A DNA stretch of 55,705 bases from a virus. The DNA lies in IMG/VR virus record IMGVR_UViG_3300001460_005756, positions 1,572 to 57,276 of that record. The stretch is one strand, 5' to 3'. Numbering within the stretch: position 1 is the stretch's first letter; each line of letters opens with the position of its first letter. Below the pieces are notes generated by a model. It had not been told where the DNA came from, ran no database searches, and saw only the letters and a list, made by a program, of their open reading frames with translations. The translations under genes and the position numbers were made by a program. Below are positions 1-55,705 of this stretch, piece by piece.

Positions 1-1
1 C

Positions 2-1072
2 CTTCCAGTGAAGGATAAAATAAATCGAGGTCTGAAGGCAAACGTGTGGAGTGGAGATAGTGGGAGTCCAGCTTTCATGGTATCAAAACAACATGGTACT
101 CTGTTAGTGACAGGTCGGTATGGTGGACCCGTTCCTAGTGCCAAAATCGATGACGATGGATTGATAACGCCTTCGTCGGACTTTTTAAAAATGAAAGAAA
201 TACTAGAATCATTTGGATATACCTATGAGATAATAGAAATTTTTGATGCAGTCAGAGTCCAGATACAACAAAGAAGCACAAGCGAAAAGTTTGAGACTGT
301 AGAAGGACACGAAGGACAAAAAATTTATTGCGATGTAAAAATAATTGGAAAAGATAATACTGTTGTAGAAGAAAGTTCTAATGTGGCTTTTTCTACAATA
401 ACTGGAGTGACACCTGAGATACAAAATATCTTAATACCATCGTCTCGTCCAAACAGCGGCAACTTAGGAGCCGAGCACACGAATGAAGGACTACGTGCTT
501 TTATCAATATTCAAGATAATGCAGGCTCATATCCATCAAGCACCACAACTGTAACTTGGACAATTGATGATGAAGAATATAATGATCTTGAAGATACGCT
601 AGAACATACTTTCATTATTCCTGACAACACCGCAGGGAAAACACTAAAGGCATCAGTCATATTATCAAATCCATTAGGAAGTGATAGTGAGACTATAACT
701 TATGGTGAAATAGAACCTAGAGGTTACAAAGCTTCACTTACAAATCCAACCTTCACACCGAACCCACCTGTTCGAGGACAATCCTGTACTTTCGATGCGA
801 GTATAGATGATGGAGAACCTTACGGAGCGATTTGGAACTGGGCAATCTATACTCTAGATAAAAACTCAGCACCTAGTGTAAAATTAGCTGGCGTAGATGC
901 TCCAGATTTTGTAACCGAACCATTGTCTAGTGCATTCCCGGTAACTTTTACTATACCAGATTCTGATATTCCGGTGGGAAATCGTTTAATTCTTATTGGA
1001 ACAATTAGAAATGCTTATGATAGAGATGGAGAGAGCTTAGAAATATACTCCGCTGACGTTGTAGAGTCCTAG
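2..1072 (+). CDS. Structural-type protein with trypsin-like serine protease motif and Ig-like domains (5' partial)
   Basis: The reading frame is open to the left edge of the window, so the true start lies upstream; the GTG at 8 is only an in-frame codon. Codons at 53-70 read GDSGSP, the catalytic-serine motif of chymotrypsin-fold proteases (Ser codon 59-61), followed by a glycine-rich strand (GRYGGP) as in that fold. The His and Asp of the triad would lie upstream and cannot be checked. From about residue 80 onward the protein is rich in Thr, Ser and Pro and reads like two or three Ig/PKD-type beta-sandwich segments (for example VTWTIDDEEY and CTFDASIDDG). I infer a virion protein carrying a protease or protease-derived domain. 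A secreted protease is less likely in this setting. Confidence 0.55.
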   Translation, partial: LPVKDKINRGLKANVWSGDSGSPAFMVSKQHGTLLVTGRYGGPVPSAKIDDDGLITPSSDFLKMKEILESFGYTYEIIEIFDAVRVQIQQRSTSEKFETVEGHEGQKIYCDVKIIGKDNTVVEESSNVAFSTITGVTPEIQNILIPSSRPNSGNLGAEHTNEGLRAFINIQDNAGSYPSSTTTVTWTIDDEEYNDLEDTLEHTFIIPDNTAGKTLKASVILSNPLGSDSETITYGEIEPRGYKASLTNPTFTPNPPVRGQSCTFDASIDDGEPYGAIWNWAIYTLDKNSAPSVKLAGVDAPDFVTEPLSSAFPVTFTIPDSDIPVGNRLILIGTIRNAYDRDGESLEIYSADVVES

Positions 1073-1102
1073 TAAATGTTCATATATATTATGAGGTAAA
1101 TT

Positions 1103-1537
1103 ATGAATATAAGTGAAATTAAACAAATGGTATCTAAGGATATCACTCTAAATGAAACGCAGCTCGACATAGAGTCCCTGAAGACTCCCCAGATACACAA
1201 CAAGTATCTTGTCATCTTAATGGAAGAGAAGTTAATTCTAGAAAAGATGTATTCTGAATTGAAGATTATGAAGAGAGATAAGTGGTTGTACTACACTGGA
1301 AAAATGGGCGAAGATGATCTCAAGAAACATAATTGGGAGCCTTTTCCTTTGACTATTCTGAAAACAGACATAGACAGATTTTTACAAAGTGATTCTGATG
1401 TACACAGAATAGAAGCCAAAATTATTCTCCAAAAAGAAAAAGTGAATTACTTAGAAGAGGTAATTAAAATTGTATCAAATAGACAGTGGAATATCAGGGC
1501 TGCCTTGGACTGGATCAAGTTCACTCAAGGTCAGTAA
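1103..1537 (+). CDS. uvsY: UvsY recombination mediator
   Basis: UvsY loads the UvsX recombinase onto single-stranded DNA covered with gp32 and is needed for T4 recombination-dependent replication. The product is 144 residues, close to the 137 of T4 UvsY. It is mostly helical and charged, with the family pattern of a Y-x-G segment (YYTGK, about residues 66-70) followed by LKTDIDRFL and a C-terminal helix containing ALDWIKF. The start is preceded by GAGGT at 1093-1097, five bases upstream. The next gene is uvsW, the same order as uvsY-uvsW in T4-like phages, which supports the call. Confidence 0.85.
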   Translation: MNISEIKQMVSKDITLNETQLDIESLKTPQIHNKYLVILMEEKLILEKMYSELKIMKRDKWLYYTGKMGEDDLKKHNWEPFPLTILKTDIDRFLQSDSDVHRIEAKIILQKEKVNYLEEVIKIVSNRQWNIRAALDWIKFTQGQ

Positions 1538-1539
1538 CC

Positions 1540-1560
1540 CTCATACATATAGTGTATGAG
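1540..1560 (+). promoter_or_regulatory. Perfect inverted repeat covering the uvsW start codon
   Basis: CTCATACA (1540-1547) and TGTATGAG (1553-1560) are exact reverse complements separated by the five bases TATAG, so the mRNA can form an 8-bp hairpin. The ATG of uvsW at 1556-1558 lies inside the 3' arm. No good Shine-Dalgarno sequence lies between the hairpin and this ATG; the nearest purine run is AAGG at 1527-1530. Hairpins that hide initiation regions on early read-through transcripts are known for several T4 late genes. A role here is inference. Confidence 0.55.
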
Positions 1561-3067
1561 CGATATGACTATACAACATCTCGATTCTGTGGATCTGCTT
1601 GTGGATTGTGATAGATCTTTAGCAAAAGAGCTAAGTCAATTCTTTACATTCGAAGTCCCAAATTATCAATTTACACCAGCTTACAAAAATAAGCTGTGGG
1701 ATGGTCAAATTAGATTATTTAATTTATATCGACATACCATATATTCAGGTCTTCTTGACTACGTTGTTCAGTTTGCCAAAGATAGAAAATATACCGTGGA
1801 GTATAAACAACCTTTGTTTGAACAGTTCAAAACAAACCAAGGTGAGCTAATAGATTTTGTTGAAAATGAAATCAAACCCTGCTCTAAAGGAAAAAGAATA
1901 TCTCCACACGATCATCAAATAAATGGTCTTTTACATGCATTAAATAAGAATAGGTGTTTGTTGCTTTCTCCTACGGGTAGCGGCAAATCTTTGATAATAT
2001 ATCTACTCACCAGATTTTATCTAAGCAAATTAGAGTCAGACAAAAAAGTATTAGTCGTAGTTCCCACCACTGGTTTGGTTAATCAAATGTATAACGACTT
2101 CAAAGATTACTCGGATGGTTCTTGGGATGTTGATAAAAATTGTCATGTTATATTTTCAGGACAAGATAAGACATCCGATAAACGAGTTGTGATTTCCACA
2201 TGGCAAAGCATTTATAAAATGCCTCAAGAGTATTTCGATCAATACTCTGTGGTATTTGGTGATGAGTGCCATTTGTTTAAGGCCAAGTCTTTGACATCAC
2301 TAATGACTAAACTAAAAAATTGTCCTTATAGGATAGGAACAACAGGAACTTTAGATGGCACACAAACACACAAATTAGTCATTGAAGGTCTTTTTGGTAG
2401 AGTGTATAATGTGACCACAACAAAAGATCTTATTGAAAAAGATCTATTGTCAAATCTAAAGATAGATTGTCTAGTATTGGAACACAGTGAAAAAGATAAA
2501 GAAGAAATGAAACGCTGCAAATATAATGATGAAATAAAATGGATTGTTGAAAACAAATCCAGAAATAAGTTTATATCAAATTTAGTTTCTTCATTGAAGG
2601 GGAATACTTTACTTCTTTATAATTATGTCGAGCTACACGGCAAACCTCTATATGAAGAAATAAAAAAAGTTGTACCAGAAGATGATGTTTATTTTATTCA
2701 TGGTGGAACTGAAGTAGATCAGAGAGAAGAAATACGTCAATTGATAAGTTCACAGGACAGTGATGGTAAGGTTCTAGTTGCCTCTTATGGAACATGTTCA
2801 ACGGGAATAAATATTCCAAATATAGAAAATGTAATTTTTGCATCTCCATCTAAGTCTGTCGTGAGAGTTCTTCAGTCTATTGGTAGAGGCTTGAGAAAAT
2901 CTGAAAATAAAAAAATAACAAAATTATATGATATAGCAGATGATTTGTCTTACAAGAAGCATAGAAACCACACTCTCAATCATCTGAATGAAAGAATAAA
3001 GATATATAATAAAGAGAAATTTGATTTTAATCTTATTAAAATCCGAATCAAAGGAGAAAGTGTATGA
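1556..3067 (+). CDS. uvsW: UvsW ATP-dependent RNA-DNA and DNA-DNA helicase
   Basis: UvsW is a superfamily 2 helicase that unwinds R-loops and branched DNA, shifting T4 from origin-dependent to recombination-dependent replication. The product is 503 residues. Visible motifs in order are Walker A SPTGSGKS (about residues 138-145), DECH (about 236-239), the motif III-like GTTGTL, and the C-terminal motif VI region QSIGRGLRK. The N-terminal 100 residues resemble the family's small DNA-binding domain. ATG 1556 is the first start after uvsY; ATG 1565 is an alternative that would escape the start-codon hairpin. The gene overlaps the next one by four bases (ATGA). Confidence 0.9.
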   Translation: MSDMTIQHLDSVDLLVDCDRSLAKELSQFFTFEVPNYQFTPAYKNKLWDGQIRLFNLYRHTIYSGLLDYVVQFAKDRKYTVEYKQPLFEQFKTNQGELIDFVENEIKPCSKGKRISPHDHQINGLLHALNKNRCLLLSPTGSGKSLIIYLLTRFYLSKLESDKKVLVVVPTTGLVNQMYNDFKDYSDGSWDVDKNCHVIFSGQDKTSDKRVVISTWQSIYKMPQEYFDQYSVVFGDECHLFKAKSLTSLMTKLKNCPYRIGTTGTLDGTQTHKLVIEGLFGRVYNVTTTKDLIEKDLLSNLKIDCLVLEHSEKDKEEMKRCKYNDEIKWIVENKSRNKFISNLVSSLKGNTLLLYNYVELHGKPLYEEIKKVVPEDDVYFIHGGTEVDQREEIRQLISSQDSDGKVLVASYGTCSTGINIPNIENVIFASPSKSVVRVLQSIGRGLRKSENKKITKLYDIADDLSYKKHRNHTLNHLNERIKIYNKEKFDFNLIKIRIKGESV

Positions 3068-3702
3068 GAACTTCTTATCGGATCCTAAAATTAAAAAATG
3101 GTGATGAATTGATTGCTAAAATAAAAGGACAAATTTCCGGTAAATTGATCCTAGAAAGACCTATGGTTTTTAGAACTCTTCTTATGGCAGATCCTATGAC
3201 AGGTATGCAAAGAGAAATTACAGTTCTTAAGAATTGGATTTCTTATTCTGATCATTCTTTGGATACAAAAATTCCACAAGATTATATCGTAACATATTCA
3301 ACTCCAGCTAATGAAGCGGCTGAGCTTTATGATATTGAAAAAGAAAAAGAAGACACTAATCCAAAATCCAGAGAGATAAAAGATCACACCGAGATCCAAA
3401 AACAAAAAAGTAAAGACTTAGAGAATATGCTCAAGTCTTTGGATGATCTATTAAATAAAGATCCAAGTGAAGATAGCGAAACTGAATATCATTTTTCAAT
3501 GATGCTACCTCCTAGTATATTACAAGATCTTATCAAATCTGGAATGGTAGATCCTAGTTTGATCGATTTTGAAAATGATGATGACGAAGATTTTGATGGT
3601 GATGTTGCGGATGAAGAATATACTGGAGAAGAAACAGATCATCCTAATTTTGGAAACAGATGGACTGATTGGAATTCTGATCCTGATGAATACTTTGAAT
3701 AG
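3064..3702 (+). CDS. Sm-like (Hfq/Lsm-type) domain protein
   Basis: The product is 212 residues. Residues about 5-90 read like an Sm-fold barrel: LKNGDELIAKIKG (8-20), then LILERPMVF (28-36), the strand order of Sm1 in Hfq/LSm proteins. The rest is a charged linker followed by a strongly acidic tail rich in D and E (about residues 175-212). Proteins with this Sm-like N-terminus recur in marine T4-like phages near uvsW and gene 55. An RNA-binding or post-transcriptional role is inferred from the fold only. The start overlaps the uvsW stop (ATGA) with GGAG at 3052-3055, so translation is probably coupled. Confidence 0.5.
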   Translation: MRTSYRILKLKNGDELIAKIKGQISGKLILERPMVFRTLLMADPMTGMQREITVLKNWISYSDHSLDTKIPQDYIVTYSTPANEAAELYDIEKEKEDTNPKSREIKDHTEIQKQKSKDLENMLKSLDDLLNKDPSEDSETEYHFSMMLPPSILQDLIKSGMVDPSLIDFENDDDEDFDGDVADEEYTGEETDHPNFGNRWTDWNSDPDEYFE

Positions 3703-3710
3703 AGACTATT

Positions 3711-3743
3711 CCTTTTCTCTCACTACATAGTGAATTGTAAAGG
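3711..3743 (+). other. Possible stem-loop between the Sm-like gene and gene 55
   Basis: TCACT (3720-3724), loop ACAT, AGTGA (3729-3733) form a 5-bp stem. CCTTT (3711-3715) and AAAGG (3739-3743) could extend it across an internal loop. It lies just after the stop codon of the Sm-like gene and ahead of a candidate promoter, so it could be a weak terminator or a processing site. No proper T-run follows (GGTTCTT), so intrinsic termination is doubtful. Confidence 0.25.
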
Positions 3744-3769
3744 GGTTCTTAAAATTGTCAAGAAAAAAG

Positions 3770-3797
3770 TTGATAAAATAAATATTTCGTGTATACT
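3770..3797 (+). promoter_or_regulatory. Candidate sigma70-type promoter ahead of gene 55
   Basis: TTGATA (3770-3775), a 16-base spacer, then TATACT (3792-3797) match the -35/-10 consensus at 5/6 and 5/6. This lies in one of the few real intergenic gaps (115 bases). GGAG at 3804-3807 serves the gene 55 start at 3818. The predicted start of transcription falls almost on the ribosome binding site, which weakens the case. An overlapping AATAAATA (3777-3784) resembles a late element with one mismatch. Confidence 0.4.
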
Positions 3798-3817
3798 CTG
3801 TGTGGAGAATTAAATAA

Positions 3818-4330
3818 ATGGCCAAAGCAAATAATTATATTGATAATACAGTCTTCTTCGAAGCAATGTGTGAGTGGAAGACTCAAATTAAAGAAGCAGA
3901 AGAAGTTGATGAAGGAAGACCTCCAGTTAGTAATTACATTGGAGAGTGCTTCGTCAAGATAGCAGAACACTTGTCATACAAACCAAACTTTGCAAACTAT
4001 CCATTCAGAGAAGAAATGGTTGGTGATGCAATTGAAAACTGTATAACTTATGCACACAATTTTGATCCAGAAAAATCAAAAAATCCTTTTTCTTATTTTA
4101 CTCAAATAACTTACTATGCCTTCATACGAAGAATAGAAAAAGAAAAGAAACAAAACTTCATTAAGTTTAAAATGATGGAACAGTTAGATACAGATGGATC
4201 TATGAGCAGTTGGTTTAAACATAATTATTTTGAAAAAACCGATACAAAAAAAGCAATGGCAACTTATTTTTCTCTAAGTGATAATGATCTAGACAAGTTC
4301 ACGACAAAGAATAAAAAGAAACCTAAATGA
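3818..4330 (+). CDS. 55: gp55 late-transcription sigma factor
   Basis: gp55 is the small sigma-like subunit that directs host RNA polymerase to T4 late promoters, with gp45 as the DNA-tracking activator and gp33 as co-activator. The product is 170 residues (T4: 185). The N-terminal NNYIDNTVFFEAM segment and the central block EEMVGDAIENC... FDPEKSKNPFSYFTQI (about residues 65-105) are the gp55 version of sigma region 2, which melts and reads the -10-like late element. The C-terminus is basic (KKKPK), where gp55 binds the clamp in T4. The gene shares ATGA with gene 47. Confidence 0.88.
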   Translation: MAKANNYIDNTVFFEAMCEWKTQIKEAEEVDEGRPPVSNYIGECFVKIAEHLSYKPNFANYPFREEMVGDAIENCITYAHNFDPEKSKNPFSYFTQITYYAFIRRIEKEKKQNFIKFKMMEQLDTDGSMSSWFKHNYFEKTDTKKAMATYFSLSDNDLDKFTTKNKKKPK

Positions 4331-5376
4331 AAATAGCACTCATAACAGATACACACTTTGGCGTTAGAAATGATTCTCCACATTTCATGGATTATTTTTC
4401 TAGATTTTTTAATAACATATTTTTTCCATATTGTAAAGAAAATGGAATAACACAATCAATCCATCTTGGTGATTTGATGGACAGAAGAAAGTATGTTAAT
4501 TATAATACCCTTCATGGTATCCAGAATGATTTCATTAAAAATCTAAAAGATAATAATATAAAAATGCATTGTCTCATAGGAAACCATGATGCTTTTTATA
4601 AAAACACAAACAAAATAAATTCACTACAAGAACTCTTTAGTAAAAATGATAATCTTGTAATTTATGACGAACCAACAGAGTTAGTTTTTGACGATCTTTG
4701 TATTGGTTTGGTTTCTTGGATCAACAAAGAAAATTATGATGATTCGATGGAGTTCTTGCAGAATTGTAAATGTCCTATAATTTGCGGACACTTTGAATTG
4801 ACTGGGTACGAAGTTATGCGAGGAGTTAAATTTCATGGTGGCATGGATGACAATTTCCTAAAAAGATTCGAGATGGTTTTAAGTGGACATTTTCATAGCA
4901 AAAGCAGTAAAAATAATGTTCATTACTTGGGGACTCCTTACCAAATGACATTCAGTGATTTGAATGATAAAAAGGGATTTCATATCTTAGACACAGAAAC
5001 AAGAGAAATTGAATTCATTGAAAACCCAGAGAGAATGTTTTTCAGTTTCGAGTATGATGATACAAAAGAAAATAATGAAGTTTTAGATATTGACTTGGAA
5101 GAATTTTCTAATAAATACATTAAGTTGTTCGTGAATAAAAAAGAAAATTCTGTTGAATTTGATTCATTTTTAGATACCCTAATGGATGTTGATAACTTAG
5201 ATTTGACTGTTATTGAAGATATGGGTGATGTTGAATTTGATGAAGATATGATTGATATGGGACAAGATACGATCAGTATAATTTCTAATGAAATAGATTT
5301 GAATACTGATTTAGATAATAAAGATTCTTTAAAACAATTAGCAAAAATGCTTTATATGGAGAGCTTATCACTATGA
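4327..5376 (+). CDS. 47: gp47 recombination endonuclease subunit (SbcD/Mre11 family)
   Basis: gp47 is the nuclease half of the gp46/gp47 complex that processes DNA ends for recombination-dependent replication. The 349 residues carry the calcineurin-like phosphoesterase signature: DTHFG near the N-terminus, GDLMDRR (about 48-54), GNHD (about 86-89), a central CGHFE and SGHFHS (about 186-191), which supply the two-metal ligands. Length matches T4 gp47 (339). The start overlaps the gene 55 stop and the stop overlaps the next gene (ATGA both times). The partner gp46 lies one gene downstream rather than adjacent. Confidence 0.92.
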   Translation: MKIALITDTHFGVRNDSPHFMDYFSRFFNNIFFPYCKENGITQSIHLGDLMDRRKYVNYNTLHGIQNDFIKNLKDNNIKMHCLIGNHDAFYKNTNKINSLQELFSKNDNLVIYDEPTELVFDDLCIGLVSWINKENYDDSMEFLQNCKCPIICGHFELTGYEVMRGVKFHGGMDDNFLKRFEMVLSGHFHSKSSKNNVHYLGTPYQMTFSDLNDKKGFHILDTETREIEFIENPERMFFSFEYDDTKENNEVLDIDLEEFSNKYIKLFVNKKENSVEFDSFLDTLMDVDNLDLTVIEDMGDVEFDEDMIDMGQDTISIISNEIDLNTDLDNKDSLKQLAKMLYMESLSL

Positions 5377-6086
5377 GTGAAGACACACAAAGAAGACAAA
5401 TGGTTTGGAAAAGACATATCAGCGGCGCTGAATTCTTTACTAAGGAAAATGGTAGACCGCATAAGAATGCGTTCGAAACTCCTGATTGTAAAATTAAATT
5501 CAGTGATGAAAAGCAGAGCTATGGTGTCTATGCAGAAAGAAATTACGAAGCCGGTGAAGTTATCGAAGAAGTTCCAGCACTTGTTCTTCATACTACAGTT
5601 GAATCATTCGGCAAAAACTTTAATGATTTGATGGCTGCATCATTTCTCTATAAGTTTAGTTCCAACAATCCTATTGTGGATGAGCTTGGACACCCCTTTG
5701 TCATTCCTATGGGAAATGGATTGGCTTATTCTAGATCAGAAGTTCCTAACGTTCACTGGAGTTTTGATAATACTTTCTCCACTATTGTATATCGAGCATC
5801 TAGAAATATTGAAGATGGTCAGGAACTTACTATACTAACAATTCCGGGACAGCTCGGTCCTTCTGGAATTGAAGTTGCTTCTTTGAAGAAGAGTTCAGGT
5901 GGTTGTTCTAGCTGTGCAGAACGAGCAAAGCAAAAGAAAGAAGCAAAGCTCAAGAAGCAAGAAAAGTTTAAGTCCATGGAAAGTGATGAGGTTTTAGAAA
6001 CTGTAGTAGTTGAAGACGCATCAACTGAAGTTGTTGATACCAAAGAAAAAGAAACAATCACAGAGGCAACTGAAGAAACTAAGTAG
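5373..6086 (+). CDS. SET-domain-like protein between genes 47 and 46
   Basis: The 237 residues do not match a T4 protein. Residues about 49-72 (SYGVYAERNYEAGEVIEEVP) look like the N-terminal SET motif (G-V-x-A-x-x-x-x-x-G-E-x-I). Residues about 116-155 (GLAYSRSEVPNVHWS ... RNIEDGQELTI) parallel the C-terminal SET block NHS-x-x-PN ... I-x-x-G-E-E-L-T, with NHS replaced by YSR and GEEL by GQEL. SET proteins normally methylate lysines using SAM. The replaced residues leave activity uncertain. A CSSC pair (about 178-181) and an acidic Lys/Glu tail follow. The start overlaps gene 47. The fold is inferred from motifs; the target is unknown. Confidence 0.5.
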   Translation: MSEDTQRRQMVWKRHISGAEFFTKENGRPHKNAFETPDCKIKFSDEKQSYGVYAERNYEAGEVIEEVPALVLHTTVESFGKNFNDLMAASFLYKFSSNNPIVDELGHPFVIPMGNGLAYSRSEVPNVHWSFDNTFSTIVYRASRNIEDGQELTILTIPGQLGPSGIEVASLKKSSGGCSSCAERAKQKKEAKLKKQEKFKSMESDEVLETVVVEDASTEVVDTKEKETITEATEETK

Positions 6087-6098
6087 TCGGTTTAATTT

Positions 6099-7814
6099 AT
6101 GATCACATTTAATAATGTTCGATTTAAAAATTTTGGATCATTCGGAAATTATTTTACTGAAATAAACTTGGGTGGGAAGACAACCACTCTTGTCACCGGA
6201 GCAAATGGTCATGGTAAGTCTTACGCTTTGTTGGACTCCATTACCTTTGCTTTGTTTGGCAAACCATTCCGTAGAATAAACATTCCACAATTAATTAATA
6301 GTATCAACAATAAAGATTGTTTAGTTGAACTTTCCTTTTCTGTTGGGACACACGAGTATAAGATAATACGAGGATTGAATCCCAAGATATTTGAAATCTA
6401 TAAAGATGGAAAGTTATTGGATCAAAATGCAAAAGCTAAAGATTATCAACGAATGCTCGAAGAACAAGTTGTAAGAATGAACTATAAAACATTCACTCAA
6501 ATAGTTACTCTTGGTAGCTCCTCTTTTATTCCGTTCATGCAGTTGAGTGCCTCCGAAAGAAGATCTGTCATTGAAGATATTTTGGACTTGAATGTTTTTA
6601 GTTTGATGAATGATGTGTTAAAAGAAAAAAGATCTTTACTTAGAGAAAAAATAAACAAAATTGATTCTGCTGTTTCCACGGTTAAAGAAAAAATTAATCT
6701 TCAGAAGAATCATATAGAGAGTCTAAAAGAAAAAGGTAAAGAAACCTTAGAAAATAATCAAAGTAAGATTGAAGAGTCTCAAAGTAAAATCGAAGAGTTT
6801 CAAAACAAAATTACTAGTTCAGAAAATAAAATAAAAGATCTAGAAGTTAACATAGAAGATAGATCATCAATTGAAAATTCTTTGAGTAAACTTGAGGAAT
6901 TGGAATCGCAGATGAAAAGAAACATGAAGTCAATAAAGAAAGAAATTTCATTCTTTAATACCAACACTTCATGCCCTACTTGTGATCAACCAATTGATTC
7001 TTCCTTCTGTGATGAAAAAACAAGTAATCTAGAAAAAAACATAACCGATTTACATCTTGGTTTGGAAAAAATTGACGATTCTATTGTAGAGAAAAAAGAA
7101 ACATTATTTTCTTATCAAGATTTTATTAACAAGATCAAGGTTATTCAGGGTGAGATAACCAACTACAATTCTTCTGTTTCTGCAATCTTTAAGTACATAA
7201 AAAAGATACAGGATGAAAACAACGAATTGCAATTGAGTGATTATGATGTCTCTGCCGAAGTTTCTCAGTTAGAAGATTTTAATTCTGAGTTAGAATCATT
7301 TCTTGACGAAAAGGAAAGTGTTCTGTCTACAAGAAGTGAATATCAATTTATGACAACTCTACTGAAAGACTCTGGGATTAAGGCAAAAATTATAAAACAT
7401 TATTTGCCTATCATGAATAAACTGATCAATAAAAACTTAACTGAAATGGATTTCTTTGTTCAGTTTACTTTAGATGAAGAGTTCAATGAAACAATCAAGA
7501 GTAGATTCAGAGATAATTTTACATATATGAGTTTTAGCGAAGGCGAAAAAATGAGAATAGACTTGGCTTTATTGTTAGCTTGGAGAGAAGTCGCCAAACT
7601 AAAAAATAGTGCAAGTTGCAATCTTTTGATTCTTGATGAAATTTTTGATTCTTCTCTGGACTCTGTTGGTACTGATGACTTAATGAAAATTTTAGATGGT
7701 CTCAGCCAAAAAAATAATATTTTTGTAATAAGTCATAAGGCAGATCAACTTGTAGATAAATTCAAAAATCATATTAAGTTTAAAAAGGTGAATAATTTTA
7801 GTAGGATGAAGTAA
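6099..7814 (+). CDS. 46: gp46 recombination endonuclease subunit (SbcC/Rad50 family)
   Basis: gp46 is the ATPase partner of gp47. The 571 residues show the Rad50 plan: N-terminal Walker A GANGHGKS (about 34-41), a long coiled coil, a zinc-hook CPTC (about 291-294) at the centre where two molecules join, and a second coil. The C-terminal half follows with signature SFSEGEKMRIDLALL (about 477-491) and Walker B LLILDEIFD (about 508-516). Length is close to T4 gp46 (560). I see no Shine-Dalgarno sequence upstream of the ATG (GGTTTAATTT). Confidence 0.93.
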   Translation: MITFNNVRFKNFGSFGNYFTEINLGGKTTTLVTGANGHGKSYALLDSITFALFGKPFRRINIPQLINSINNKDCLVELSFSVGTHEYKIIRGLNPKIFEIYKDGKLLDQNAKAKDYQRMLEEQVVRMNYKTFTQIVTLGSSSFIPFMQLSASERRSVIEDILDLNVFSLMNDVLKEKRSLLREKINKIDSAVSTVKEKINLQKNHIESLKEKGKETLENNQSKIEESQSKIEEFQNKITSSENKIKDLEVNIEDRSSIENSLSKLEELESQMKRNMKSIKKEISFFNTNTSCPTCDQPIDSSFCDEKTSNLEKNITDLHLGLEKIDDSIVEKKETLFSYQDFINKIKVIQGEITNYNSSVSAIFKYIKKIQDENNELQLSDYDVSAEVSQLEDFNSELESFLDEKESVLSTRSEYQFMTTLLKDSGIKAKIIKHYLPIMNKLINKNLTEMDFFVQFTLDEEFNETIKSRFRDNFTYMSFSEGEKMRIDLALLLAWREVAKLKNSASCNLLILDEIFDSSLDSVGTDDLMKILDGLSQKNNIFVISHKADQLVDKFKNHIKFKKVNNFSRMK

Positions 7815-7817
7815 TTT

Positions 7818-8573
7818 ATGCCAAGTCTATTCGATGATGATTGTGATATTGGTGATTGGATAGATCCAAATCCCGCCCCAGTGATAGAAGAACACGAAGG
7901 ATTTTCTATTGTTCGAGATGATCTTCTCGGAGGCGGATCTAAAGTTAGATTTGCAGATTATTTAATACAAAGTCAACCGGAGATAGAAGAATGGGTATAT
8001 GGGAGTTCTCCCGCAACTGGGTACGCACAGATTTCTCTTTCGTACTTATGCCGCAAATATGGTAAAAAGGCAATTGTCTTTATGGCTGAACGTTCGATGG
8101 ATAAACTACATGATTATCAGTTGCGGGCCATTGAAGAAGGTGCTATAATGAACTGGGTTCCAAATGGGATGCTGTCGGTGACAGAGAAAAGAGCAAGAGA
8201 TTATGTGCAAGAAAGTCCTATCAATCGTAGATTACTTCCTATTGGGTTTGACCATCCTAGTGTTATTGCTTCCGTTACTAGGGTTGCTTTACGGTGCGAT
8301 GTTCGACCAAACGAAGTATGGACAGTCGGTTCATCCGGAACCCTCACTAGAGGATTACAGCAAGCATGGCCAGATGCATCGTTCCATTGTGTTGCTGTTG
8401 GACACAAAGGAGACTACGGAAGAGCAAAAGTCTATCACTGTGAAATCCCCTTCAACAAAGAAACAAAAGTGAAACCACCCTTTCCTTCTGCACCAACATA
8501 CGATGCAAAGGCATGGGAATTTATGAAAAGGTATGCAAGTCCGGGTGCTTTATTTTGGAATGTAGGATCATGA
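7818..8573 (+). CDS. PLP-dependent fold-type II enzyme-like protein
   Basis: The 251 residues resemble the ACC-deaminase/cysteine-desulfhydrase branch of fold-type II PLP enzymes. RDDLLGGGSKVRF (about 33-45) matches their RDDL-x-GGNK-x-R motif, with K42 as candidate PLP lysine. GSSPATGYAQ (about 62-71) sits where the substrate loop (SNH) lies. GSSGTLTRGL (about 171-180) looks like the glycine-rich phosphate loop. It is shorter than the usual 320-340 residues, so the reaction may differ. The stop overlaps the DNA methyltransferase start (ATGA), suggesting coupled expression. The substrate is unknown; non-catalytic use of the fold is possible. Confidence 0.5.
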   Translation: MPSLFDDDCDIGDWIDPNPAPVIEEHEGFSIVRDDLLGGGSKVRFADYLIQSQPEIEEWVYGSSPATGYAQISLSYLCRKYGKKAIVFMAERSMDKLHDYQLRAIEEGAIMNWVPNGMLSVTEKRARDYVQESPINRRLLPIGFDHPSVIASVTRVALRCDVRPNEVWTVGSSGTLTRGLQQAWPDASFHCVAVGHKGDYGRAKVYHCEIPFNKETKVKPPFPSAPTYDAKAWEFMKRYASPGALFWNVGS

Positions 8574-10159
8574 AACAATTTTATGAACGAAATGATTATG
8601 TCATAAATTCAAAGGTGAATTGTAAGTTTGAAGATCTTCTTGCAATGACACCAGATGAATTTAAAGACTGGGTTATTGAATTGAGAAAAGTTTTGACTTA
8701 CTCATGGGACAATTATGGTTGTCCTCCTCGCACTGGGAAGTCTGAAACTGATATCATCAAAGCATTCAATAAGCTTGCGGAATATCCAGTTCATACATTT
8801 ACAAACACTGATGAATTATCAGATATAGATGATGATGTGATCATAAACAAATCAAGACTGGGAGTGGAAGTCGATCAGTTTTTTGATAATATGTTTAAGA
8901 CTAGAATAAATTATTCCGACAAAGACAATGGACACTCCATCTATGACTTGATTGCAAATGATGATTATTTGGATCGAGTTGTAAAAGGTGCGTCTAGGCA
9001 TTTCAGAAGAGATTCATTTTACTCACATGCTCTTTCTACTATAAAAAATAGTAAGAAGTATTCCGTTGTTGATGTTGACTCTGGTGAGGAATGGATTGAT
9101 ATATTTTTTACAAACCAAAGTCTGTTTGATGGATATGATTTCTTCTTAGAAGAAGTAAAAATCAGAGAGGGTTTGAATACTAGTTATTTTCAGATTGAAC
9201 AGTCAGAGATTCTGCAACTAACAAAAGATGAAGTTCAAAAGTATAAAGATTGTGGTTGGTTGCAATATAAACACTACTCTACATTTGATATTGAAAATAT
9301 GGCTGACGATAAGGTTTATTCTATTAGACTCTATAAAAAAGATAAACCAATGTTCCCCGGAGGCTTCAAAGCTTTTCGTATAGGTTATATCCAACCAGCG
9401 GTAAACTTTCCTCCCACTACAGCTAAATATTTGTATGAGAGATATACTGAACAAATTAAACAACAAGAACAAATCAGAATTTACGATCCAAGTTCAGGCT
9501 GGGGTGGTAGAATTTTGGGTGCTATGTGTGCTCGTGATGATAGGAATATTCTTTATATTGGCACTGATCCCAATCCTGACAATTTCTTTCCTGATAACAC
9601 TTCTAAATATAGTCTGGTTGCCGATTTCTATAATACTAAAACGTACCGTGGAAATCCTTTCTTTAGCTCTACAAACAATTACGAACTATATCAACTTGGC
9701 TCCGAAGTAATTCATGAAGATCCGGGGTTCCAGAAACACAAAGGAAAACTTGATTTAATATTCACTTCACCTCCCTACTTCAATAGAGAGGCATATAGTG
9801 AAGATGAGAATCAATCATTTAAGAAGTTTGGTTCTTCGTATGAATCATGGAGAGATGGATTTCTTGAACCCACACTAAAGACTTGTGTTGAATATTTAAA
9901 AAATGATAGATATCTCCTGTGGAATGTCGCAGACATTTTAGTCAAAGGTGAGTATCTGCCTATAGAGAAAGATTCTATTGAAATTCTTGAATCTTATGGT
10001 ATGATATTCAAGTACAAGTTAAAAATGGGATTGGAATCCATGCCAGGTCAAAACCGAGTGGACGAAAACGGAATCCCAAAGTGTAAGAATTATTGTCAAG
10101 TCAAAGGAAAATATCTAAAGTATGAACCAGTGTTTGTATTTTGGAAGCCAGGAGATTAA
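8570..10159 (+). CDS. DNA methyltransferase (amino-methyltransferase type, TSPPY motif)
   Basis: The 529-residue product has a SAM-binding motif I DPSSGWGGRILGA (about 305-317) followed by catalytic motif IV TSPPYF (about 399-404). Motif order I then IV and the (S/T)PPY form indicate an N4-cytosine or N6-adenine methyltransferase. The first 290 residues carry no motif I know and may hold target recognition. ATG 8570 was chosen because it gives an ATGA overlap with the previous stop; an in-frame start at 8513 would overlap by 61 bases. No restriction partner is nearby, so protection of phage DNA or regulation is likelier than a full restriction system. Confidence 0.72.
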   Translation: MKQFYERNDYVINSKVNCKFEDLLAMTPDEFKDWVIELRKVLTYSWDNYGCPPRTGKSETDIIKAFNKLAEYPVHTFTNTDELSDIDDDVIINKSRLGVEVDQFFDNMFKTRINYSDKDNGHSIYDLIANDDYLDRVVKGASRHFRRDSFYSHALSTIKNSKKYSVVDVDSGEEWIDIFFTNQSLFDGYDFFLEEVKIREGLNTSYFQIEQSEILQLTKDEVQKYKDCGWLQYKHYSTFDIENMADDKVYSIRLYKKDKPMFPGGFKAFRIGYIQPAVNFPPTTAKYLYERYTEQIKQQEQIRIYDPSSGWGGRILGAMCARDDRNILYIGTDPNPDNFFPDNTSKYSLVADFYNTKTYRGNPFFSSTNNYELYQLGSEVIHEDPGFQKHKGKLDLIFTSPPYFNREAYSEDENQSFKKFGSSYESWRDGFLEPTLKTCVEYLKNDRYLLWNVADILVKGEYLPIEKDSIEILESYGMIFKYKLKMGLESMPGQNRVDENGIPKCKNYCQVKGKYLKYEPVFVFWKPGD

Positions 10160-10161
10160 AA

Positions 10162-10860
10162 ATGAACGGTGACACGCCGGGTGCTATAGTCGAAACATGG
10201 ATTGATGAATATATCGCCTCCCTACAAAACAATACAACTCTTCGTAAGAGAAGCGCAAAAGGTTTGTGCAGCGCATACAAAATGCCAAAAAAAGAAGCTA
10301 GATTCATTGCAGAAAGATTTAGAACTTTTGAAAATGAATTGGAGTGTAGTATAAATGAAACTGATCCTGATTTAGTAGAGGGTTGGTCTTATTTGTCAAA
10401 AACAAAACAAAAGAAACTTCTTCTTTATGTCACTTCTATTGCAGATGAATTCGAATCGAGGAGTAAGATTGTAAGAAAGAAGAAAAAGATAACTCCAGAA
10501 AAGATGGTTAAGAATGTAAAGTACCAAGAGTCTTGGGACGAGCACTCAGTTGAATCGGTAGATTCAACAAAAGTAGTTGGTGCTAATGGTTTGATCGCAT
10601 TCAATACTAAACAGAATAAAATATTCTATTACGAATGTTCGGAAAAAGAAGGATTTGTTTTTAAGGGAACAACCATACAAAACTACAACCCTGAGTTGTC
10701 TTTTTGTAAATCTGCCGGAAGAAATATAAAAACTCTTCTGGGGAGTTGTTGTTCAGGAGGAAAGAATTTTTCTTTAAATACATTAGACAAGATAAATACT
10801 AAAAAGCTTCCTGTCACTGGAAGAATAAATGACAAGACTCTTTTGTTGAGGTGCTTTTAA
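10162..10860 (+). CDS. Hypothetical protein
   Basis: I do not recognise this 232-residue protein. It opens with NGDTPGAIVETWIDEYI and has a helical, lysine-rich middle (KTKQKKLLLYVTSIADEFE, about residues 83-101). The C-terminal half is mixed beta, with an isolated GSCCSGGK run (about 195-202). AGGAG at 10150-10154 fits the ATG at 10162; a TTG at 10141 is in frame but lacks a site. It follows the DNA methyltransferase by two bases and its stop overlaps the next start (TAATG). No signal peptide or membrane segment is visible. Confidence 0.6.
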   Translation: MNGDTPGAIVETWIDEYIASLQNNTTLRKRSAKGLCSAYKMPKKEARFIAERFRTFENELECSINETDPDLVEGWSYLSKTKQKKLLLYVTSIADEFESRSKIVRKKKKITPEKMVKNVKYQESWDEHSVESVDSTKVVGANGLIAFNTKQNKIFYYECSEKEGFVFKGTTIQNYNPELSFCKSAGRNIKTLLGSCCSGGKNFSLNTLDKINTKKLPVTGRINDKTLLLRCF

Positions 10861-11177
10861 TGGTACAATTTGACTCTTTTAATTTTATAGGCAACTACAA
10901 ATTTTCAAATGAAAATGGAGTTCCTATCACATATGAATATGGCGATCTTGTAATAAAAAATTCTAGATTGTATGCCGCGTCAAAAACAATAACTGGTGTA
11001 TCTCCCGAAGTGGGAGAACGAGAAGGTTGGATTATGATGGGCAAATCACAAAACTTTTTCAATGACAATACAGTTCCCTTTTCCGCAAAGGTTGGTGACG
11101 AGTGGATAGATTCTGCCACAGGTAGGGTTTATAAGTACATCAAAGATGACAATGGAAAACACTGGGTTGAGACTTGA
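10860..11177 (+). CDS. Small virion-type module protein
   Basis: The 105-residue product ends in VGDEWIDSATGRVYKYIKD... WVE. A GDEWID-x-x-TG-x-x-Y-x-Y pattern of this sort is common at the ends of marine phage tail-fibre and structural proteins, where a short beta-hairpin module repeats. An earlier KTITGVSPEVGEREGWI segment has the same flavour. The ATG at 10860 overlaps the previous stop (TAATG). Its place between a hypothetical gene and RNase H, away from other structural genes, is unusual. A structural or assembly role is inference from composition alone. Confidence 0.5.
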   Translation: MVQFDSFNFIGNYKFSNENGVPITYEYGDLVIKNSRLYAASKTITGVSPEVGEREGWIMMGKSQNFFNDNTVPFSAKVGDEWIDSATGRVYKYIKDDNGKHWVET

Positions 11178-11199
11178 TTTTTAATTAAATTATGATAGA

Positions 11200-12048
11200 A
11201 TGTATAACATGATACTAATAGACAACAACCAAATTATCTTATCGAATATTTTCCAATCTATAAAATACAATAATGAAATGGATATCGATTTTATTCGTCA
11301 TCTAGTTCTGAACACTTACAGATCTTATAGAAAAAAGTTCTCTGCTGAATATGGTGAAATTATTATTTGTCACGACTCTCCTGATTGCTGGAGAAAAAAT
11401 GTATTTTCATATTACAAAGCACAGAGAAGAAAAAAGCAAAAAGACTCTGATGTTGATTGGAATAAAATTTTCGAATACTTACATATCATTAGAAATGAAG
11501 TAGAAGAAAATCTACCCTACAAAAATATCTCAGCACAAAATACAGAAGCTGATGATGTCATTGCAGTTATAGCAAAACGATTCTACAAACAGGAAAAGAT
11601 TCTTATCATCTCTAGTGATAAAGACTTCCAACAACTTCAAAGATATGGAAATATAAAACAATACAGTCCAAGTAAAAAAGACTTTGTTGTGTGTGAAGAT
11701 CCGGAAACATATCTTCTGGAACATGTGTTGAGGGGAGATTCGTCTGATGGAATCCCAAATGTTCTTTCGGACGATGATTGTTTCATAGAGGAAACTAAAA
11801 AGCAACGTCCTCTAACAAAGAAGAAGCTCGCACAATATAAAGAAACCACAATAGGTGAAGATGATCCAATGTTTAAGAATTGGAATAGAAATAAAGTCTT
11901 GGTTGATTTCGAAGAAATACCCAATGATATTCAGGATAGGATACATCTCAACTTTGATGATTCAACCTATGGTGATCGTTCGAAAATTTTAAATTACTTT
12001 ATAACCAAGAAATTAGTAAAGCTTGTTAATTATTTGGAGGATTTTTAA
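11200..12048 (+). CDS. rnh: RNase H (T4 Rnh, FEN-family 5'-3' exonuclease)
   Basis: T4 Rnh removes RNA primers and flaps from lagging-strand fragments. The 282 residues (T4: 305) follow the FEN/PIN-like pattern: an N-terminal ILIDNNQ acid, CHDSPDCWR (about 65-73), TEADDVIAVI (about 111-120) and ISSDKDFQQL (about 130-139), which supply the metal-binding acids. DSSDGIPN (about 180-187) matches the helix-hairpin region. ATG 11209 would give a start at MILIDN, which aligns better with T4, and neither ATG has a clear ribosome site. The gene lies just upstream of gene 45. Confidence 0.85.
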   Translation: MYNMILIDNNQIILSNIFQSIKYNNEMDIDFIRHLVLNTYRSYRKKFSAEYGEIIICHDSPDCWRKNVFSYYKAQRRKKQKDSDVDWNKIFEYLHIIRNEVEENLPYKNISAQNTEADDVIAVIAKRFYKQEKILIISSDKDFQQLQRYGNIKQYSPSKKDFVVCEDPETYLLEHVLRGDSSDGIPNVLSDDDCFIEETKKQRPLTKKKLAQYKETTIGEDDPMFKNWNRNKVLVDFEEIPNDIQDRIHLNFDDSTYGDRSKILNYFITKKLVKLVNYLEDF

Positions 12049-12246
12049 TTGAAAAACAAATCCACCCGTGGTAAGATCAAGTCTACCTCAAGTGAGGAAG
12101 ATTATTCTTTTGGAAAAAAAGGTAGTCAAAGAAGAAAATCAAGCAGACATCAAGCAAAAAAATTGCTTAGAGATGTTAAACAAGGAAATATAGATGACAG
12201 TGATTATGAAGAAAACATGGAAAATTTTGATCAGTGGAGTGATTAA
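12049..12246 (+). CDS. Small basic hypothetical protein (TTG start)
   Basis: This 65-residue gene fills the gap between rnh and gene 45. GGAGGA at 12036-12041 stands seven bases before the TTG at 12049, directly after the rnh stop. The N-terminal two thirds are very basic (KGSQRRKSSRHQAKK, about residues 24-38) and the C-terminus is acidic (DDSDYEENMENFDQ). Its stop codon overlaps the gene 45 ATG (TAATG). In T4 the small RNA-polymerase-binding protein RpbA is encoded beside gene 45, but I see no clear similarity to it. Nucleic-acid binding is possible from charge only. Confidence 0.6.
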   Translation: MKNKSTRGKIKSTSSEEDYSFGKKGSQRRKSSRHQAKKLLRDVKQGNIDDSDYEENMENFDQWSD

Positions 12247-12926
12247 TGAAATTAAGTAAAAACACATTTTCGATTCTAAAAAACTTTTCTAGTCTAAACT
12301 CAAATATTCTAGTTAAAGAAGGAAATGTTTTGAAGACCCTTACCCCCGCCAAGAATGTAATGGCAGAAGCTACTGTTGAAGAAGACTTCGCAACACAATT
12401 TGGAATCTGGGATCTTGGTAAATTCTTAGGAACAATTTCTCTTTTCTCAGATCCTGATTTTGAATTTGAAGAAGGGTATGTTTCTATCAAGGGATCTAAT
12501 AATTCTTTGATTAAGTATTTTTATTCAGAACCAAGTCTGCTTACAGTACCCACCAAAGAAATTGATATGCCTGATACTGTTGTTAGTTTCGGTTGGAAGC
12601 AAGATATATTCAATGACTTGCAAAGAGCTGCGGCTGTTCTTCAGCTCCCCGATCTTTGTATCCACAATACTGATGATGGTGTCTTCGCTGAAGTTCTGGA
12701 TAAAGCTGATCGAACTACTAACTCGTACTCGGTTGAGTTGGGAGATGCTGTATATGATGAGTCTGCTGCCTTTAAATATTACTTCAAGGTAGAGAACCTG
12801 AAAATGCTTCAGGGAGATTATACAGTGAATATTACAGAAAAGGTTGTTAGTGAATTTTGTAATGCTAGTGGACTTGATCTAAAGTATTGGGTTGCTCTTG
12901 AATCTGACTCTGTTTACTCTGTTTGA
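12246..12926 (+). CDS. 45: gp45 sliding clamp
   Basis: gp45 is the trimeric ring that tethers the polymerase gp43 to DNA and also activates late transcription with gp55. At 226 residues it matches T4 gp45 (228). The N-terminal MKLSKNTFSILKNFSSLN and the acidic FSDPDFEFEEGYVSIKG (about 75-91) are typical of the phage clamp, as is the two-domain beta-alpha-beta pattern with LGDAVYDESAAFKYYFKVENL in the second domain. It begins on the stop of the small basic gene and is followed by the clamp-loader gene 44, as in T4. Confidence 0.92.
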   Translation: MKLSKNTFSILKNFSSLNSNILVKEGNVLKTLTPAKNVMAEATVEEDFATQFGIWDLGKFLGTISLFSDPDFEFEEGYVSIKGSNNSLIKYFYSEPSLLTVPTKEIDMPDTVVSFGWKQDIFNDLQRAAAVLQLPDLCIHNTDDGVFAEVLDKADRTTNSYSVELGDAVYDESAAFKYYFKVENLKMLQGDYTVNITEKVVSEFCNASGLDLKYWVALESDSVYSV

Positions 12927-12952
12927 TTAAAAAATTATAATGAGGAATCATA

Positions 12953-13903
12953 ATGACCATCGTGGAAACTCAACACTACTTGTGGGTTGAAAAATATAGA
13001 CCATCTAAAATTGAAGAGTGTGTCTTACCAGAAGACATAAAAAAGATTTTCTCTGACATTGTAGCAAGTGGAGAATCTCAAAACCTTCTTCTATGTGGAG
13101 GACCTGGTTGCGGAAAAACTACTGTTGCAAAGGCTCTTTGTAAAGAACTGGGTACAGACTACCTAATGATCAACTGTTCGGAGGATGGAAACATCGATAC
13201 TCTCCGAACAAAGATTAGAAATTTTGCCAGCACGGTTTCTTTGACAAACCAAAAGAAGGTTGTAATTCTTGATGAGTTTGATTATTCAAATGCACAGTCA
13301 ACTCAACCTGCACTCAGAGGATTCATAGAAGAGTTCTCTAAAAACTGTAGGTTTATCTTGACTTGCAATTTCAAGAATCGAATCATCGAACCAATTCATT
13401 CTAGATGTACCGTTGTAAACTTCAACATAGCATCGAAAGAGAAACCAAAACTCGCCATACAAATTCTAGATAGGATCAAAACAATCCTTGACAATGAAGG
13501 CGTTCCTTATGAAGAAAAGGTTTTGGTTGGATTGGTAATGAAATATTTTCCTGATTTCAGGAGAATCATAAATGAATTGCAAAAGTATTCTGTCTCTGGT
13601 ACAATTGATGTTGGTATATTGTCAGATGTTTCTGAAATTAAAATCAAAGAATTGGCTTCTTCAATGAAGAAGAAAGATTTTACTTCAGTTAGGAAGTGGG
13701 TTATTGAAAACTTAGATAACGATCAAACCCACATATTCAGAAAGATCTACGATGGAATGAATACATATGTTATTGCATCTTCAGTTCCACAGTCTATTTT
13801 GATTTTGGCTGATTATCAATACAAATCTGCGTTTGTTGCAGATCACGAAATTAACTTAACCGCATGTTTAGTAGAACTAATGATGGAGTGTGAATTCAAA
13901 TGA
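12953..13903 (+). CDS. 44: gp44 clamp loader large subunit
   Basis: gp44 is the AAA+ ATPase that opens gp45 and places it on primer-template DNA. The 316 residues (T4: 319) contain WVEKYRPSKIEECVLP at the N-terminus, Walker A GGPGCGKTT (about 49-57), Walker B VILDEFD (about 103-109) and the sensor/arginine-finger region with HSRC (about 149-152), all family hallmarks. GAGGA at 12942-12946 serves the ATG. The stop overlaps the next gene (ATGA), a GroES-like gene, instead of running into gene 62 directly. Confidence 0.94.
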   Translation: MTIVETQHYLWVEKYRPSKIEECVLPEDIKKIFSDIVASGESQNLLLCGGPGCGKTTVAKALCKELGTDYLMINCSEDGNIDTLRTKIRNFASTVSLTNQKKVVILDEFDYSNAQSTQPALRGFIEEFSKNCRFILTCNFKNRIIEPIHSRCTVVNFNIASKEKPKLAIQILDRIKTILDNEGVPYEEKVLVGLVMKYFPDFRRIINELQKYSVSGTIDVGILSDVSEIKIKELASSMKKKDFTSVRKWVIENLDNDQTHIFRKIYDGMNTYVIASSVPQSILILADYQYKSAFVADHEINLTACLVELMMECEFK

Positions 13904-14199
13904 AATATTCTGCACAGGGTGACTATATCCTAGTACAAAAAATCGATTACAACGAAGAACAAAAAACTGATTCTGGTATTATTTTCAAGACAAGTCAGGT
14001 ACTGAGTACATCTTTTGCTCAAGCCACTGTTATTACCATGGGACCCGGAACTCCAGGTCTCGATGGAAAGGTAGCTAAAGTGGATTATAAAGTGGGGGAC
14101 ATTGTTCTCTACGAAGTAAGTAAGAGAATTGGTATTCATGATAAATTTGACCTACTCAAAAGAGAAGATATTGTGGCGGTAGTTGATGAATCTGAGTGA
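13900..14199 (+). CDS. GroES-like co-chaperonin
   Basis: The 99 residues match the 10-kDa co-chaperonin: an N-terminal YILVQKID strand, a mobile-loop segment KTDSGIIFKTS with the hydrophobic tripeptide IIF that docks onto GroEL (about residues 23-33), and the core VGDIVLYEV (about 66-74) aligned to the GroES VGDIVIF strand. It also has a closing EDIVAVVDE. T4 uses gp31 for folding its capsid protein with host GroEL; this protein may serve the same role. It overlaps gene 44 by four bases and gene 62 by fourteen, so it is embedded in the clamp-loader operon. Confidence 0.8.
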   Translation: MKYSAQGDYILVQKIDYNEEQKTDSGIIFKTSQVLSTSFAQATVITMGPGTPGLDGKVAKVDYKVGDIVLYEVSKRIGIHDKFDLLKREDIVAVVDESE

Positions 14200-14578
14200 A
14201 TATCTTAATTCAATTAATTTTTCGAAGTCTCCACTGATGGACGGAGATCCCACTGGTTTGTATGAAAAGGAATATGTTCCCTTTGTCATCAACAAGTGTT
14301 TGTCTTATTTTCCAGACAGCATTCTGTATGCAAATCAATGTAATCAAATGTCTCATCTCGGCAGTAAAATGCAATTCGACTATCTTAGATTGTCTCTCAG
14401 AAAGAGAAAGCGATTTAGTAAGTGGTTGAAAAGAGAGGACGATGATAAATTGGCTCTCATAAAAAAGCATTATAACTATTCAAATCACAGAGCAAGGGAA
14501 GTTTTATCTCTGTTGTCAGATGAACAGCTCAGAAATATAGAAGCGTTATATGACACTGGCGGTGTTAAAAAGGGATAA
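14186..14578 (+). CDS. 62: gp62 clamp loader small subunit
   Basis: gp62 completes the clamp loader (four gp44 and one gp62 in T4). The product has 130 residues against 187 in T4. LSEYLNSINFSK at the N-terminus and FVINKCLSYFPDSILYANQCNQM (about 29-51, not quoted further) with the following LRKRKRFSKWLKRE are the gp62 pattern in marine T4-like phages. ATG 14186 is preceded in frame by TTG 14183; the ATG is preferred. It overlaps the GroES-like gene by fourteen bases. Confidence 0.85.
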   Translation: MNLSEYLNSINFSKSPLMDGDPTGLYEKEYVPFVINKCLSYFPDSILYANQCNQMSHLGSKMQFDYLRLSLRKRKRFSKWLKREDDDKLALIKKHYNYSNHRAREVLSLLSDEQLRNIEALYDTGGVKKG

Positions 14579-14633
14579 GATCTATATATTATGCCATATT
14601 ATATTGAAGCGAATATGTATTGGAGATAATATT

Positions 14634-15050
14634 ATGGATAGTGAAGAAGAAAATGATATTTTTGAGGGCTTGGGCGTAGAGATAGAACTTCCAGAAGAAG
14701 ATTCTTTTTTGAAAGTGAGAGAAACTCTCACACGTATAGGTGTCTCATCAAGAAAAGAAAACAAATTATATCAGTCTTGCCATATTCTACACAAAAGAGG
14801 TAGATATGCCATACTGCACTTTAAAGAATTATTCTTGCTAGATGGATTGTCTAGCGATGTTTCTGACAATGATCTAGGAAGAAGAAATACTATTGTTAAA
14901 CTTTTAAAAGAATGGGGTTTAGTTGTTCCAATCGAAGGAGAGGAATATGATGAACCACAATCAGGTTTGGCACAAATTAAAATTATCCCACACAGAGAAA
15001 AAACTGACTGGGAACTAATACCAAAATACCATATAGGAAAAAATAGGTAA
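14634..15050 (+). CDS. regA: RegA translational repressor
   Basis: RegA binds the initiation regions of many early mRNAs, including its own, 44, 45 and rIIB in T4, and blocks translation. The 138 residues contain FLKVRETLTRIG (about 20-31), LYQSCHILHKRG (about 42-53) and HFKELF, near-identical in layout to T4 RegA (122 residues); the C-terminal WELIPKYHIG matches T4 WKLVPKYTIG. The extra length is an acidic N-terminal extension. ATG 14634 is preceded by GGAG at 14622-14625. In T4 the next gene is 43; here the sugar island starts directly after regA. Confidence 0.95.
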   Translation: MDSEEENDIFEGLGVEIELPEEDSFLKVRETLTRIGVSSRKENKLYQSCHILHKRGRYAILHFKELFLLDGLSSDVSDNDLGRRNTIVKLLKEWGLVVPIEGEEYDEPQSGLAQIKIIPHREKTDWELIPKYHIGKNR

Positions 15051-15056
15051 TTGATA

Positions 15057-15749
15057 ATGAAACTAGTGATAAAATTTCCTTCTCGTAATCGTCCTGAAAA
15101 ATTCAAACAAATTTTAACCAAATATATTTCTTTACTTTCTGGTAAACATGAAGTATCATTTATCATAACTTTAGATGAAGATGATTCGACAATGAATACA
15201 CCAAAAATGAGAATGTGGTTAGATGAGTTAGCACAGGCTAATGATATACAATATTTCTACGGTAACTCAAAATCTAAAGTAGAAGCTTGTAACGCAAATA
15301 TGGACGGTGCGGAGGGTGATGTTCTTTTACTGATTTCAGATGATATGTTCCCCGTCCAAGAAGATTATGATGATATCATCTATAGGACATATCAAAACAC
15401 CTTCCCTGATTATGATGGGGCAATAAAGTTTAATGATGGAATAAGAAAAGATCCATTGATGACATTGCCTTGTTTGGGATGGAAGCTCTATGAGAGATTT
15501 GGATATATCTACCACCCAGATTATACTTCTGTGTTTTGTGATAACGAGCAAACTTCGGCGTGTATGCTAATGGGTAAGTTTGCAGTTAGTGATATTTGTA
15601 TTGCAAAACATCTTTGGATTCCCGGAAACCACGATCAAGCTGATGAGTTACATCAAAGAAATGACAGTGGTGAAATGTATGAAAAAGATGGAAAGGTATT
15701 TGAAGAAAGAAAAAATAATAACTTCGGGGTTCTTAGAGAAGTTAGTTAG
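15057..15749 (+). CDS. Glycosyltransferase, GT-A fold (family 2-like)
   Basis: The 230-residue product starts MKLVIKFPSRNRPEKF, a typical GT-A opening strand and NDP-sugar loop, followed by IITLDEDD (about 35-42) and the metal-binding acidic pair in LLISDDMFP (about 91-99). A late WIPGNHDQADELHQRN segment supplies further conserved His and Asp. It is the first gene of the sugar island. A TTG six bases upstream is in frame; the ATG at 15057 is preferred. Donor and acceptor cannot be told. Confidence 0.7.
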   Translation: MKLVIKFPSRNRPEKFKQILTKYISLLSGKHEVSFIITLDEDDSTMNTPKMRMWLDELAQANDIQYFYGNSKSKVEACNANMDGAEGDVLLLISDDMFPVQEDYDDIIYRTYQNTFPDYDGAIKFNDGIRKDPLMTLPCLGWKLYERFGYIYHPDYTSVFCDNEQTSACMLMGKFAVSDICIAKHLWIPGNHDQADELHQRNDSGEMYEKDGKVFEERKNNNFGVLREVS

Positions 15750-15758
15750 GAAAATATA

Positions 15759-16436
15759 ATGAAAACATATACGTTCTACTCCGACTCACACAAACAAATA
15801 TTAGATGATTATTACCTCAAGTCGTTTCCTTATGAAAAAGATCTTGAGCTTGTTATTAGAAACATCCCACAGGACTGTCCTTCGGCATCATTTATGCACG
15901 CCGGATGGATGTCTGCGATGAGAAAAAAGATGGAATATGTTGTAGATTCTATCTTAGAAACAAAAGGTCGAGATGAATTTTTTGTACATTCTGATTGTGA
16001 TATAATTTTCTTCGATAAGTTCAAAGATAATATCATCGAAGAAATTGGTGACAATGATATAGCTTGTATAGATGATGTAAATATGCTTTGTGCTGGTTTC
16101 TTTATTGCTAGATCAAACGATAAAATTCTCAATCTATTCGAAAACGTCCTGAAAAACATGGATAACTTTAGTCAAAGTGGTAGTGGTGATCAAATAGCAA
16201 TGAATTACTATATCAAAGATATGGGAATAAAAGCAAAACCACTGGGTAAACGATACCACAACGTTTTTCATTCTTTAGAAAAAGAATGGACGCGAGATAT
16301 TGCATGGAATTTTGATGTACCAAAAGACATCATTATGCATCATGCTAACTTTACTAGAGGCATTGAAACTAAGATGTCTCTCATGGATATAATGGTAGGT
16401 AAATGTGATTATACTAAAACCCCGGCAGGGACATAA
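15759..16436 (+). CDS. Nucleotide-sugar transferase-like protein (GT77-type fold)
   Basis: The 225 residues carry FFVHSDCDIIFFDKF (about 74-88) with a D-x-D metal motif. LCAGFFIARSN (about 109-119) and GSGDQIAMN (about 143-151) follow, the order seen in the nucleotide-diphospho-sugar transferase family that includes plant xylosyl/galactosyl transferases. A late LGKRYHNVFH completes the resemblance. AGGA precedes the ATG. The stop lies 32 bases inside the next gene if that gene begins at its GTG. Confidence 0.6.
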   Translation: MKTYTFYSDSHKQILDDYYLKSFPYEKDLELVIRNIPQDCPSASFMHAGWMSAMRKKMEYVVDSILETKGRDEFFVHSDCDIIFFDKFKDNIIEEIGDNDIACIDDVNMLCAGFFIARSNDKILNLFENVLKNMDNFSQSGSGDQIAMNYYIKDMGIKAKPLGKRYHNVFHSLEKEWTRDIAWNFDVPKDIIMHHANFTRGIETKMSLMDIMVGKCDYTKTPAGT

Positions 16437-17205
16437 GGGCGATTCTTTTAGAGAGTTGCTAGATATTTGGGAATCTGAAGGGTTGTGTAAACTTGGAGAC
16501 AGCCCAGATGGATTTTGTTGGGTAGATAAGCCTGGCAAAATTTTATTATACGATCATCCAAGAGTTGATGATCGACCAGTCTCTCCTTTTGAATATGGAT
16601 TATTTGGTAATACGATTCCTAACTGTGCAGACGACAGATGCAAGCCTTGGATTTTTTGGGGAAGAAAACCAAAGCTAATAGAAAAATATAAAAAAGAATT
16701 TAGACGTTCTTACCAAGACAGAAAAATCGAAAGTATTTTCTTGGGTAAGATAGAAAATCAAGTACAATTAGATAAAAGATCATCACATGATTGGTCTGAT
16801 TGTATAGAACTGTTTAGTATGCCCGTTATGATGGGGGACACCAACAGGTGGCCTTACACACAAGAAGAGTATTTGGAAAAACTTTCCTATTCTAAATTTG
16901 GATTATGTCTGCCAGGCTACGGTCCAAAATGTAATAGAGAAATAGAGTACATGGCTTTTGGTGTGGTTCCAATCGTAACACCCGGTGTGGATACTACCTA
17001 CTATAATAAACTGGTAGAAAATACACACTTTATAAAAATCTCTTCTCCAGAAGAGATAGATAAACTAAGAGAAGTCAAAGAGGAAGAGTGGAAAACTCTT
17101 TCTGATAATTGCATATCTTGGTACGAGGAAAACTGTTCCTCATATGGATCCTTTTCAACTACATGTAAAATTTTAAATGAGGTATTTCAGTATGAATGCG
17201 AATGA
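16405..17205 (+). CDS. Exostosin-like (GT47/GT-B type) glycosyltransferase
   Basis: The 266-residue product contains FGLCLPGYGPKCNREIEYM (about 165-183), the exostosin-type donor-binding block of the form L-x-G-x-G-x-x-x-R-x-x-E. AFGVVPIVTPG follows, where a GT-B enzyme binds the nucleotide sugar. IFWGRKPKLIEKY (about 82-94) fits the N-terminal Rossmann half. The GTG at 16405 overlaps the previous gene by 32 bases; the first in-frame alternative is a TTG near 16456, so the exact start is uncertain. Confidence 0.6.
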   Translation: MIILKPRQGHKGDSFRELLDIWESEGLCKLGDSPDGFCWVDKPGKILLYDHPRVDDRPVSPFEYGLFGNTIPNCADDRCKPWIFWGRKPKLIEKYKKEFRRSYQDRKIESIFLGKIENQVQLDKRSSHDWSDCIELFSMPVMMGDTNRWPYTQEEYLEKLSYSKFGLCLPGYGPKCNREIEYMAFGVVPIVTPGVDTTYYNKLVENTHFIKISSPEEIDKLREVKEEEWKTLSDNCISWYEENCSSYGSFSTTCKILNEVFQYECE

Positions 17206-18016
17206 AGGTAATGAGAAATTAAAGCAAATGGTTTTATCAGGTGAAGCTTTTTGTGCAGGAAAGATTGGAAATTCTGAGCAGTTGGCTCTTATTCAAAATC
17301 TAATGGAAGCACCCACTTGGAACCAGCAGGTGATTTATTTTATCACTGTTATTGCTGGAGTTTTTCCCGAAGATCAGGATACACTAAACGAGTTTGCTGA
17401 AGTATTTTATGAGTGTTTAGATCAAGTTGATCTCTCTCCAAAGTGGTTAGATCATGATGAAGAAATTCTCACCGCGAGAAATCCAGAAGTTCTCTTGACT
17501 GAACTTAGAGGTCTTGAACCATACTACCACGATAACCCTTGGACAGAAGCTCTTGCTGGTAAAAAGGTTTTGGTTATGTCACCATTTGCCAAAACAATTA
17601 AAGAGCAGTATGATAACAACAGGGAGTCGCTCTGGGAAGATGGAAGAGTTCTTCCTGAGTTTGATTTAGAAGTTGTAGAAACACCACAGTCACATTACTT
17701 AACCGAATCCCCTTACGAGAATTGGTTTGAGGGACTGGATGATCTCAAGTCGAAGATCGAAGACTCTGACGCTGACGTTGTTCTCACTGGTTGTGGAGCT
17801 TGGTCACTTCCTCTTGCTGTACATGCGAAGAGATTCAACAAGCAGGGTATTCACATAGGTGGTCCAACACAGATTCTCTTTGGTGTTAAGGGTGGTAGAT
17901 GGGATACTCACCCAATCATTTCAGAGTTCTATAATGAAAACTGGAAAAGGCCATCGGCAGAAGAAACTCCTGAAAAAGAAAAAACAGAACTCGTAGAAAA
18001 CAGTTGTTACTGGTGA
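17192..18016 (+). CDS. Hypothetical protein, possibly GT-D-type glycosyltransferase
   Basis: The 274 residues have an N-terminal FCAGKIGNSEQLAL (about 20-33) similar to the R-x-G-D/N-x-E opening of GT-D fold enzymes. Later VVLTGCGAWSLPLAVHAKR (about 197-215) and HIGGPTQILFGVKGGRWD (about 223-240) match the glycine-rich and HIG blocks of that fold. The C-terminus ENSCYW is unusual. ATG 17192 is preferred because GAGG at 17179-17182 is well spaced; ATG 17177 is in frame. The family assignment is tentative and rests on order of motifs only. Confidence 0.45.
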   Translation: MNANEGNEKLKQMVLSGEAFCAGKIGNSEQLALIQNLMEAPTWNQQVIYFITVIAGVFPEDQDTLNEFAEVFYECLDQVDLSPKWLDHDEEILTARNPEVLLTELRGLEPYYHDNPWTEALAGKKVLVMSPFAKTIKEQYDNNRESLWEDGRVLPEFDLEVVETPQSHYLTESPYENWFEGLDDLKSKIEDSDADVVLTGCGAWSLPLAVHAKRFNKQGIHIGGPTQILFGVKGGRWDTHPIISEFYNENWKRPSAEETPEKEKTELVENSCYW

Positions 18017-18024
18017 GGTGAACT

Positions 18025-18867
18025 ATGAAGATATGGGATTGCTTTAATTTTTATAATGAGTTAGACTTACTAGAGCTTAGACTTGAAGAGTTATATGATG
18101 TCGTAGATCATTTTGTTCTATGTGAAAATACCGTCACTCACATGGGTGATGATAAACCTCTTTACTTCGAAGAAAACAAAGAGAGATATTCTAAGTACCT
18201 CGATAAGATCGTTCATGTTGTGGTTGATGACATGAAAGGTAAAGGAAGAGCATACATTGACATAGAACAAAAGAATAGATGTATAGACGGTTTGAGTAAC
18301 TGTACTCGTGATGATCTTATTCTTTATTCTGATTTAGATGAGATACCAATCAGAAGTAAACTAAAAGAAGTAATAGAGGAATATAAAGTAACTAAACAAC
18401 CCTTTTGTCTACAGGGTAACTTCCATTGCTATTTCTTGAATGGTATTAGATCTAGTGAAGGCGAATTCCAAAAGTGGAATGGACCTACCGGGATATCACA
18501 CGCCACTCTGGAAACTTCAGGTTTAACACTAAACCAGTTGCGTGACTTGAGAGATAAACATCCTCAGATAAAAATCTTTAAGGAAACGGCGTGTCACCTT
18601 ACATACATTGGAACTCCTGAGCAGATAGAAATTAAGTTGAGGAACTGGGGACATGCAGTTGATCTGGGTAAGAATTTCATGGAGGGTGTTGATGATGTGC
18701 CTGCAAAAATACAATCTTTCATAGACGAAGGTAAGTTTTTGTTCAATGAACATCGAGTTAGATATGTTGATCCAGATGAAATACCAATGTTAGAATCTTA
18801 CACAGAGAACAAAGAAAAGTATTACCATCTTATTTCATCTTACAATCCGTCTCTAAAGGAGACTTGA
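18025..18867 (+). CDS. Glycosyltransferase family 17-like protein
   Basis: GT17 includes the bisecting N-acetylglucosaminyltransferase MGAT3 and many bacterial and viral relatives. The 280 residues open with MKIWDCFNFYNELDLLELR, the GT17 signature. KPLYFEENKERYSKYLDKI (about 47-65) and the acidic YSDLDEIP (about 107-114), expected to hold the metal and nucleotide, follow. Gene spacing is eight bases from the previous stop, with GAGGTG as ribosome site. A more divergent relative lies at 22488. Confidence 0.78.
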   Translation: MKIWDCFNFYNELDLLELRLEELYDVVDHFVLCENTVTHMGDDKPLYFEENKERYSKYLDKIVHVVVDDMKGKGRAYIDIEQKNRCIDGLSNCTRDDLILYSDLDEIPIRSKLKEVIEEYKVTKQPFCLQGNFHCYFLNGIRSSEGEFQKWNGPTGISHATLETSGLTLNQLRDLRDKHPQIKIFKETACHLTYIGTPEQIEIKLRNWGHAVDLGKNFMEGVDDVPAKIQSFIDEGKFLFNEHRVRYVDPDEIPMLESYTENKEKYYHLISSYNPSLKET

Positions 18868-18868
18868 T

Positions 18869-19486
18869 ATGACACATGGGCAACTTAAACAGTATGGATC
18901 CGGTACATGTGCATGGGTGGTGGATCCGGAATTAATAAACCCCCACTCTGTTGTTTATTCGTTTGGGGTTGGCGAAGATATTTCTTTTGATGACGATCTT
19001 TATAAGAATCACGGTTGCACTGTTTATTTGTTTGATCCCACTCCTCGCTCAGTCAAGTACTATTCCGATCAGGACACACCTTCTTCTTTTGTTTTTGAAA
19101 CAATAGGTCTTTCAGATCATGACGGAGATCTTTTGATGGAACAACCAGATCGGGCTGAGTGGGTTTCCTACAGAGAAGTGATTGGTGAATCTAACACTAC
19201 CATACGGTGTGAAGTAAAGAAGTTAAAAACTATAATGGAATCGAAAGGTCATAGCCATATCGATCTTCTTAAGATGGACATAGAGGGATCTGAATTTTCT
19301 GTTGTTGAGGATATGATTAAGGATGAAATATTCCCAACACAACTACTAGTAGAATATCACGAAAGATTTGATGATTATTCAGTTGAAGATAAAGAAAAAT
19401 CTGTTAAACTATTAGTTGATAATGGTTATGACATTGTATGGACAAACATGCAAGAGTTTACATTCGTCAGAGGAGAACCAACTTGA
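18869..19486 (+). CDS. FkbM-type SAM methyltransferase
   Basis: FkbM-family enzymes O-methylate sugars and polyketides. The 205 residues have the FkbM layout: VYSFGVGEDISFD (about 29-41) in place of motif I, YLFDPTPRS (about 53-61) with the acidic residue that contacts SAM ribose, and the hallmark LLKMDIEGSEF (about 133-143). Context among glycosyltransferases supports sugar O-methylation. The ATG lies two bases past the previous stop with AGGAG ahead. It overlaps the next gene by four bases. Confidence 0.7.
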   Translation: MTHGQLKQYGSGTCAWVVDPELINPHSVVYSFGVGEDISFDDDLYKNHGCTVYLFDPTPRSVKYYSDQDTPSSFVFETIGLSDHDGDLLMEQPDRAEWVSYREVIGESNTTIRCEVKKLKTIMESKGHSHIDLLKMDIEGSEFSVVEDMIKDEIFPTQLLVEYHERFDDYSVEDKEKSVKLLVDNGYDIVWTNMQEFTFVRGEPT

Positions 19487-20199
19487 GTAGCCTTACAGTA
19501 ATATTGACAGTTTGGAAAAGAAATTATCTTGAAGATCAGCTTCAATCAATTTATAATCAGTCAATCCAGGCAGATGAAATTATAGTTTATCAAAATGATT
19601 CTCACATTGATATCTCGGATCTTCGGGAAAGGTATGGATTTACTCACATACACAATGTGAATAGAAACTTCAAATTCCACGGCAGATTTACTCTTCCACT
19701 TATTTTAGACACAGACTACGTTGCAATTTTCGATGACGATACTATTCCTAATCCCGGATGGTTGGAGTACGCGGTAAATAAATCAAAACAACTTAACTCC
19801 ATTATAGGTGCAAACGGAAGATACTCTCATATTAAGGTTGGTGGCATTGATTTTGGTGCATTCAATACTGAAGATGTCGAGGTTGACTTCGTTGGACACT
19901 GTTGGGTTTTCAAAAGGGACTGGGTGAAAAACTTCTGGAGAGAGGATCAAGTTACTCTCGATAACGCAGAGGACATTCAGTTTTGTGCATCACTCAAGGT
20001 AAATGGTGACATAAGAAGTTTTGTCCCTGCACAACCAAAAGATAACCCTGCTATTTGGTCTGATCCCCACAACTGTGTTTTAGGTGATGATGATTTGGCT
20101 TCATATAAACAACAAGGTCATTCTGATCTTAGAGAAAATGTAATGGGTTACTGGAAAGATAGAGGCTGGAAACCTGTTGCTCTGGAGAAGTCAAAATGA
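19483..20199 (+). CDS. Glycosyltransferase, GT-A family 2-like (TTG start)
   Basis: The product starts SSLTVILTVWKRNYLEDQL, a textbook family 2 opening strand. It continues with QADEIIVYQND (about 28-38) and VAIFDDDTIPNPGWL (about 85-99), which carries the D-x-D. AEDIQFCASLK (about 164-174) fits the catalytic-base and acceptor region. A TTG at 19483 with AGGAG at 19471-19475 gives a four-base overlap with the FkbM gene; no ATG fits, and upstream in-frame starts would add a long overlap. Confidence 0.72.
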   Translation: MSSLTVILTVWKRNYLEDQLQSIYNQSIQADEIIVYQNDSHIDISDLRERYGFTHIHNVNRNFKFHGRFTLPLILDTDYVAIFDDDTIPNPGWLEYAVNKSKQLNSIIGANGRYSHIKVGGIDFGAFNTEDVEVDFVGHCWVFKRDWVKNFWREDQVTLDNAEDIQFCASLKVNGDIRSFVPAQPKDNPAIWSDPHNCVLGDDDLASYKQQGHSDLRENVMGYWKDRGWKPVALEKSK

Positions 20200-20915
20200 T
20201 AATCATACCAGATTTTACGCCCTGTGGTTTTGGGAATAAAGTTCTCTACTACAATAACATGAGACAGTTAGCAGCGAAACAAGGTGTTGGTTATGCATGT
20301 CCCCCTTGGGAAGGACTAAGTGTCTTTGATTTACCTCTGGAAAATATTACACAAACAGAACCACAATATCTACCGTTCTGTTTGGGTGAAAAGTATTTTG
20401 ACTGGAAAACAATATCAACTAGAGATATTTTCAAGTTCGCAGTAGAAGAACCACCATTAATTAAAAATTCATGTGCTGTTCATTTCAGAGGAACTGATAA
20501 GTTCAGAGTGGACAAAGATGCAATTTACGTTGGACAAAAGACTCAATACTATTTGGATGCAATTGATAGACTCAAAGAAGAAGTAAACCATTTTTATATT
20601 TTCACTGATGATTTAGAAATGGATCAATTCAAAGCAGTGGTAGAGAGACTAAAGGAACTTAAGTTAGGCTATTCCTTTGGTGATAATACTTGGGATAGAG
20701 AATATTTTGCTGAAGACTTTGTTAGGATGTCGCACTGTGATTATATGATATCAAGTCCATCTACTTTTAATATTGTCGCTGGTATGGTAGGAAAAAATAA
20801 AAAGATAATTCATTCAAAAGAATGGCTAGATAACAGGAAAAACAAAAATGATCGGTTCTGGGTTGAGTTGTTAGAAAATCAAGATGAAGATTATTCAGTA
20901 TGGGAACTTATATAA
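20196..20915 (+). CDS. Fucosyltransferase-like protein (GT11/GT-B type)
   Basis: The 239 residues include CAVHFRGTDKF (about 92-102), comparable to the H-x-R-R-G-D donor motif of alpha-1,2-fucosyltransferases. HFYIFTDDLE (about 126-135) and a C-terminal MISSPSTFNIVAGMVG block (about 181-196) where GT11 enzymes bind the nucleotide follow. GFGNKVLYYNNMRQLA at the start matches G-x-G-N-x-x-F/Y. The gene at 28163 has the same architecture and seems paralogous. Donor identity is not proven. Confidence 0.6.
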   Translation: MIIIPDFTPCGFGNKVLYYNNMRQLAAKQGVGYACPPWEGLSVFDLPLENITQTEPQYLPFCLGEKYFDWKTISTRDIFKFAVEEPPLIKNSCAVHFRGTDKFRVDKDAIYVGQKTQYYLDAIDRLKEEVNHFYIFTDDLEMDQFKAVVERLKELKLGYSFGDNTWDREYFAEDFVRMSHCDYMISSPSTFNIVAGMVGKNKKIIHSKEWLDNRKNKNDRFWVELLENQDEDYSVWELI

Positions 20916-21568
20916 TGTTAAAAAGAACTGATAGAGATCATGTAATGCAAACACTCTCAGACAATCCACAATGGAACGTGGTTGATTTGGGGTGTGGTGC
21001 GAAGAGCGGATGTGAGTATGCGGATGTGTTGGTTGATCACGATGATCACACAGACAATTATCCAAATAAGAAGTTTGTCAAACACGAATTGAATTCATAT
21101 CCATATCCATTTAAAGATAAAGAATTTGATTATTGTTTTGCTAGTCATATATTAGAACATATTCATGAACCAGTTAAATTTCTCAATGAGATTGTGAGAA
21201 TATCAAAGAGGGGTTATATTGAAGTACCATCCCCCTTGTTTGATAACTTAGTTTCATCTTTTGATCCAAGAGAAGAGTTTGGACATAAGTGGTGGATATC
21301 TTTCAGTGATGCTAAGTTCACACTTCAGTTTAGACATAGGCAAAATATTTTACACAACACAATCGATATACCAGAATGTAATAAGTTATATCCTTTCTTC
21401 AGAAAGAGTATGGTTGTTGAGTTGTATTGGGAAGATCGTATATCTGCTGAATTATGCGATGATACGTATTCATACGAAGAAAAGACATACGATCTGAGTT
21501 CTGAAAGTGTGACACCATGGGTTATAGGTCAGAATATTTTGAGTAAACTTGGAATCAAATTTAACTAG
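20915..21568 (+). CDS. Class I SAM methyltransferase (Methyltransf_11 type)
   Basis: The 217 residues show a clear class I motif I, WNVVDLGCGAKSG (about 20-32), an acidic end of strand 2 at VLVDHDDH, and the post-I block FDYCFASHILEHI (about 64-76), typical of small-molecule methyltransferases. The rest is an unassigned C-terminal half rich in aromatic residues. ATG 20915 overlaps the previous stop (TAATG); an ATG 15 bases earlier is in frame. In this setting a sugar or lipid-linked intermediate is the likely substrate. Confidence 0.65.
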   Translation: MLKRTDRDHVMQTLSDNPQWNVVDLGCGAKSGCEYADVLVDHDDHTDNYPNKKFVKHELNSYPYPFKDKEFDYCFASHILEHIHEPVKFLNEIVRISKRGYIEVPSPLFDNLVSSFDPREEFGHKWWISFSDAKFTLQFRHRQNILHNTIDIPECNKLYPFFRKSMVVELYWEDRISAELCDDTYSYEEKTYDLSSESVTPWVIGQNILSKLGIKFN

Positions 21569-21576
21569 GAGCGATT

Positions 21577-22491
21577 ATGCGATATCTTGTAACTGGCGGC
21601 GCCGGTTTTATTGGAAGTAATTTAGTAAATAGATTGATTGACGAAGGTCATGAAGTTGTTGTAATAGACAATGAATCATCTGACTGTCATGATAATTTTT
21701 ACTGGAACGAAGAAGCAGAAAATTACAAGTATGACATTTGTGAATATGATAAAATTTTTCCTCTGTTCGAGGATGTCGATACTGTCTTTCATATTGCAGC
21801 ACAAGCTAGAATTCAAATCTGTATAAACAATCCAACCACCGCTGCTAAAACAAATGTATATGGAACAAGTTGTGTTCTGCAAGCAGCAAAGGAAAACGGA
21901 GTAAGACGATTAGTTTATTCTTCTACATCATCTGCATACGGTTTGTCAAACACCCCTCCTTTGGTAGAGACAATGCCAAAAGATTGTCTGAATCCATACT
22001 CAGTGACCAAAGTTTGTGGTGAAGAGTTGTGTGAGATGTATACTAAGTTATTTGGTTTCGAGACAGTGATCTTCAGATACTTTAATGTATATGGAGAGAA
22101 TCAGCCATTGAAGGGGCAGTACGCACCTGTGGTTGGTATCTTCCAGCGCCAAGTTGATGCTGGTATTCCAATGACAGTCGTTGGCGATGGACTTCAAACT
22201 AGAGACTATACTCATGTATCTGATGTGGTAGAAGCTAATATTCTTGCTTCTAGAACATATAATGGTGCTGCTTTGGGTCAAATTTTTAATATTGGTTATG
22301 GAGAGAATTTGAGTGTCATGGATCTTGTTAAGATGATTGGTAAGGGTGATTCTCCGAAAGAGTTTGAAGATTATGTCTACATTGGACGAAGACCGGGAGA
22401 AGCTCGTGATACTCTTTCTGATTGCTCTAAAGCAGAACAAATTCTTAATTGGAAAGCTAAGATAAGATTGGAAGATTGGTTAGGAAAATGA
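21577..22491 (+). CDS. NAD-dependent nucleotide-sugar epimerase/dehydratase (extended SDR)
   Basis: The 304-residue protein has the Rossmann motif GGAGFIGS (7-14), VVVIDNES for the NAD ribose, the catalytic Tyr/Lys in NPYSVTK (Y141, K145), and RYFNVYG and TRDYTHVSDVVEA (about 208-220). These are standard for UDP-glucose 4-epimerase/UDP-GlcNAc 4-epimerase relatives. It would change the stereochemistry of an NDP-sugar used by neighbouring transferases. Which sugar cannot be read from motifs; a 4,6-dehydratase is less likely because the usual T-D-E triad next to the YSVTK block is not seen. Confidence 0.8.
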   Translation: MRYLVTGGAGFIGSNLVNRLIDEGHEVVVIDNESSDCHDNFYWNEEAENYKYDICEYDKIFPLFEDVDTVFHIAAQARIQICINNPTTAAKTNVYGTSCVLQAAKENGVRRLVYSSTSSAYGLSNTPPLVETMPKDCLNPYSVTKVCGEELCEMYTKLFGFETVIFRYFNVYGENQPLKGQYAPVVGIFQRQVDAGIPMTVVGDGLQTRDYTHVSDVVEANILASRTYNGAALGQIFNIGYGENLSVMDLVKMIGKGDSPKEFEDYVYIGRRPGEARDTLSDCSKAEQILNWKAKIRLEDWLGK

Positions 22492-23267
22492 TCTACTTAA
22501 AGACTTATTTCTATAGACCTCACGAAATGAGATTTCTTCAGATGAATTTGATCGAGTCATATGATCATATTGATCGCTTTGTGATATGCGAGTGCAACAG
22601 AACACACACGGGTATGCCAAATGAATTGTTGTGGGAAAAGGAAAATCTAATTGAACATTTTCCGAAGAATCTTCGCGACAAGATTCTATATCTTCCATGT
22701 GATGTATCTGAAACTACAGTGGAAGCTTATGAAAATGAAGATGATATTCATAGAATAAATGAACCTGCCATGAGAAGTCACTTCATGAAAATGATTAATT
22801 TCGAAGACGATGATATTATTATTTCAATAGACGCGGATGAAATAATTTACGAGCAGGCATATGAACATATAATAAATGAAACTGCTATACATGATCTGGT
22901 TCGTTTAAATTTGAATCAATTTTTTTGGAAGATGAATTATCTTTGGGAAAATAAAGATTTTACATCTGCAATATCAGCTAAGTATAAAGTATTTAAAAAC
23001 AACTACCCATGCAATTGGAGAGATGTCGGTCCTATTTTACCAATGAAAGCAGGTTGTCATTTCTCTTGGTGTATGCATCCAGAGGACATGGTATATAAAT
23101 TGCATACCTACAGTCACCCTCAGTATAGAAAATTTGCAGACGCTGATCTATTGGAAAAGGTTATAGAAAACAAAGAGTATCCGTTTGATCCCAATATAGA
23201 ATTTAATATAAGAGAGTTAGATTGGCATGACGAAATACTACCAAAATCAATTCACACTGCCTGGTAA
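22488..23267 (+). CDS. Glycosyltransferase family 17-like protein, divergent
   Basis: The 259 residues start MIYLKTYFYRPHEMRFLQM, parallel to the opening of the GT17 gene at 18025, with HIDRFVICECNRTHTGMP (about 27-44) matching its VDHFVLCENTVTHMG. The acidic motif is IISIDADEII (about 106-115). A C-terminal region with several Trp and His residues is not shared. The ATG overlaps the epimerase stop (ATGA). It overlaps the following HAD gene by 41 bases. Confidence 0.65.
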   Translation: MIYLKTYFYRPHEMRFLQMNLIESYDHIDRFVICECNRTHTGMPNELLWEKENLIEHFPKNLRDKILYLPCDVSETTVEAYENEDDIHRINEPAMRSHFMKMINFEDDDIIISIDADEIIYEQAYEHIINETAIHDLVRLNLNQFFWKMNYLWENKDFTSAISAKYKVFKNNYPCNWRDVGPILPMKAGCHFSWCMHPEDMVYKLHTYSHPQYRKFADADLLEKVIENKEYPFDPNIEFNIRELDWHDEILPKSIHTAW

Positions 23268-23892
23268 AATCTCAGTAGTACTTTTTGATTTAGATGGAGT
23301 TCTTGTTGATGCCTGTGATTGGCACTTTGTTGCTTTAAATAAAGCACTCAGAGATACAGTCGATATAGAAATTAGTAGACATGATCACGAAAAGAAGTAT
23401 AATGGATTACCGACAAAAGTTAAATTGGAAATGTTGGGTATAGATAATGAGACTTCCAATAAGATTTGGAAAACAAAACAGGACTTGACTCTGGGGATAA
23501 TAAAGAAAAATTCTTGTCCTGCGTATGATAAAATTTATTTGCATGATGTTCTAAAAGAAAATTCAATTAAAATTGGTTGTGTTACAAATTCAATAAGAGA
23601 AACATCAGAAGCGATGTTAAAGTCAACTTCACAGTATGATTTCATAGACTTGTTGATAACAAATGAAGATGTAAAAAACAATAAACCATCTCCTGATTGT
23701 TATGATCTGGCAGTAGAAAAATTTGGGGTTGATCCAAAGAATGTTTTGATTGTAGAGGATTCTGATAAAGGATTTGAAGCAGCTACTACCTCCGTTGTGC
23801 CAAACATATGGAAGGTAGACAATTGTAAAGAAGTTAATTATAAAAATTTCAAGGAGTTTCTCGATGAAAATTTTAATACCAATGGCGGGTGA
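23227..23892 (+). CDS. HAD-superfamily phosphatase/phosphoglucomutase-like
   Basis: The 221 residues contain all four HAD motifs: FDLDGVLVDA (20-29), the Ser/Thr motif CVTNSI (about 118-123), the Lys motif in NNKPSPD (about 152-158) and VEDSDKGFEAA (about 177-187). The cap and spacing resemble beta-phosphoglucomutase/GmhB-type enzymes. The neighbouring nucleotidyltransferase suggests it makes or removes a sugar phosphate before activation. It overlaps both neighbours (41 and 29 bases), unusual even in this packed operon. Confidence 0.72.
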   Translation: MTKYYQNQFTLPGKISVVLFDLDGVLVDACDWHFVALNKALRDTVDIEISRHDHEKKYNGLPTKVKLEMLGIDNETSNKIWKTKQDLTLGIIKKNSCPAYDKIYLHDVLKENSIKIGCVTNSIRETSEAMLKSTSQYDFIDLLITNEDVKNNKPSPDCYDLAVEKFGVDPKNVLIVEDSDKGFEAATTSVVPNIWKVDNCKEVNYKNFKEFLDENFNTNGG

Positions 23893-24580
23893 AGGAAGTC
23901 GTTTTGCTAAAGAAGGATATACTTTCCCAAAACCACTGATTGATGTTGATGGTAAATCGATGATTCAAACTGTTGTTGAAAACTTAGACTTCGATGCAGA
24001 TTATATTTTCCTTGTGAGAAAACAACACCTAGAAGAATACTCTGGTCTCAAGGAAACCCTTTATGAAATTACAAATGGTAGAACAACAATTGTTGAGGTT
24101 GATGGTTTAACCGAGGGAGCTGCATGTACAGCTCTCTTAGCAAAAGAATTTATTGATAATGATGATGATTTGTTGATTGCAAATTCAGATCAGTTCATTG
24201 AATATCAAAATCAAAACTTCAATCTTATAAAAAATATGACTGACGTTGACTCTATGGTTTTCACCTTTACATCTGTTCACCCAAAATGGTCTTTTGTTAA
24301 AACAAATTCTAGAGGATTTGTTACAGAGGTCGCTGAAAAGAAACCTATATCTAATATAGCAACGTGTGGTATTTATTGGTACAGAAACGGTTCTGACTTT
24401 GTGAAGTATGCAGAAGATATGATCTCTAAAAACATCAGAGTGAATAATGAATTCTACATTGCTCCTGTATATAATGAACTGATTCAAGATAAAAAAACAT
24501 TAGTGCCTTTCTTTGTTCATGCGATGCATGGACTGGGAACTCCAGAAGATCTTAGAACATATTTGGGTAAAATTAAATGA
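23864..24580 (+). CDS. Sugar-phosphate nucleotidyltransferase
   Basis: The 238 residues start MKILIPMAGEGSRF, the G-x-G-x-R pyrophosphorylase loop, followed by the Lys in FPKPLIDVDGKSMI (about 21-34). A metal-binding aspartate in LLIANSDQFI (about 103-112) and a CGIYWYR strand follow. It would join NTP and a sugar 1-phosphate to give an NDP-sugar, probably supplying the transferases around it. AAGGAG lies eight bases before the ATG. Base and sugar specificity are unknown. Confidence 0.78.
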   Translation: MKILIPMAGEGSRFAKEGYTFPKPLIDVDGKSMIQTVVENLDFDADYIFLVRKQHLEEYSGLKETLYEITNGRTTIVEVDGLTEGAACTALLAKEFIDNDDDLLIANSDQFIEYQNQNFNLIKNMTDVDSMVFTFTSVHPKWSFVKTNSRGFVTEVAEKKPISNIATCGIYWYRNGSDFVKYAEDMISKNIRVNNEFYIAPVYNELIQDKKTLVPFFVHAMHGLGTPEDLRTYLGKIK

Positions 24581-25263
24581 AATCGATTGTTGTAATAGGT
24601 AAAGGTCCAAGTGTCAGGAGATCATCAAAAGAATTTATAGACTCTTTTGATGAAGTCGCCATATGTAATCATCCGCCTTATAGTGGACATGAACACTTAA
24701 TTTCAAACAGAGCAAATTATCATTTTTTGAACGCTGGTGATCCCCACCCATACGAAAGACATATTCTAGATGGCTTAGGAATAACTCATATCTTTAATAC
24801 TTCCCGATGGGAGAAACCTCCTGTCAAAGAGATATGTCCATCACAAGGTGTGGAATATTATCATGACTTTGGTGTCAAGACTATCGAGGATTTTAAAAAA
24901 TATGGTTTTGATGAATGGGGTCCTTCTAGTGGCATACAAGCATTTTCTTTGTTTGTTGATAACGAAGAATATAATAAGATAGCTTTGGTTGGGTTTGACT
25001 TTTTTCAGAAAGGTAAAAAAAATTACTATTTCGAAAAAGAAGAAGCGAACCCGAGTCTACACTATCTTTGGAATAATGGCACATACTCACCGGATGGAAC
25101 CGTCATGAAAAGTACACATGGCGGTCCGGAGAAAACTATAGACTACATTTTAAATAAAATGACTAGTCTCCCAGACAAAGAATTTTTATTGATGACCGAT
25201 TATGACTTTGAAAATAGCCCCTATGAACTAGGGGATAAGCTACAAAACTTAAAACTACTGTGA
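24577..25263 (+). CDS. Sialyltransferase-like protein (GT42/GT29-type motifs)
   Basis: The 228 residues open with IVVIGKGPSVRRSS, the sialyl-motif-like N-G/K-G-P-S loop, then FDEVAICN (about 24-31), like the FDVFRCN strand of Campylobacter Cst enzymes. GPSSGIQAFSLFV (about 115-127) and IALVGFDFFQKG (about 135-146) correspond to their SG(V/I) helix and I-x-L-x-G-(I/F)-D-F-(Y/F)-Q-x-G block. Such enzymes move CMP-linked sialic acids. The NeuA- and NeuB-type genes at 32-34 kb make this reading plausible. A protein in the related DUF115-like group is the main alternative. Confidence 0.55.
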   Translation: MKSIVVIGKGPSVRRSSKEFIDSFDEVAICNHPPYSGHEHLISNRANYHFLNAGDPHPYERHILDGLGITHIFNTSRWEKPPVKEICPSQGVEYYHDFGVKTIEDFKKYGFDEWGPSSGIQAFSLFVDNEEYNKIALVGFDFFQKGKKNYYFEKEEANPSLHYLWNNGTYSPDGTVMKSTHGGPEKTIDYILNKMTSLPDKEFLLMTDYDFENSPYELGDKLQNLKLL

Positions 25264-25269
25264 GGAAAT

Positions 25270-26094
25270 ATGGATTTTACATTTGGTATAATAACCGCAG
25301 CTCAAGAAAATGAGAGCAGTCTTGGTTGGCGAGATAACATGCTTTGTATTTTTGATTCTATACGAAAATTAAAAATACCCAATTATGAAATTGTAGTTGT
25401 TGGTGGACCGTTCCCAGAAGATGGCAGAAATCACTTACACTTACACAAGAGACCAGATGTTGTTCATGTTCCCTTTGATGATAATGTTGTATTAGATATT
25501 CTTCAGAAAGAAGGTAATCCTTTTTTAGAATCTAGAACATTGATTGATAAAAATGGACAGAAGCATACAACCAAAATCCCAACCAAAGACGGAGTTAGAA
25601 TGCCCGGTGTGTTGTCTGGTTGGATCACCAAGAAGAAGAACTTGATAACACAAAATGCAAAATATGAAAACGTAGTTTTTATGCATGACTACCACATGTT
25701 TGATCAAGACTGGTATAGTAACTTTTTGAGATTTGGAAACGATTGGGACGTTTGCATGAACAGAATAGAAAATTTCTGGGGTGAACGTTTCCGGGACTGG
25801 GTTTCTTGGGATCATCCAGAATATGGAACAAGAAAAACAATGCCTTACGAAGATATACATGCAGGCAAATGGGCGTATATTTCAGGTTCTTATTGGGTTG
25901 CAAAGAAAAAGTTTATGGAACAAAATCCTCTAGACGAAGGATTCCTGTGGGGACAAGGTGAAGATTTGGAGTGGTCATTTAGAGTTAGAGATAAGTGTAA
26001 CTACGTTGCAAATCCCATGTCAATAGTCCGACACACTCGTCCTAAATACACAGGTGATGAGCATTATGCGCCCTCATTTGCAGGGAGAAAGTGA
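25270..26094 (+). CDS. Glycosyltransferase, GT-A type
   Basis: The 274-residue product has FTFGIITAAQENES (about 3-16), YEIVVVGGPFP (about 39-49) and VVFMHDYHMFDQDWY (about 135-149), where an H-D-Y-H replaces the usual D-x-D. GFLWGQGEDLEWSFRVR (about 218-234) is like the galactosyltransferase C-terminal GxGxED-x-E/D block. GAGGAA precedes the start. The conserved E-D in that last block is the probable catalytic base. Donor and acceptor are unknown. Confidence 0.62.
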   Translation: MDFTFGIITAAQENESSLGWRDNMLCIFDSIRKLKIPNYEIVVVGGPFPEDGRNHLHLHKRPDVVHVPFDDNVVLDILQKEGNPFLESRTLIDKNGQKHTTKIPTKDGVRMPGVLSGWITKKKNLITQNAKYENVVFMHDYHMFDQDWYSNFLRFGNDWDVCMNRIENFWGERFRDWVSWDHPEYGTRKTMPYEDIHAGKWAYISGSYWVAKKKFMEQNPLDEGFLWGQGEDLEWSFRVRDKCNYVANPMSIVRHTRPKYTGDEHYAPSFAGRK

Positions 26095-26100
26095 TTTATT

Positions 26101-26769
26101 ATGAAGAATATTCAACCAGTATTGATTGAAAACATATGGAGTGAGTACTTAGTAGAAACCTATCCTAGTAACTACTTTGATTTCTTCATAGACATCGGCG
26201 CTCGTGGGACAAAACATCCTTGGCATGTTCACAACATTGCAAAAAATAATCCGCAAACTAAAATCATAGCTTTGGAACCTGACCTTCCTTATTATAACGA
26301 GATAGTGAAAAAGAAAGATGAGCTTGGATTGGAAAATCTAACCATTATTCCTTATGGTCTTGGTGCCGGAGAAAGTATACAGATCCCAGACGGAAAGACG
26401 GAAACAATTTCTCTTCCTGATATTTTAGAAAAATATGACTTGGATATCTCTAAAACATGGGCTTTCAAAATTGACTGTGAGGGTTGCGAAAGACATGTAA
26501 TGAACGAAGAGTGTGTTGACATACTGAAGCAGTGCGATCATTTCGGTGTAGAGTTTCATGGCACAAACTGTGGTGCTAACTATTTTACTGACAAGTATGA
26601 ATTGTTTGACAATATGTCTGAAGCTGAGTCTTGGTTGACTGATAACTTTGACTCATCACATGAGATGTTTGTGACGGATATGGTTTCTGGTTTAGCTAGT
26701 TATGTTGTTGTAAATAGAGAGATTCTTAATTCAGAAAATCGTCCAGAGTTTTGGGACTCTATCACATGA
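26101..26769 (+). CDS. FkbM-type SAM methyltransferase (second copy)
   Basis: The 222 residues have FFIDIGARGTKHPW (about 28-41) as a SAM motif I, IIALEPDLPYY (about 57-67) and the FkbM hallmark AFKIDCEGCERH (about 121-132). The order matches the FkbM gene at 18869, but the two share only motifs, so they may be old duplicates or separate acquisitions. Sugar O-methylation is inferred from context. It overlaps the next glycosyltransferase by four bases. Confidence 0.66.
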   Translation: MKNIQPVLIENIWSEYLVETYPSNYFDFFIDIGARGTKHPWHVHNIAKNNPQTKIIALEPDLPYYNEIVKKKDELGLENLTIIPYGLGAGESIQIPDGKTETISLPDILEKYDLDISKTWAFKIDCEGCERHVMNEECVDILKQCDHFGVEFHGTNCGANYFTDKYELFDNMSEAESWLTDNFDSSHEMFVTDMVSGLASYVVVNREILNSENRPEFWDSIT

Positions 26770-27539
26770 AAAATAAAGTTGTTGCGTGTATACCATCCAA
26801 AGATTCTGCTTGGATACTAAAACAAACACTTCCTCACCTCAGTAAGTTTTGCTATAAGATTATAGTGAGTGATGACGGAAGTATGGATAACACACAAGAA
26901 GTTTGTTCGGAACATACATCAGTTGAGTATTATAGAAGATCAGAAAGAGATTATGCCGATCGTCAGGGTGGTCTTCAAAGACAAGAATTATTGGAGAGAG
27001 CATACAAGCACGATCCAGATTACTTTTTCTTTTTGGATGCAGACGAAATGCCATCTCCTGATATTATCGATTGGATAAATTCGCTTGGATCTAGACACGA
27101 AGAACAAAATAATCTATGGACGTTTCCTTGGGTTCACCTGTGGACTGATGAAGATCATTATAGAGTAGATTCATATAACGCTGGAGCTTCTAGGATAGAA
27201 TGGGATCCATTCAGCACTAAGTATAGAAAAGGTTTTTTTGTTCGAAACATACCTGACTATACTTTAAAGTATGACTCAAATCAAAATAGAGTTAGACCAT
27301 CAAATCAACCAGTCAATGTTCCCGGATCGCCGGTTGATGTAATGAATAATCCAGTTATAATTCACTATGGAAAAATAAGCGAGTACTTTACTAGTGAACA
27401 AAATTGGAAAGATAGGGCGGAGTGGGATAAGAAACAAAAAAAATCTGATTACAATTCTACGATAAACCATCATAGATCAGCTAACTCAGAAAACACATTG
27501 AAATTAGAAAGGACAGATCCATCATGGAAGTGGGATTAA
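26766..27539 (+). CDS. Glycosyltransferase family 2
   Basis: The 257 residues start VVACIPSKDSAWILKQTL, then KIIVSDDGSMDNTQEV (about 32-47), and YFFFLDADEMPSPDII (about 86-101) with the D-A-D metal motif. This is the canonical family 2 GT-A order. A later VIIHYGKISEYF segment contributes a conserved His. ATG 26766 gives an ATGA overlap; an ATG 15 bases upstream is in frame. It overlaps the following oxygenase by 16 bases. Confidence 0.8.
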   Translation: MKNKVVACIPSKDSAWILKQTLPHLSKFCYKIIVSDDGSMDNTQEVCSEHTSVEYYRRSERDYADRQGGLQRQELLERAYKHDPDYFFFLDADEMPSPDIIDWINSLGSRHEEQNNLWTFPWVHLWTDEDHYRVDSYNAGASRIEWDPFSTKYRKGFFVRNIPDYTLKYDSNQNRVRPSNQPVNVPGSPVDVMNNPVIIHYGKISEYFTSEQNWKDRAEWDKKQKKSDYNSTINHHRSANSENTLKLERTDPSWKWD

Positions 27540-28159
27540 AAACAAAAGATGAAATCTTAGATGAGCTAAACGAATATGGTTTTTCTATTATAGAAAATTA
27601 CTGGGACAGAGAAACTTGCGAGTCAGCTATTGACGAACTAAATTCTCTACCTCCACACTTATTTGAAACTGGACAGGGCGGAGATCTTAGGTGTTCCAGA
27701 TCTAATGATCATTCCCCGACTGCATCTTCATTTAAGGAAGATACATTTATAATGGAAATCGCTGATAACTACAGCTCTTGTAACGATCCAGACAGAACAG
27801 TCGCGGGTATTGTGAAATTTGATACAAAGAAAAAGGTAGACTCTGGTGGTGGTTGGCATGTAGACAGTGAAGACGATCAGCAGTTCAAGAGTTTCATGTA
27901 TCTTACTGATGTGGGTTCTGATAATGGACCTTTCACTATCGCTCAAAAGTCGAGGGATATTGTCAAGGGTCTTCCTAAATTTTCCAATCTAAGAATATCA
28001 GAAGAGATAGTAAAAGAAAATATTTCTGATGATGATATTATAGAAATAACAGGTGAAGCAGGAACTTGTATTTTAGTAGACTCCACATATCTTCATCGGG
28101 GAAAAGAAATTGAAAGTGGCAATCGATATACTCTTACAACATATTTTTATGACAGGTGA
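27524..28159 (+). CDS. 2-oxoglutarate/Fe(II) oxygenase (PhyH-like)
   Basis: The 211 residues carry the double-stranded beta-helix signature: H-x-D in GGWHVDSED (about 110-118), a distal His in TYLHRG (about 188-193) and the oxoglutarate-binding Arg in NRYTLTTYF soon after. The N-terminal YGFSIIENYWDRETC resembles PhyH-family openings. Members hydroxylate small molecules, lipids and sugars. Located among glycosyltransferases, it may hydroxylate a sugar or a carrier, but this is not proven. Confidence 0.68.
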   Translation: MEVGLKTKDEILDELNEYGFSIIENYWDRETCESAIDELNSLPPHLFETGQGGDLRCSRSNDHSPTASSFKEDTFIMEIADNYSSCNDPDRTVAGIVKFDTKKKVDSGGGWHVDSEDDQQFKSFMYLTDVGSDNGPFTIAQKSRDIVKGLPKFSNLRISEEIVKENISDDDIIEITGEAGTCILVDSTYLHRGKEIESGNRYTLTTYFYDR

Positions 28160-28162
28160 TTT

Positions 28163-28999
28163 ATGCTATCGATAGACGTACAAACTAGAGGAAGATTTGG
28201 TAATAAAATTTTCCACTTTAACAATCTGATGCAGTTGTCTAACTTACTAAATCAGTCTCCTTCTTGTGACAACTGGGATGGTTATGGTCACTTGAAAAAG
28301 ATTTGTCCTACAACTAAGACTGGTTTTACAAGTAATTATTCTGAAATTCCTTTTGATGATTTGTGTGATTTATCGACAGATAGATTAAGAGAAAAATATT
28401 CTAAGGGTGATTGGAAACTTCACACATTGTCTCTACACGGCCCTTTTCACAGACTAACTGCCGTGGATCCTCGTCACTTTTTTATATTCAATCAAGAAAA
28501 TAATATAGATCCCAGAGTTTTTGCTGTTGGTATCCATATACGAGGTGGAGATACCAGAGGCGCTGATGGAATGAATGGTAGGGAGATTCATGGACCAGAA
28601 TATTATATACAGGCTATAGAGTTTATTTTGTCCGAATATAAGGATAAGAATATTGTATTTTTTGTATGCACTGATGATCCGGATGAAAACTATCCAAGCT
28701 ATCAAAAGACAATGGACTATCTTAAATACAATAACTTACATGTATACCATAAAGCAGCTTCACACATCGAAGATTTTTGTATTCTTTCTGAGTGTGATGT
28801 TTTAATTTCTGGATCTAGTACCTTTGTTCTAGCTGCCGGTTTTGTCGGTAAACATAAAAAGATTATTCATAGTGAAAAATTTGTCAACCAATTCAAAGAC
28901 TCAGAGGAAAAGTGGTATTCAAGTTTTAGGAATGGATTGTTCTTCAAAGATCTTCTAAATCAACCCAATCAATATTATCCAATTTTGAAATTGATATGA
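28163..28999 (+). CDS. Fucosyltransferase-like protein (GT11 type), second copy
   Basis: The 278 residues include GRFGNKIFHFNNLMQL (about 10-25), the GT11 opening GRLGNQ-x-F. VGIHIRGGDTRG (about 122-133) is the H-x-R-x-G-D donor-binding motif, and VLISGSSTFVLAAGFVG (about 212-228) lies near the C-terminus. It resembles the gene at 20196 in layout and in the endings GKNKKIIHS / GKHKKIIHS. An alpha-fucosyltransferase activity is the family expectation; GDP-fucose synthesis genes are not seen here. Confidence 0.66.
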   Translation: MLSIDVQTRGRFGNKIFHFNNLMQLSNLLNQSPSCDNWDGYGHLKKICPTTKTGFTSNYSEIPFDDLCDLSTDRLREKYSKGDWKLHTLSLHGPFHRLTAVDPRHFFIFNQENNIDPRVFAVGIHIRGGDTRGADGMNGREIHGPEYYIQAIEFILSEYKDKNIVFFVCTDDPDENYPSYQKTMDYLKYNNLHVYHKAASHIEDFCILSECDVLISGSSTFVLAAGFVGKHKKIIHSEKFVNQFKDSEEKWYSSFRNGLFFKDLLNQPNQYYPILKLI

Positions 29000-30000
29000 A
29001 AGAATTAGTTTTTAAAAACAAAAAAACTTGTTTCTCTTTATCTTCTCCCGAAGATTCTGTTAAGCATCACGTTGGTGAATACTTTCAGGTAGTGGAACAT
29101 TGGACAAACCAATACTCTTTGTATTATAAGGGAGTGGAGAATAATAAAGATGTTGTCAAACTAGCGATGGCAGGAGCTGACTTTGAATTTGTCTCGCCTG
29201 GTGTTGCGGATGCTCCTAAAGTTGTTGTGACAGATTGTCCGGGTGGATCATTTTCTATCATCAAAAAAGATGATTGTCTCTACATGTTGTGTGGTAGTAA
29301 TATATCAACAGGAGAAGATAGGGATGCCGATATTCCAGATTTGGTTTGGAATGAAACCAAAAAAAGAAGTTATCCAGATCATCACAGAAAAGATAGAAAA
29401 AATGGTTTGTATTTACTTAAGTCTAAGAATGGAATGAACTGGGAAGAGGTTCATTCACTGCCAGTCCTTCATTGTTTTCTGCATGGTAATGGTGTTCCTT
29501 TTGGTTCAGTTGGTTATGATACAAGACCCAGCACAATCAAGATAAGCGATCAGTACTTTTTTTATTCCAGACTAAATCCATCTTTAGATGAAAGAGCAGT
29601 TTTCTTTACAACTTCTACTGATTTATTTGGTTGGAGTTCTCCGACTCGGATACATATTACAAATGAACCAGTAGTAGATGGAAAGAATAATTATTATAAT
29701 TTAGTCGTATTTCCTTTTGGGGATAAAATTTGTGCTTTTGCGCCTTACTTTGAGGCATGTGGAACCGAACAAAGACAAACTAAAAACGGAAAGACTTTAT
29801 TTCTTGTATCTGATAATGGTTTCGATTGGGAAATTAAAGGATATGCTTTCCCCCATAACGGGAGGTATGACAAAAGGGTGAACTCAGTGATAGAAAAAGA
29901 TGACAAATTTTTAGTGTTTTTTAGAGAAAACTTGTTAGAATGTGGTAGTTCAATTTCGTCTTATGAATTAGAGAAAGAAGACATCAGGGAGATTCTATAA
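28996..30000 (+). CDS. Beta-propeller glycosidase-like protein (GH43/GH32-type fold)
   Basis: The 334-residue protein has repeating blade-like strands: FSIIKKDDCLYMLCG (about 85-99), YLLKSKNGMNWEEV (about 135-148), DTRPSTIKISDQYFFYSR (about 175-192), FFTTSTDLFGWSSP (about 202-215) and LFLVSDNGFDWE (about 268-279). The pattern 'strand, S-x-D/N-G-x-x-W' is that of five-bladed glycoside hydrolases (GH32, GH43, GH68). No catalytic triad can be assigned safely. It could trim a glycan or bind sugar. It overlaps both neighbours by four and one bases. Confidence 0.5.
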   Translation: MKELVFKNKKTCFSLSSPEDSVKHHVGEYFQVVEHWTNQYSLYYKGVENNKDVVKLAMAGADFEFVSPGVADAPKVVVTDCPGGSFSIIKKDDCLYMLCGSNISTGEDRDADIPDLVWNETKKRSYPDHHRKDRKNGLYLLKSKNGMNWEEVHSLPVLHCFLHGNGVPFGSVGYDTRPSTIKISDQYFFYSRLNPSLDERAVFFTTSTDLFGWSSPTRIHITNEPVVDGKNNYYNLVVFPFGDKICAFAPYFEACGTEQRQTKNGKTLFLVSDNGFDWEIKGYAFPHNGRYDKRVNSVIEKDDKFLVFFRENLLECGSSISSYELEKEDIREIL

Positions 30001-30710
30001 TGAAAATTGTAAAGTACGATACTAAAAAGTATCCATTCAGAGATTTAGTTTCTAGTCTATACGAAAAAGATCTTTCTCTCTTGGACAACGACGATACTAA
30101 AGATAATCTAACTCTTGGTAATGATACCAAGACACAATTCCACAGAACATTCTATGATAGATTAGATGTAGAGGGTGGATGGCCGGAGTTTGAGAAAACA
30201 TACGAATCATTTCTTCGTGAAGTTATCCATCCCATGTTCGAGGATGATGAATTAATCTACCAGAAATATCCGGGTATTCGTTTTTGTAGACCTGGTGCGA
30301 AGGCTGTTTATAAATGGCATTCTGATGGTGATAAAGATCATAAACATCCCCTTGGTGAGGTAAACATATTTTTACCTATGACTAAGTGTTTTGGAAACAA
30401 TGCAATGTGGAATGAAAGTATTCCGGGTATGGGTGACTGGAAACCTCTGGAGCTTGGGTATGGTGAGTTTCTTATTGGATATCTAAATCAGTGTAGACAT
30501 GGAAATAAAACCAATGACACAGATCACACTAGAGTCAGTTTTGATTTCAGAGTTGTTCCGGGGTTTGCTTATGATGAAGATTGTCCATTACAAAGTTGCA
30601 CAACTAAGCAGAGATTTTTAATCGGTGGGTATTACAACAAGATGAACAGAAAAGATACCCCTTCGATGTATGATCCTATTGAAAATGCAAAACTTGGAGC
30701 AGCATGTTAG
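30000..30710 (+). CDS. 2-oxoglutarate/Fe(II) oxygenase, StrG-like
   Basis: The 236 residues have YKWHSDGDKDH (H107, D109 as iron ligands), a distal QCRHGNKT (H about 167) and TRVSFDFRVVP, whose Arg should bind oxoglutarate. The block around GDWKPLELGYGEFLIG is shared with StrG-like proteins named after a streptomycin-cluster gene and common in marine phages. The substrate is unknown; a sugar or peptide hydroxylation is plausible. TAATG links it to the previous gene and it overlaps the next by seven bases. Confidence 0.62.
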   Translation: MKIVKYDTKKYPFRDLVSSLYEKDLSLLDNDDTKDNLTLGNDTKTQFHRTFYDRLDVEGGWPEFEKTYESFLREVIHPMFEDDELIYQKYPGIRFCRPGAKAVYKWHSDGDKDHKHPLGEVNIFLPMTKCFGNNAMWNESIPGMGDWKPLELGYGEFLIGYLNQCRHGNKTNDTDHTRVSFDFRVVPGFAYDEDCPLQSCTTKQRFLIGGYYNKMNRKDTPSMYDPIENAKLGAAC

Positions 30711-31378
30711 TAGATCCACTTAAATATGATGAACAACTTTTAGATTTTGTTATGAAAAAATATAACTGCTCGGATCCTTGGGGTGTGGTAGATGTATTTG
30801 AAAAAACAATTGCAGAGTATGCTGGAAGCAAATATGCCGTCGCGGTAGACAGTTGTACCGACGCAATGTTTTTGTGTTTGAAATATCTTAAAGCAGATGG
30901 TGAAGTTACACTACCACGAAGAACATATGTTTCTGTTCCATGCACTGTTATACATGCCGGATGTACAGTCAAGTTTGATGAAATTGAATGGAGTGGTGCA
31001 TATCCACTAAAACCATATCCAGTTTATGATTCAGCCACCAGAATGACAAAGGACATGTACGTTCCCGGATCTTATTATTGCCTTTCCTTTCATCGCAGAA
31101 AGCATGTACCCATAGGGAAAGGTGGAATGATTCTGACTGACGACAAGGAAGCTTATGAGTGGTTAAAGGTAGTTCGTTATGAAGGAAGACACATGGATCG
31201 TTTATATAAAGATGATTCATTTGATACAATCGGTTGGAATATGTATATGCCCCCAGAGCAAGCTGCAAGGGGTTTGGTTCTCTTTGATAATATAAATGAA
31301 GTGAATGTAGATCTTGAGTCTTCTGGAATCCACAAGGATTTATCTGCCTATAAACTATATGAGGAATCTAACAGATGA
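30704..31378 (+). CDS. Short DegT/DnrJ/EryC1-type aminotransferase-like protein
   Basis: DegT-family enzymes aminate keto-sugars using PLP. The 224 residues retain the N-terminal core: KYAVAVDSCTDAMFLCL (about 44-60) and the PLP-lysine block CLSFHRRKHVPIGKGGMI (about 126-143, Lys near 132). GWNMYMPPEQAARGLV (about 179-194) corresponds to the G-x-N-x-R-M block. Family members have about 370 residues, so the C-terminal domain is largely missing and the usual Arg of that block is absent. It may be an inactive remnant, a partner of the full-length copy at 35057, or a minimal form. Confidence 0.6.
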   Translation: MLVDPLKYDEQLLDFVMKKYNCSDPWGVVDVFEKTIAEYAGSKYAVAVDSCTDAMFLCLKYLKADGEVTLPRRTYVSVPCTVIHAGCTVKFDEIEWSGAYPLKPYPVYDSATRMTKDMYVPGSYYCLSFHRRKHVPIGKGGMILTDDKEAYEWLKVVRYEGRHMDRLYKDDSFDTIGWNMYMPPEQAARGLVLFDNINEVNVDLESSGIHKDLSAYKLYEESNR

Positions 31379-32235
31379 AAAATAAAACTATTGGTGTTAT
31401 CGGAAATGGATTTGTTGGCGGCGCTGTTGCTAATGGATTTAAAAATTACAACCCAGTTAGAGTTTATGACAAGACGCTTTCTAGACGAACACATACAATT
31501 GATGAAACTATGAGTTCTGATTTTATTTTTGTTTGTCTGCCAACTCCGATGAAAGATGAAAACGGCGGTGATGTGGATCTAAAGTATATCATTGATTTCT
31601 TTAAGAACACTGTAATAAAGATGAGAGCTTTCGATCCAATCTATATCATCAAGTCAACAGTCCCTGTTGGAACAACTGAGTCAATCAGAAAGATACATGA
31701 CGATATTAAAGTAGTTCATAATCCTGAGTTCTTAACAGCAGCAAATGCTGATGAAGACTTCCTTAACGCAGAACGAACTGTGGTGGGTGGAGAAACAGAA
31801 CCTGCATCGGAAGTTGCAAAACTTTACATGACACATTGGCCAAAAACTCCAGTCATTGTAGTCTCGTCTGACGCATCTGAGATGATCAAGTATACGGCTA
31901 ATAGTTTTCTTGCACTTAAGGTATCTTACTTTAATATGATTTATGATTACTGTATGGCTAAGAATATTAACTTTGCGGATGTTTTAAGTGGAGTTTACAC
32001 CGACTCCCGAATCGGAGAATCCCACACACATGTTCCAGGTCCTGATGGTGATAGAGGATATGGTGGAACTTGTTTTCCCAAAGATATAAATGCAATGAGA
32101 GAAATGTTCTTGGAACAAGGACTAAATCATGATATACTGACTGCATCATGGATCTATAACAAGTCAGTCAGAGAGAATTGGGATTGGGCTACTAATCCAG
32201 CTTCTGTAAGTAAGAACTCATATGATAAGGAATGA
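31375..32235 (+). CDS. UDP-glucose/GDP-mannose dehydrogenase-family protein, short form
   Basis: This family oxidises C6 of an NDP-sugar to a uronate. The 286 residues include IGVIGNGFVGGAVANG (about 6-21), FVCLPTPMKDENGG (about 52-65), the STVPVGTT block (about 97-104), HNPEFLTAANADED and the catalytic cysteine in YGGTCFPKDINAM (Cys about 231). The C-terminal NDP-binding domain of full-length enzymes (about 390-450 residues) is missing, so substrate binding must differ or a partner is needed. ATGA joins it to the previous gene. Confidence 0.75.
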   Translation: MKNKTIGVIGNGFVGGAVANGFKNYNPVRVYDKTLSRRTHTIDETMSSDFIFVCLPTPMKDENGGDVDLKYIIDFFKNTVIKMRAFDPIYIIKSTVPVGTTESIRKIHDDIKVVHNPEFLTAANADEDFLNAERTVVGGETEPASEVAKLYMTHWPKTPVIVVSSDASEMIKYTANSFLALKVSYFNMIYDYCMAKNINFADVLSGVYTDSRIGESHTHVPGPDGDRGYGGTCFPKDINAMREMFLEQGLNHDILTASWIYNKSVRENWDWATNPASVSKNSYDKE

Positions 32236-32237
32236 TA

Positions 32238-33056
32238 ATGAAAACTAATATTATAGGTGAGATTGGTATAAACCATAACGGGGATGTTGAAATTGCAAAG
32301 CAATTGATTGACGTTGCTTGTGTTTCTGGTTGTGATTATGTCAAGTTTCAAAAAAGAAATCCAGATGTATGTGTTCCAGAAGATCAAAAAAATAAACCCA
32401 AGAGCACACCTTGGGGTGATATGACATACTTAGAGTATAAGTATAAAACTGAATTTGGTGAGGATGAGTATAAAGAGATTGATTCTTATTGTAAACAGAA
32501 GGGCATACAGTGGTTTGCTTCTGTTTGGGACAAAGACTCTGTTGACTTCATGAGTAAGTTTTCTAACACAATGAAGATTCCATCTGCCCTAATAACAGAT
32601 TTAGATCTTGTTAAGTATACCAGAGAACATTGTGAAACTCTTTTGGTTTCTACTGGGATGAGTGATGAGGAAGAAGTTGAGGCTGTTGTTGAGATTGGTA
32701 AACCAGATATAATTTTCCATACACATTCGGCATACCCATCGCCAACTAACGAGCTTAATCTAAACTACATCAAATGGCTTTCTAATAAATACCCAGCAAA
32801 ACAAATTGGTTACAGTGGACATGAGTATGGTTTAGTAACAACTTTTGCTGCTGTCGCAATGGGTGCAACTTGGGTAGAGAGACATATTACACTAGATCGA
32901 ACAATGTGGGGTTCTGATCATTTGGCTTCAGTTGAACCAATTGGTCTGATGAAACTGGTAAAAGGTATCCGAGATATAGATTCTGCTATTGGTGTTCCGA
33001 CTGCTCGGAGAGTACATCCTTCTGAATTAGACAAAAGAAAAAGTCTTAGGAAATGA
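32238..33056 (+). CDS. neuB: NeuB-family nonulosonate (sialic acid) synthase, lacking SAF domain
   Basis: NeuB condenses an N-acyl-hexosamine with phosphoenolpyruvate to a nine-carbon keto acid. The 272 residues contain GEIGINHNGDVEIAKQLI (about 6-23), DYVKFQKRN, LLVSTGMSDEEEV (about 134-146), IGYSGHEYG and WVERHITLDRTMWGSDH, which hold the metal and PEP ligands of the TIM barrel. The C-terminal antifreeze-like SAF domain of typical NeuB (about 345 residues) is absent. ATG 32238 is favoured by AAGGA six bases upstream; ATG 32232 is in frame. Confidence 0.85.
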   Translation: MKTNIIGEIGINHNGDVEIAKQLIDVACVSGCDYVKFQKRNPDVCVPEDQKNKPKSTPWGDMTYLEYKYKTEFGEDEYKEIDSYCKQKGIQWFASVWDKDSVDFMSKFSNTMKIPSALITDLDLVKYTREHCETLLVSTGMSDEEEVEAVVEIGKPDIIFHTHSAYPSPTNELNLNYIKWLSNKYPAKQIGYSGHEYGLVTTFAAVAMGATWVERHITLDRTMWGSDHLASVEPIGLMKLVKGIRDIDSAIGVPTARRVHPSELDKRKSLRK

Positions 33057-33706
33057 ATGATAAAACTGTTGCTGTGATTTTGGCTAGGGGTGGAAGTAAA
33101 GGCATCCCTAATAAAAATATAATGACAATAAAGAATAGACCTTTACTGTTCTATACAATTCAAACCGCAATAAGGTCTGGTGTTGATGAGGTATGGGTTA
33201 GCACAGATTGTTCTAATATAAAATGGGTTGCTGAACAATCAGGAGCTAGAGTTTTAGATAGACCTGAAAAATATGCAAAAGATGTTTCTTCTAGTGAAGA
33301 AGCTTTATTGCACTTTGCAGAGAATGTTGACTTTGATGTTTTGGTTTTTATACAACCCACATCACCTCTCCTAAAATCTACTGATCTATCGGCTGCTTTG
33401 GAGTTGATGGATACGAATGATTATGATTCTATATTTTCAGTTTACAGAGAACACTGGGTTCCAAGGTGGAGTTTAGATAACAAACCAATTCTATGGGATA
33501 CAGACAGAAGACCAAGAAGACAAGACATGACTGATATGTTTGTCGAGAATGGGGCCTTTTATATAACAAAGAGAGATGATTTGTTGAAGAGTGGTCTTAG
33601 ATATAGTGGAAAAATTGGGACGTATGAAATGCCCCAATCAAGAAGTTTTCAGATTGATACGATGGATGATGTTTACATAATAGAGAAACTTTTAGGAGAT
33701 TGTTAA
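33053..33706 (+). CDS. neuA: CMP-nonulosonate cytidylyltransferase (NeuA family)
   Basis: NeuA activates a sialic-acid-like sugar with CTP. The 217 residues start AVILARGGSKGIPNKNI (about 7-23), the CTP loop of the family. VWVSTDCSNI (about 47-56), FIQPTSPLLKSTDL (about 99-112) and a metal-site aspartate in FQIDTMDD near the C-terminus follow. Size and motifs match a complete catalytic domain. It overlaps neuB by four bases, so the synthase and activating enzyme are made together, a strong functional pair. Confidence 0.88.
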   Translation: MNDKTVAVILARGGSKGIPNKNIMTIKNRPLLFYTIQTAIRSGVDEVWVSTDCSNIKWVAEQSGARVLDRPEKYAKDVSSSEEALLHFAENVDFDVLVFIQPTSPLLKSTDLSAALELMDTNDYDSIFSVYREHWVPRWSLDNKPILWDTDRRPRRQDMTDMFVENGAFYITKRDDLLKSGLRYSGKIGTYEMPQSRSFQIDTMDDVYIIEKLLGDC

Positions 33707-34672
33707 ATGATTGATGTTATTATTCCCTCCCATGAAAAAGATAAAGAAACTATAGATCTCTGTATACAGGGAGTAAAAGAAAATATTCAGGATGTACGAA
33801 GAATAATTGTAGTTTCAAAGAATAAAATGACTGATAATGCTGAATGGATTTCCGAAGAAACTTTTCCTTTCACAATAAAGGATGTCGGTAACACCATAGG
33901 TTTTCATAGAAAAACTTTCAACTATTTTGGTGGACTGATTCAAACAACGTCTGCACTGGTTATTCCTGACTTGTGTGACAATGTTTTAGTTTTGGATTCA
34001 GATACAATTTTCTTAACACCAAAACAATTTGTTGATGAGGACAATAAAGTTTCTTTTGATGTTAGCTATGATGTTGCCGCCGGTGTTAGTGATCACCCTT
34101 ACTACGAACACATGGAAAAACTTATACCGGGACTGAAAAAACAAACAAATTACTCTGGTATCGTACACCACATGTTGATTCAAAAAGATATACTGCGGGA
34201 CATGTTCAATAGAGTAGAAGAATATCATAAGAAACCATTTTGGCAAGCCAACTTAGATGTAACACTGGAAGACTATAGGACTTGGCCAAATAAAGGTTCA
34301 CATGCCGATGCACCTCTTCTCCTAACCACATATGAGTTATACTTTAATTATGCTCTTAAATATTTCCCAGAGAGAGTAAAGATAGAACCAAGAAATAGTA
34401 TACTTGCATATAAAGGAAGAATGGGAGTTGACGGCGAGAATATAGAACGAGTGGGATCAAGAACAAATCTCAAGGGTAATGTAAAAATCCTCTCTGTACA
34501 AGAAGAGAGTCAATTTAAATTTGATTCGTTTGGTGACTCGTGTAATTATATTTCTAAAAGGTGTAAGGAACGTGGGTATGATACAGTTACATTCCAAAAT
34601 CATACCAGAATAGGTAGTTCCAATCACAAAGATAGGTGTGAGGCAGAAATTCATGAGATATCACAATCTTAG
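33707..34672 (+). CDS. DUF6492-like putative glycosyltransferase
   Basis: The 321-residue product has IDVIIPSHEKDKET (about 2-15), VLVLDSDTIFL (about 92-102) with the D-x-D motif, and SGIVHHMLIQKDILRDM (about 148-164), the order seen in DUF6492-type GT-A proteins. The C-terminal 90 residues are a mixed beta segment with no known match. It sits between the neuA and GNAT genes, so it may act on the nonulosonate or the acceptor glycan. Start: ATG right after the neuA stop. Confidence 0.55.
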   Translation: MIDVIIPSHEKDKETIDLCIQGVKENIQDVRRIIVVSKNKMTDNAEWISEETFPFTIKDVGNTIGFHRKTFNYFGGLIQTTSALVIPDLCDNVLVLDSDTIFLTPKQFVDEDNKVSFDVSYDVAAGVSDHPYYEHMEKLIPGLKKQTNYSGIVHHMLIQKDILRDMFNRVEEYHKKPFWQANLDVTLEDYRTWPNKGSHADAPLLLTTYELYFNYALKYFPERVKIEPRNSILAYKGRMGVDGENIERVGSRTNLKGNVKILSVQEESQFKFDSFGDSCNYISKRCKERGYDTVTFQNHTRIGSSNHKDRCEAEIHEISQS

Positions 34673-35060
34673 TTCATCCGAAAAAAGTAAAAGTCTTTTA
34701 ACAGATTTCTTAAACGACTCTGGAGATTCATTATCTAATTTTAGATATTATGAAACCAGAAGTTTAGACGTTGTTAAAAATCATGTCATGTCCTTTCTAT
34801 TGTATGATTGCAATATATGTGTTGGGTATGGTCATCTAGATAGAGAAGAAGATAATATCTGGTTAGGTATTTGTGTGAAAGAAAATTATATTGGTATGGG
34901 GTATGGTAATATTATCATGAATCAATTGACAAATTCCCATGTCGGTAGTATTCTATTAAGTGTAGATAAGGTAAACAAATCTGCTATTAATTTATACAAA
35001 AAATATAATTTTGTGGTAAAATCTGAGACAGAAGATACTTATATTATGGAAAGAAAATGA
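34653..35060 (+). CDS. GNAT-family N-acetyltransferase
   Basis: The 135 residues carry the GNAT acetyl-CoA loop ENYIGMGYGNIIMNQL (about 76-91, Q/R-x-x-G-x-G/A pattern). The characteristic late VDKVNKSAINLYKKYNF (about 104-120) follows, where N-x-x-A-x-x-x-Y is typical. In sugar clusters such enzymes acetylate amino groups made by DegT aminotransferases; the next gene is one. ATG 34653 has GAGG ahead; a GTG 15 bases upstream is in frame. It overlaps the previous gene by 20 bases and the next by four. Confidence 0.75.
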   Translation: MRYHNLSSSEKSKSLLTDFLNDSGDSLSNFRYYETRSLDVVKNHVMSFLLYDCNICVGYGHLDREEDNIWLGICVKENYIGMGYGNIIMNQLTNSHVGSILLSVDKVNKSAINLYKKYNFVVKSETEDTYIMERK

Positions 35061-36145
35061 TACCAATATATCAACCATATCTACCAAAGAAAAGTGTAGA
35101 ATATGCAAATGAAGCAATTCAATCAAATTGGATTTCTTCTCTTGGTAAGTATACTTTTATTGCAGCAGAAAAATTAGCTGAAGTTACAGAGACAAAGTAT
35201 TGTGTTCTTACAAACAATGGAACATCCGCAACACATTTGGTAACCAAAAGTCTAAAGAAAAAGTACCCAAATGTTAAGAAAATTTATGTCCCGTCTTCTT
35301 GCTTCGTTGCTGCTTACAATTGTTTACTGTATGATAATATTGGTTGGGAAATAGAAGCTGTAGATCTATGCAACGAAACATGGAATGCAGATTATAGTTC
35401 TATAGAACCAGAAAAAAATTCTGCTATAATGGTTGTTCATAACTTAGGTAACATTGTTGATGTCCTAAAACTAAAAGAAAAATTTGAAGTCCCTATCATA
35501 GAAGACAACTGCGAGGGGTTTTTTGGTAAATACAGAGGACACCAGTCCGGATCCAAATCTCTTGCATCATCACTTTCATTTTTTGGTAACAAAAACATAA
35601 CCACTGGTGAGGGTGGGGCATTTCTTACTAACGACGAAGCACTATATGACTATGCTAATAAGATAAGAGGACAAGGACAAACTGTAAAACGATACATCCA
35701 TGATGATTTGGGATATAATTATAGAATGACAAATGTACACGCAGCTATTTTGCTTGGACAATTAGAGTCGATGGATTCTGTTTATGATGAAAAGATGAGA
35801 GTCTTTGAAAGATACAAAAATAATTTAAAGAGTAAAGATGGAATAGAGTTGCAGTCCACCGAAGATAATACAGAACACTCGATGTGGATGAACGGTGTTA
35901 AGTTTAACGGTTTAGAGTGTTATGAAGATGCTGATAAATACTTTACATCAAAAGGAATTGAAACTAGACCTATGTTTTATCCTTTCGATGAACAATCACA
36001 TTTAAGAACTATACAAGGACCTAGTGAGAACGCAAGAAACCTAAGTGATAGAATAGTAATTTTTCCCTCTTATCCAGAGTTAAAAAATACTGAAATAGAT
36101 TATATTTGTTCTTGTATTCTTAAGTTCAGAGAAGAGTTAGAATAA
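35057..36145 (+). CDS. DegT/DnrJ/EryC1 aminotransferase, full length (perosamine-synthase-like motifs)
   Basis: The 362 residues are a complete PLP-dependent sugar aminotransferase: QPYLPKKSVEYANEAI near the N-terminus, TNNGTSATHLV (about 52-62), IIEDNCEGFFGKY (about 146-158) and the PLP lysine in SFFGNKNITTGEGGAF (about 173-188). GYNYRMTNVHAAI (about 220-232) follows. The S-F-F-G-N-K-x-I-T-T-G-E-G-G form resembles GDP-perosamine synthases more than LegC or PseC. It likely forms a 4-amino-sugar that the GNAT gene just upstream acetylates. Confidence 0.85.
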   Translation: MIPIYQPYLPKKSVEYANEAIQSNWISSLGKYTFIAAEKLAEVTETKYCVLTNNGTSATHLVTKSLKKKYPNVKKIYVPSSCFVAAYNCLLYDNIGWEIEAVDLCNETWNADYSSIEPEKNSAIMVVHNLGNIVDVLKLKEKFEVPIIEDNCEGFFGKYRGHQSGSKSLASSLSFFGNKNITTGEGGAFLTNDEALYDYANKIRGQGQTVKRYIHDDLGYNYRMTNVHAAILLGQLESMDSVYDEKMRVFERYKNNLKSKDGIELQSTEDNTEHSMWMNGVKFNGLECYEDADKYFTSKGIETRPMFYPFDEQSHLRTIQGPSENARNLSDRIVIFPSYPELKNTEIDYICSCILKFREELE

Positions 36146-37146
36146 TGATACTAATTTGTTACGGAACCCGTCCAGAATATTTAAAGATAAAACCTCTTAT
36201 GGAAAAACTCAAAGGAGTTGTACCATTCAAGTCAGTGTATGTGCAACAACACAACTCTCTTTTGGATGGAATTGAATCTGATGAGGTGTTGCATATAAAT
36301 TGCAACAATGAAAACAGACTGAATTGTTTGATTGCAGAAATTTCAAAAAATTTAACTGTAGAACCATACAGTCATGTTTTAGTTCAGGGTGATACAGCAA
36401 CTGCTTTTGCAGTTGCCCTTGCAGCTTTTAATAATAAGAAAAAAGTAATACACTTGGAAGCTGGTCTTAGAACAAAAAACATAGACAATCCTTTTCCAGA
36501 AGAAGCTTATCGGCAGATGATTAGCAGAATAACTTCTTTGCATCTTTGTCCCACGGAACTCGCAAAAACAAATTTACTTGTAGAGTGTTGTGCTGGTGAA
36601 GTAGAAGTTGTTGGTAATACTGTCTTAGATAATATTGAAAATCCGGATGATATAACACACGAAGATTGTGTTCTTGTGACTCTCCATAGAAGAGAAAATC
36701 ATGAAGTCATAGAAGATTATTTTACTATAATTGATTCTTTGGCAGAAAAATATTCAGACATAGAATTTATTCTTCCTATACACCCGAACCCAGAAGTTAT
36801 TAAACATGCAAGTTTGTTTAAGAACATTACACCAGTAGATCCAATGAACCATAAAGATTTGATTTCAGTCTTAAGAAAAGTCAAGTTGATCATAACAGAC
36901 AGCGGTGGTATACAAGAGGAGGCTTCTTTCTTGAGGAAAAAGGCCATAGTCTGTAGGAAGTCTACAGAAAGAAAAGAAAGTGTGGGACAGACTAGTTTTA
37001 TTTGCTCATCCCCGAGTGAACTGTCTGTTCTTTTTGATGAGTTGATAAATGATTTTAAAGTTTCGCCTGATTATGTTTGTCCGTATGGCTCTGGCGATTC
37101 ATCTGAGAAGTGTGTTGATATTTTGGCAGAGTGGATAAACAAATGA
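36145..37146 (+). CDS. wecB: UDP-N-acetylglucosamine 2-epimerase (WecB type)
   Basis: The 333 residues start ILICYGTRPEYLKIKPL, followed by LVQGDTATAFAVALAAF (about 73-89), HLEAGLRT (about 97-104), FPEEAYRQMI (about 111-120), LVTLHRREN (about 177-185) and TDSGGIQEEASFL (about 252-264). These match non-hydrolysing WecB enzymes that make UDP-ManNAc. Hydrolysing NeuC has a different D-R-Y-E and H-E-G-G set. UDP-ManNAc can be oxidised by a WecC-type dehydrogenase or, after hydrolysis, feed NeuB. TAATG joins it to the aminotransferase. Confidence 0.85.
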   Translation: MILICYGTRPEYLKIKPLMEKLKGVVPFKSVYVQQHNSLLDGIESDEVLHINCNNENRLNCLIAEISKNLTVEPYSHVLVQGDTATAFAVALAAFNNKKKVIHLEAGLRTKNIDNPFPEEAYRQMISRITSLHLCPTELAKTNLLVECCAGEVEVVGNTVLDNIENPDDITHEDCVLVTLHRRENHEVIEDYFTIIDSLAEKYSDIEFILPIHPNPEVIKHASLFKNITPVDPMNHKDLISVLRKVKLIITDSGGIQEEASFLRKKAIVCRKSTERKESVGQTSFICSSPSELSVLFDELINDFKVSPDYVCPYGSGDSSEKCVDILAEWINK

Positions 37147-37442
37147 TTTATTGTTTCGATCTTGATGGAACTCTGTGTACACAGAGAGATGGTGATTATT
37201 CTAAAGCAGAACCCTATGTGAATAGAATCGAGAAAGTTAATTCTTTATATGATTCTGGACACACGATATACATAGAAACTGCAAGGGGAACCGAGACTGG
37301 TATAGATTGGAATGAAGCGACTAAAAATCAACTCAGGACATGGGGTGTTAAGTATCACCAATTAAGAGCTGGTATTAAGTTTGCTGCAACTTACTACATA
37401 GATGATAGAGCTGTTCATGTTGATGACTTTTTTAAAGAATAG
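37143..37442 (+). CDS. Small HAD-type phosphatase
   Basis: The 99 residues have MIYCFDLDGTLC as HAD motif I (catalytic Asp6, Asp8), an IYIETARGT block (about 45-53) as motif II, and YYIDDRAVHVDDFF near the end as motif IV, with no cap domain. Capless HADs of this size occur in capsule and LPS clusters and may remove a sugar phosphate. It overlaps the epimerase (ATGA), so it is probably co-translated with it. Its substrate is unknown. Confidence 0.68.
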   Translation: MIYCFDLDGTLCTQRDGDYSKAEPYVNRIEKVNSLYDSGHTIYIETARGTETGIDWNEATKNQLRTWGVKYHQLRAGIKFAATYYIDDRAVHVDDFFKE

Positions 37443-37458
37443 AATTTAGGAGTGTATG

Positions 37459-38715
37459 ATGAGTAAAAGACCTAATGGAGTGAGTGTGACTCTTTGTATG
37501 ATTGTGAAGAACGAGACACACATCATAGAAGAGTGTCTTCGTTCAATGGCAAAGTATGTTGATCGTTATGATATTACCGACACTGGTTCTGATGATGGAA
37601 CCCCCGAGCTTATCAAAAAGGTAATGGACGAAGAGGGTGTCCCCGGAACTGTCCATCTTTCTGATTGGAAAGGCTTCGGTGATCATGGTGGTAAGATGGG
37701 ATCAAGAAGTGAAGCAATCAACAATGCAAAAGCAAGTGGTTCCAAGTATGCGTGGATGATTGACGCAGATGACTTCATCGACGGTGAATTTGAATATCCA
37801 AAAAACATGACAGCAGACGGTTATACTTTAAAGATCGGTAGAGGTGATTTTGTTTGGTGGAGAAACCAAATTTTTAATCTCGATACTGATTGGAGATACG
37901 TTGGTGTTTTACATGAGTATGCAGAGTGTAGAGGTAAACCAAATGCACACATTGAAAAAATTGTAGGGAAGTATTTAATCAATGCCCGCACGGAAGGTAA
38001 CAGAAATGTTGGCATCACTCCTATTGAAAAATATTCTCGTGACGCAGATGTGTTGAAAGAAGCTCTGGAAGAAGAACCAGAAAATCACCGCTATTGGTTC
38101 TATCTTGGACAGAGTTATTTTGATTCTCAGCAGTGGGAAAAATCAAGAGATGCTTATAACAAGAGAGCAACTCTAGGTGGATGGAATGAAGAAGTCTACT
38201 ATTCTCTTCTTCGAGTTGCAATGCTTCATGGGATCTTAGAAGATTCCTTTGAGAATATTGCTGCTAAGTTCTTAGAAGCATATCATTGCAGACCTATTCG
38301 TGCAGAACCTCTATATCTTCTTTCTAGGATGTACAGACAGAAGGATATGCCTGCGATAGCATATCTCTATGCAAAGATGGGACTTGAAATTAATTATCCC
38401 GAACATGATATTTTGTTTATTCAAGATGACATCTATAAGTATGGGTTGTTGGATGAGATTGGGGCTACTGCATATTATGCAGGAAAACCACATGTTGGGT
38501 ATCATGCATGTAAGAAACTCCTAGATTCTAATTTGATTCCTTCTGGTGAGAGAGAACGTGTTATGCAAAATATTAATTCTTATGAAAAGATTTTATCTGA
38601 ACATCACCAACAAACCGCACAGGTATCACTGCAAGATAAACTCAAAGAGAAAGAAAAGAAAGCTTCAATTAAACCAAAGACATACAAAAAGAAAAAGAGA
38701 AATTCTAGTAGATAA
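37459..38715 (+). CDS. Family 2 glycosyltransferase with C-terminal TPR-like repeats
   Basis: The 418 residues begin with SVTLCMIVKNETHIIEECL (about 8-26), then DTGSDDGTPELI and AWMIDADDFIDGEF (about 93-106) as the metal motif, typical of family 2 enzymes. From about residue 190 onward helical pairs such as NHRYWFYLGQSYFDSQQWEKS (about 208-228, not extended) look like TPR repeats, and the tail is highly basic (KTYKKKKR). AGGAG at 37448-37452 favours ATG 37459 over ATG 37456. It is the last gene of the sugar island. Confidence 0.75.
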   Translation: MSKRPNGVSVTLCMIVKNETHIIEECLRSMAKYVDRYDITDTGSDDGTPELIKKVMDEEGVPGTVHLSDWKGFGDHGGKMGSRSEAINNAKASGSKYAWMIDADDFIDGEFEYPKNMTADGYTLKIGRGDFVWWRNQIFNLDTDWRYVGVLHEYAECRGKPNAHIEKIVGKYLINARTEGNRNVGITPIEKYSRDADVLKEALEEEPENHRYWFYLGQSYFDSQQWEKSRDAYNKRATLGGWNEEVYYSLLRVAMLHGILEDSFENIAAKFLEAYHCRPIRAEPLYLLSRMYRQKDMPAIAYLYAKMGLEINYPEHDILFIQDDIYKYGLLDEIGATAYYAGKPHVGYHACKKLLDSNLIPSGERERVMQNINSYEKILSEHHQQTAQVSLQDKLKEKEKKASIKPKTYKKKKRNSSR

Positions 38716-38718
38716 TTG

Positions 38719-40143
38719 ATGTTTAAGCTTAAGGAAAAATATTTAATTGTTTCGACTTTCAATGAGCTACTGCCAGGCGGTTTGATTGTAGAAACAACCG
38801 ACGAGGAATGTGGTGAGCAATTCTCTCTCGGTGGTTTTTCTGTCAACACATTTAAAGTAAAAACTGAACAGGGTGATGTTTTTTGTTTTGATGGGTCACC
38901 TAGCAAATTAAAAGAAATCTTCTTACATGTTGATGATGATTTTGTTGAATCTTTAAACGTTGAATTTAGACTAACAAAGAATTTATCTGAAGAATTAATT
39001 GAGAATCAAAGATTTAAATTATATCCTTTAGAAAAAGAAGATTATGTCGTTTCTCTAGATGAAGGAACTGATGAAATAAAATTTGTTGATTCAGAGGGAG
39101 TTGTTTTCTTATTCAAGGGATCTACTGAATTTATAGAAAGTTTGTTTACTCCAGTTATTGAAATGACTCCAGATGAAATAATTTCTGAATTGGCAGGTTC
39201 TGATGGATCTGTTGGGGAAACTGGATCAGAGGGACAACAAGGTGAAATTGGAGAACGTGGTCCAATTGGACGAGAAGGAAAACGAGGTCAACGCGGCGCT
39301 AAGGGCAATCCCGGAGAGCGTGGTGAACAGGGTGTACAAGGTGAGCAGGGTGTACAAGGTGAGCAGGGTGGACAAGGTGAGCAAGGTGAACGCGGAGAGC
39401 AGGGAGAGCGTGGAGAGCAGGGTGAGCAGGGTGAAAAGGGAGATCTCGGTGATAGAGGAAGCGATGGCAAAGACGGCATCGATGGTTTGGAAGGTCCACA
39501 AGGAAAAGGTGGGCGAGCAGGTAAAGACGGTAAAGACGGAAACGATGGAGTTGATGGGAAAGATGGAGTTGATGGGAAAGATGGACGAGATGGATCAAAA
39601 GGAATCGCCGGAAAAAATGGATCTCCCGGAAAACCAGGTCCAGTAGGTCCCAAAGGACAACGAGGACTAAATGGTGAACAGGGCGATCAAGGCGAAAAGG
39701 GTGATCAGGGTGATGTAGGTGATGTGGGTTTTGTCAACGCAAAGTATCCACTTACATATGACGCAGAGAAAAAAACAATATCCCTTGATCAAAAATCATT
39801 CGAACAACTTTTGTCTTTGCCGGGAACAGATCCCATGCTGGCTAGTAATTTAATAAACGCCATGTATGGAGGCGGGGGTGGCTTAGGTGCTCTCAAAGAT
39901 GGCAAAAGATTACGAAGAGATATAACGGATCTTGACTTTACCGGAAAGCAAATCAACGCGGATGTGCAGCGAGAGGGAACTAGAGTAGAAGTTAGTTTGA
40001 ATAAAGTCTCCAGAACCTTTTATAACACCCAAAGTGAAATAGAGGCACTTTCTGTGTCTGAATTTGTTGATGGGGATTTTCATGTCAATACCGATACAGG
40101 CTCCGTCTATGTTAGAAGTGGTGGATCATGGATAGAAATATGA
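38719..40143 (+). CDS. Collagen-like virion fibre protein
   Basis: The 474-residue product has about 160 N-terminal residues of beta/acidic type. A Gly-X-Y collagen-like region of about 178 residues (39196-39729) includes [16 protein letters not shown] and [13 protein letters not shown] runs. A C-terminal globular part ends in [20 protein letters not shown], a short module frequent at marine phage fibre ends. Phage collagen-like domains form trimeric rods. It directly follows the sugar island; hydroxylation or glycosylation of the repeat by island enzymes is possible but unproven. A TTG three bases upstream is in frame. Confidence 0.78.
39331..39384 (+). repeat. 18-bp tandem repeat in the collagen-like gene
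   Basis: Three near-identical 18-base units, GGTGTACAAGGTGAGCAG, run head to tail and encode GVQGEQ, with the third changed at two positions. They suggest recent slippage or unequal exchange inside the collagen-like repeat, a common way to lengthen such rods. Confidence 0.8.
39544..39579 (+). repeat. Second 18-bp tandem repeat in the collagen-like gene
   Basis: Two identical 18-base copies, GATGGAGTTGATGGGAAA, encode DGVDGK twice. Exact identity at synonymous positions points to a recent duplication within the Gly-X-Y region. Confidence 0.8.
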
Positions 40144-40149
40144 TAAATA
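40142..40149 (+). promoter_or_regulatory. T4-late-type promoter element (one mismatch)
   Basis: GATAAATA differs from the T4 late consensus TATAAATA only at the first base. It lies at the end of the collagen-like gene, 19 bases before the next structural gene, a fitting place for a gp55-dependent promoter. In AT-rich DNA a 7/8 match alone is weak evidence. Confidence 0.35.
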
Positions 40150-40167
40150 GTATAAAGTGGAGTAGTC

Positions 40168-41721
40168 ATGCCAAGTTTAACTAGTTTTCCCGGAACACCA
40201 AGTATAGGACAAAAGTACGCCATTGGAAATGTACAATGGAAGTACAATGGTTATGCTTGGGATAAAGAATTTCACGGACATACAGGTGAGCAGCTCATTG
40301 GCTCTATTGGTGGGACTACGGGCGATATTGATTTATGTTATCCCGGTTTAACTATCTCTGGTCAAACACTTTGTATTGATAACACTGCACATATTCATGT
40401 TGCAGGAATTTCCTCTGATGGTGGTGCAACTTTTGGTGGCGGCGTGAAGATCACTTCCGGTGACCTCGATCTTTCCAACAATCTCATCTTCGGAAGTGCT
40501 AATGGTATTCAAGTTGGTGGGGATGAGCCAACAATTAAATTTGAATCTGATAATAAAATATCAATAGGTGACCCCGAAGACGGAGGCAACTCAACTTTTC
40601 TTGTGGTTGATGATCCTCAAGGGGAGATTGTCTTCAATGCCGGCTTAGCTAAAAGACTAGAAATAAACTCTACTGGTGTTTCCGCAGGAGTAACTCTATC
40701 TGTAGGTAAAGATATTGTCGTCGCAAGTGGACAAGATATCATCCTCGCTGGATCTGCTGGTATTTCTGCTTCTAATATTCGTGGTGTTAATAATCTGGCA
40801 TTTGGGGATGGCACAACACAGGATACGGCCTCCAGAGGACCAGGTGGTCTTAAGTATATCGTAACCTCAACTACATTCGGTGCTGCGCCTACCGCTCAGG
40901 GTCAAGCTACAATCGTGAGTAATCTTGGTGGTGCAATTGATAGTGTTAATATCTTTGATACAGATCTAAACGGAAATGATGTCGCTACAATCATGGAGCT
41001 TATGGCAGCCAATGGTGGTGTAATTCAGTTCCAGAATGATGCAGGAACCGAATTCATGTTTGCTGGTGTTGCTTTTAGTGACATCACCGCATACAACCTC
41101 GCTTTTAGTAGCAATGTTCTTACCCTTACCAATATGACTGGATTTCAAGTTGATACGTCACCATCACTTGGTGATACAATGTACATCACAATAATTCCCA
41201 ACCTTTCACAAGCTGTTACTGGTCTTGGTGGAACTAATTTATGGAATAAAAATCTTATCATTGTCCCTGCGAACGGTGGAATCACCGTCGAGAATCAAAC
41301 CAATGTAGGTCAACTTCGTTTACAAGATAATATTGGGAAGGGTGTTACTTTCGAAAAGGGGATTATAGTCGGAGCAAGTGGAGTTACTTTTAGTGACGGC
41401 ACCTCTACATCGACTTCATTGAGAACAGATTCATATACTGGTCAGATAGAAACAGCAGCAGACAAAACATATACCATAGATCCACTGGTTTCAACTGCAA
41501 GAACTATTACTGGATATTTTATTAAATCTGGTTCTGGTACGGTGACAGCAACTCTGAAAAATGCAGCCGCCACAATTAAAGCTGCTAGTGTTAGTACCAC
41601 TAGTGGTGATCAGAGTTCATTGGGGAATACTTCAGTGGCTGCGGGGGCAACCTTGAGTATCATTACATCCAGTAACTCATCTGCAACGGATGTCATCTTT
41701 AATGTGGAATATACTTCATGA
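40168..41721 (+). CDS. Tail-fibre-like structural protein
   Basis: The 517 residues start PSLTSFPGTPSIGQKYAIGN with VQWKYNGYAW, a module often seen at the head of marine myovirus fibre proteins. Then come repeated beta strands (ITSGDLDLSNNLIFGSANG, DIVVASGQDIILAGSAGI, NLAFGDGTTQDT) like a beta-helix shaft. The C-terminus is Ser/Thr/Ala-rich (about 440-517). No enzyme motif is visible. GGAG at 40158-40161 serves the start and it ends in ATGA with the next gene. A receptor-binding or fibre role is inferred from composition. Confidence 0.65.
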   Translation: MPSLTSFPGTPSIGQKYAIGNVQWKYNGYAWDKEFHGHTGEQLIGSIGGTTGDIDLCYPGLTISGQTLCIDNTAHIHVAGISSDGGATFGGGVKITSGDLDLSNNLIFGSANGIQVGGDEPTIKFESDNKISIGDPEDGGNSTFLVVDDPQGEIVFNAGLAKRLEINSTGVSAGVTLSVGKDIVVASGQDIILAGSAGISASNIRGVNNLAFGDGTTQDTASRGPGGLKYIVTSTTFGAAPTAQGQATIVSNLGGAIDSVNIFDTDLNGNDVATIMELMAANGGVIQFQNDAGTEFMFAGVAFSDITAYNLAFSSNVLTLTNMTGFQVDTSPSLGDTMYITIIPNLSQAVTGLGGTNLWNKNLIIVPANGGITVENQTNVGQLRLQDNIGKGVTFEKGIIVGASGVTFSDGTSTSTSLRTDSYTGQIETAADKTYTIDPLVSTARTITGYFIKSGSGTVTATLKNAAATIKAASVSTTSGDQSSLGNTSVAAGATLSIITSSNSSATDVIFNVEYTS

Positions 41722-42185
41722 CTCCTCCACGCTGGTTATTTTTTCCTACACAGTCAACGGATCCGCAGTACATATATGTCGTCGCGACGAGTCGCACGGT
41801 CTCCAAAGGCTCCGCCAGCCCCGAGAACAGAAATCAGGACAGCACAGGAACAGAAAGCGGAGATCTTGCCGATCAGTTCGCTCCGTTTGACACAAGTGCC
41901 CAATTCCAATTAGCCAACTCAAATCTGATCAGATTCAAAATGAACAACTCGGACACTACGTCAGATTTATACGGATCAAAAACAGCAATTGGTAATAATA
42001 TTACTTCTGCTACATTGACTGTTGGATCTAATACGTATACCGCAGAATCTATTAGTATAGGTGGTCAAGATGCAAGACCTAGAATTGATATGGCAACATC
42101 CAGCAACGCTGCTCAAACTTTTTGGGAAGCAAATGGTCTAGACGACACTGATAATATCACCATTACCGTTACATTAACTTTCTGA
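41718..42185 (+). CDS. Hypothetical virion-associated protein
   Basis: I do not recognise this 155-residue protein. It opens TPPRWLFFPTQSTDPQYIYV, has a polar middle, and ends in beta strands (ATLTVGSNTYTAESISIGG; DNITITVTLTF), like the end of a fibre or a small decoration protein. The first 150 bases are visibly richer in G and C than the surroundings. Position and the ATGA overlap with the fibre gene suggest it is a chaperone for, or a partner of, that protein. Confidence 0.55.
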   Translation: MTPPRWLFFPTQSTDPQYIYVVATSRTVSKGSASPENRNQDSTGTESGDLADQFAPFDTSAQFQLANSNLIRFKMNNSDTTSDLYGSKTAIGNNITSATLTVGSNTYTAESISIGGQDARPRIDMATSSNAAQTFWEANGLDDTDNITITVTLTF

Positions 42186-42198
42186 TAAGGAATATCCA

Positions 42199-42417
42199 AT
42201 GATTAATATCCAACACTACGCCGCTCTTATTGCAGATGTCAATAAGATGCAATCGAGGCTTGAAGCCATCGCATACAACTTTAAAGAAGAAGCACCTAAA
42301 ACTGATCTAGACACTCAGTTGATCGACGCTTTGGTAGCTACTGCGACTGGTCTGTTGGCAAATGCAGAAACCATCAAAACTATTGCTTACGATCCAACCC
42401 CAGTCGATGAAGGTTAG
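42199..42417 (+). CDS. Small hypothetical protein
   Basis: A 72-residue helical protein with two probable amphipathic helices (NIQHYAALIADVNKMQSRLE; IDALVATATGLLANAETIK) and an acidic end. AAGGAAT precedes the ATG. It closes the fibre gene group; a consensus promoter follows, so it is likely the last gene of its transcript. Function unknown. Confidence 0.6.
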   Translation: MINIQHYAALIADVNKMQSRLEAIAYNFKEEAPKTDLDTQLIDALVATATGLLANAETIKTIAYDPTPVDEG

Positions 42418-42429
42418 TAGCAAAATAAC

Positions 42430-42458
42430 TTGACAACATAACTTTTTTACCGTATAAT
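42430..42458 (+). promoter_or_regulatory. Consensus sigma70 promoter
   Basis: TTGACA (42430-42435), exactly 17 bases, then TATAAT (42453-42458): a perfect match in both boxes and spacing. Transcription should start near 42465, and GGAG at 42474-42477 then serves dut at 42489. It stands in the 71-base gap between the fibre genes and the dut-43-uvsX-41-61-thyX group. A host-recognised early promoter for replication genes is the natural reading. Confidence 0.85.
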
Positions 42459-42488
42459 TCATATAAACCATGTGGAGATTCTATACTT

Positions 42489-43058
42489 ATGTCAGAGACT
42501 ATGAAAATATACAAATTGTATTCGAATGTGATACAAGTAAAAAAGGGCAGTGAAGGTGCTGCTTGTTTTGATGTTCATGCACACATGCGTGGACCTGTTC
42601 TTGCTGAAGATATCCCCCCAACAATCCGATCAATAAATTGGTTTGATTCTTATAATCAACCACATGAAACAATCCCCGAAGTTACATTCATGAGTGATGA
42701 TCCTGTAACCACTTTCCAACTCGGACCCAAATGTCGTGCGTTGATTCCAACTGGTATGGTATTGGATATTCCCGCTGGTTTCTCTGGTAGAATCCACCCT
42801 CGATCAGGTAACGCATGGAAAAATGGTGTTACTTTGATAAATGCAGAAGGTGTTATTGATTCAGACTATTGCAATGAATTGCTTGTCCCCTTATACAACA
42901 CCACAAACATTCCATTTGTCATTACACATGGTGATAGGATTGCACAACTTGAAATTACAAAACCATATAATGAAATAAGTCTTATAACTTACACAGAAGC
43001 AAAACCAAAAAATCAAAAAACCAACCGGAAGGGTGGGTTTGGATCTACAGGAGTATGA
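42489..43058 (+). CDS. dut: dUTPase
   Basis: dUTPase converts dUTP to dUMP, keeping uracil out of DNA and supplying substrate to ThyX. The 189 residues hold five trimeric-dUTPase motifs: GAACFDVHA (about 23-31), HPRSGNAWKNG (about 98-108), GVIDSDYCNE (about 116-125), GDRIAQL (about 143-149) and the C-terminal RKGGFGSTG (about 180-188). Between motifs 1 and 2 there are about 65 residues, more than usual, rich in Pro and acidic residues, which gives the extra length. ATGA overlap with the next gene. Confidence 0.92.
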   Translation: MSETMKIYKLYSNVIQVKKGSEGAACFDVHAHMRGPVLAEDIPPTIRSINWFDSYNQPHETIPEVTFMSDDPVTTFQLGPKCRALIPTGMVLDIPAGFSGRIHPRSGNAWKNGVTLINAEGVIDSDYCNELLVPLYNTTNIPFVITHGDRIAQLEITKPYNEISLITYTEAKPKNQKTNRKGGFGSTGV

Positions 43059-43381
43059 ATATGAATCGTGACGAATTACTAAAATTTCATGAAGAAATTT
43101 GTGGAACTGCTAGAGATCTGATGAATCTTAAAAATAGAGATTATGCAGGCAATGATGGAACCGAACCATTTGCAAATTTTACCCGATGTGAATCTATGGG
43201 TATATGTGAAACTGAACAAGGTTTTATGGTTAGAGTTACCGACAAGATGAGTAGGTTGAGTTCTTTCCTCAAATCAGGAAAAATGCATGTTGAAGATGAG
43301 AGTTTTTCTGATACAATAGTTGATGTAATAAATTACATGGTTCTTTTGGCTGCTTACGTTAAGGATAAAGATAGTGAATGA
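43055..43381 (+). CDS. DUF1599-like (MazG-type helical) nucleotide-metabolism protein
   Basis: The 108 residues resemble DUF1599 proteins (also called nucleotide modification associated domain 1): KNRDYAGNDGTEPFANFTRCE (about 27-46) followed by RVTDKMSRLSSFLKSG (about 60-75) and DTIVDVINYMVLLAAYV (about 87-103). The E/D spacing recalls all-alpha NTP pyrophosphohydrolases. It sits between dut and the polymerase, so a role in the nucleotide pool or in base modification is plausible. The overlap with gene 43 is eight bases. Confidence 0.65.
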   Translation: MNMNRDELLKFHEEICGTARDLMNLKNRDYAGNDGTEPFANFTRCESMGICETEQGFMVRVTDKMSRLSSFLKSGKMHVEDESFSDTIVDVINYMVLLAAYVKDKDSE

Positions 43382-45920
43382 AACTTTCTATACAAATGTT
43401 TCTTTAGTTGGTGATGGAATTTTATACAGAGGAATTAAAAATGGTGTCCCTGTAAAAAAAGTTGACAAGTATAGACCAACTCTGTTTGTTCCATCTCTCG
43501 AAAACAAGACAGAATACAAAACACTAGCAGGTGAATATGTAGAACCTTTCCAGCCTGGCTATGTTACCGACTGTAGAAGATTTGTAGAACAATACAAGGG
43601 TGTTGGTAATTTTAAAATTTATGGAAACACTGATTATGTTTATCAATTCATAGGAGATAGTTTTCCTAATGAAGTTCCTTATGATTTTTCAAAAATTCCT
43701 ATTGCTTATATTGATATTGAAACAACATGTGAAGATGGTTTCCCCGACATAGACGATCCAAATGAAGAAGTCATAGCGATAACATTTACAGTAAATGAAA
43801 AGACATTTGTTTTTGGATCTAAACATTACGAACTACCAGATGAAGAAAATTTAGAAGTCTTCGTCTCTGATAATGAAACTGAATTATTGAATTCGTTTAT
43901 ATCTGTGTGGGAGAAAAATTGTCCACATGCTATAACCGGGTGGAACATAAAGTTTTTCGACATCCCCTATCTCGTTCAAAGAATACAGAGAGTTTTGGGT
44001 CCTGTGGAATCTTCTAGGCTTTCACCTTGGAAAAAGATACGAGAGAAGCAAATCGAAAGACAAGGTAAGAAGCACACAACTTTTCAGATACTGGGTGTTT
44101 CCATTCTAGATTACCTTGATTTGTACAAGACGTTTACCTATGTAAATCAAGAATCATATCGTCTCGATCATATTGCTTTTGTGGAACTGGGAGAGAGAAA
44201 GCTTTCATATTCTGAATTCGATTCCATCAAAGATTTCTATAAAAAAGATTTCCAAAAATTTGTTGAGTATAATGTCAAAGATGTTCGTCTAGTTCAAAGA
44301 CTAGAGGAGAAGTTGAAGCTAATTGAACTTGCGATGGCACTCGCATACTCTGCGAAGGTAAATTACGAAGATGTATTTTCTCAAGTTAGAACTTGGGATC
44401 AAATCATATATCATTATCTTCGTAGTCACAATGTAATTATTCCTCCGAAAAAGGAGGGCAATAAAGATGATCAGTATGTTGGTGCATATGTTAAGGATCC
44501 CATTGTCGGACAGCATGAATGGATCGTTTCTTTGGACTTGAACAGTCTGTATCCTCACCTTATCATGCAATATAATATCAGTACAGAAACCAAAGTCTAT
44601 CCGGGTGAAGATACTTTTGGCATAAGTGTGGATAATATTTTGAAGACATCACCAGAAACTTATCATCACGGTTGTCATAAAAAACTAGAAAAGTTTAAGT
44701 CTATGGGATATTCTGTTGCTGCTAATGGTACATGTTACACAAAACAGCATCAAGGATTCTTGCCTGCGCTCATGGAGAAAATGTACAAAGAACGTAAGCA
44801 CTACAAGAAATTGATGATCGAAGCACAGAAAAAGAAACAAAAAAATCCCGATGATCAAAGTATTGACTTCGAGATTGCCAAGTATCACAACTTCCAACTG
44901 GTTAGAAAAATTCAACTTAACTCAGCTTATGGTGCGATTGGTAACCAATACTTTCGTTATTATGATGTTCAAATGGCAGAAGCAATTACAACATCCGGAC
45001 AACTTAGTATTCGATGGATAGCAAACAAACTAAATGAATTTTTGAACAAAACAATTGGTACGGAGAATTACGATTATGTGGTTGCAAGTGATACCGATTC
45101 TGTATATCTTCGCCTTTGCAATCTTGTTGACAAGGTGTGTGGTGGGAAAACCAAGTCAGAGATCGTGGAATTTCTCGACAAAGCATCACAAGAAATAATT
45201 CTTCCATTCATCGAGAAACAGTACGATGAACTTGCAAAGTTAATGAATGCTTATGATAACAAGATGATCATGGAACGAGAGTGTATTGCAGACAAGGGAA
45301 TCTGGACTGCAAAGAAAAGGTACATGCTTAATGTCTTAGATAATGAGGGGATTCGATACACAGAGCCTAAACTTAAAATCATGGGTATAGAAACCACACG
45401 TTCTTCTACACCAGCAATAGTCCGCGAGAAACTCAAGAAAGCAATATCACTGATCATGTTGACTGATGAGACTACTGTTCAATCTTTCATAGCTAAATTT
45501 AGAAAGGAATTCAATGGATTGGATCCGGAGGAGGTTTCATTTCCTCGTGGTGTTTCTAACTTAGAAAAGTATAGAAGTTCTTCAGAGATTTATTCCAAAG
45601 GAACTCCGATTGCAGTGAAGGGAGCACTTTTGTATAATCATTACATCAAGAGTAAAAAATTAGATAGAAAGTACAATCTCATTGTGGAGGGTGAGAAGGT
45701 TAAGTTTACTTACCTGAAAGAACCAAATCCTATCTCTGGTCCTAAAGGTGATAAGGTTATTTCTTTTGTAAATTCTCTACCGAAAGAGCTTGATCTTCAC
45801 AGATTTGTCGATTATAATAAGCAGTTCGAAGTTGCTTTTCTTGATCCAATTATGAAGATTTTGACTGTCATTAATTGGGACTTTGAGAAGAAATCTACAT
45901 TGGAAAGTTTATTTTGTTGA
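43374..45920 (+). CDS. 43: gp43 family B DNA polymerase
   Basis: The replicative polymerase has 848 residues (T4: 898). Visible motifs: exonuclease I AYIDIETTCEDG (about 110-121), a GWNIKFFDIPYLVQR exonuclease II block (about 190-204), polymerase motif A DLNSLYPHLI (about 387-396), motif B KIQLNSAYGA (about 509-518) and motif C ASDTDSVYL (about 569-577). KIMGIETTRSSTP (about 668-680) matches T4. The GTG start at 43374, with AAGGA at 43361-43365, overlaps the previous gene. The C-terminal SLF sequence fits T4's clamp-binding end. Confidence 0.96.
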   Translation: MNETFYTNVSLVGDGILYRGIKNGVPVKKVDKYRPTLFVPSLENKTEYKTLAGEYVEPFQPGYVTDCRRFVEQYKGVGNFKIYGNTDYVYQFIGDSFPNEVPYDFSKIPIAYIDIETTCEDGFPDIDDPNEEVIAITFTVNEKTFVFGSKHYELPDEENLEVFVSDNETELLNSFISVWEKNCPHAITGWNIKFFDIPYLVQRIQRVLGPVESSRLSPWKKIREKQIERQGKKHTTFQILGVSILDYLDLYKTFTYVNQESYRLDHIAFVELGERKLSYSEFDSIKDFYKKDFQKFVEYNVKDVRLVQRLEEKLKLIELAMALAYSAKVNYEDVFSQVRTWDQIIYHYLRSHNVIIPPKKEGNKDDQYVGAYVKDPIVGQHEWIVSLDLNSLYPHLIMQYNISTETKVYPGEDTFGISVDNILKTSPETYHHGCHKKLEKFKSMGYSVAANGTCYTKQHQGFLPALMEKMYKERKHYKKLMIEAQKKKQKNPDDQSIDFEIAKYHNFQLVRKIQLNSAYGAIGNQYFRYYDVQMAEAITTSGQLSIRWIANKLNEFLNKTIGTENYDYVVASDTDSVYLRLCNLVDKVCGGKTKSEIVEFLDKASQEIILPFIEKQYDELAKLMNAYDNKMIMERECIADKGIWTAKKRYMLNVLDNEGIRYTEPKLKIMGIETTRSSTPAIVREKLKKAISLIMLTDETTVQSFIAKFRKEFNGLDPEEVSFPRGVSNLEKYRSSSEIYSKGTPIAVKGALLYNHYIKSKKLDRKYNLIVEGEKVKFTYLKEPNPISGPKGDKVISFVNSLPKELDLHRFVDYNKQFEVAFLDPIMKILTVINWDFEKKSTLESLFC

Positions 45921-45929
45921 AAGGATATT

Positions 45930-46112
45930 ATGGCACTAACAAAAGAACAAAGTTCATTTTTGGCAGATTTTTTGAGTGACATAACTGATAAGAAAAAAAA
46001 GTTTATTAAGAGTAAAATGTTAGATGAGACATCCAATTTACAATCAATAGAAGTTGAGTTGGATGTTTCTAAAAAATTGAATGAAATCATCTTGGAATTA
46101 AAGTCTACTTGA
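45930..46112 (+). CDS. Small hypothetical protein between 43 and uvsX
   Basis: A 60-residue, wholly helical and charged product (LTKEQSSFLADFLSDITDKKKKF), with AAGGA ahead of the ATG. It fills the space between polymerase and recombinase. Size and position fit a small replication accessory factor, but I know no similarity. Confidence 0.6.
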   Translation: MALTKEQSSFLADFLSDITDKKKKFIKSKMLDETSNLQSIEVELDVSKKLNEIILELKST

Positions 46113-46121
46113 GGAGACAGT

Positions 46122-47177
46122 ATGTCAGAATTTTTGAATAATTTAGTGAAAGAGTCGGGTAATGAATATGCAACTATTGCAAGCAAAGGGATAGAGGGAT
46201 CTGATGTACGAGGATTTTGTGATACTGGTAGCTTTTCTTTTAATAGTCTCGTTAGTGGATCTCTATACGGAGGTATTCCAGACAATAAAATCACGGCTCT
46301 CGCAGGTGAGTCCTCGACTGGAAAAACTTATTTTGCTCTTGGTATTGTTTCTAAGTTTCTTAACAGCAATCCTGATAGTGTCGTACTTTATTTTGATAGT
46401 GAGCAGGCCGTTACAAGTAACATGTTTGCTGAACGAGGAATCGATCCGAATAGGGTTGCTGTTTTTCCAGTAGCGACTGTAGAAAGATTTAGACATCAGG
46501 CAATATCAATCGCAGATAATTACATAGAGAACAAAGAAAAGAAACCTGTTATGATTGTTCTCGATTCCCTTGGTATGCTTTCTACCGAGAAAGAAATGAC
46601 TGACACGGCAGAAGGAAAAGGAACTCGTGATATGACACGAGCACAACTTGTCAAATCTACATTTAGAGTTTTAACTTTGAAGCTGGGTAAAGCAGGAATT
46701 CCGATGATCATGACAAACCATACGTATGATGTGGTGGGTTCTATGTTCCCCACAAAAACTATGGGTGGTGGTTCTGGTCTCAAGTATGCCGCTTCTACCA
46801 TTGTATATCTTTCAAAGAAGAAGGTGAAAGAAGGAACAGACGTAATCGGAAACATCATTCACTGTAAGTTATTCAAGAGTAGATTCACAAAAGAAAATTC
46901 TATGATTGACGTAATGCTTAATTATGAAACTGGACTACATCCTTACTATGGATTGGTTGACATTGCTATAAAACATGGTATACTGAAGAAGGTTTCTACT
47001 AGGATAGAATTTCCTGATGGAAGGAAAGCTTATGAGAAAGCAATCTATAAAGATCCTGAAAAGTATTTCACTCCAGACATCATGGAAAAACTAGAAGTCG
47101 CAGTCGGCAAAGAATTTTGTTATGGAAATAGTAAAGATGTTGAGGACTCCACAGAGGAAATAAATGAAAACGATTGA
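46122..47177 (+). CDS. uvsX: UvsX RecA-like recombinase
   Basis: UvsX forms filaments on single-stranded DNA with UvsY's help and carries out strand exchange. The 351 residues (T4: 391) have Walker A GESSTGKT (about 62-69), the strand VLYFDSEQA (about 86-94), Walker B VMIVLDSLGML (about 144-154), loop-1-like GKGTRDMTRAQLVK, and MTNHTYDVVGSMFPTKTMGG (about 199-218), where RecA keeps its second DNA-binding loop. The end of the gene overlaps gene 41 by 14 bases. Confidence 0.95.
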   Translation: MSEFLNNLVKESGNEYATIASKGIEGSDVRGFCDTGSFSFNSLVSGSLYGGIPDNKITALAGESSTGKTYFALGIVSKFLNSNPDSVVLYFDSEQAVTSNMFAERGIDPNRVAVFPVATVERFRHQAISIADNYIENKEKKPVMIVLDSLGMLSTEKEMTDTAEGKGTRDMTRAQLVKSTFRVLTLKLGKAGIPMIMTNHTYDVVGSMFPTKTMGGGSGLKYAASTIVYLSKKKVKEGTDVIGNIIHCKLFKSRFTKENSMIDVMLNYETGLHPYYGLVDIAIKHGILKKVSTRIEFPDGRKAYEKAIYKDPEKYFTPDIMEKLEVAVGKEFCYGNSKDVEDSTEEINEND

Positions 47178-48576
47178 AGAATTAATTTTATCGAATTTAG
47201 TTTACAATGAAGCGTATTCTCGAAAAGTTATACCTTTCATCAGTGAAGAATATTTTCATGATCATGACCACAAAACGGTTTTCAAAATTATTCAAAAGTT
47301 TATTTTAGATTATGGTAATATTCCGACAACAGAAGTTATCTTAATTCAAGCAGATAAAGAAAAGAATATAAACGAAGAGAAATTTAAAACCATAACTGGT
47401 ATTGTGTCTAACCTGAGTATTGATGAGGACACCGATAATGAGTGGTTAGCTAAAGAAACCGAGTCTTTTTGTAAAGACAAGGCGGTTTATAATGCGATCA
47501 TGCAATCAATTCATATCATTGATGGGAAGAGTCAAACACAAACAGAAAATGCGATTCCAGAGATTCTCTCTGACGCACTTTCGGTCTCTTTCGATGTTCA
47601 CATCGGACATGATTACCTCGAAGATGCAAACGAAAGATTTGAATTCTACCATAAAGTAGAAAAGAGAATTCCGTTTGATTTGGAATTTTTCAATACCATA
47701 ACAAACGGAGGTACACCCCAAAAGACTTTGAATATAGTCATGGCAGGAACTGGTGTGGGTAAATCTCTCTTCCTCTGTCACCACGCAGCTAATTGTTTAT
47801 CACAAAATCAAAATGTTTTGTATATTACATGTGAGATGGCAGAAGAAAGAATCGCAGAGAGAATTGATGCAAATTTGTTTGACATTACAATTGATGAGGT
47901 TAGAGATCTACCGAAACAGATCTACCAGTCAAAACTAAACAAGCTTTCTGGTGATATTAAGGGAAAACTCATAGTCAAAGAGTATCCTACAGCAACAGCA
48001 AATTCAAATCATTTTAGATCTTTGCTGGATGAACTTTGGATAAAGAAGAAGTTTAAACCAGATATTGTTTTTATTGACTACTTAAATATTTGTGCATCAG
48101 CAAGATTAAAGAATACTGGTAATGTAAACTCCTATACTTACATAAAAGCAATTGCAGAGGAACTCAGAGGTCTTGCAGTAGAAAGATCTGTTCCTATATT
48201 CTCTGCAACACAGGTGAACCGTAGTGGTTTCAATAGTACTGATATTGGACTAGAGGACACATCGGAGTCTTTTGGTTTGCCAGCGACAGCAGATTTCATG
48301 TTTGCTCTTATATCAACAGAAGAGTTAGAAGAATCAAATCAGATTTTGATTAAGCAATTGAAAAACAGATACAATGATGTATTTTCTAACAAGAAATTTA
48401 TCGTTGGAATAAACAGAGGTAAGATGAAGCTATATGACATCGAGAAAAATGAACAAGATGGTTTGTTGATGTCAAATCAGACAGAGGAACAAACTTTGGG
48501 TTCTGGTTTTGATGGTAAGAATTTTGAAGATAAGTTCTCACAAAGAAAAGAAAAATTCAGTCAGTGGAAGATATGA
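47164..48576 (+). CDS. 41: gp41 replicative helicase (DnaB family)
   Basis: gp41 is the hexameric 5'-3' helicase at the T4 fork. The 470 residues (T4: 475) show an N-terminal helical domain (EELILSNLVYNEAYSRKVI), then Walker A AGTGVGKSLF (about 195-204), YITCEMAEERIAERID (about 221-236), Walker B IVFIDYLNIC (about 301-310) and a motif SATQVNRSGFN (about 345-355), all DnaB-type. The start overlaps uvsX and its stop abuts gene 61, so helicase and primase are made together. Confidence 0.94.
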   Translation: MKTIEELILSNLVYNEAYSRKVIPFISEEYFHDHDHKTVFKIIQKFILDYGNIPTTEVILIQADKEKNINEEKFKTITGIVSNLSIDEDTDNEWLAKETESFCKDKAVYNAIMQSIHIIDGKSQTQTENAIPEILSDALSVSFDVHIGHDYLEDANERFEFYHKVEKRIPFDLEFFNTITNGGTPQKTLNIVMAGTGVGKSLFLCHHAANCLSQNQNVLYITCEMAEERIAERIDANLFDITIDEVRDLPKQIYQSKLNKLSGDIKGKLIVKEYPTATANSNHFRSLLDELWIKKKFKPDIVFIDYLNICASARLKNTGNVNSYTYIKAIAEELRGLAVERSVPIFSATQVNRSGFNSTDIGLEDTSESFGLPATADFMFALISTEELEESNQILIKQLKNRYNDVFSNKKFIVGINRGKMKLYDIEKNEQDGLLMSNQTEEQTLGSGFDGKNFEDKFSQRKEKFSQWKI

Positions 48577-49632
48577 ATGTCTAGTTACATCGATAAAAAA
48601 TTTATAAATATATTGTCAGGAACTTTGGATAAGTTTTCTTGGAAACGCGAGAATTTGGCAAACTGTAGATGTCCAATTTGTGGTGACTCCCAGAAACACA
48701 AAACAAAGACCAGATTGTATTTTTATCAAAAAGAAAATGCTTTCTTAATAAAGTGTCATAATTGTAGTTACTCTTCAAATTTATATAACTTCATCAAGGA
48801 GGTTAGTCCGTCTTTGATTAAAGAGTATGCGGTAGAGACATGGAAAGAAAAAAATGTATCGAAGACAAATAAGTCGGATAAAATAAGAGAAAACGAAATG
48901 ATATCTTTGCTCAAGAAAAATAAATTCAAACCCAAACAAAAGTTACTAAAAGATTTGACTAGAGTATGTGACTTGGACAAAGATCATGTGGGTTATAAAT
49001 TTATTTCGATGAGAAAAATTCCAAAGAAGTTTTATGATATTTTATATTACACTTCTGATTTTGGTTCATGGATGAGAAAAGTTGATCCAGATTGTGCGCC
49101 AGTTGGCAAAGAAGAAAGACTCATAATACCTTTCTTCAACAAAAATGGTGATCTTGTAGCAGCACAGGGAAGAGCATTAAACTTCAAAGACGAAGCTAAA
49201 GCAAGAACCACCGCTAGGTATATAACTGTTAAGGCAGATAAAAGTATCGATCGTCTTTGGTATGGCATGTGGAGAGCGGATCCAAAGAAAAAGGTTTATG
49301 TTGTAGAAGGTCCTCTTGATAGTCTTTTCTTGGACAACTGTATAGCTATGGTGGGAGCCGGTGCGATAGAGAATGTTCATCCTAGATTTGAGAACAGTGA
49401 AATTGTATATGCACTTGACAACGAACCAAGAAATAAACAAATTTGCAATTACATAAGCAGGTTAATAGAAAAGGGTTGTAGCGTTTGTATCTGGCCAGAT
49501 AAGATCAAAGAAAAAGATATAAACGATATGATATATAATAGAAAACCATCAAAGATTAAAAAGATAATTGATGAAAATACTTTCAGTGGACTAGAAGCAA
49601 CTTTGAGGTTTAGACAATGGAAAAAAGTTTAG
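48577..49632 (+). CDS. 61: gp61 DNA primase
   Basis: gp61 makes RNA pentamers for lagging-strand synthesis with gp41. The 351 residues (T4: 342) have an N-terminal zinc finger, CPICGDSQKHKTKTRLYF then CHNC (about 32-35 and 61-64). RLIIPFFNKNGDLVAAQGRAL and the Toprim domain follow: VVEGPLDSLFLDN (Glu about 245), YALDNEPRNK (D-x-E) and KEKDINDMI. T4 has the same EGPIDS and LDNEPR motifs. The following gene overlaps by 16 bases and looks like a degenerate copy. Confidence 0.94.
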   Translation: MSSYIDKKFINILSGTLDKFSWKRENLANCRCPICGDSQKHKTKTRLYFYQKENAFLIKCHNCSYSSNLYNFIKEVSPSLIKEYAVETWKEKNVSKTNKSDKIRENEMISLLKKNKFKPKQKLLKDLTRVCDLDKDHVGYKFISMRKIPKKFYDILYYTSDFGSWMRKVDPDCAPVGKEERLIIPFFNKNGDLVAAQGRALNFKDEAKARTTARYITVKADKSIDRLWYGMWRADPKKKVYVVEGPLDSLFLDNCIAMVGAGAIENVHPRFENSEIVYALDNEPRNKQICNYISRLIEKGCSVCIWPDKIKEKDINDMIYNRKPSKIKKIIDENTFSGLEATLRFRQWKKV

Positions 49633-50408
49633 ATGATTTTCTTGATATTCTCACACCCGTAACTTCTTTACCAGAAAATCACAATATAACAACGTATCTA
49701 AGTAAAAGAAAAATCCCAACTGATCGTTGGGTTGATATTTTTTACACGGAAGATTTTTTTGAAATTCTTAGAAGAGTTTCGATAGATACGTATAATATTC
49801 TTCTGGAACAACTCATGTTTCCTGAAGGAAGTTTGTTACCAAAAGAAAAACGAATCATAATGGTAACAAGAAAACGAAATGGAACACTGCATTGTTTTGT
49901 GGGAAGAGCATTAGGACACAACCATATTCATAATAAGTACAGAAGTGTCTCTACTGACACTAAACAAGCCTTATTCTATAACATAGAGAGAATAGATCCT
50001 CAAAAAACAGTTTATATCTGTGAGGGTGTGTTCGATGCTATGCAATTGGATAATGCTGTTGCACAGTGTACCATAGCAGCACCAGAAACAATGATATCTG
50101 GTGGTACTTACATGCAGTCTCTCAAAAACTGCAAATCATCACCATATCTTGATTTGCCTTTTGATGATATTGTTTTTGTGTTTGATAACCAATTATCATT
50201 CACACCAGTAAACTATGCCTATAGTAAGTTCGTTGAGTGGGGACATAAAGTATTTATTTGGCCCAAGGGACTCAAAAAGTATAAAGATATAAATGACTTA
50301 ATTTTTGGTTACACCAAAGAACAAATACATGATATAATTACTGAAAATACTTTCAGTGGTGATGCAGCTATGAAGATAATAAGGAGTTATGATGTCCAAA
50401 GTTCTTAA
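49617..50408 (+). CDS. Primase-like paralogue: Toprim domain without zinc finger
   Basis: The 263 residues align with gp61 residues from about 120 to the end but have no zinc finger. Shared segments: RKIPTDRWVDIFYTEDF vs RKIPKKFYDILYYTSDF, VYICEGVFDAMQLDN vs VYVVEGPLDSLFLDN, KYKDINDLI vs KEKDINDMI, and the end ENTFSGDA vs ENTFSGLE. The gp61 acidic pair LDNEPR is here FDNQLS, so one metal-binding acid is lost. The protein probably cannot make primers alone; it may bind gp41 or the primase as a regulatory subunit. It overlaps gene 61 and thyX. Confidence 0.8.
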   Translation: MEKSLDDFLDILTPVTSLPENHNITTYLSKRKIPTDRWVDIFYTEDFFEILRRVSIDTYNILLEQLMFPEGSLLPKEKRIIMVTRKRNGTLHCFVGRALGHNHIHNKYRSVSTDTKQALFYNIERIDPQKTVYICEGVFDAMQLDNAVAQCTIAAPETMISGGTYMQSLKNCKSSPYLDLPFDDIVFVFDNQLSFTPVNYAYSKFVEWGHKVFIWPKGLKKYKDINDLIFGYTKEQIHDIITENTFSGDAAMKIIRSYDVQSS

Positions 50409-51114
50409 TAAGGGTTATGTAGATTTAGTTGATCACATGGGTAGTGATCTGACTGTCTGTAACGCAGCAAGAGTTTCTTTCAATAAGGAAACTGATTGGG
50501 GAATTGATGAGGATGCTAAGACTAGATTGGAAAAATCTGGTTCAAATTACCACCAAAAAGATTTACAAAAACTCAAAGGATCTGATAAGAAGTTGCTCCA
50601 CTATCTTGCTAAACACAATCATTGGACACCATTCGCCCACCCACAGATTACATTAAGGATAAAGGCACCGATCTCGATCCGCACTCAGTTCTTCAAGCAT
50701 AAGCAGGGATTCGTCGAGAATGAAATTAGTCGTCGTTATGTTTCATTTAAACCTGACTTCTATATACCACAATGGAGAGGAAAGCCCAAGGGCAGTGCAA
50801 AGCAGGGTAGTGATGAGTTTATTGCGATAAAGGGTGACAATGTTCGCTCTTATGGGAACGCTTTAGAATTGTGTCTGTACACATACGATCAATTGATCGA
50901 AGAAGGTGTTGCACCAGAACAAGCACGGTTTGTTTTGCCACAGGCAATGTACACAGAATGGTACTGGACTGGTTCTCTTGCAGCATATGCCAGATTTTAT
51001 GCCCAAAGAATTGATGAACATGCACAATGGGAAATCAGGGAATATGCAAGAGTTATAGGTGAACTTATCCAACCTCTATATCCTGAGTGTTGGAAGTGTC
51101 TTATAAATAAATAG
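50392..51114 (+). CDS. thyX: Flavin-dependent thymidylate synthase (ThyX)
   Basis: ThyX makes dTMP from dUMP with FAD and methylene-THF. The 240 residues contain HNHWTPFAHPQITLRIKAPI (about 75-94), the ThyX motif region FFKHKQGFVENEISRRYV (about 99-116), where the usual R-H-R reads K-H-K, and ARFVLPQAMYTEWYWTGSL (about 182-200) for dUMP binding. AAGGAG at 50381-50386 favours ATG 50392 over ATG 50389. It ends the replication block with the T4-type late promoter at its 3' end. Together with dut it replaces T4's td/42 route. Confidence 0.92.
   Translation: MSKVLNKGYVDLVDHMGSDLTVCNAARVSFNKETDWGIDEDAKTRLEKSGSNYHQKDLQKLKGSDKKLLHYLAKHNHWTPFAHPQITLRIKAPISIRTQFFKHKQGFVENEISRRYVSFKPDFYIPQWRGKPKGSAKQGSDEFIAIKGDNVRSYGNALELCLYTYDQLIEEGVAPEQARFVLPQAMYTEWYWTGSLAAYARFYAQRIDEHAQWEIREYARVIGELIQPLYPECWKCLINK
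51102..51109 (+). promoter_or_regulatory. T4-type late promoter, exact TATAAATA
   Basis: TATAAATA at 51102-51109 matches the T4 late -10 element base for base. It overlaps the last codons of thyX and stands 25 bases before the first gene of the structural block. gp55, encoded at 3818, is the sigma factor that reads this element in T4. GGAG at 51125-51128 serves the next start. Confidence 0.75.
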
Positions 51115-51134
51115 TACAGAAGCTGGAGCAACAA

Positions 51135-51557
51135 ATGGCGTCTAATTACGACATAGAAATGTTTAGAGGAGATGATCTATCTCTATTTTTAGTATACCAA
51201 ATAGACGGAAGTAACTTTGATTTTAGTGGATACTCTGCCGATATGGATATCCGCAGAAGCACCCACTCTGATAATAAAGTTGCAGAGTTATCTACTGCTG
51301 GTGGAGTTACTGGGGCTGGAATATCAGGAGAATATTTTTCAGGTGGTATTCAGGCATCAACCGGGGGTATTGTTCTTAACGTAGATCCATCTCTTGTCGA
51401 TTATACTGGTGGTGTTCTAATAAAAGTTCCAAACGAAACAACCAAGCATTTCCCAGCAGGACTAAATTTCTATACTCTTAGGATTCAGTCTCCAACAGGA
51501 ACAAAGGAAACCTTATTCTCTGGGAGAATAAAGGTAAATAGATCGGTAACTGATTAA
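51135..51557 (+). CDS. Small tail or baseplate-type structural protein
   Basis: The 140-residue protein opens SNYDIEMFRGDDLSLFLVYQ and shows DFSGYSADMDIRRS (about 31-44), then beta strands ending in LRIQSPTGTKETLFSGRIKV. The F-R-G-D-D... D-F-S-G-Y... G-x-L-x-V frame is that of small Ig-like domains found at the N-termini of tail and baseplate proteins, which dock fibres. It is the first gene after the late promoter. Its stop overlaps the next start (TAATG). Function by analogy only. Confidence 0.6.
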   Translation: MASNYDIEMFRGDDLSLFLVYQIDGSNFDFSGYSADMDIRRSTHSDNKVAELSTAGGVTGAGISGEYFSGGIQASTGGIVLNVDPSLVDYTGGVLIKVPNETTKHFPAGLNFYTLRIQSPTGTKETLFSGRIKVNRSVTD

Positions 51558-52531
51558 TGTCAAAAATACCGGGAAGAATAGATGTTAGAGGAGTCACTGG
51601 TCCTGATGGACCGATAAAAGGAACTTTTATCACAGGTGATTCTTTGTTATCTAGTTACTCTAGTAGTGACTATAAAATTTTGCCTTCAGGTATAACGATT
51701 GATTATGTCAATAAAAAAGTCATAGTGCATGATAAAGTTATTTTTGCGAAAAATGCGGATATAAAATTATCACAGTCAGGACAAACTTTAGAAAACTTTA
51801 GTCTGTCTAGTGGTTTTATAAATTATCGTCTCAATCACTATTATTTTCCAATGAATCTTATTGACTTTAATAAGTGTTTTTCTTGGATCCCACCACACCC
51901 TTTCATAACACCGGCCGGAGAACCTCCAGCACCCGAGCTTACTGCAAGAACAGATAGAGCTTATTATCTTCCATTTGAAATAAAAAGGGCGATGACATTT
52001 TCTGCTGGTGTTATAGCAGAAAATTATCAAAACTATGGACTTAGAACTCACAGAGGAAATGGATTAACTGCCTCTTGCCAGGTGAGAATGGCATTATACT
52101 CAAACAATGATAAACATTTTCTTCCTGCTAAAAGAATTGCACAAGCTCTCAATGGTATTACTTTTGGTGCCACCGCTGGTGATTTCGGTAGACCCGTTGA
52201 TGTTCTACAGAACAAGATAGCATTCAAGCCAGGTGTTTATTGGATAGGTGTGGAAGTAAATCAAGACGTTCCTCAAAGTCTAGGTAAAGTCAATTTTAAA
52301 ATGATGGACTCCAGACATGTCAAACCAATTCTGGGACAAAATGAATCCATAGATTTTTTACCAAAGGCTTGTGTTTGTTTGACAGGGTGTTATCCAGCTT
52401 CATTCCCATTCTTTATTAGTGATGACAGAGGAATTACGGGTAGTGTTACCGAACTTAGTGGAACTGACACGGCAGCAGCACCATTAATTTACATCAAACC
52501 AACCAGTTTCAGTGCGATAGCGGAGACTTGA
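51557..52531 (+). CDS. Structural protein, unknown
   Basis: The 324-residue protein starts SKIPGRIDVRGVTGPDGPIKG. The middle contains several Pro/aromatic strands (WIPPHPFITPAGEPPAPEL, about 110-128; YYLPFEIKRAMTFSAGVIAE) and the end an extended Thr/Gly region (ITGSVTELSGTDTAAAP). It reads as beta-rich virion protein, probably a receptor-binding or fibre head, without known motifs. A CVCLTGC cluster (about 274-280) may bind metal or form disulfides. It follows the small tail-type gene and precedes a larger protein of similar style. Confidence 0.55.
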   Translation: MSKIPGRIDVRGVTGPDGPIKGTFITGDSLLSSYSSSDYKILPSGITIDYVNKKVIVHDKVIFAKNADIKLSQSGQTLENFSLSSGFINYRLNHYYFPMNLIDFNKCFSWIPPHPFITPAGEPPAPELTARTDRAYYLPFEIKRAMTFSAGVIAENYQNYGLRTHRGNGLTASCQVRMALYSNNDKHFLPAKRIAQALNGITFGATAGDFGRPVDVLQNKIAFKPGVYWIGVEVNQDVPQSLGKVNFKMMDSRHVKPILGQNESIDFLPKACVCLTGCYPASFPFFISDDRGITGSVTELSGTDTAAAPLIYIKPTSFSAIAET

Positions 52532-52534
52532 GCA

Positions 52535-54610
52535 ATGGCAATCAATAAGCTAACTTTTGATACTGATAAAAAAACTATAATTCTTGGCGGAATCACTCCT
52601 GTCTTTAATTCTTTTATTGGTTTTACTGGTGCAAGTATATCTGGAGCACCGTCTGGCAATCCAATACTAGGTTCAAGTTTTGCTAAATTTTCTCAAGCTG
52701 GTTCTATTCTTATGAGTGCATCCGGCGGTACTGGGATTACAGCATTAAATGAAGTCAGATACAATGAGTCCACCAATTCCCTTATTTTTGAAGGTTATTC
52801 TTTGGAGATAACAGGAGAAGCGGGTGCGAGTGCGTACATCGGTGGGCATACATTTTCTCTCCCGACTAGATATCGCTCAGACAATAGCAATGATTATAGT
52901 GAAGCAACTAGTCCAGTAAATCCATATGGAAATCATGACTGTGGACAACCCATCCAGTTAAGACCTGGAAAATTTCAGCATCTGAATACTTATAGAGGTA
53001 TTGGATGTCAGACAAGCGCATTTATTTTGCAGAGTGCCATCTCTAGCTTCAGTCCTCTTCCAGATTCTATACCAAGTGGGTTTGGTAGATGGTGGAATGC
53101 TGGATATTTTCCTGGCAAGAGCAGAAGTTTTACACAGACAAATTATCCAACAAGAATCGGACTGAACTACATTTCGGTTTTGAGTCTTATTTTTCTGCCC
53201 AGTGGGGTGCCAACAATTTTCTTTGGGGGAACAGCAGAACTTGCTTTAGGTTGCAACAGTAATATTACTGGAGGATTTTCTCCAGCCGCACCATTACAAA
53301 CGCAACGATTTACTATAACAGAACCAATTCAGGGACTGCCGTCCCAGCCCACATCCTTTAACTATTCTGGAACTGGAGAGGGTTCGTTTGGATTCGCTGC
53401 TAGTGGAGGTTCTGGTGGAACCGCAGGCAGAACTGGCGAAGGTTACTCTGGTGGTTCTCTGTTTGCCGGCTTTTCTGGATCTTCGTTTAATGCAGCACTG
53501 CCCATACAATCTAAAACCTCTGTAACCACAAAACCAGGCAAAAGAAATACTTATGGTCCGGGAGATTATAAAGATTCGTTGATGATGCAAGGTATGGAAT
53601 CATCTCCGTTTGATGATGATCATCTTGGTGATCAACAGTACCTTGTATCTGATGCTTGGACAGATCACCAACCTTACGAAACTGGTTTTAGTGTGTATGG
53701 GTTTCATTCTACTACGGGTGGTGTTGGGTTCACTGGTCCATCAACTGGACCTGGTGGTTTAATTCCATCAGGAGTCAGTGGTACATCAGCAGATGGATTC
53801 CTAGTGGGACAAAATTATACCGGACTGATGCAGGGGACTTTAAGAAGTTCTATCGGACATGGGTCTATACCAAAAGATTTTGATTTTAATGATATTAATG
53901 GAATGGCATTCGGAGGTGAATCTCTCGGAATATCAGGTTCTAATGATTTCCAATCTAGTATTAATAATATTCTGCCCACTGTAGCTAGTATGTTTACAAA
54001 CAGAGATGTTAAAAATTACTGCAAAAATGGTGGTTATTTGTGGACCTGGTTTGATTTTCAATCACACGCTTACTTTGTTGATGTGGATGGTCAAAAATGT
54101 CCTGCATTCTCTATGCTTTATTTACCGGCTCATTCCTTTACGAATACCGATGAGCTTCTTTTTGGTGGAGTTGCAGATAAAAGAGCTTTCTCAGGAAGTC
54201 AAAATAAACTTTTTGGTAACACACGGTTTGTTGTTACCACTTTTCCCGGAGTTATGGCATCATTCAATAACGAAAATGCCCCCACCATGTATTCATGGCA
54301 CTATGAAATGACTAAAATGGTTGACTATAGTAAAGGTTATACCGCTGACTTAGACACAGAGAAAAGATATAGAGATGGAACTCTTCTAGCAGAAGGATTG
54401 GGCGGCGAGGGATTGACAGCCATTGGACCTTATGATGTTCTTAGTACACAGCACCATAGAGCTAGTCATGGTGCTCGTTTACCTGATCGATCAGGCTATG
54501 GAAATTCCTTTAGTAATGGGTTCCCTTGGATTTCTGAGGATCTGGGTGGAGCAATTCAAGAGGCAACTCCAGTATTTCTTGTTCGATACGACAATGAGGA
54601 TGAAACATGA
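52535..54610 (+). CDS. Large beta-rich structural protein
   Basis: The 691-residue product begins AINKLTFDTDKKTIILGGI and includes Gly/Ser-rich strands such as GSILMSASGGTGITALNEVRY (about 49-69) and long Gly-rich stretches (about 285-320). Phe, Tyr and Trp are frequent between them. There are no transmembrane segments or enzyme motifs. Composition fits a tail-fibre or receptor-binding protein. ATGA joins it to the next gene, which has the same style, so the last three or four genes probably form one tip assembly. Confidence 0.6.
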   Translation: MAINKLTFDTDKKTIILGGITPVFNSFIGFTGASISGAPSGNPILGSSFAKFSQAGSILMSASGGTGITALNEVRYNESTNSLIFEGYSLEITGEAGASAYIGGHTFSLPTRYRSDNSNDYSEATSPVNPYGNHDCGQPIQLRPGKFQHLNTYRGIGCQTSAFILQSAISSFSPLPDSIPSGFGRWWNAGYFPGKSRSFTQTNYPTRIGLNYISVLSLIFLPSGVPTIFFGGTAELALGCNSNITGGFSPAAPLQTQRFTITEPIQGLPSQPTSFNYSGTGEGSFGFAASGGSGGTAGRTGEGYSGGSLFAGFSGSSFNAALPIQSKTSVTTKPGKRNTYGPGDYKDSLMMQGMESSPFDDDHLGDQQYLVSDAWTDHQPYETGFSVYGFHSTTGGVGFTGPSTGPGGLIPSGVSGTSADGFLVGQNYTGLMQGTLRSSIGHGSIPKDFDFNDINGMAFGGESLGISGSNDFQSSINNILPTVASMFTNRDVKNYCKNGGYLWTWFDFQSHAYFVDVDGQKCPAFSMLYLPAHSFTNTDELLFGGVADKRAFSGSQNKLFGNTRFVVTTFPGVMASFNNENAPTMYSWHYEMTKMVDYSKGYTADLDTEKRYRDGTLLAEGLGGEGLTAIGPYDVLSTQHHRASHGARLPDRSGYGNSFSNGFPWISEDLGGAIQEATPVFLVRYDNEDET

Positions 54611-55705
54611 TTAGGAAAAATGTAAATAAAACTGTAACTGTTTTCCCGAATACCGAAGTCTTCAAAAAAGAGTTCACACAAAGCATAACGATTACTGGTG
54701 GAACTGGCGGAGAAGTTTTTCGTGGAGAATCAGTAAATAATATTTTATATAAATCTGATTTATACGGTAATGAAGTATCTGGTTTGAGTGTTGGAACAGT
54801 AGGAGAACTTAGTCTTGATACACCAATAGAAGTTGAAAGTATCAATATTCAGGGAGTCTCCTTTACACACAGACCAAAAGAAATGATGGCAGGTAAAGAC
54901 TCGGGTGGCCGCAGCGGGGCTTTTCCTATAGGACCCGGACATTATTTGGGTGGTATGGATGACAGTGTTGGTTTGTATTTTTGGCTTAAGATGACGACAA
55001 GTCCATCATCTTATCAACCATATTTTTCAGAGAATCCTGAGATAGGTCTTACTTTTTGTGGAGTGGATCCCACGGTCCATACCAATTTTAGGATAAATGG
55101 TAGCAATGCAAGTCCGTGGGCCTGTAATGGTCAGAACGGGAACACAAACGAAGTGTGGAAGAGTTTTTATGAGGTATTATATCATCCTCCATACAACAAA
55201 ATAATTTATGTACCTCTTTTCATAGAACAAAGAACAAGAATATCTGATCTGGTATTTAATTACCCACAAGGTCTAATACACCTTGGGTGGCAATTTAGAT
55301 ATCCGGGTATCTATGTTGCTGGCGCTAGTGGAAATGTGGTTCTTTCCACATCCGCACTCGAAAGATGTAATGAGGTACTTGCAGGAACCAGACATCCGGG
55401 ACCAACTAGCGGGTGTCCGTGGTGTATTTGCACAAGAGAATCTTGGGCTTCTGTAGACGCCACTGGGGGATATGTAAGAGCCGATCATCCAGCTTTTGTT
55501 AACGAGCCACCATACAGTAAGACTAAAGAACTTAGATTTAGCTCTGCTATCTACAATATGGATTATGAAAATGTCAGACCCACTACAAAAATTTCAGATC
55601 TTTGTGCAACTGACACTTTGTATCCAGTCAAGCATGGATTAGAGGCACCAGAGGCAGAGTTTTTATGGCTTCAAGGTTTGACTGGAGAAAAAACTAGAAT
55701 CTTGA
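54607..55705 (+). CDS. Structural protein, 3' partial
   Basis: An ATG at 54607 overlaps the previous stop (ATGA) and the frame stays open for 366 codons to the window end, so this gene continues beyond. It starts IRKNVNKTVTVFPNTEVFK. Later there are Gly/Ser-rich strands, a CPWCICTRESW cluster near 55415-55447, and FRYPGIYVAGASG. Like its neighbours it is beta-rich and aromatic, suggesting a tail-tip or fibre protein. No catalytic motif is visible; its C-terminus is not in the window. Confidence 0.6.
   Translation, partial: MIRKNVNKTVTVFPNTEVFKKEFTQSITITGGTGGEVFRGESVNNILYKSDLYGNEVSGLSVGTVGELSLDTPIEVESINIQGVSFTHRPKEMMAGKDSGGRSGAFPIGPGHYLGGMDDSVGLYFWLKMTTSPSSYQPYFSENPEIGLTFCGVDPTVHTNFRINGSNASPWACNGQNGNTNEVWKSFYEVLYHPPYNKIIYVPLFIEQRTRISDLVFNYPQGLIHLGWQFRYPGIYVAGASGNVVLSTSALERCNEVLAGTRHPGPTSGCPWCICTRESWASVDATGGYVRADHPAFVNEPPYSKTKELRFSSAIYNMDYENVRPTTKISDLCATDTLYPVKHGLEAPEAEFLWLQGLTGEKTRIL

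Follow-up and report, generated by a model that had tools for sequence, protein, structure and literature searches.

A swappable glycan locus between regA and gene 43 of uncultured T4-like phages, probably serving the phage's own collagen-like fibre

Introduction

Bacterial O-antigen and capsule loci combine sugar-nucleotide genes with glycosyltransferases, and have conserved flanking genes around a middle that is exchanged. Glycan genes of marine T4-like phages have so far been read as host-surface modifiers; the sections available of the pelagimyophage study interpret such genes as modifying the host O-chain (PMC7029224). Pelagimyophages and cyanomyophages have a host recognition cluster (HRC), which the same text locates in the structural region, flanked by VrlC and gp14. 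Phage virions themselves can carry glycans; those of mycobacteriophages sit at the C-terminal ends of capsid subunits and tail-tube subunits (Freeman et al. 2023, as cited in the part available of PMC12619734). In Clostridioides difficile, the SgtA protein consists of a GT-A domain plus TPR and is encoded immediately upstream of the collagen-like bclA3; according to the available text, it transfers beta-O-GlcNAc in vitro onto Thr (and substituted Ser) of BclA3 peptides (PMC7157674).

The DNA analyzed here (the window; 55,705 nucleotides of the IMG/VR record IMGVR_UViG_3300001460_005756) carries a locus that resembles each of these systems in part. Like the HRC as described, it is a hypervariable T4-like region with glycosyltransferases beside tail fibre genes; the differences are a NeuB-type pathway and glycosyltransferases that recur at the two ends. 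The HRC is not the same locus by location, because ours lies between regA and gene 43 and not between VrlC and gp14. Conserved ends, an exchanged middle, sugar-nucleotide genes and glycosyltransferases are shared with O-antigen and capsule loci, but no flippase, polymerase or export gene was recognized in the window locus. Glycans on virion proteins link it to the mycobacteriophages, although in our case they are predicted from genes, and what the window adds is a complete locus for sugar synthesis and a fibre as the predicted target. The SgtA-BclA3 pair, compared by its published description, has the same design of a GT-A domain with C-terminal TPR encoded directly upstream of a collagen-like gene. 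However, SgtA acts on Thr-rich repeats, while the window repeat is Thr-poor and without Thr-rich Gly-X-Thr acceptor repeats, and the window enzyme is encoded by a phage, as the last of 31 genes in a block.

The occurrence of GT2-TPR enzymes beside collagen-like genes in both phages and bacteria offers a cheap and concrete test of the purpose of such islands; the pairing names a probable acceptor and predicts a prokaryotic family of collagen-modifying enzymes. If this is true, phages swap whole glycan loci in the manner of bacterial O-antigen loci, which would bear on host range, on the recognition of phages by defence and immune systems, and on the making of glycosylated collagen-like materials.

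Results and Discussion

The regA-43 interval is a variable locus with conserved borders

Genes 45 (12246), 44 (12953), 62 (14183) and regA (14550..15050, + strand; PF01818, E 5e-38) precede the island in this order, and the right border, the DNA polymerase gene 43 (43374..45920, +; PHROG 262, 1066 bits), starts 28.3 kb past regA, in agreement with the original prediction of the same gene order and a distance of about 28 kb. A cpn10 gene at 13900-14199, between 44 and 62, was absent from that account. Between the borders lie 31 tightly packed ORFs (15057-38715), all on the + strand, and the description of them as consecutive, mostly glycan-related and well settled in the phage is borne out. The largest gap between any two is 13 bp; when longest-ORF starts are used, 9 of the 30 junctions show an overlap of 1-4 bp, 12 a longer overlap and 9 a gap of 0-13 bp, so that the claim of overlaps of 1-4 bases between most neighbours was too strong. 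No assembly join, which had been named as a fatal objection, was seen in the island: a 70.5-kb contig, possibly from the same sample, contains the same DNA, and the hit positions compared are all shifted by 201 bp.

We compared this interval with the same site in relatives. It is 11-31 kb long in 14 of the 19 records that hold both regA and gene 43 (our own record and a near-identical contig counted), and glycan genes are present in 13 of these 14 long intervals, with content that differs between records. All GT2 matches of 13 distinct records (29/29) fall inside the interval. Relatives' intervals share 11-67% of the window's genes, and the locus ends vary less than the middle. The left-end glycosyltransferase (15057..15749, +; PHROG 14945 glycosyltransferase) is often the first gene past regA in the lineage, and of 62 distinct loci with enough upstream sequence, 58 have this family within 200 bp of regA. 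On the right, a dUTPase plus DUF1599-like gene (42489..43381, +; PF00692 above and PF07659 below cut-off) forms a conserved border ahead of gene 43, and the corresponding matches recur in the relatives' intervals (dUTPase 12/12, DUF1599-like 11/12).

The regA-43 gap of cultured T4-like phages is 1.4-1.8 kb in S-T4, S-SKS1 and S-SRM01, and 5.8 kb in P-SSM2, where it holds purL, hsp20, purM and nol with no glycan genes annotated. The original view that such a block is unusual in a T4-like genome is consistent with these four cultured phages, but the notion of an insert peculiar to one phage does not hold: 13 of 19 records have a glycan locus here, with differing genes. By the criterion set in the original account, the site is a lineage feature, and the variation lies in the content. 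We read the stretch between regA and gene 43 as a swappable glycan locus; it is not a one-off insert.

Gene content and what the sugars may be for

The first half of the variable middle (15759..30000, +; Pfam and PHROGs) encodes a PF03407 glycosyltransferase and two each of GT17, GT2 and GT11; FkbM, Methyltransf_11 and weakly matching (26101) methyltransferases; an epimerase/dehydratase (21577), a HAD phosphatase (23227), a nucleotidyltransferase (23864) and a PhyH oxygenase (27524); its other ORFs are unassigned. The sugar-making half (30000..37442, +; Pfam, NCBIfam and PHROGs) encodes a probable 2OG oxygenase (30000), a compact DegT protein (30704), a UDP-sugar dehydrogenase (31375), NeuB (32232), a CMP-sugar synthetase (33053), a GNAT protein (34638), a DegT/LegC-like protein (35057), a UDP-GlcNAc 2-epimerase (wecB; 36145) and a protein assigned to the PHROG 'phosphoheptose isomerase' (37131). 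Pfam cut-offs are exceeded by eight glycosyltransferases of the island, and PHROGs adds a ninth; about five further ORFs (16405, 17177, 24577, 25270 and 33707; 24577 is a below-cut-off GT29 match) look like glycosyltransferases by inspection, which leaves the predicted total of about 14 plausible. The three predicted SAM methyltransferases were all counted, one of them below its Pfam cut-off. As for the two predicted oxygenases, 27524 scores above the PhyH cut-off, whereas 30000 is matched only by NCBIfam, below cut-off (30.8 bits vs 150).

Two enzymes of a nonulosonic acid pathway are present, namely a NeuB-type synthase (PF03102, E 1e-64) and a CMP-sugar synthetase (PF02348, E 5e-26), both above cut-off. 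PDB relatives of the island NeuB are sialic and pseudaminic acid synthases. The island proteins match all NCBIfam equivalogs that name one particular acid (NeuB_NnaB, PseI, PseF, LegC, LegB) below cut-off, and the 2-epimerase is above the NCBIfam cut-off as wecB, not NeuC.

Such content resembles bacterial O-antigen or nonulosonate clusters, and the main rival to a virion glycan is that the locus alters host LPS or another surface glycan, blocking adsorption of other phages (or of progeny on debris), with the adjacent fibre genes being receptor-related too. The GT-rich fibre regions of pelagimyophages are read in this way in the sections available of that study (PMC7029224), and turnover of content fits receptor arms races equally well. 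However, a simple hydropathy scan found membrane-helix-like segments in none of the 36 window interval proteins (and in 2 of 322 across 13 records), and the Pfam matches to the 31 island genes include neither a flippase or polymerase nor a polyprenyl-phosphate starter family. The protein-glycosyltransferase fold of the terminal enzyme and its linkage to collagen-like genes, in bacteria too (below), also speak against host-surface modification, which we consider unlikely.

The oxygenases and many glycosyltransferases could instead act on phage DNA, as they do in T4 and its relatives. Further hints are a weak PLP-enzyme match together with a below-cut-off DNA-methylase match at 7818-10159, and a below-cut-off match to DUF1599 ('nucleotide modification associated') at 43055. 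Nevertheless, PF00303 (thymidylate synthase/dCMP hydroxymethylase) has a match in 0 of 18 records, all of them possibly fragments, and the right-end enzyme is tied to fibre genes. To our knowledge, DNA glycosylation does not need a sugar pathway this large, NeuB included, and we regard this explanation as very improbable.

The right-end enzyme has a protein-glycosyltransferase fold

The last gene of the island (37456..38715, +; PF00535 above cut-off) encodes a GT2-TPR enzyme, a predicted protein glycosyltransferase that is likely the attaching enzyme. Its DxD-type motif, D103-A-D105-D106, is invariant in 18 of 18 aligned relatives. The AlphaFold2 model (pLDDT 90.1) has C-terminal TPR helices, matched by Pfam TPR models only below cut-off, and a SunS-like overall fold. 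The six best Foldseek rows are SunS and ThuS (E 6e-13 or better), and VIA-align gives Z 23.2 over 269 residues for these proteins vs 15.9 for the next different family. The peptide S-glycosyltransferases SunS and ThuS are thus alike in whole-chain fold, with a GT2 domain followed by TPR-like helices, but they differ in having 13-19% identity in structural alignments and other neighbours. The SunS equivalog TIGR04195 is the best NCBIfam match (E 1e-4), but its 21.3 bits are far below the cut-off of 350; therefore, the enzyme has the SunS fold and is not a SunS equivalog. By sequence against the PDB, with TPR-only proteins set aside, it matches GmaR (E 1e-5), the Listeria flagellin glycosyltransferase.

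Collagen-like neighbours of the enzyme gene in phages and bacteria

The GT2-TPR frame (37456-38715) abuts a collagen-like frame (38716-40143). Among distinct viral loci drawn from the best 80 of at least 466 relatives, a same-strand collagen-like gene lies within 3 kb downstream of the enzyme in 28 of the 41 with full flank, is absent from that distance in the other 13, and lies upstream in 0-1 of 59; a control glycosyltransferase family of related phages has one in 0/45 cases downstream and 0/56 upstream (Fisher p 5e-13 for the comparison). Bacterial homologues were taken as the best 80 of at least 547, and 6 glycine-rich rows were dropped from the collagen count: 30 of the 80 loci have a collagen-like gene, and 50, including the six dropped rows, have none in the stretch examined. 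In a bacterial subset such a gene is nearby in 20 of 50 loci vs 1.24 expected from whole-genome collagen counts, and the pairs occur in three gene arrangements. A collagen match lies inside the regA-43 interval in 9 of the 14 long-interval records; in three relatives (G004, G013, G015) the matches lie outside it, and in relatives G014 and G029 none was found. In relative G044, the GT2-TPR gene comes first past regA, ahead of fibre-type ORFs, of which two have Gly-X-Y runs, and of dUTPase and DUF1599; this interval has no other GT2, no epimerase and no recognized sugar island.

It could be argued that the linkage is positional only, fibre and glycan modules sharing a recombination hot spot with no enzyme-substrate relation. 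Fibre genes and glycosyltransferases do share hypervariable regions in marine T4-like phages, as the available text describes (PMC7029224), and Thr-rich, Thr-poor and no-collagen states change at least 13 times on the GT2-TPR tree, which means that enzyme and collagen partners are not strictly co-inherited. Yet another glycosyltransferase of the same locus, albeit at its opposite end, is unlinked to collagen, the linkage recurs in bacterial chromosomes in several arrangements, the G044 enzyme stands beside fibre-type genes with no sugar island, and for SgtA-BclA3, a pair built alike, the part of the paper available reports a biochemical demonstration (PMC7157674). We find a purely positional linkage improbable, slightly more so than host-surface modification.

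A proposed route to a glycosylated fibre

Of the uses originally suggested (a virion glycan, alteration of the host surface or a block to superinfection), the first is favoured by the fold of the last glycosyltransferase and its tie to collagen-like genes, and the others stay as rivals. We think it probable that the product of the swappable regA-43 locus is a strain-specific glycan put on the phage's own fibre. Cytosolic enzymes would make activated sugars, including a nonulosonic (sialic-, legionaminic- or pseudaminic-like) acid as CMP-sugar. The GT2-TPR enzyme would then bind the fibre polypeptide through its TPR part and add the first sugar in the cytoplasm of the infected cell, and the remaining glycosyltransferases, the methyltransferases and the acetyltransferase would lengthen and cap the glycan. 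Finally, the glycosylated collagen-like fibre (38716-40143) or its neighbour (40168-41721) would be assembled into the virion. The GT2-TPR gene may be part of the fibre module, since G044 has it with fibre-type genes and no recognized sugar island, and the sugar genes would be an exchangeable supply. The result would be phages of different 'virion serotype', a difference that could adjust receptor binding, shield the fibre or conceal it.

Locus anatomy, the variable middle, the enzyme's fold and the collagen linkage in phages and bacteria support this proposal; the glycan and the steps of its assembly are predicted. We counted against it the Thr-poor window collagen, the viral and bacterial GT2-TPR loci without a collagen-like gene, the relatives with no collagen match inside the interval, and the low SunS score; soluble glycosyltransferases can also act on host glycolipids. 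More tentatively, and with somewhat less than even confidence, we suggest that this uncultured lineage has a dedicated 'virion serotype' locus, with glycosyltransferases at its ends, an exchangeable middle that can include nonulosonic acid, and a GT2-TPR enzyme glycosylating collagen-like fibres, and that GT2-TPR enzymes are general prokaryotic collagen glycosyltransferases.

The fibre genes

The predicted acceptor, or acceptor carrier (38716..40143, +; PF01391, E 4e-28), is a predicted collagen-like tail fibre, judging by its Gly-X-Y repeats and its matches to PHROG tail fibre families. The gene was called with a TTG start, and an ATG is found at 38719. Its product has 60 uninterrupted Gly-X-Y triplets (39196-39735), in which 1.7% of Y positions are Thr and none is Ser, so the acceptor pattern of SgtA is missing. 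In relatives of the Thr-rich class, Thr takes up 34-87% of these positions, and in bacterial neighbours 74%; the collagens of labelled distinct viral loci comprise 34 Thr-poor and 10 Thr-rich ones.

The next gene (40168..41721, +) encodes a modular fibre protein whose C-terminal 128 residues are 70% identical to those of a Thr-rich collagen-like protein that follows the GT2-TPR enzyme in locus L261. A late-promoter-like ATAAATA starts 25 bp ahead of the 40168 ATG; the motif is not enriched in the window (12 found vs 21.9 expected). The small protein encoded after this fibre gene (41718..42185, +) has homologues in the same place in L009, L015, L020, L021 and L025, and is probably a virion or fibre accessory.

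Organization of the interval between regA and gene 43

The source virus record in IMG/VR is 57,276 bp long, and the window starts at its base 1572. Gene order is kept up to position 15050 (genes 45, 44, cpn10, 62 and regA), and gene 43 starts at 43374. Immediately after regA lies an island of 31 open reading frames (15057-38715), all encoded on the + strand, with any gap between neighbors no longer than 13 bp. Downstream follow, in order, genes for a collagen-like protein (38716-40143), a fibre-like protein (40168-41721), a small protein (41718-42185) and a dUTPase (42489), with a DUF1599-like gene (43055) directly before gene 43.

The original prediction described the island as a block of genes for carbohydrate work, and domain analysis bears this out. 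Eight of the 31 proteins are glycosyltransferases (GTs) above Pfam cut-offs (PF03407, two GT17, three GT2 and two GT11), an additional one at 15057 is assigned by PHROGs, and about five others look like GTs without any clear family match. The island also encodes three methyltransferases, one of them below cut-off, a PhyH-type oxygenase and a second oxygenase recognized by a below-cut-off match only. The sugar-making set is composed of an epimerase/dehydratase, a HAD protein, a nucleotidyltransferase, two DegT aminotransferases, a UDP-sugar dehydrogenase, NeuB, a CMP-sugar synthetase, a GNAT protein and a 2-epimerase, which corresponds to wecB in NCBIfam above cut-off. Every NCBIfam match in the island that names one particular nonulosonic acid falls below cut-off; the domain content supports a nonulosonic acid pathway in kind, not the exact sugar. 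A PDB sequence search with 28996-30000 returned no match.

Some of these enzymes are compact. One DegT aminotransferase (30704-31378) has 224 amino acids and is probably functional, because it is 76-83% identical in two relatives. The UDP-sugar dehydrogenase (31375-32235, 286 amino acids) matches N-terminal and central domains only, and NeuB (32232-33056, 274 amino acids) reaches its C-terminus soon after the NeuB domain. Upstream of the island, a cpn10 (GroES-like) gene at 13900-14199 lies between genes 44 and 62 and occupies the same place in several relatives.

Recurrence of the glycan locus in related phages

In order to examine the regA-43 site in relatives, we hand-picked 47 records (contigs of at least 20 kb) from 160 loci found by similarity to gene 43 (best 80 of 537) or regA (best 80 of at least 595). 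Both genes are present in 18 of the 47, or 19 with the window's own record. The interval between them spans 10.9-30.6 kb in 14 of the 19, including the window's own (28.3 kb) and a near-identical contig, G001; it is 1.2-2.0 kb in four, and the remaining record has a different gene order. A glycan locus occupies the site in 13 of the 19, a proportion that does not stand for T4-like phages as a whole, because the records were hand-picked from the best-matching loci. The count is 13 rather than 14 because the 10.9-kb interval of one record, G044, differs: regA is followed at once by the GT2-TPR enzyme found at the right end of the window's island (GT-TPR, 37456-38715), then by fibre-type reading frames, of which two have Gly-X-Y runs, and by dUTPase and DUF1599; this interval has neither a further GT2 nor an epimerase, and no recognized sugar island. 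The original prediction called the island an insert; its recurrence led us to reject a one-off insertion into a T4-like genome. An assembly artefact was likewise rejected, on the evidence of a second contig that keeps the same order wherever positions were compared and of the genes shared with two relative records, G035 and G014.

GTs are concentrated at this site. All 29 GT2-family matches (E <=0.001; three under the Pfam cut-off) in 13 distinct long-interval records fall inside the interval, which makes up 31% of the sequence of these records. Where the record is longer than 70 kb (six records), the interval accounts for 21% of bases and contains 13 of 13 GT2 matches. Among 73 interval proteins from three long-interval records, the GT2 (9) and epimerase (8) families head the Pfam tally.

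The best-ranked named match of gene 43 is Synechococcus phage S-T4 (54%). The regA-43 gap is 1.4-1.8 kb in the cultured cyanophages S-T4, S-SKS1 and S-SRM01 and 5.8 kb in P-SSM2, where it holds purL, hsp20, purM and nol; judged by match positions it is about 5.2 kb in S-SSM6b and about 1.3 kb in Bellamy, and the first 50 kb of HTVC008M contain no regA. Comparison with T4 thus makes an insertion at this junction look odder than it is, but no glycan locus was seen there in the four named phages S-T4, S-SKS1, S-SRM01 and P-SSM2. A tblastn search (E 1e-5) of 50,697 phage records found relatives of the terminal GT in eight and of NeuB in three. As a check of cyanophage identity, we looked for a psbA-family match and found it in none of 24 records, which are possibly fragments.

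The ends of the interval change less than its middle. Partners at >=30% identity exist for 67% of the window's 36 interval proteins in G035 and 53% in G014, in blocks of like order some of which have moved, and for 11-19% in ten other records. At the left end, relatives of the first GT (15057-15749; best 80 of 214) are encoded no more than 200 bp from regA in 58 of 62 distinct loci, though only seven of 12 relative intervals hold this gene by comparison of reading frames. By the same comparison GT-TPR is present in 11 of the 12, with the twelfth (G033) recovered by tblastn (locus L189), and dUTPase is matched in all 12. GT-TPR does not always close off a sugar block on the right: it does so in most of these records but not in G044. 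An exchanged middle with steadier ends recalls bacterial O-antigen loci, here placed inside a phage replication region. Several relatives have a second, smaller place for sugar genes between genes 45 and 44, where a distant homolog (22-27% identity) of the epimerase at 21577 is encoded in the viral loci L086, L094, L095, L111, L112, L121 and L138.

The terminal enzyme and its collagen-like neighbors

GT-TPR combines an N-terminal GT2 domain with C-terminal helices, and its DADD motif is invariant in 18 of 18 aligned relatives. SunS and ThuS, which are peptide S-glycosyltransferases, are the best PDB structural matches (Foldseek E 8e-14) of its AlphaFold2 model (mean pLDDT 90.1); VIA-align gives Z 23.2 over 269 residues at rmsd 2.7, against 15.9 for the next different family. 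The modeled fold is SunS/ThuS-like, and a shared fold alone does not prove function. By sequence, PDB matches are mostly TPR proteins, with one recognized glycosyltransferase, GmaR, and the best NCBIfam match is SunS, far below cut-off.

In order to determine which genes accompany this enzyme, we scanned IMG/VR with a GT-TPR alignment, without using collagen, and kept the best 80 of at least 466 relatives; collagen-like genes were defined by a run of at least eight Gly-X-Y triplets within 3 kb, and near-duplicates were removed. Downstream of GT-TPR, 28 of 41 viral loci with full flank have such a run on the same strand over this distance, and none of these 41 has one on the opposite strand. 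Upstream, the tally is 0 of 59, or 1 of 59 if a run at the edge is included. The chance expectation per 3 kb in regA-centered loci is 2.4%. The left-end GT family, used as a control, has collagen-like runs in 0 of 45 loci downstream and 0 of 56 upstream (Fisher p 5e-13). Because this family is located at the opposite end of the locus, the control indicates that collagen genes are uncommon around GTs generally, while other GTs might still show linkage. Further GT controls were too small: family A3 (from 26751) gave four loci, and single-protein scans gave one and six.

The association extends to bacteria. Among homologs of GT-TPR at no more than 40% identity (best 80 of at least 547), 30 of 80 loci carry a collagen-like gene after six glycine-rich matches were dropped, located upstream on either strand or downstream, with examples in Streptomyces, Bacillus, Paenibacillus and Mesorhizobium. 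Fifty of the bacterial loci have whole-genome collagen counts, and 20 of these 50 are linked, where uniform placement predicts 1.24. The domains and gene position of GT-TPR resemble those of Clostridioides difficile SgtA, compared here by description rather than by sequence: SgtA is a GT-A protein with TPRs, encoded immediately upstream of collagen-like bclA3, and in vitro it attaches beta-O-GlcNAc to threonine residues in peptides of BclA3 (PMC7157674). The linkage is not universal: no collagen-like gene lies near GT-TPR in 13 of 41 viral loci or in 50 of 80 bacterial ones, and five of the 14 long-interval records have no collagen match within the interval.

Candidate targets of the locus

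Bacterial neighbors of GT-TPR are Gly-X-Thr collagens, with threonine at 74% of Y positions. Phage neighbors fall into two classes, Thr-rich (34-87% threonine at Y) and Thr-poor, and the window's collagen belongs to the latter (1.7%); BclA3-style threonine glycosylation of its repeat is therefore unsupported. At least 13 changes among the neighbor states (Thr-rich, Thr-poor, no collagen) are needed to fit a tree of 69 GT-TPR proteins, a pattern suggesting that GT-TPR mostly retains a collagen neighbor while the repeat of that neighbor changes. Many Thr-poor phage collagens have an uninterrupted run of 52-60 triplets, a near-constant length downstream of GT-TPR (L188-L267), as if the length of a fibre shaft were set.

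If GT-TPR uses threonine, its acceptor in the window's phage must lie outside the repeat. The protein at 40168-41721 is a candidate acceptor: over 128 residues at its end it shares 70% identity with the end of a Thr-rich collagen-like protein encoded after GT-TPR in another viral locus (L261), which implies that collagen shafts are swapped for non-collagen ones while the fibre design stays the same. Mimivirus collagen is glycosylated in a manner dependent on lysyl or prolyl hydroxylation. We considered such a route for the window's collagen because the island has oxygenases; its Y positions hold 8.3% lysine and 5.0% proline, and a weak match of one oxygenase to a "sporadic carbohydrate cluster" family points to sugar rather than protein as the target.

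The enzymes could instead act on the host surface: the authors of the pelagimyophage work took GT-rich fibre regions to modify the host O-chain (PMC7029224), and a soluble GT could still act on lipopolysaccharide precursors. However, a hydropathy scan, run without a positive control, found membrane-helix-like segments in none of the 36 interval proteins of the window and in two of 322 over 13 records, and the island's Pfam matches include no flippase, polymerase or lipid-linked starter. A soluble pathway ending in a protein-type GT beside a fibre gene fits better with a cytoplasmic protein target. Glycosylation of phage DNA by the locus enzymes seems unlikely; the usual hydroxymethylase family is matched in 0 of 18 records, although all of these may be fragments. 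Elsewhere, between genes 46 and 45 (7818-10159), a reading frame with a weak PLP-enzyme (PALP) match overlaps a DNA-methylase-like one, both below cut-off and about 64-75% identical in many relatives; these could be a base-modification pair.

Searches of open-licence PMC papers covered virion glycosylation, glycan clusters of T4-like phages, and phage GTs together with collagen-like fibres; related work includes PMC7029224, PMC7157674, PMC12619734 and PMC10202952. Among the titles and abstract openings listed, neither a regA-43 glycan locus nor a GT-TPR/collagen pair in phages appeared. The single elements are already known; their combination, the site and the phage-bacteria linkage look new.

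Promoter motif and other features of the window

The T4-late-like promoter motif ATAAATA occurs upstream of 24 of 61 distinct viral GT-TPR genes (L188-L267), often by about 34 bp, versus 31 of 273 interval reading frames, and ranks top among its 21 letter permutations. A late promoter at GT-TPR was nevertheless rejected, since other A/T 7-mers are also raised, the window's own GT-TPR has no such motif upstream, and the window is not enriched in it (12 found versus 21.9 expected). It lies near the called start of only 8 of 49 collagen reading frames. In many relatives, GT-TPR may be the first gene of a late transcription unit, although not visibly so in the window.

Outside the interval, a SET-domain protein (5373-6086; PF00856 above cut-off) is encoded between genes 47 and 46. 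Two adjoining reading frames at 48577-49632 and 49617-50408, the latter with no Pfam match, appear primase-like, as if gene 61 had been duplicated or split.
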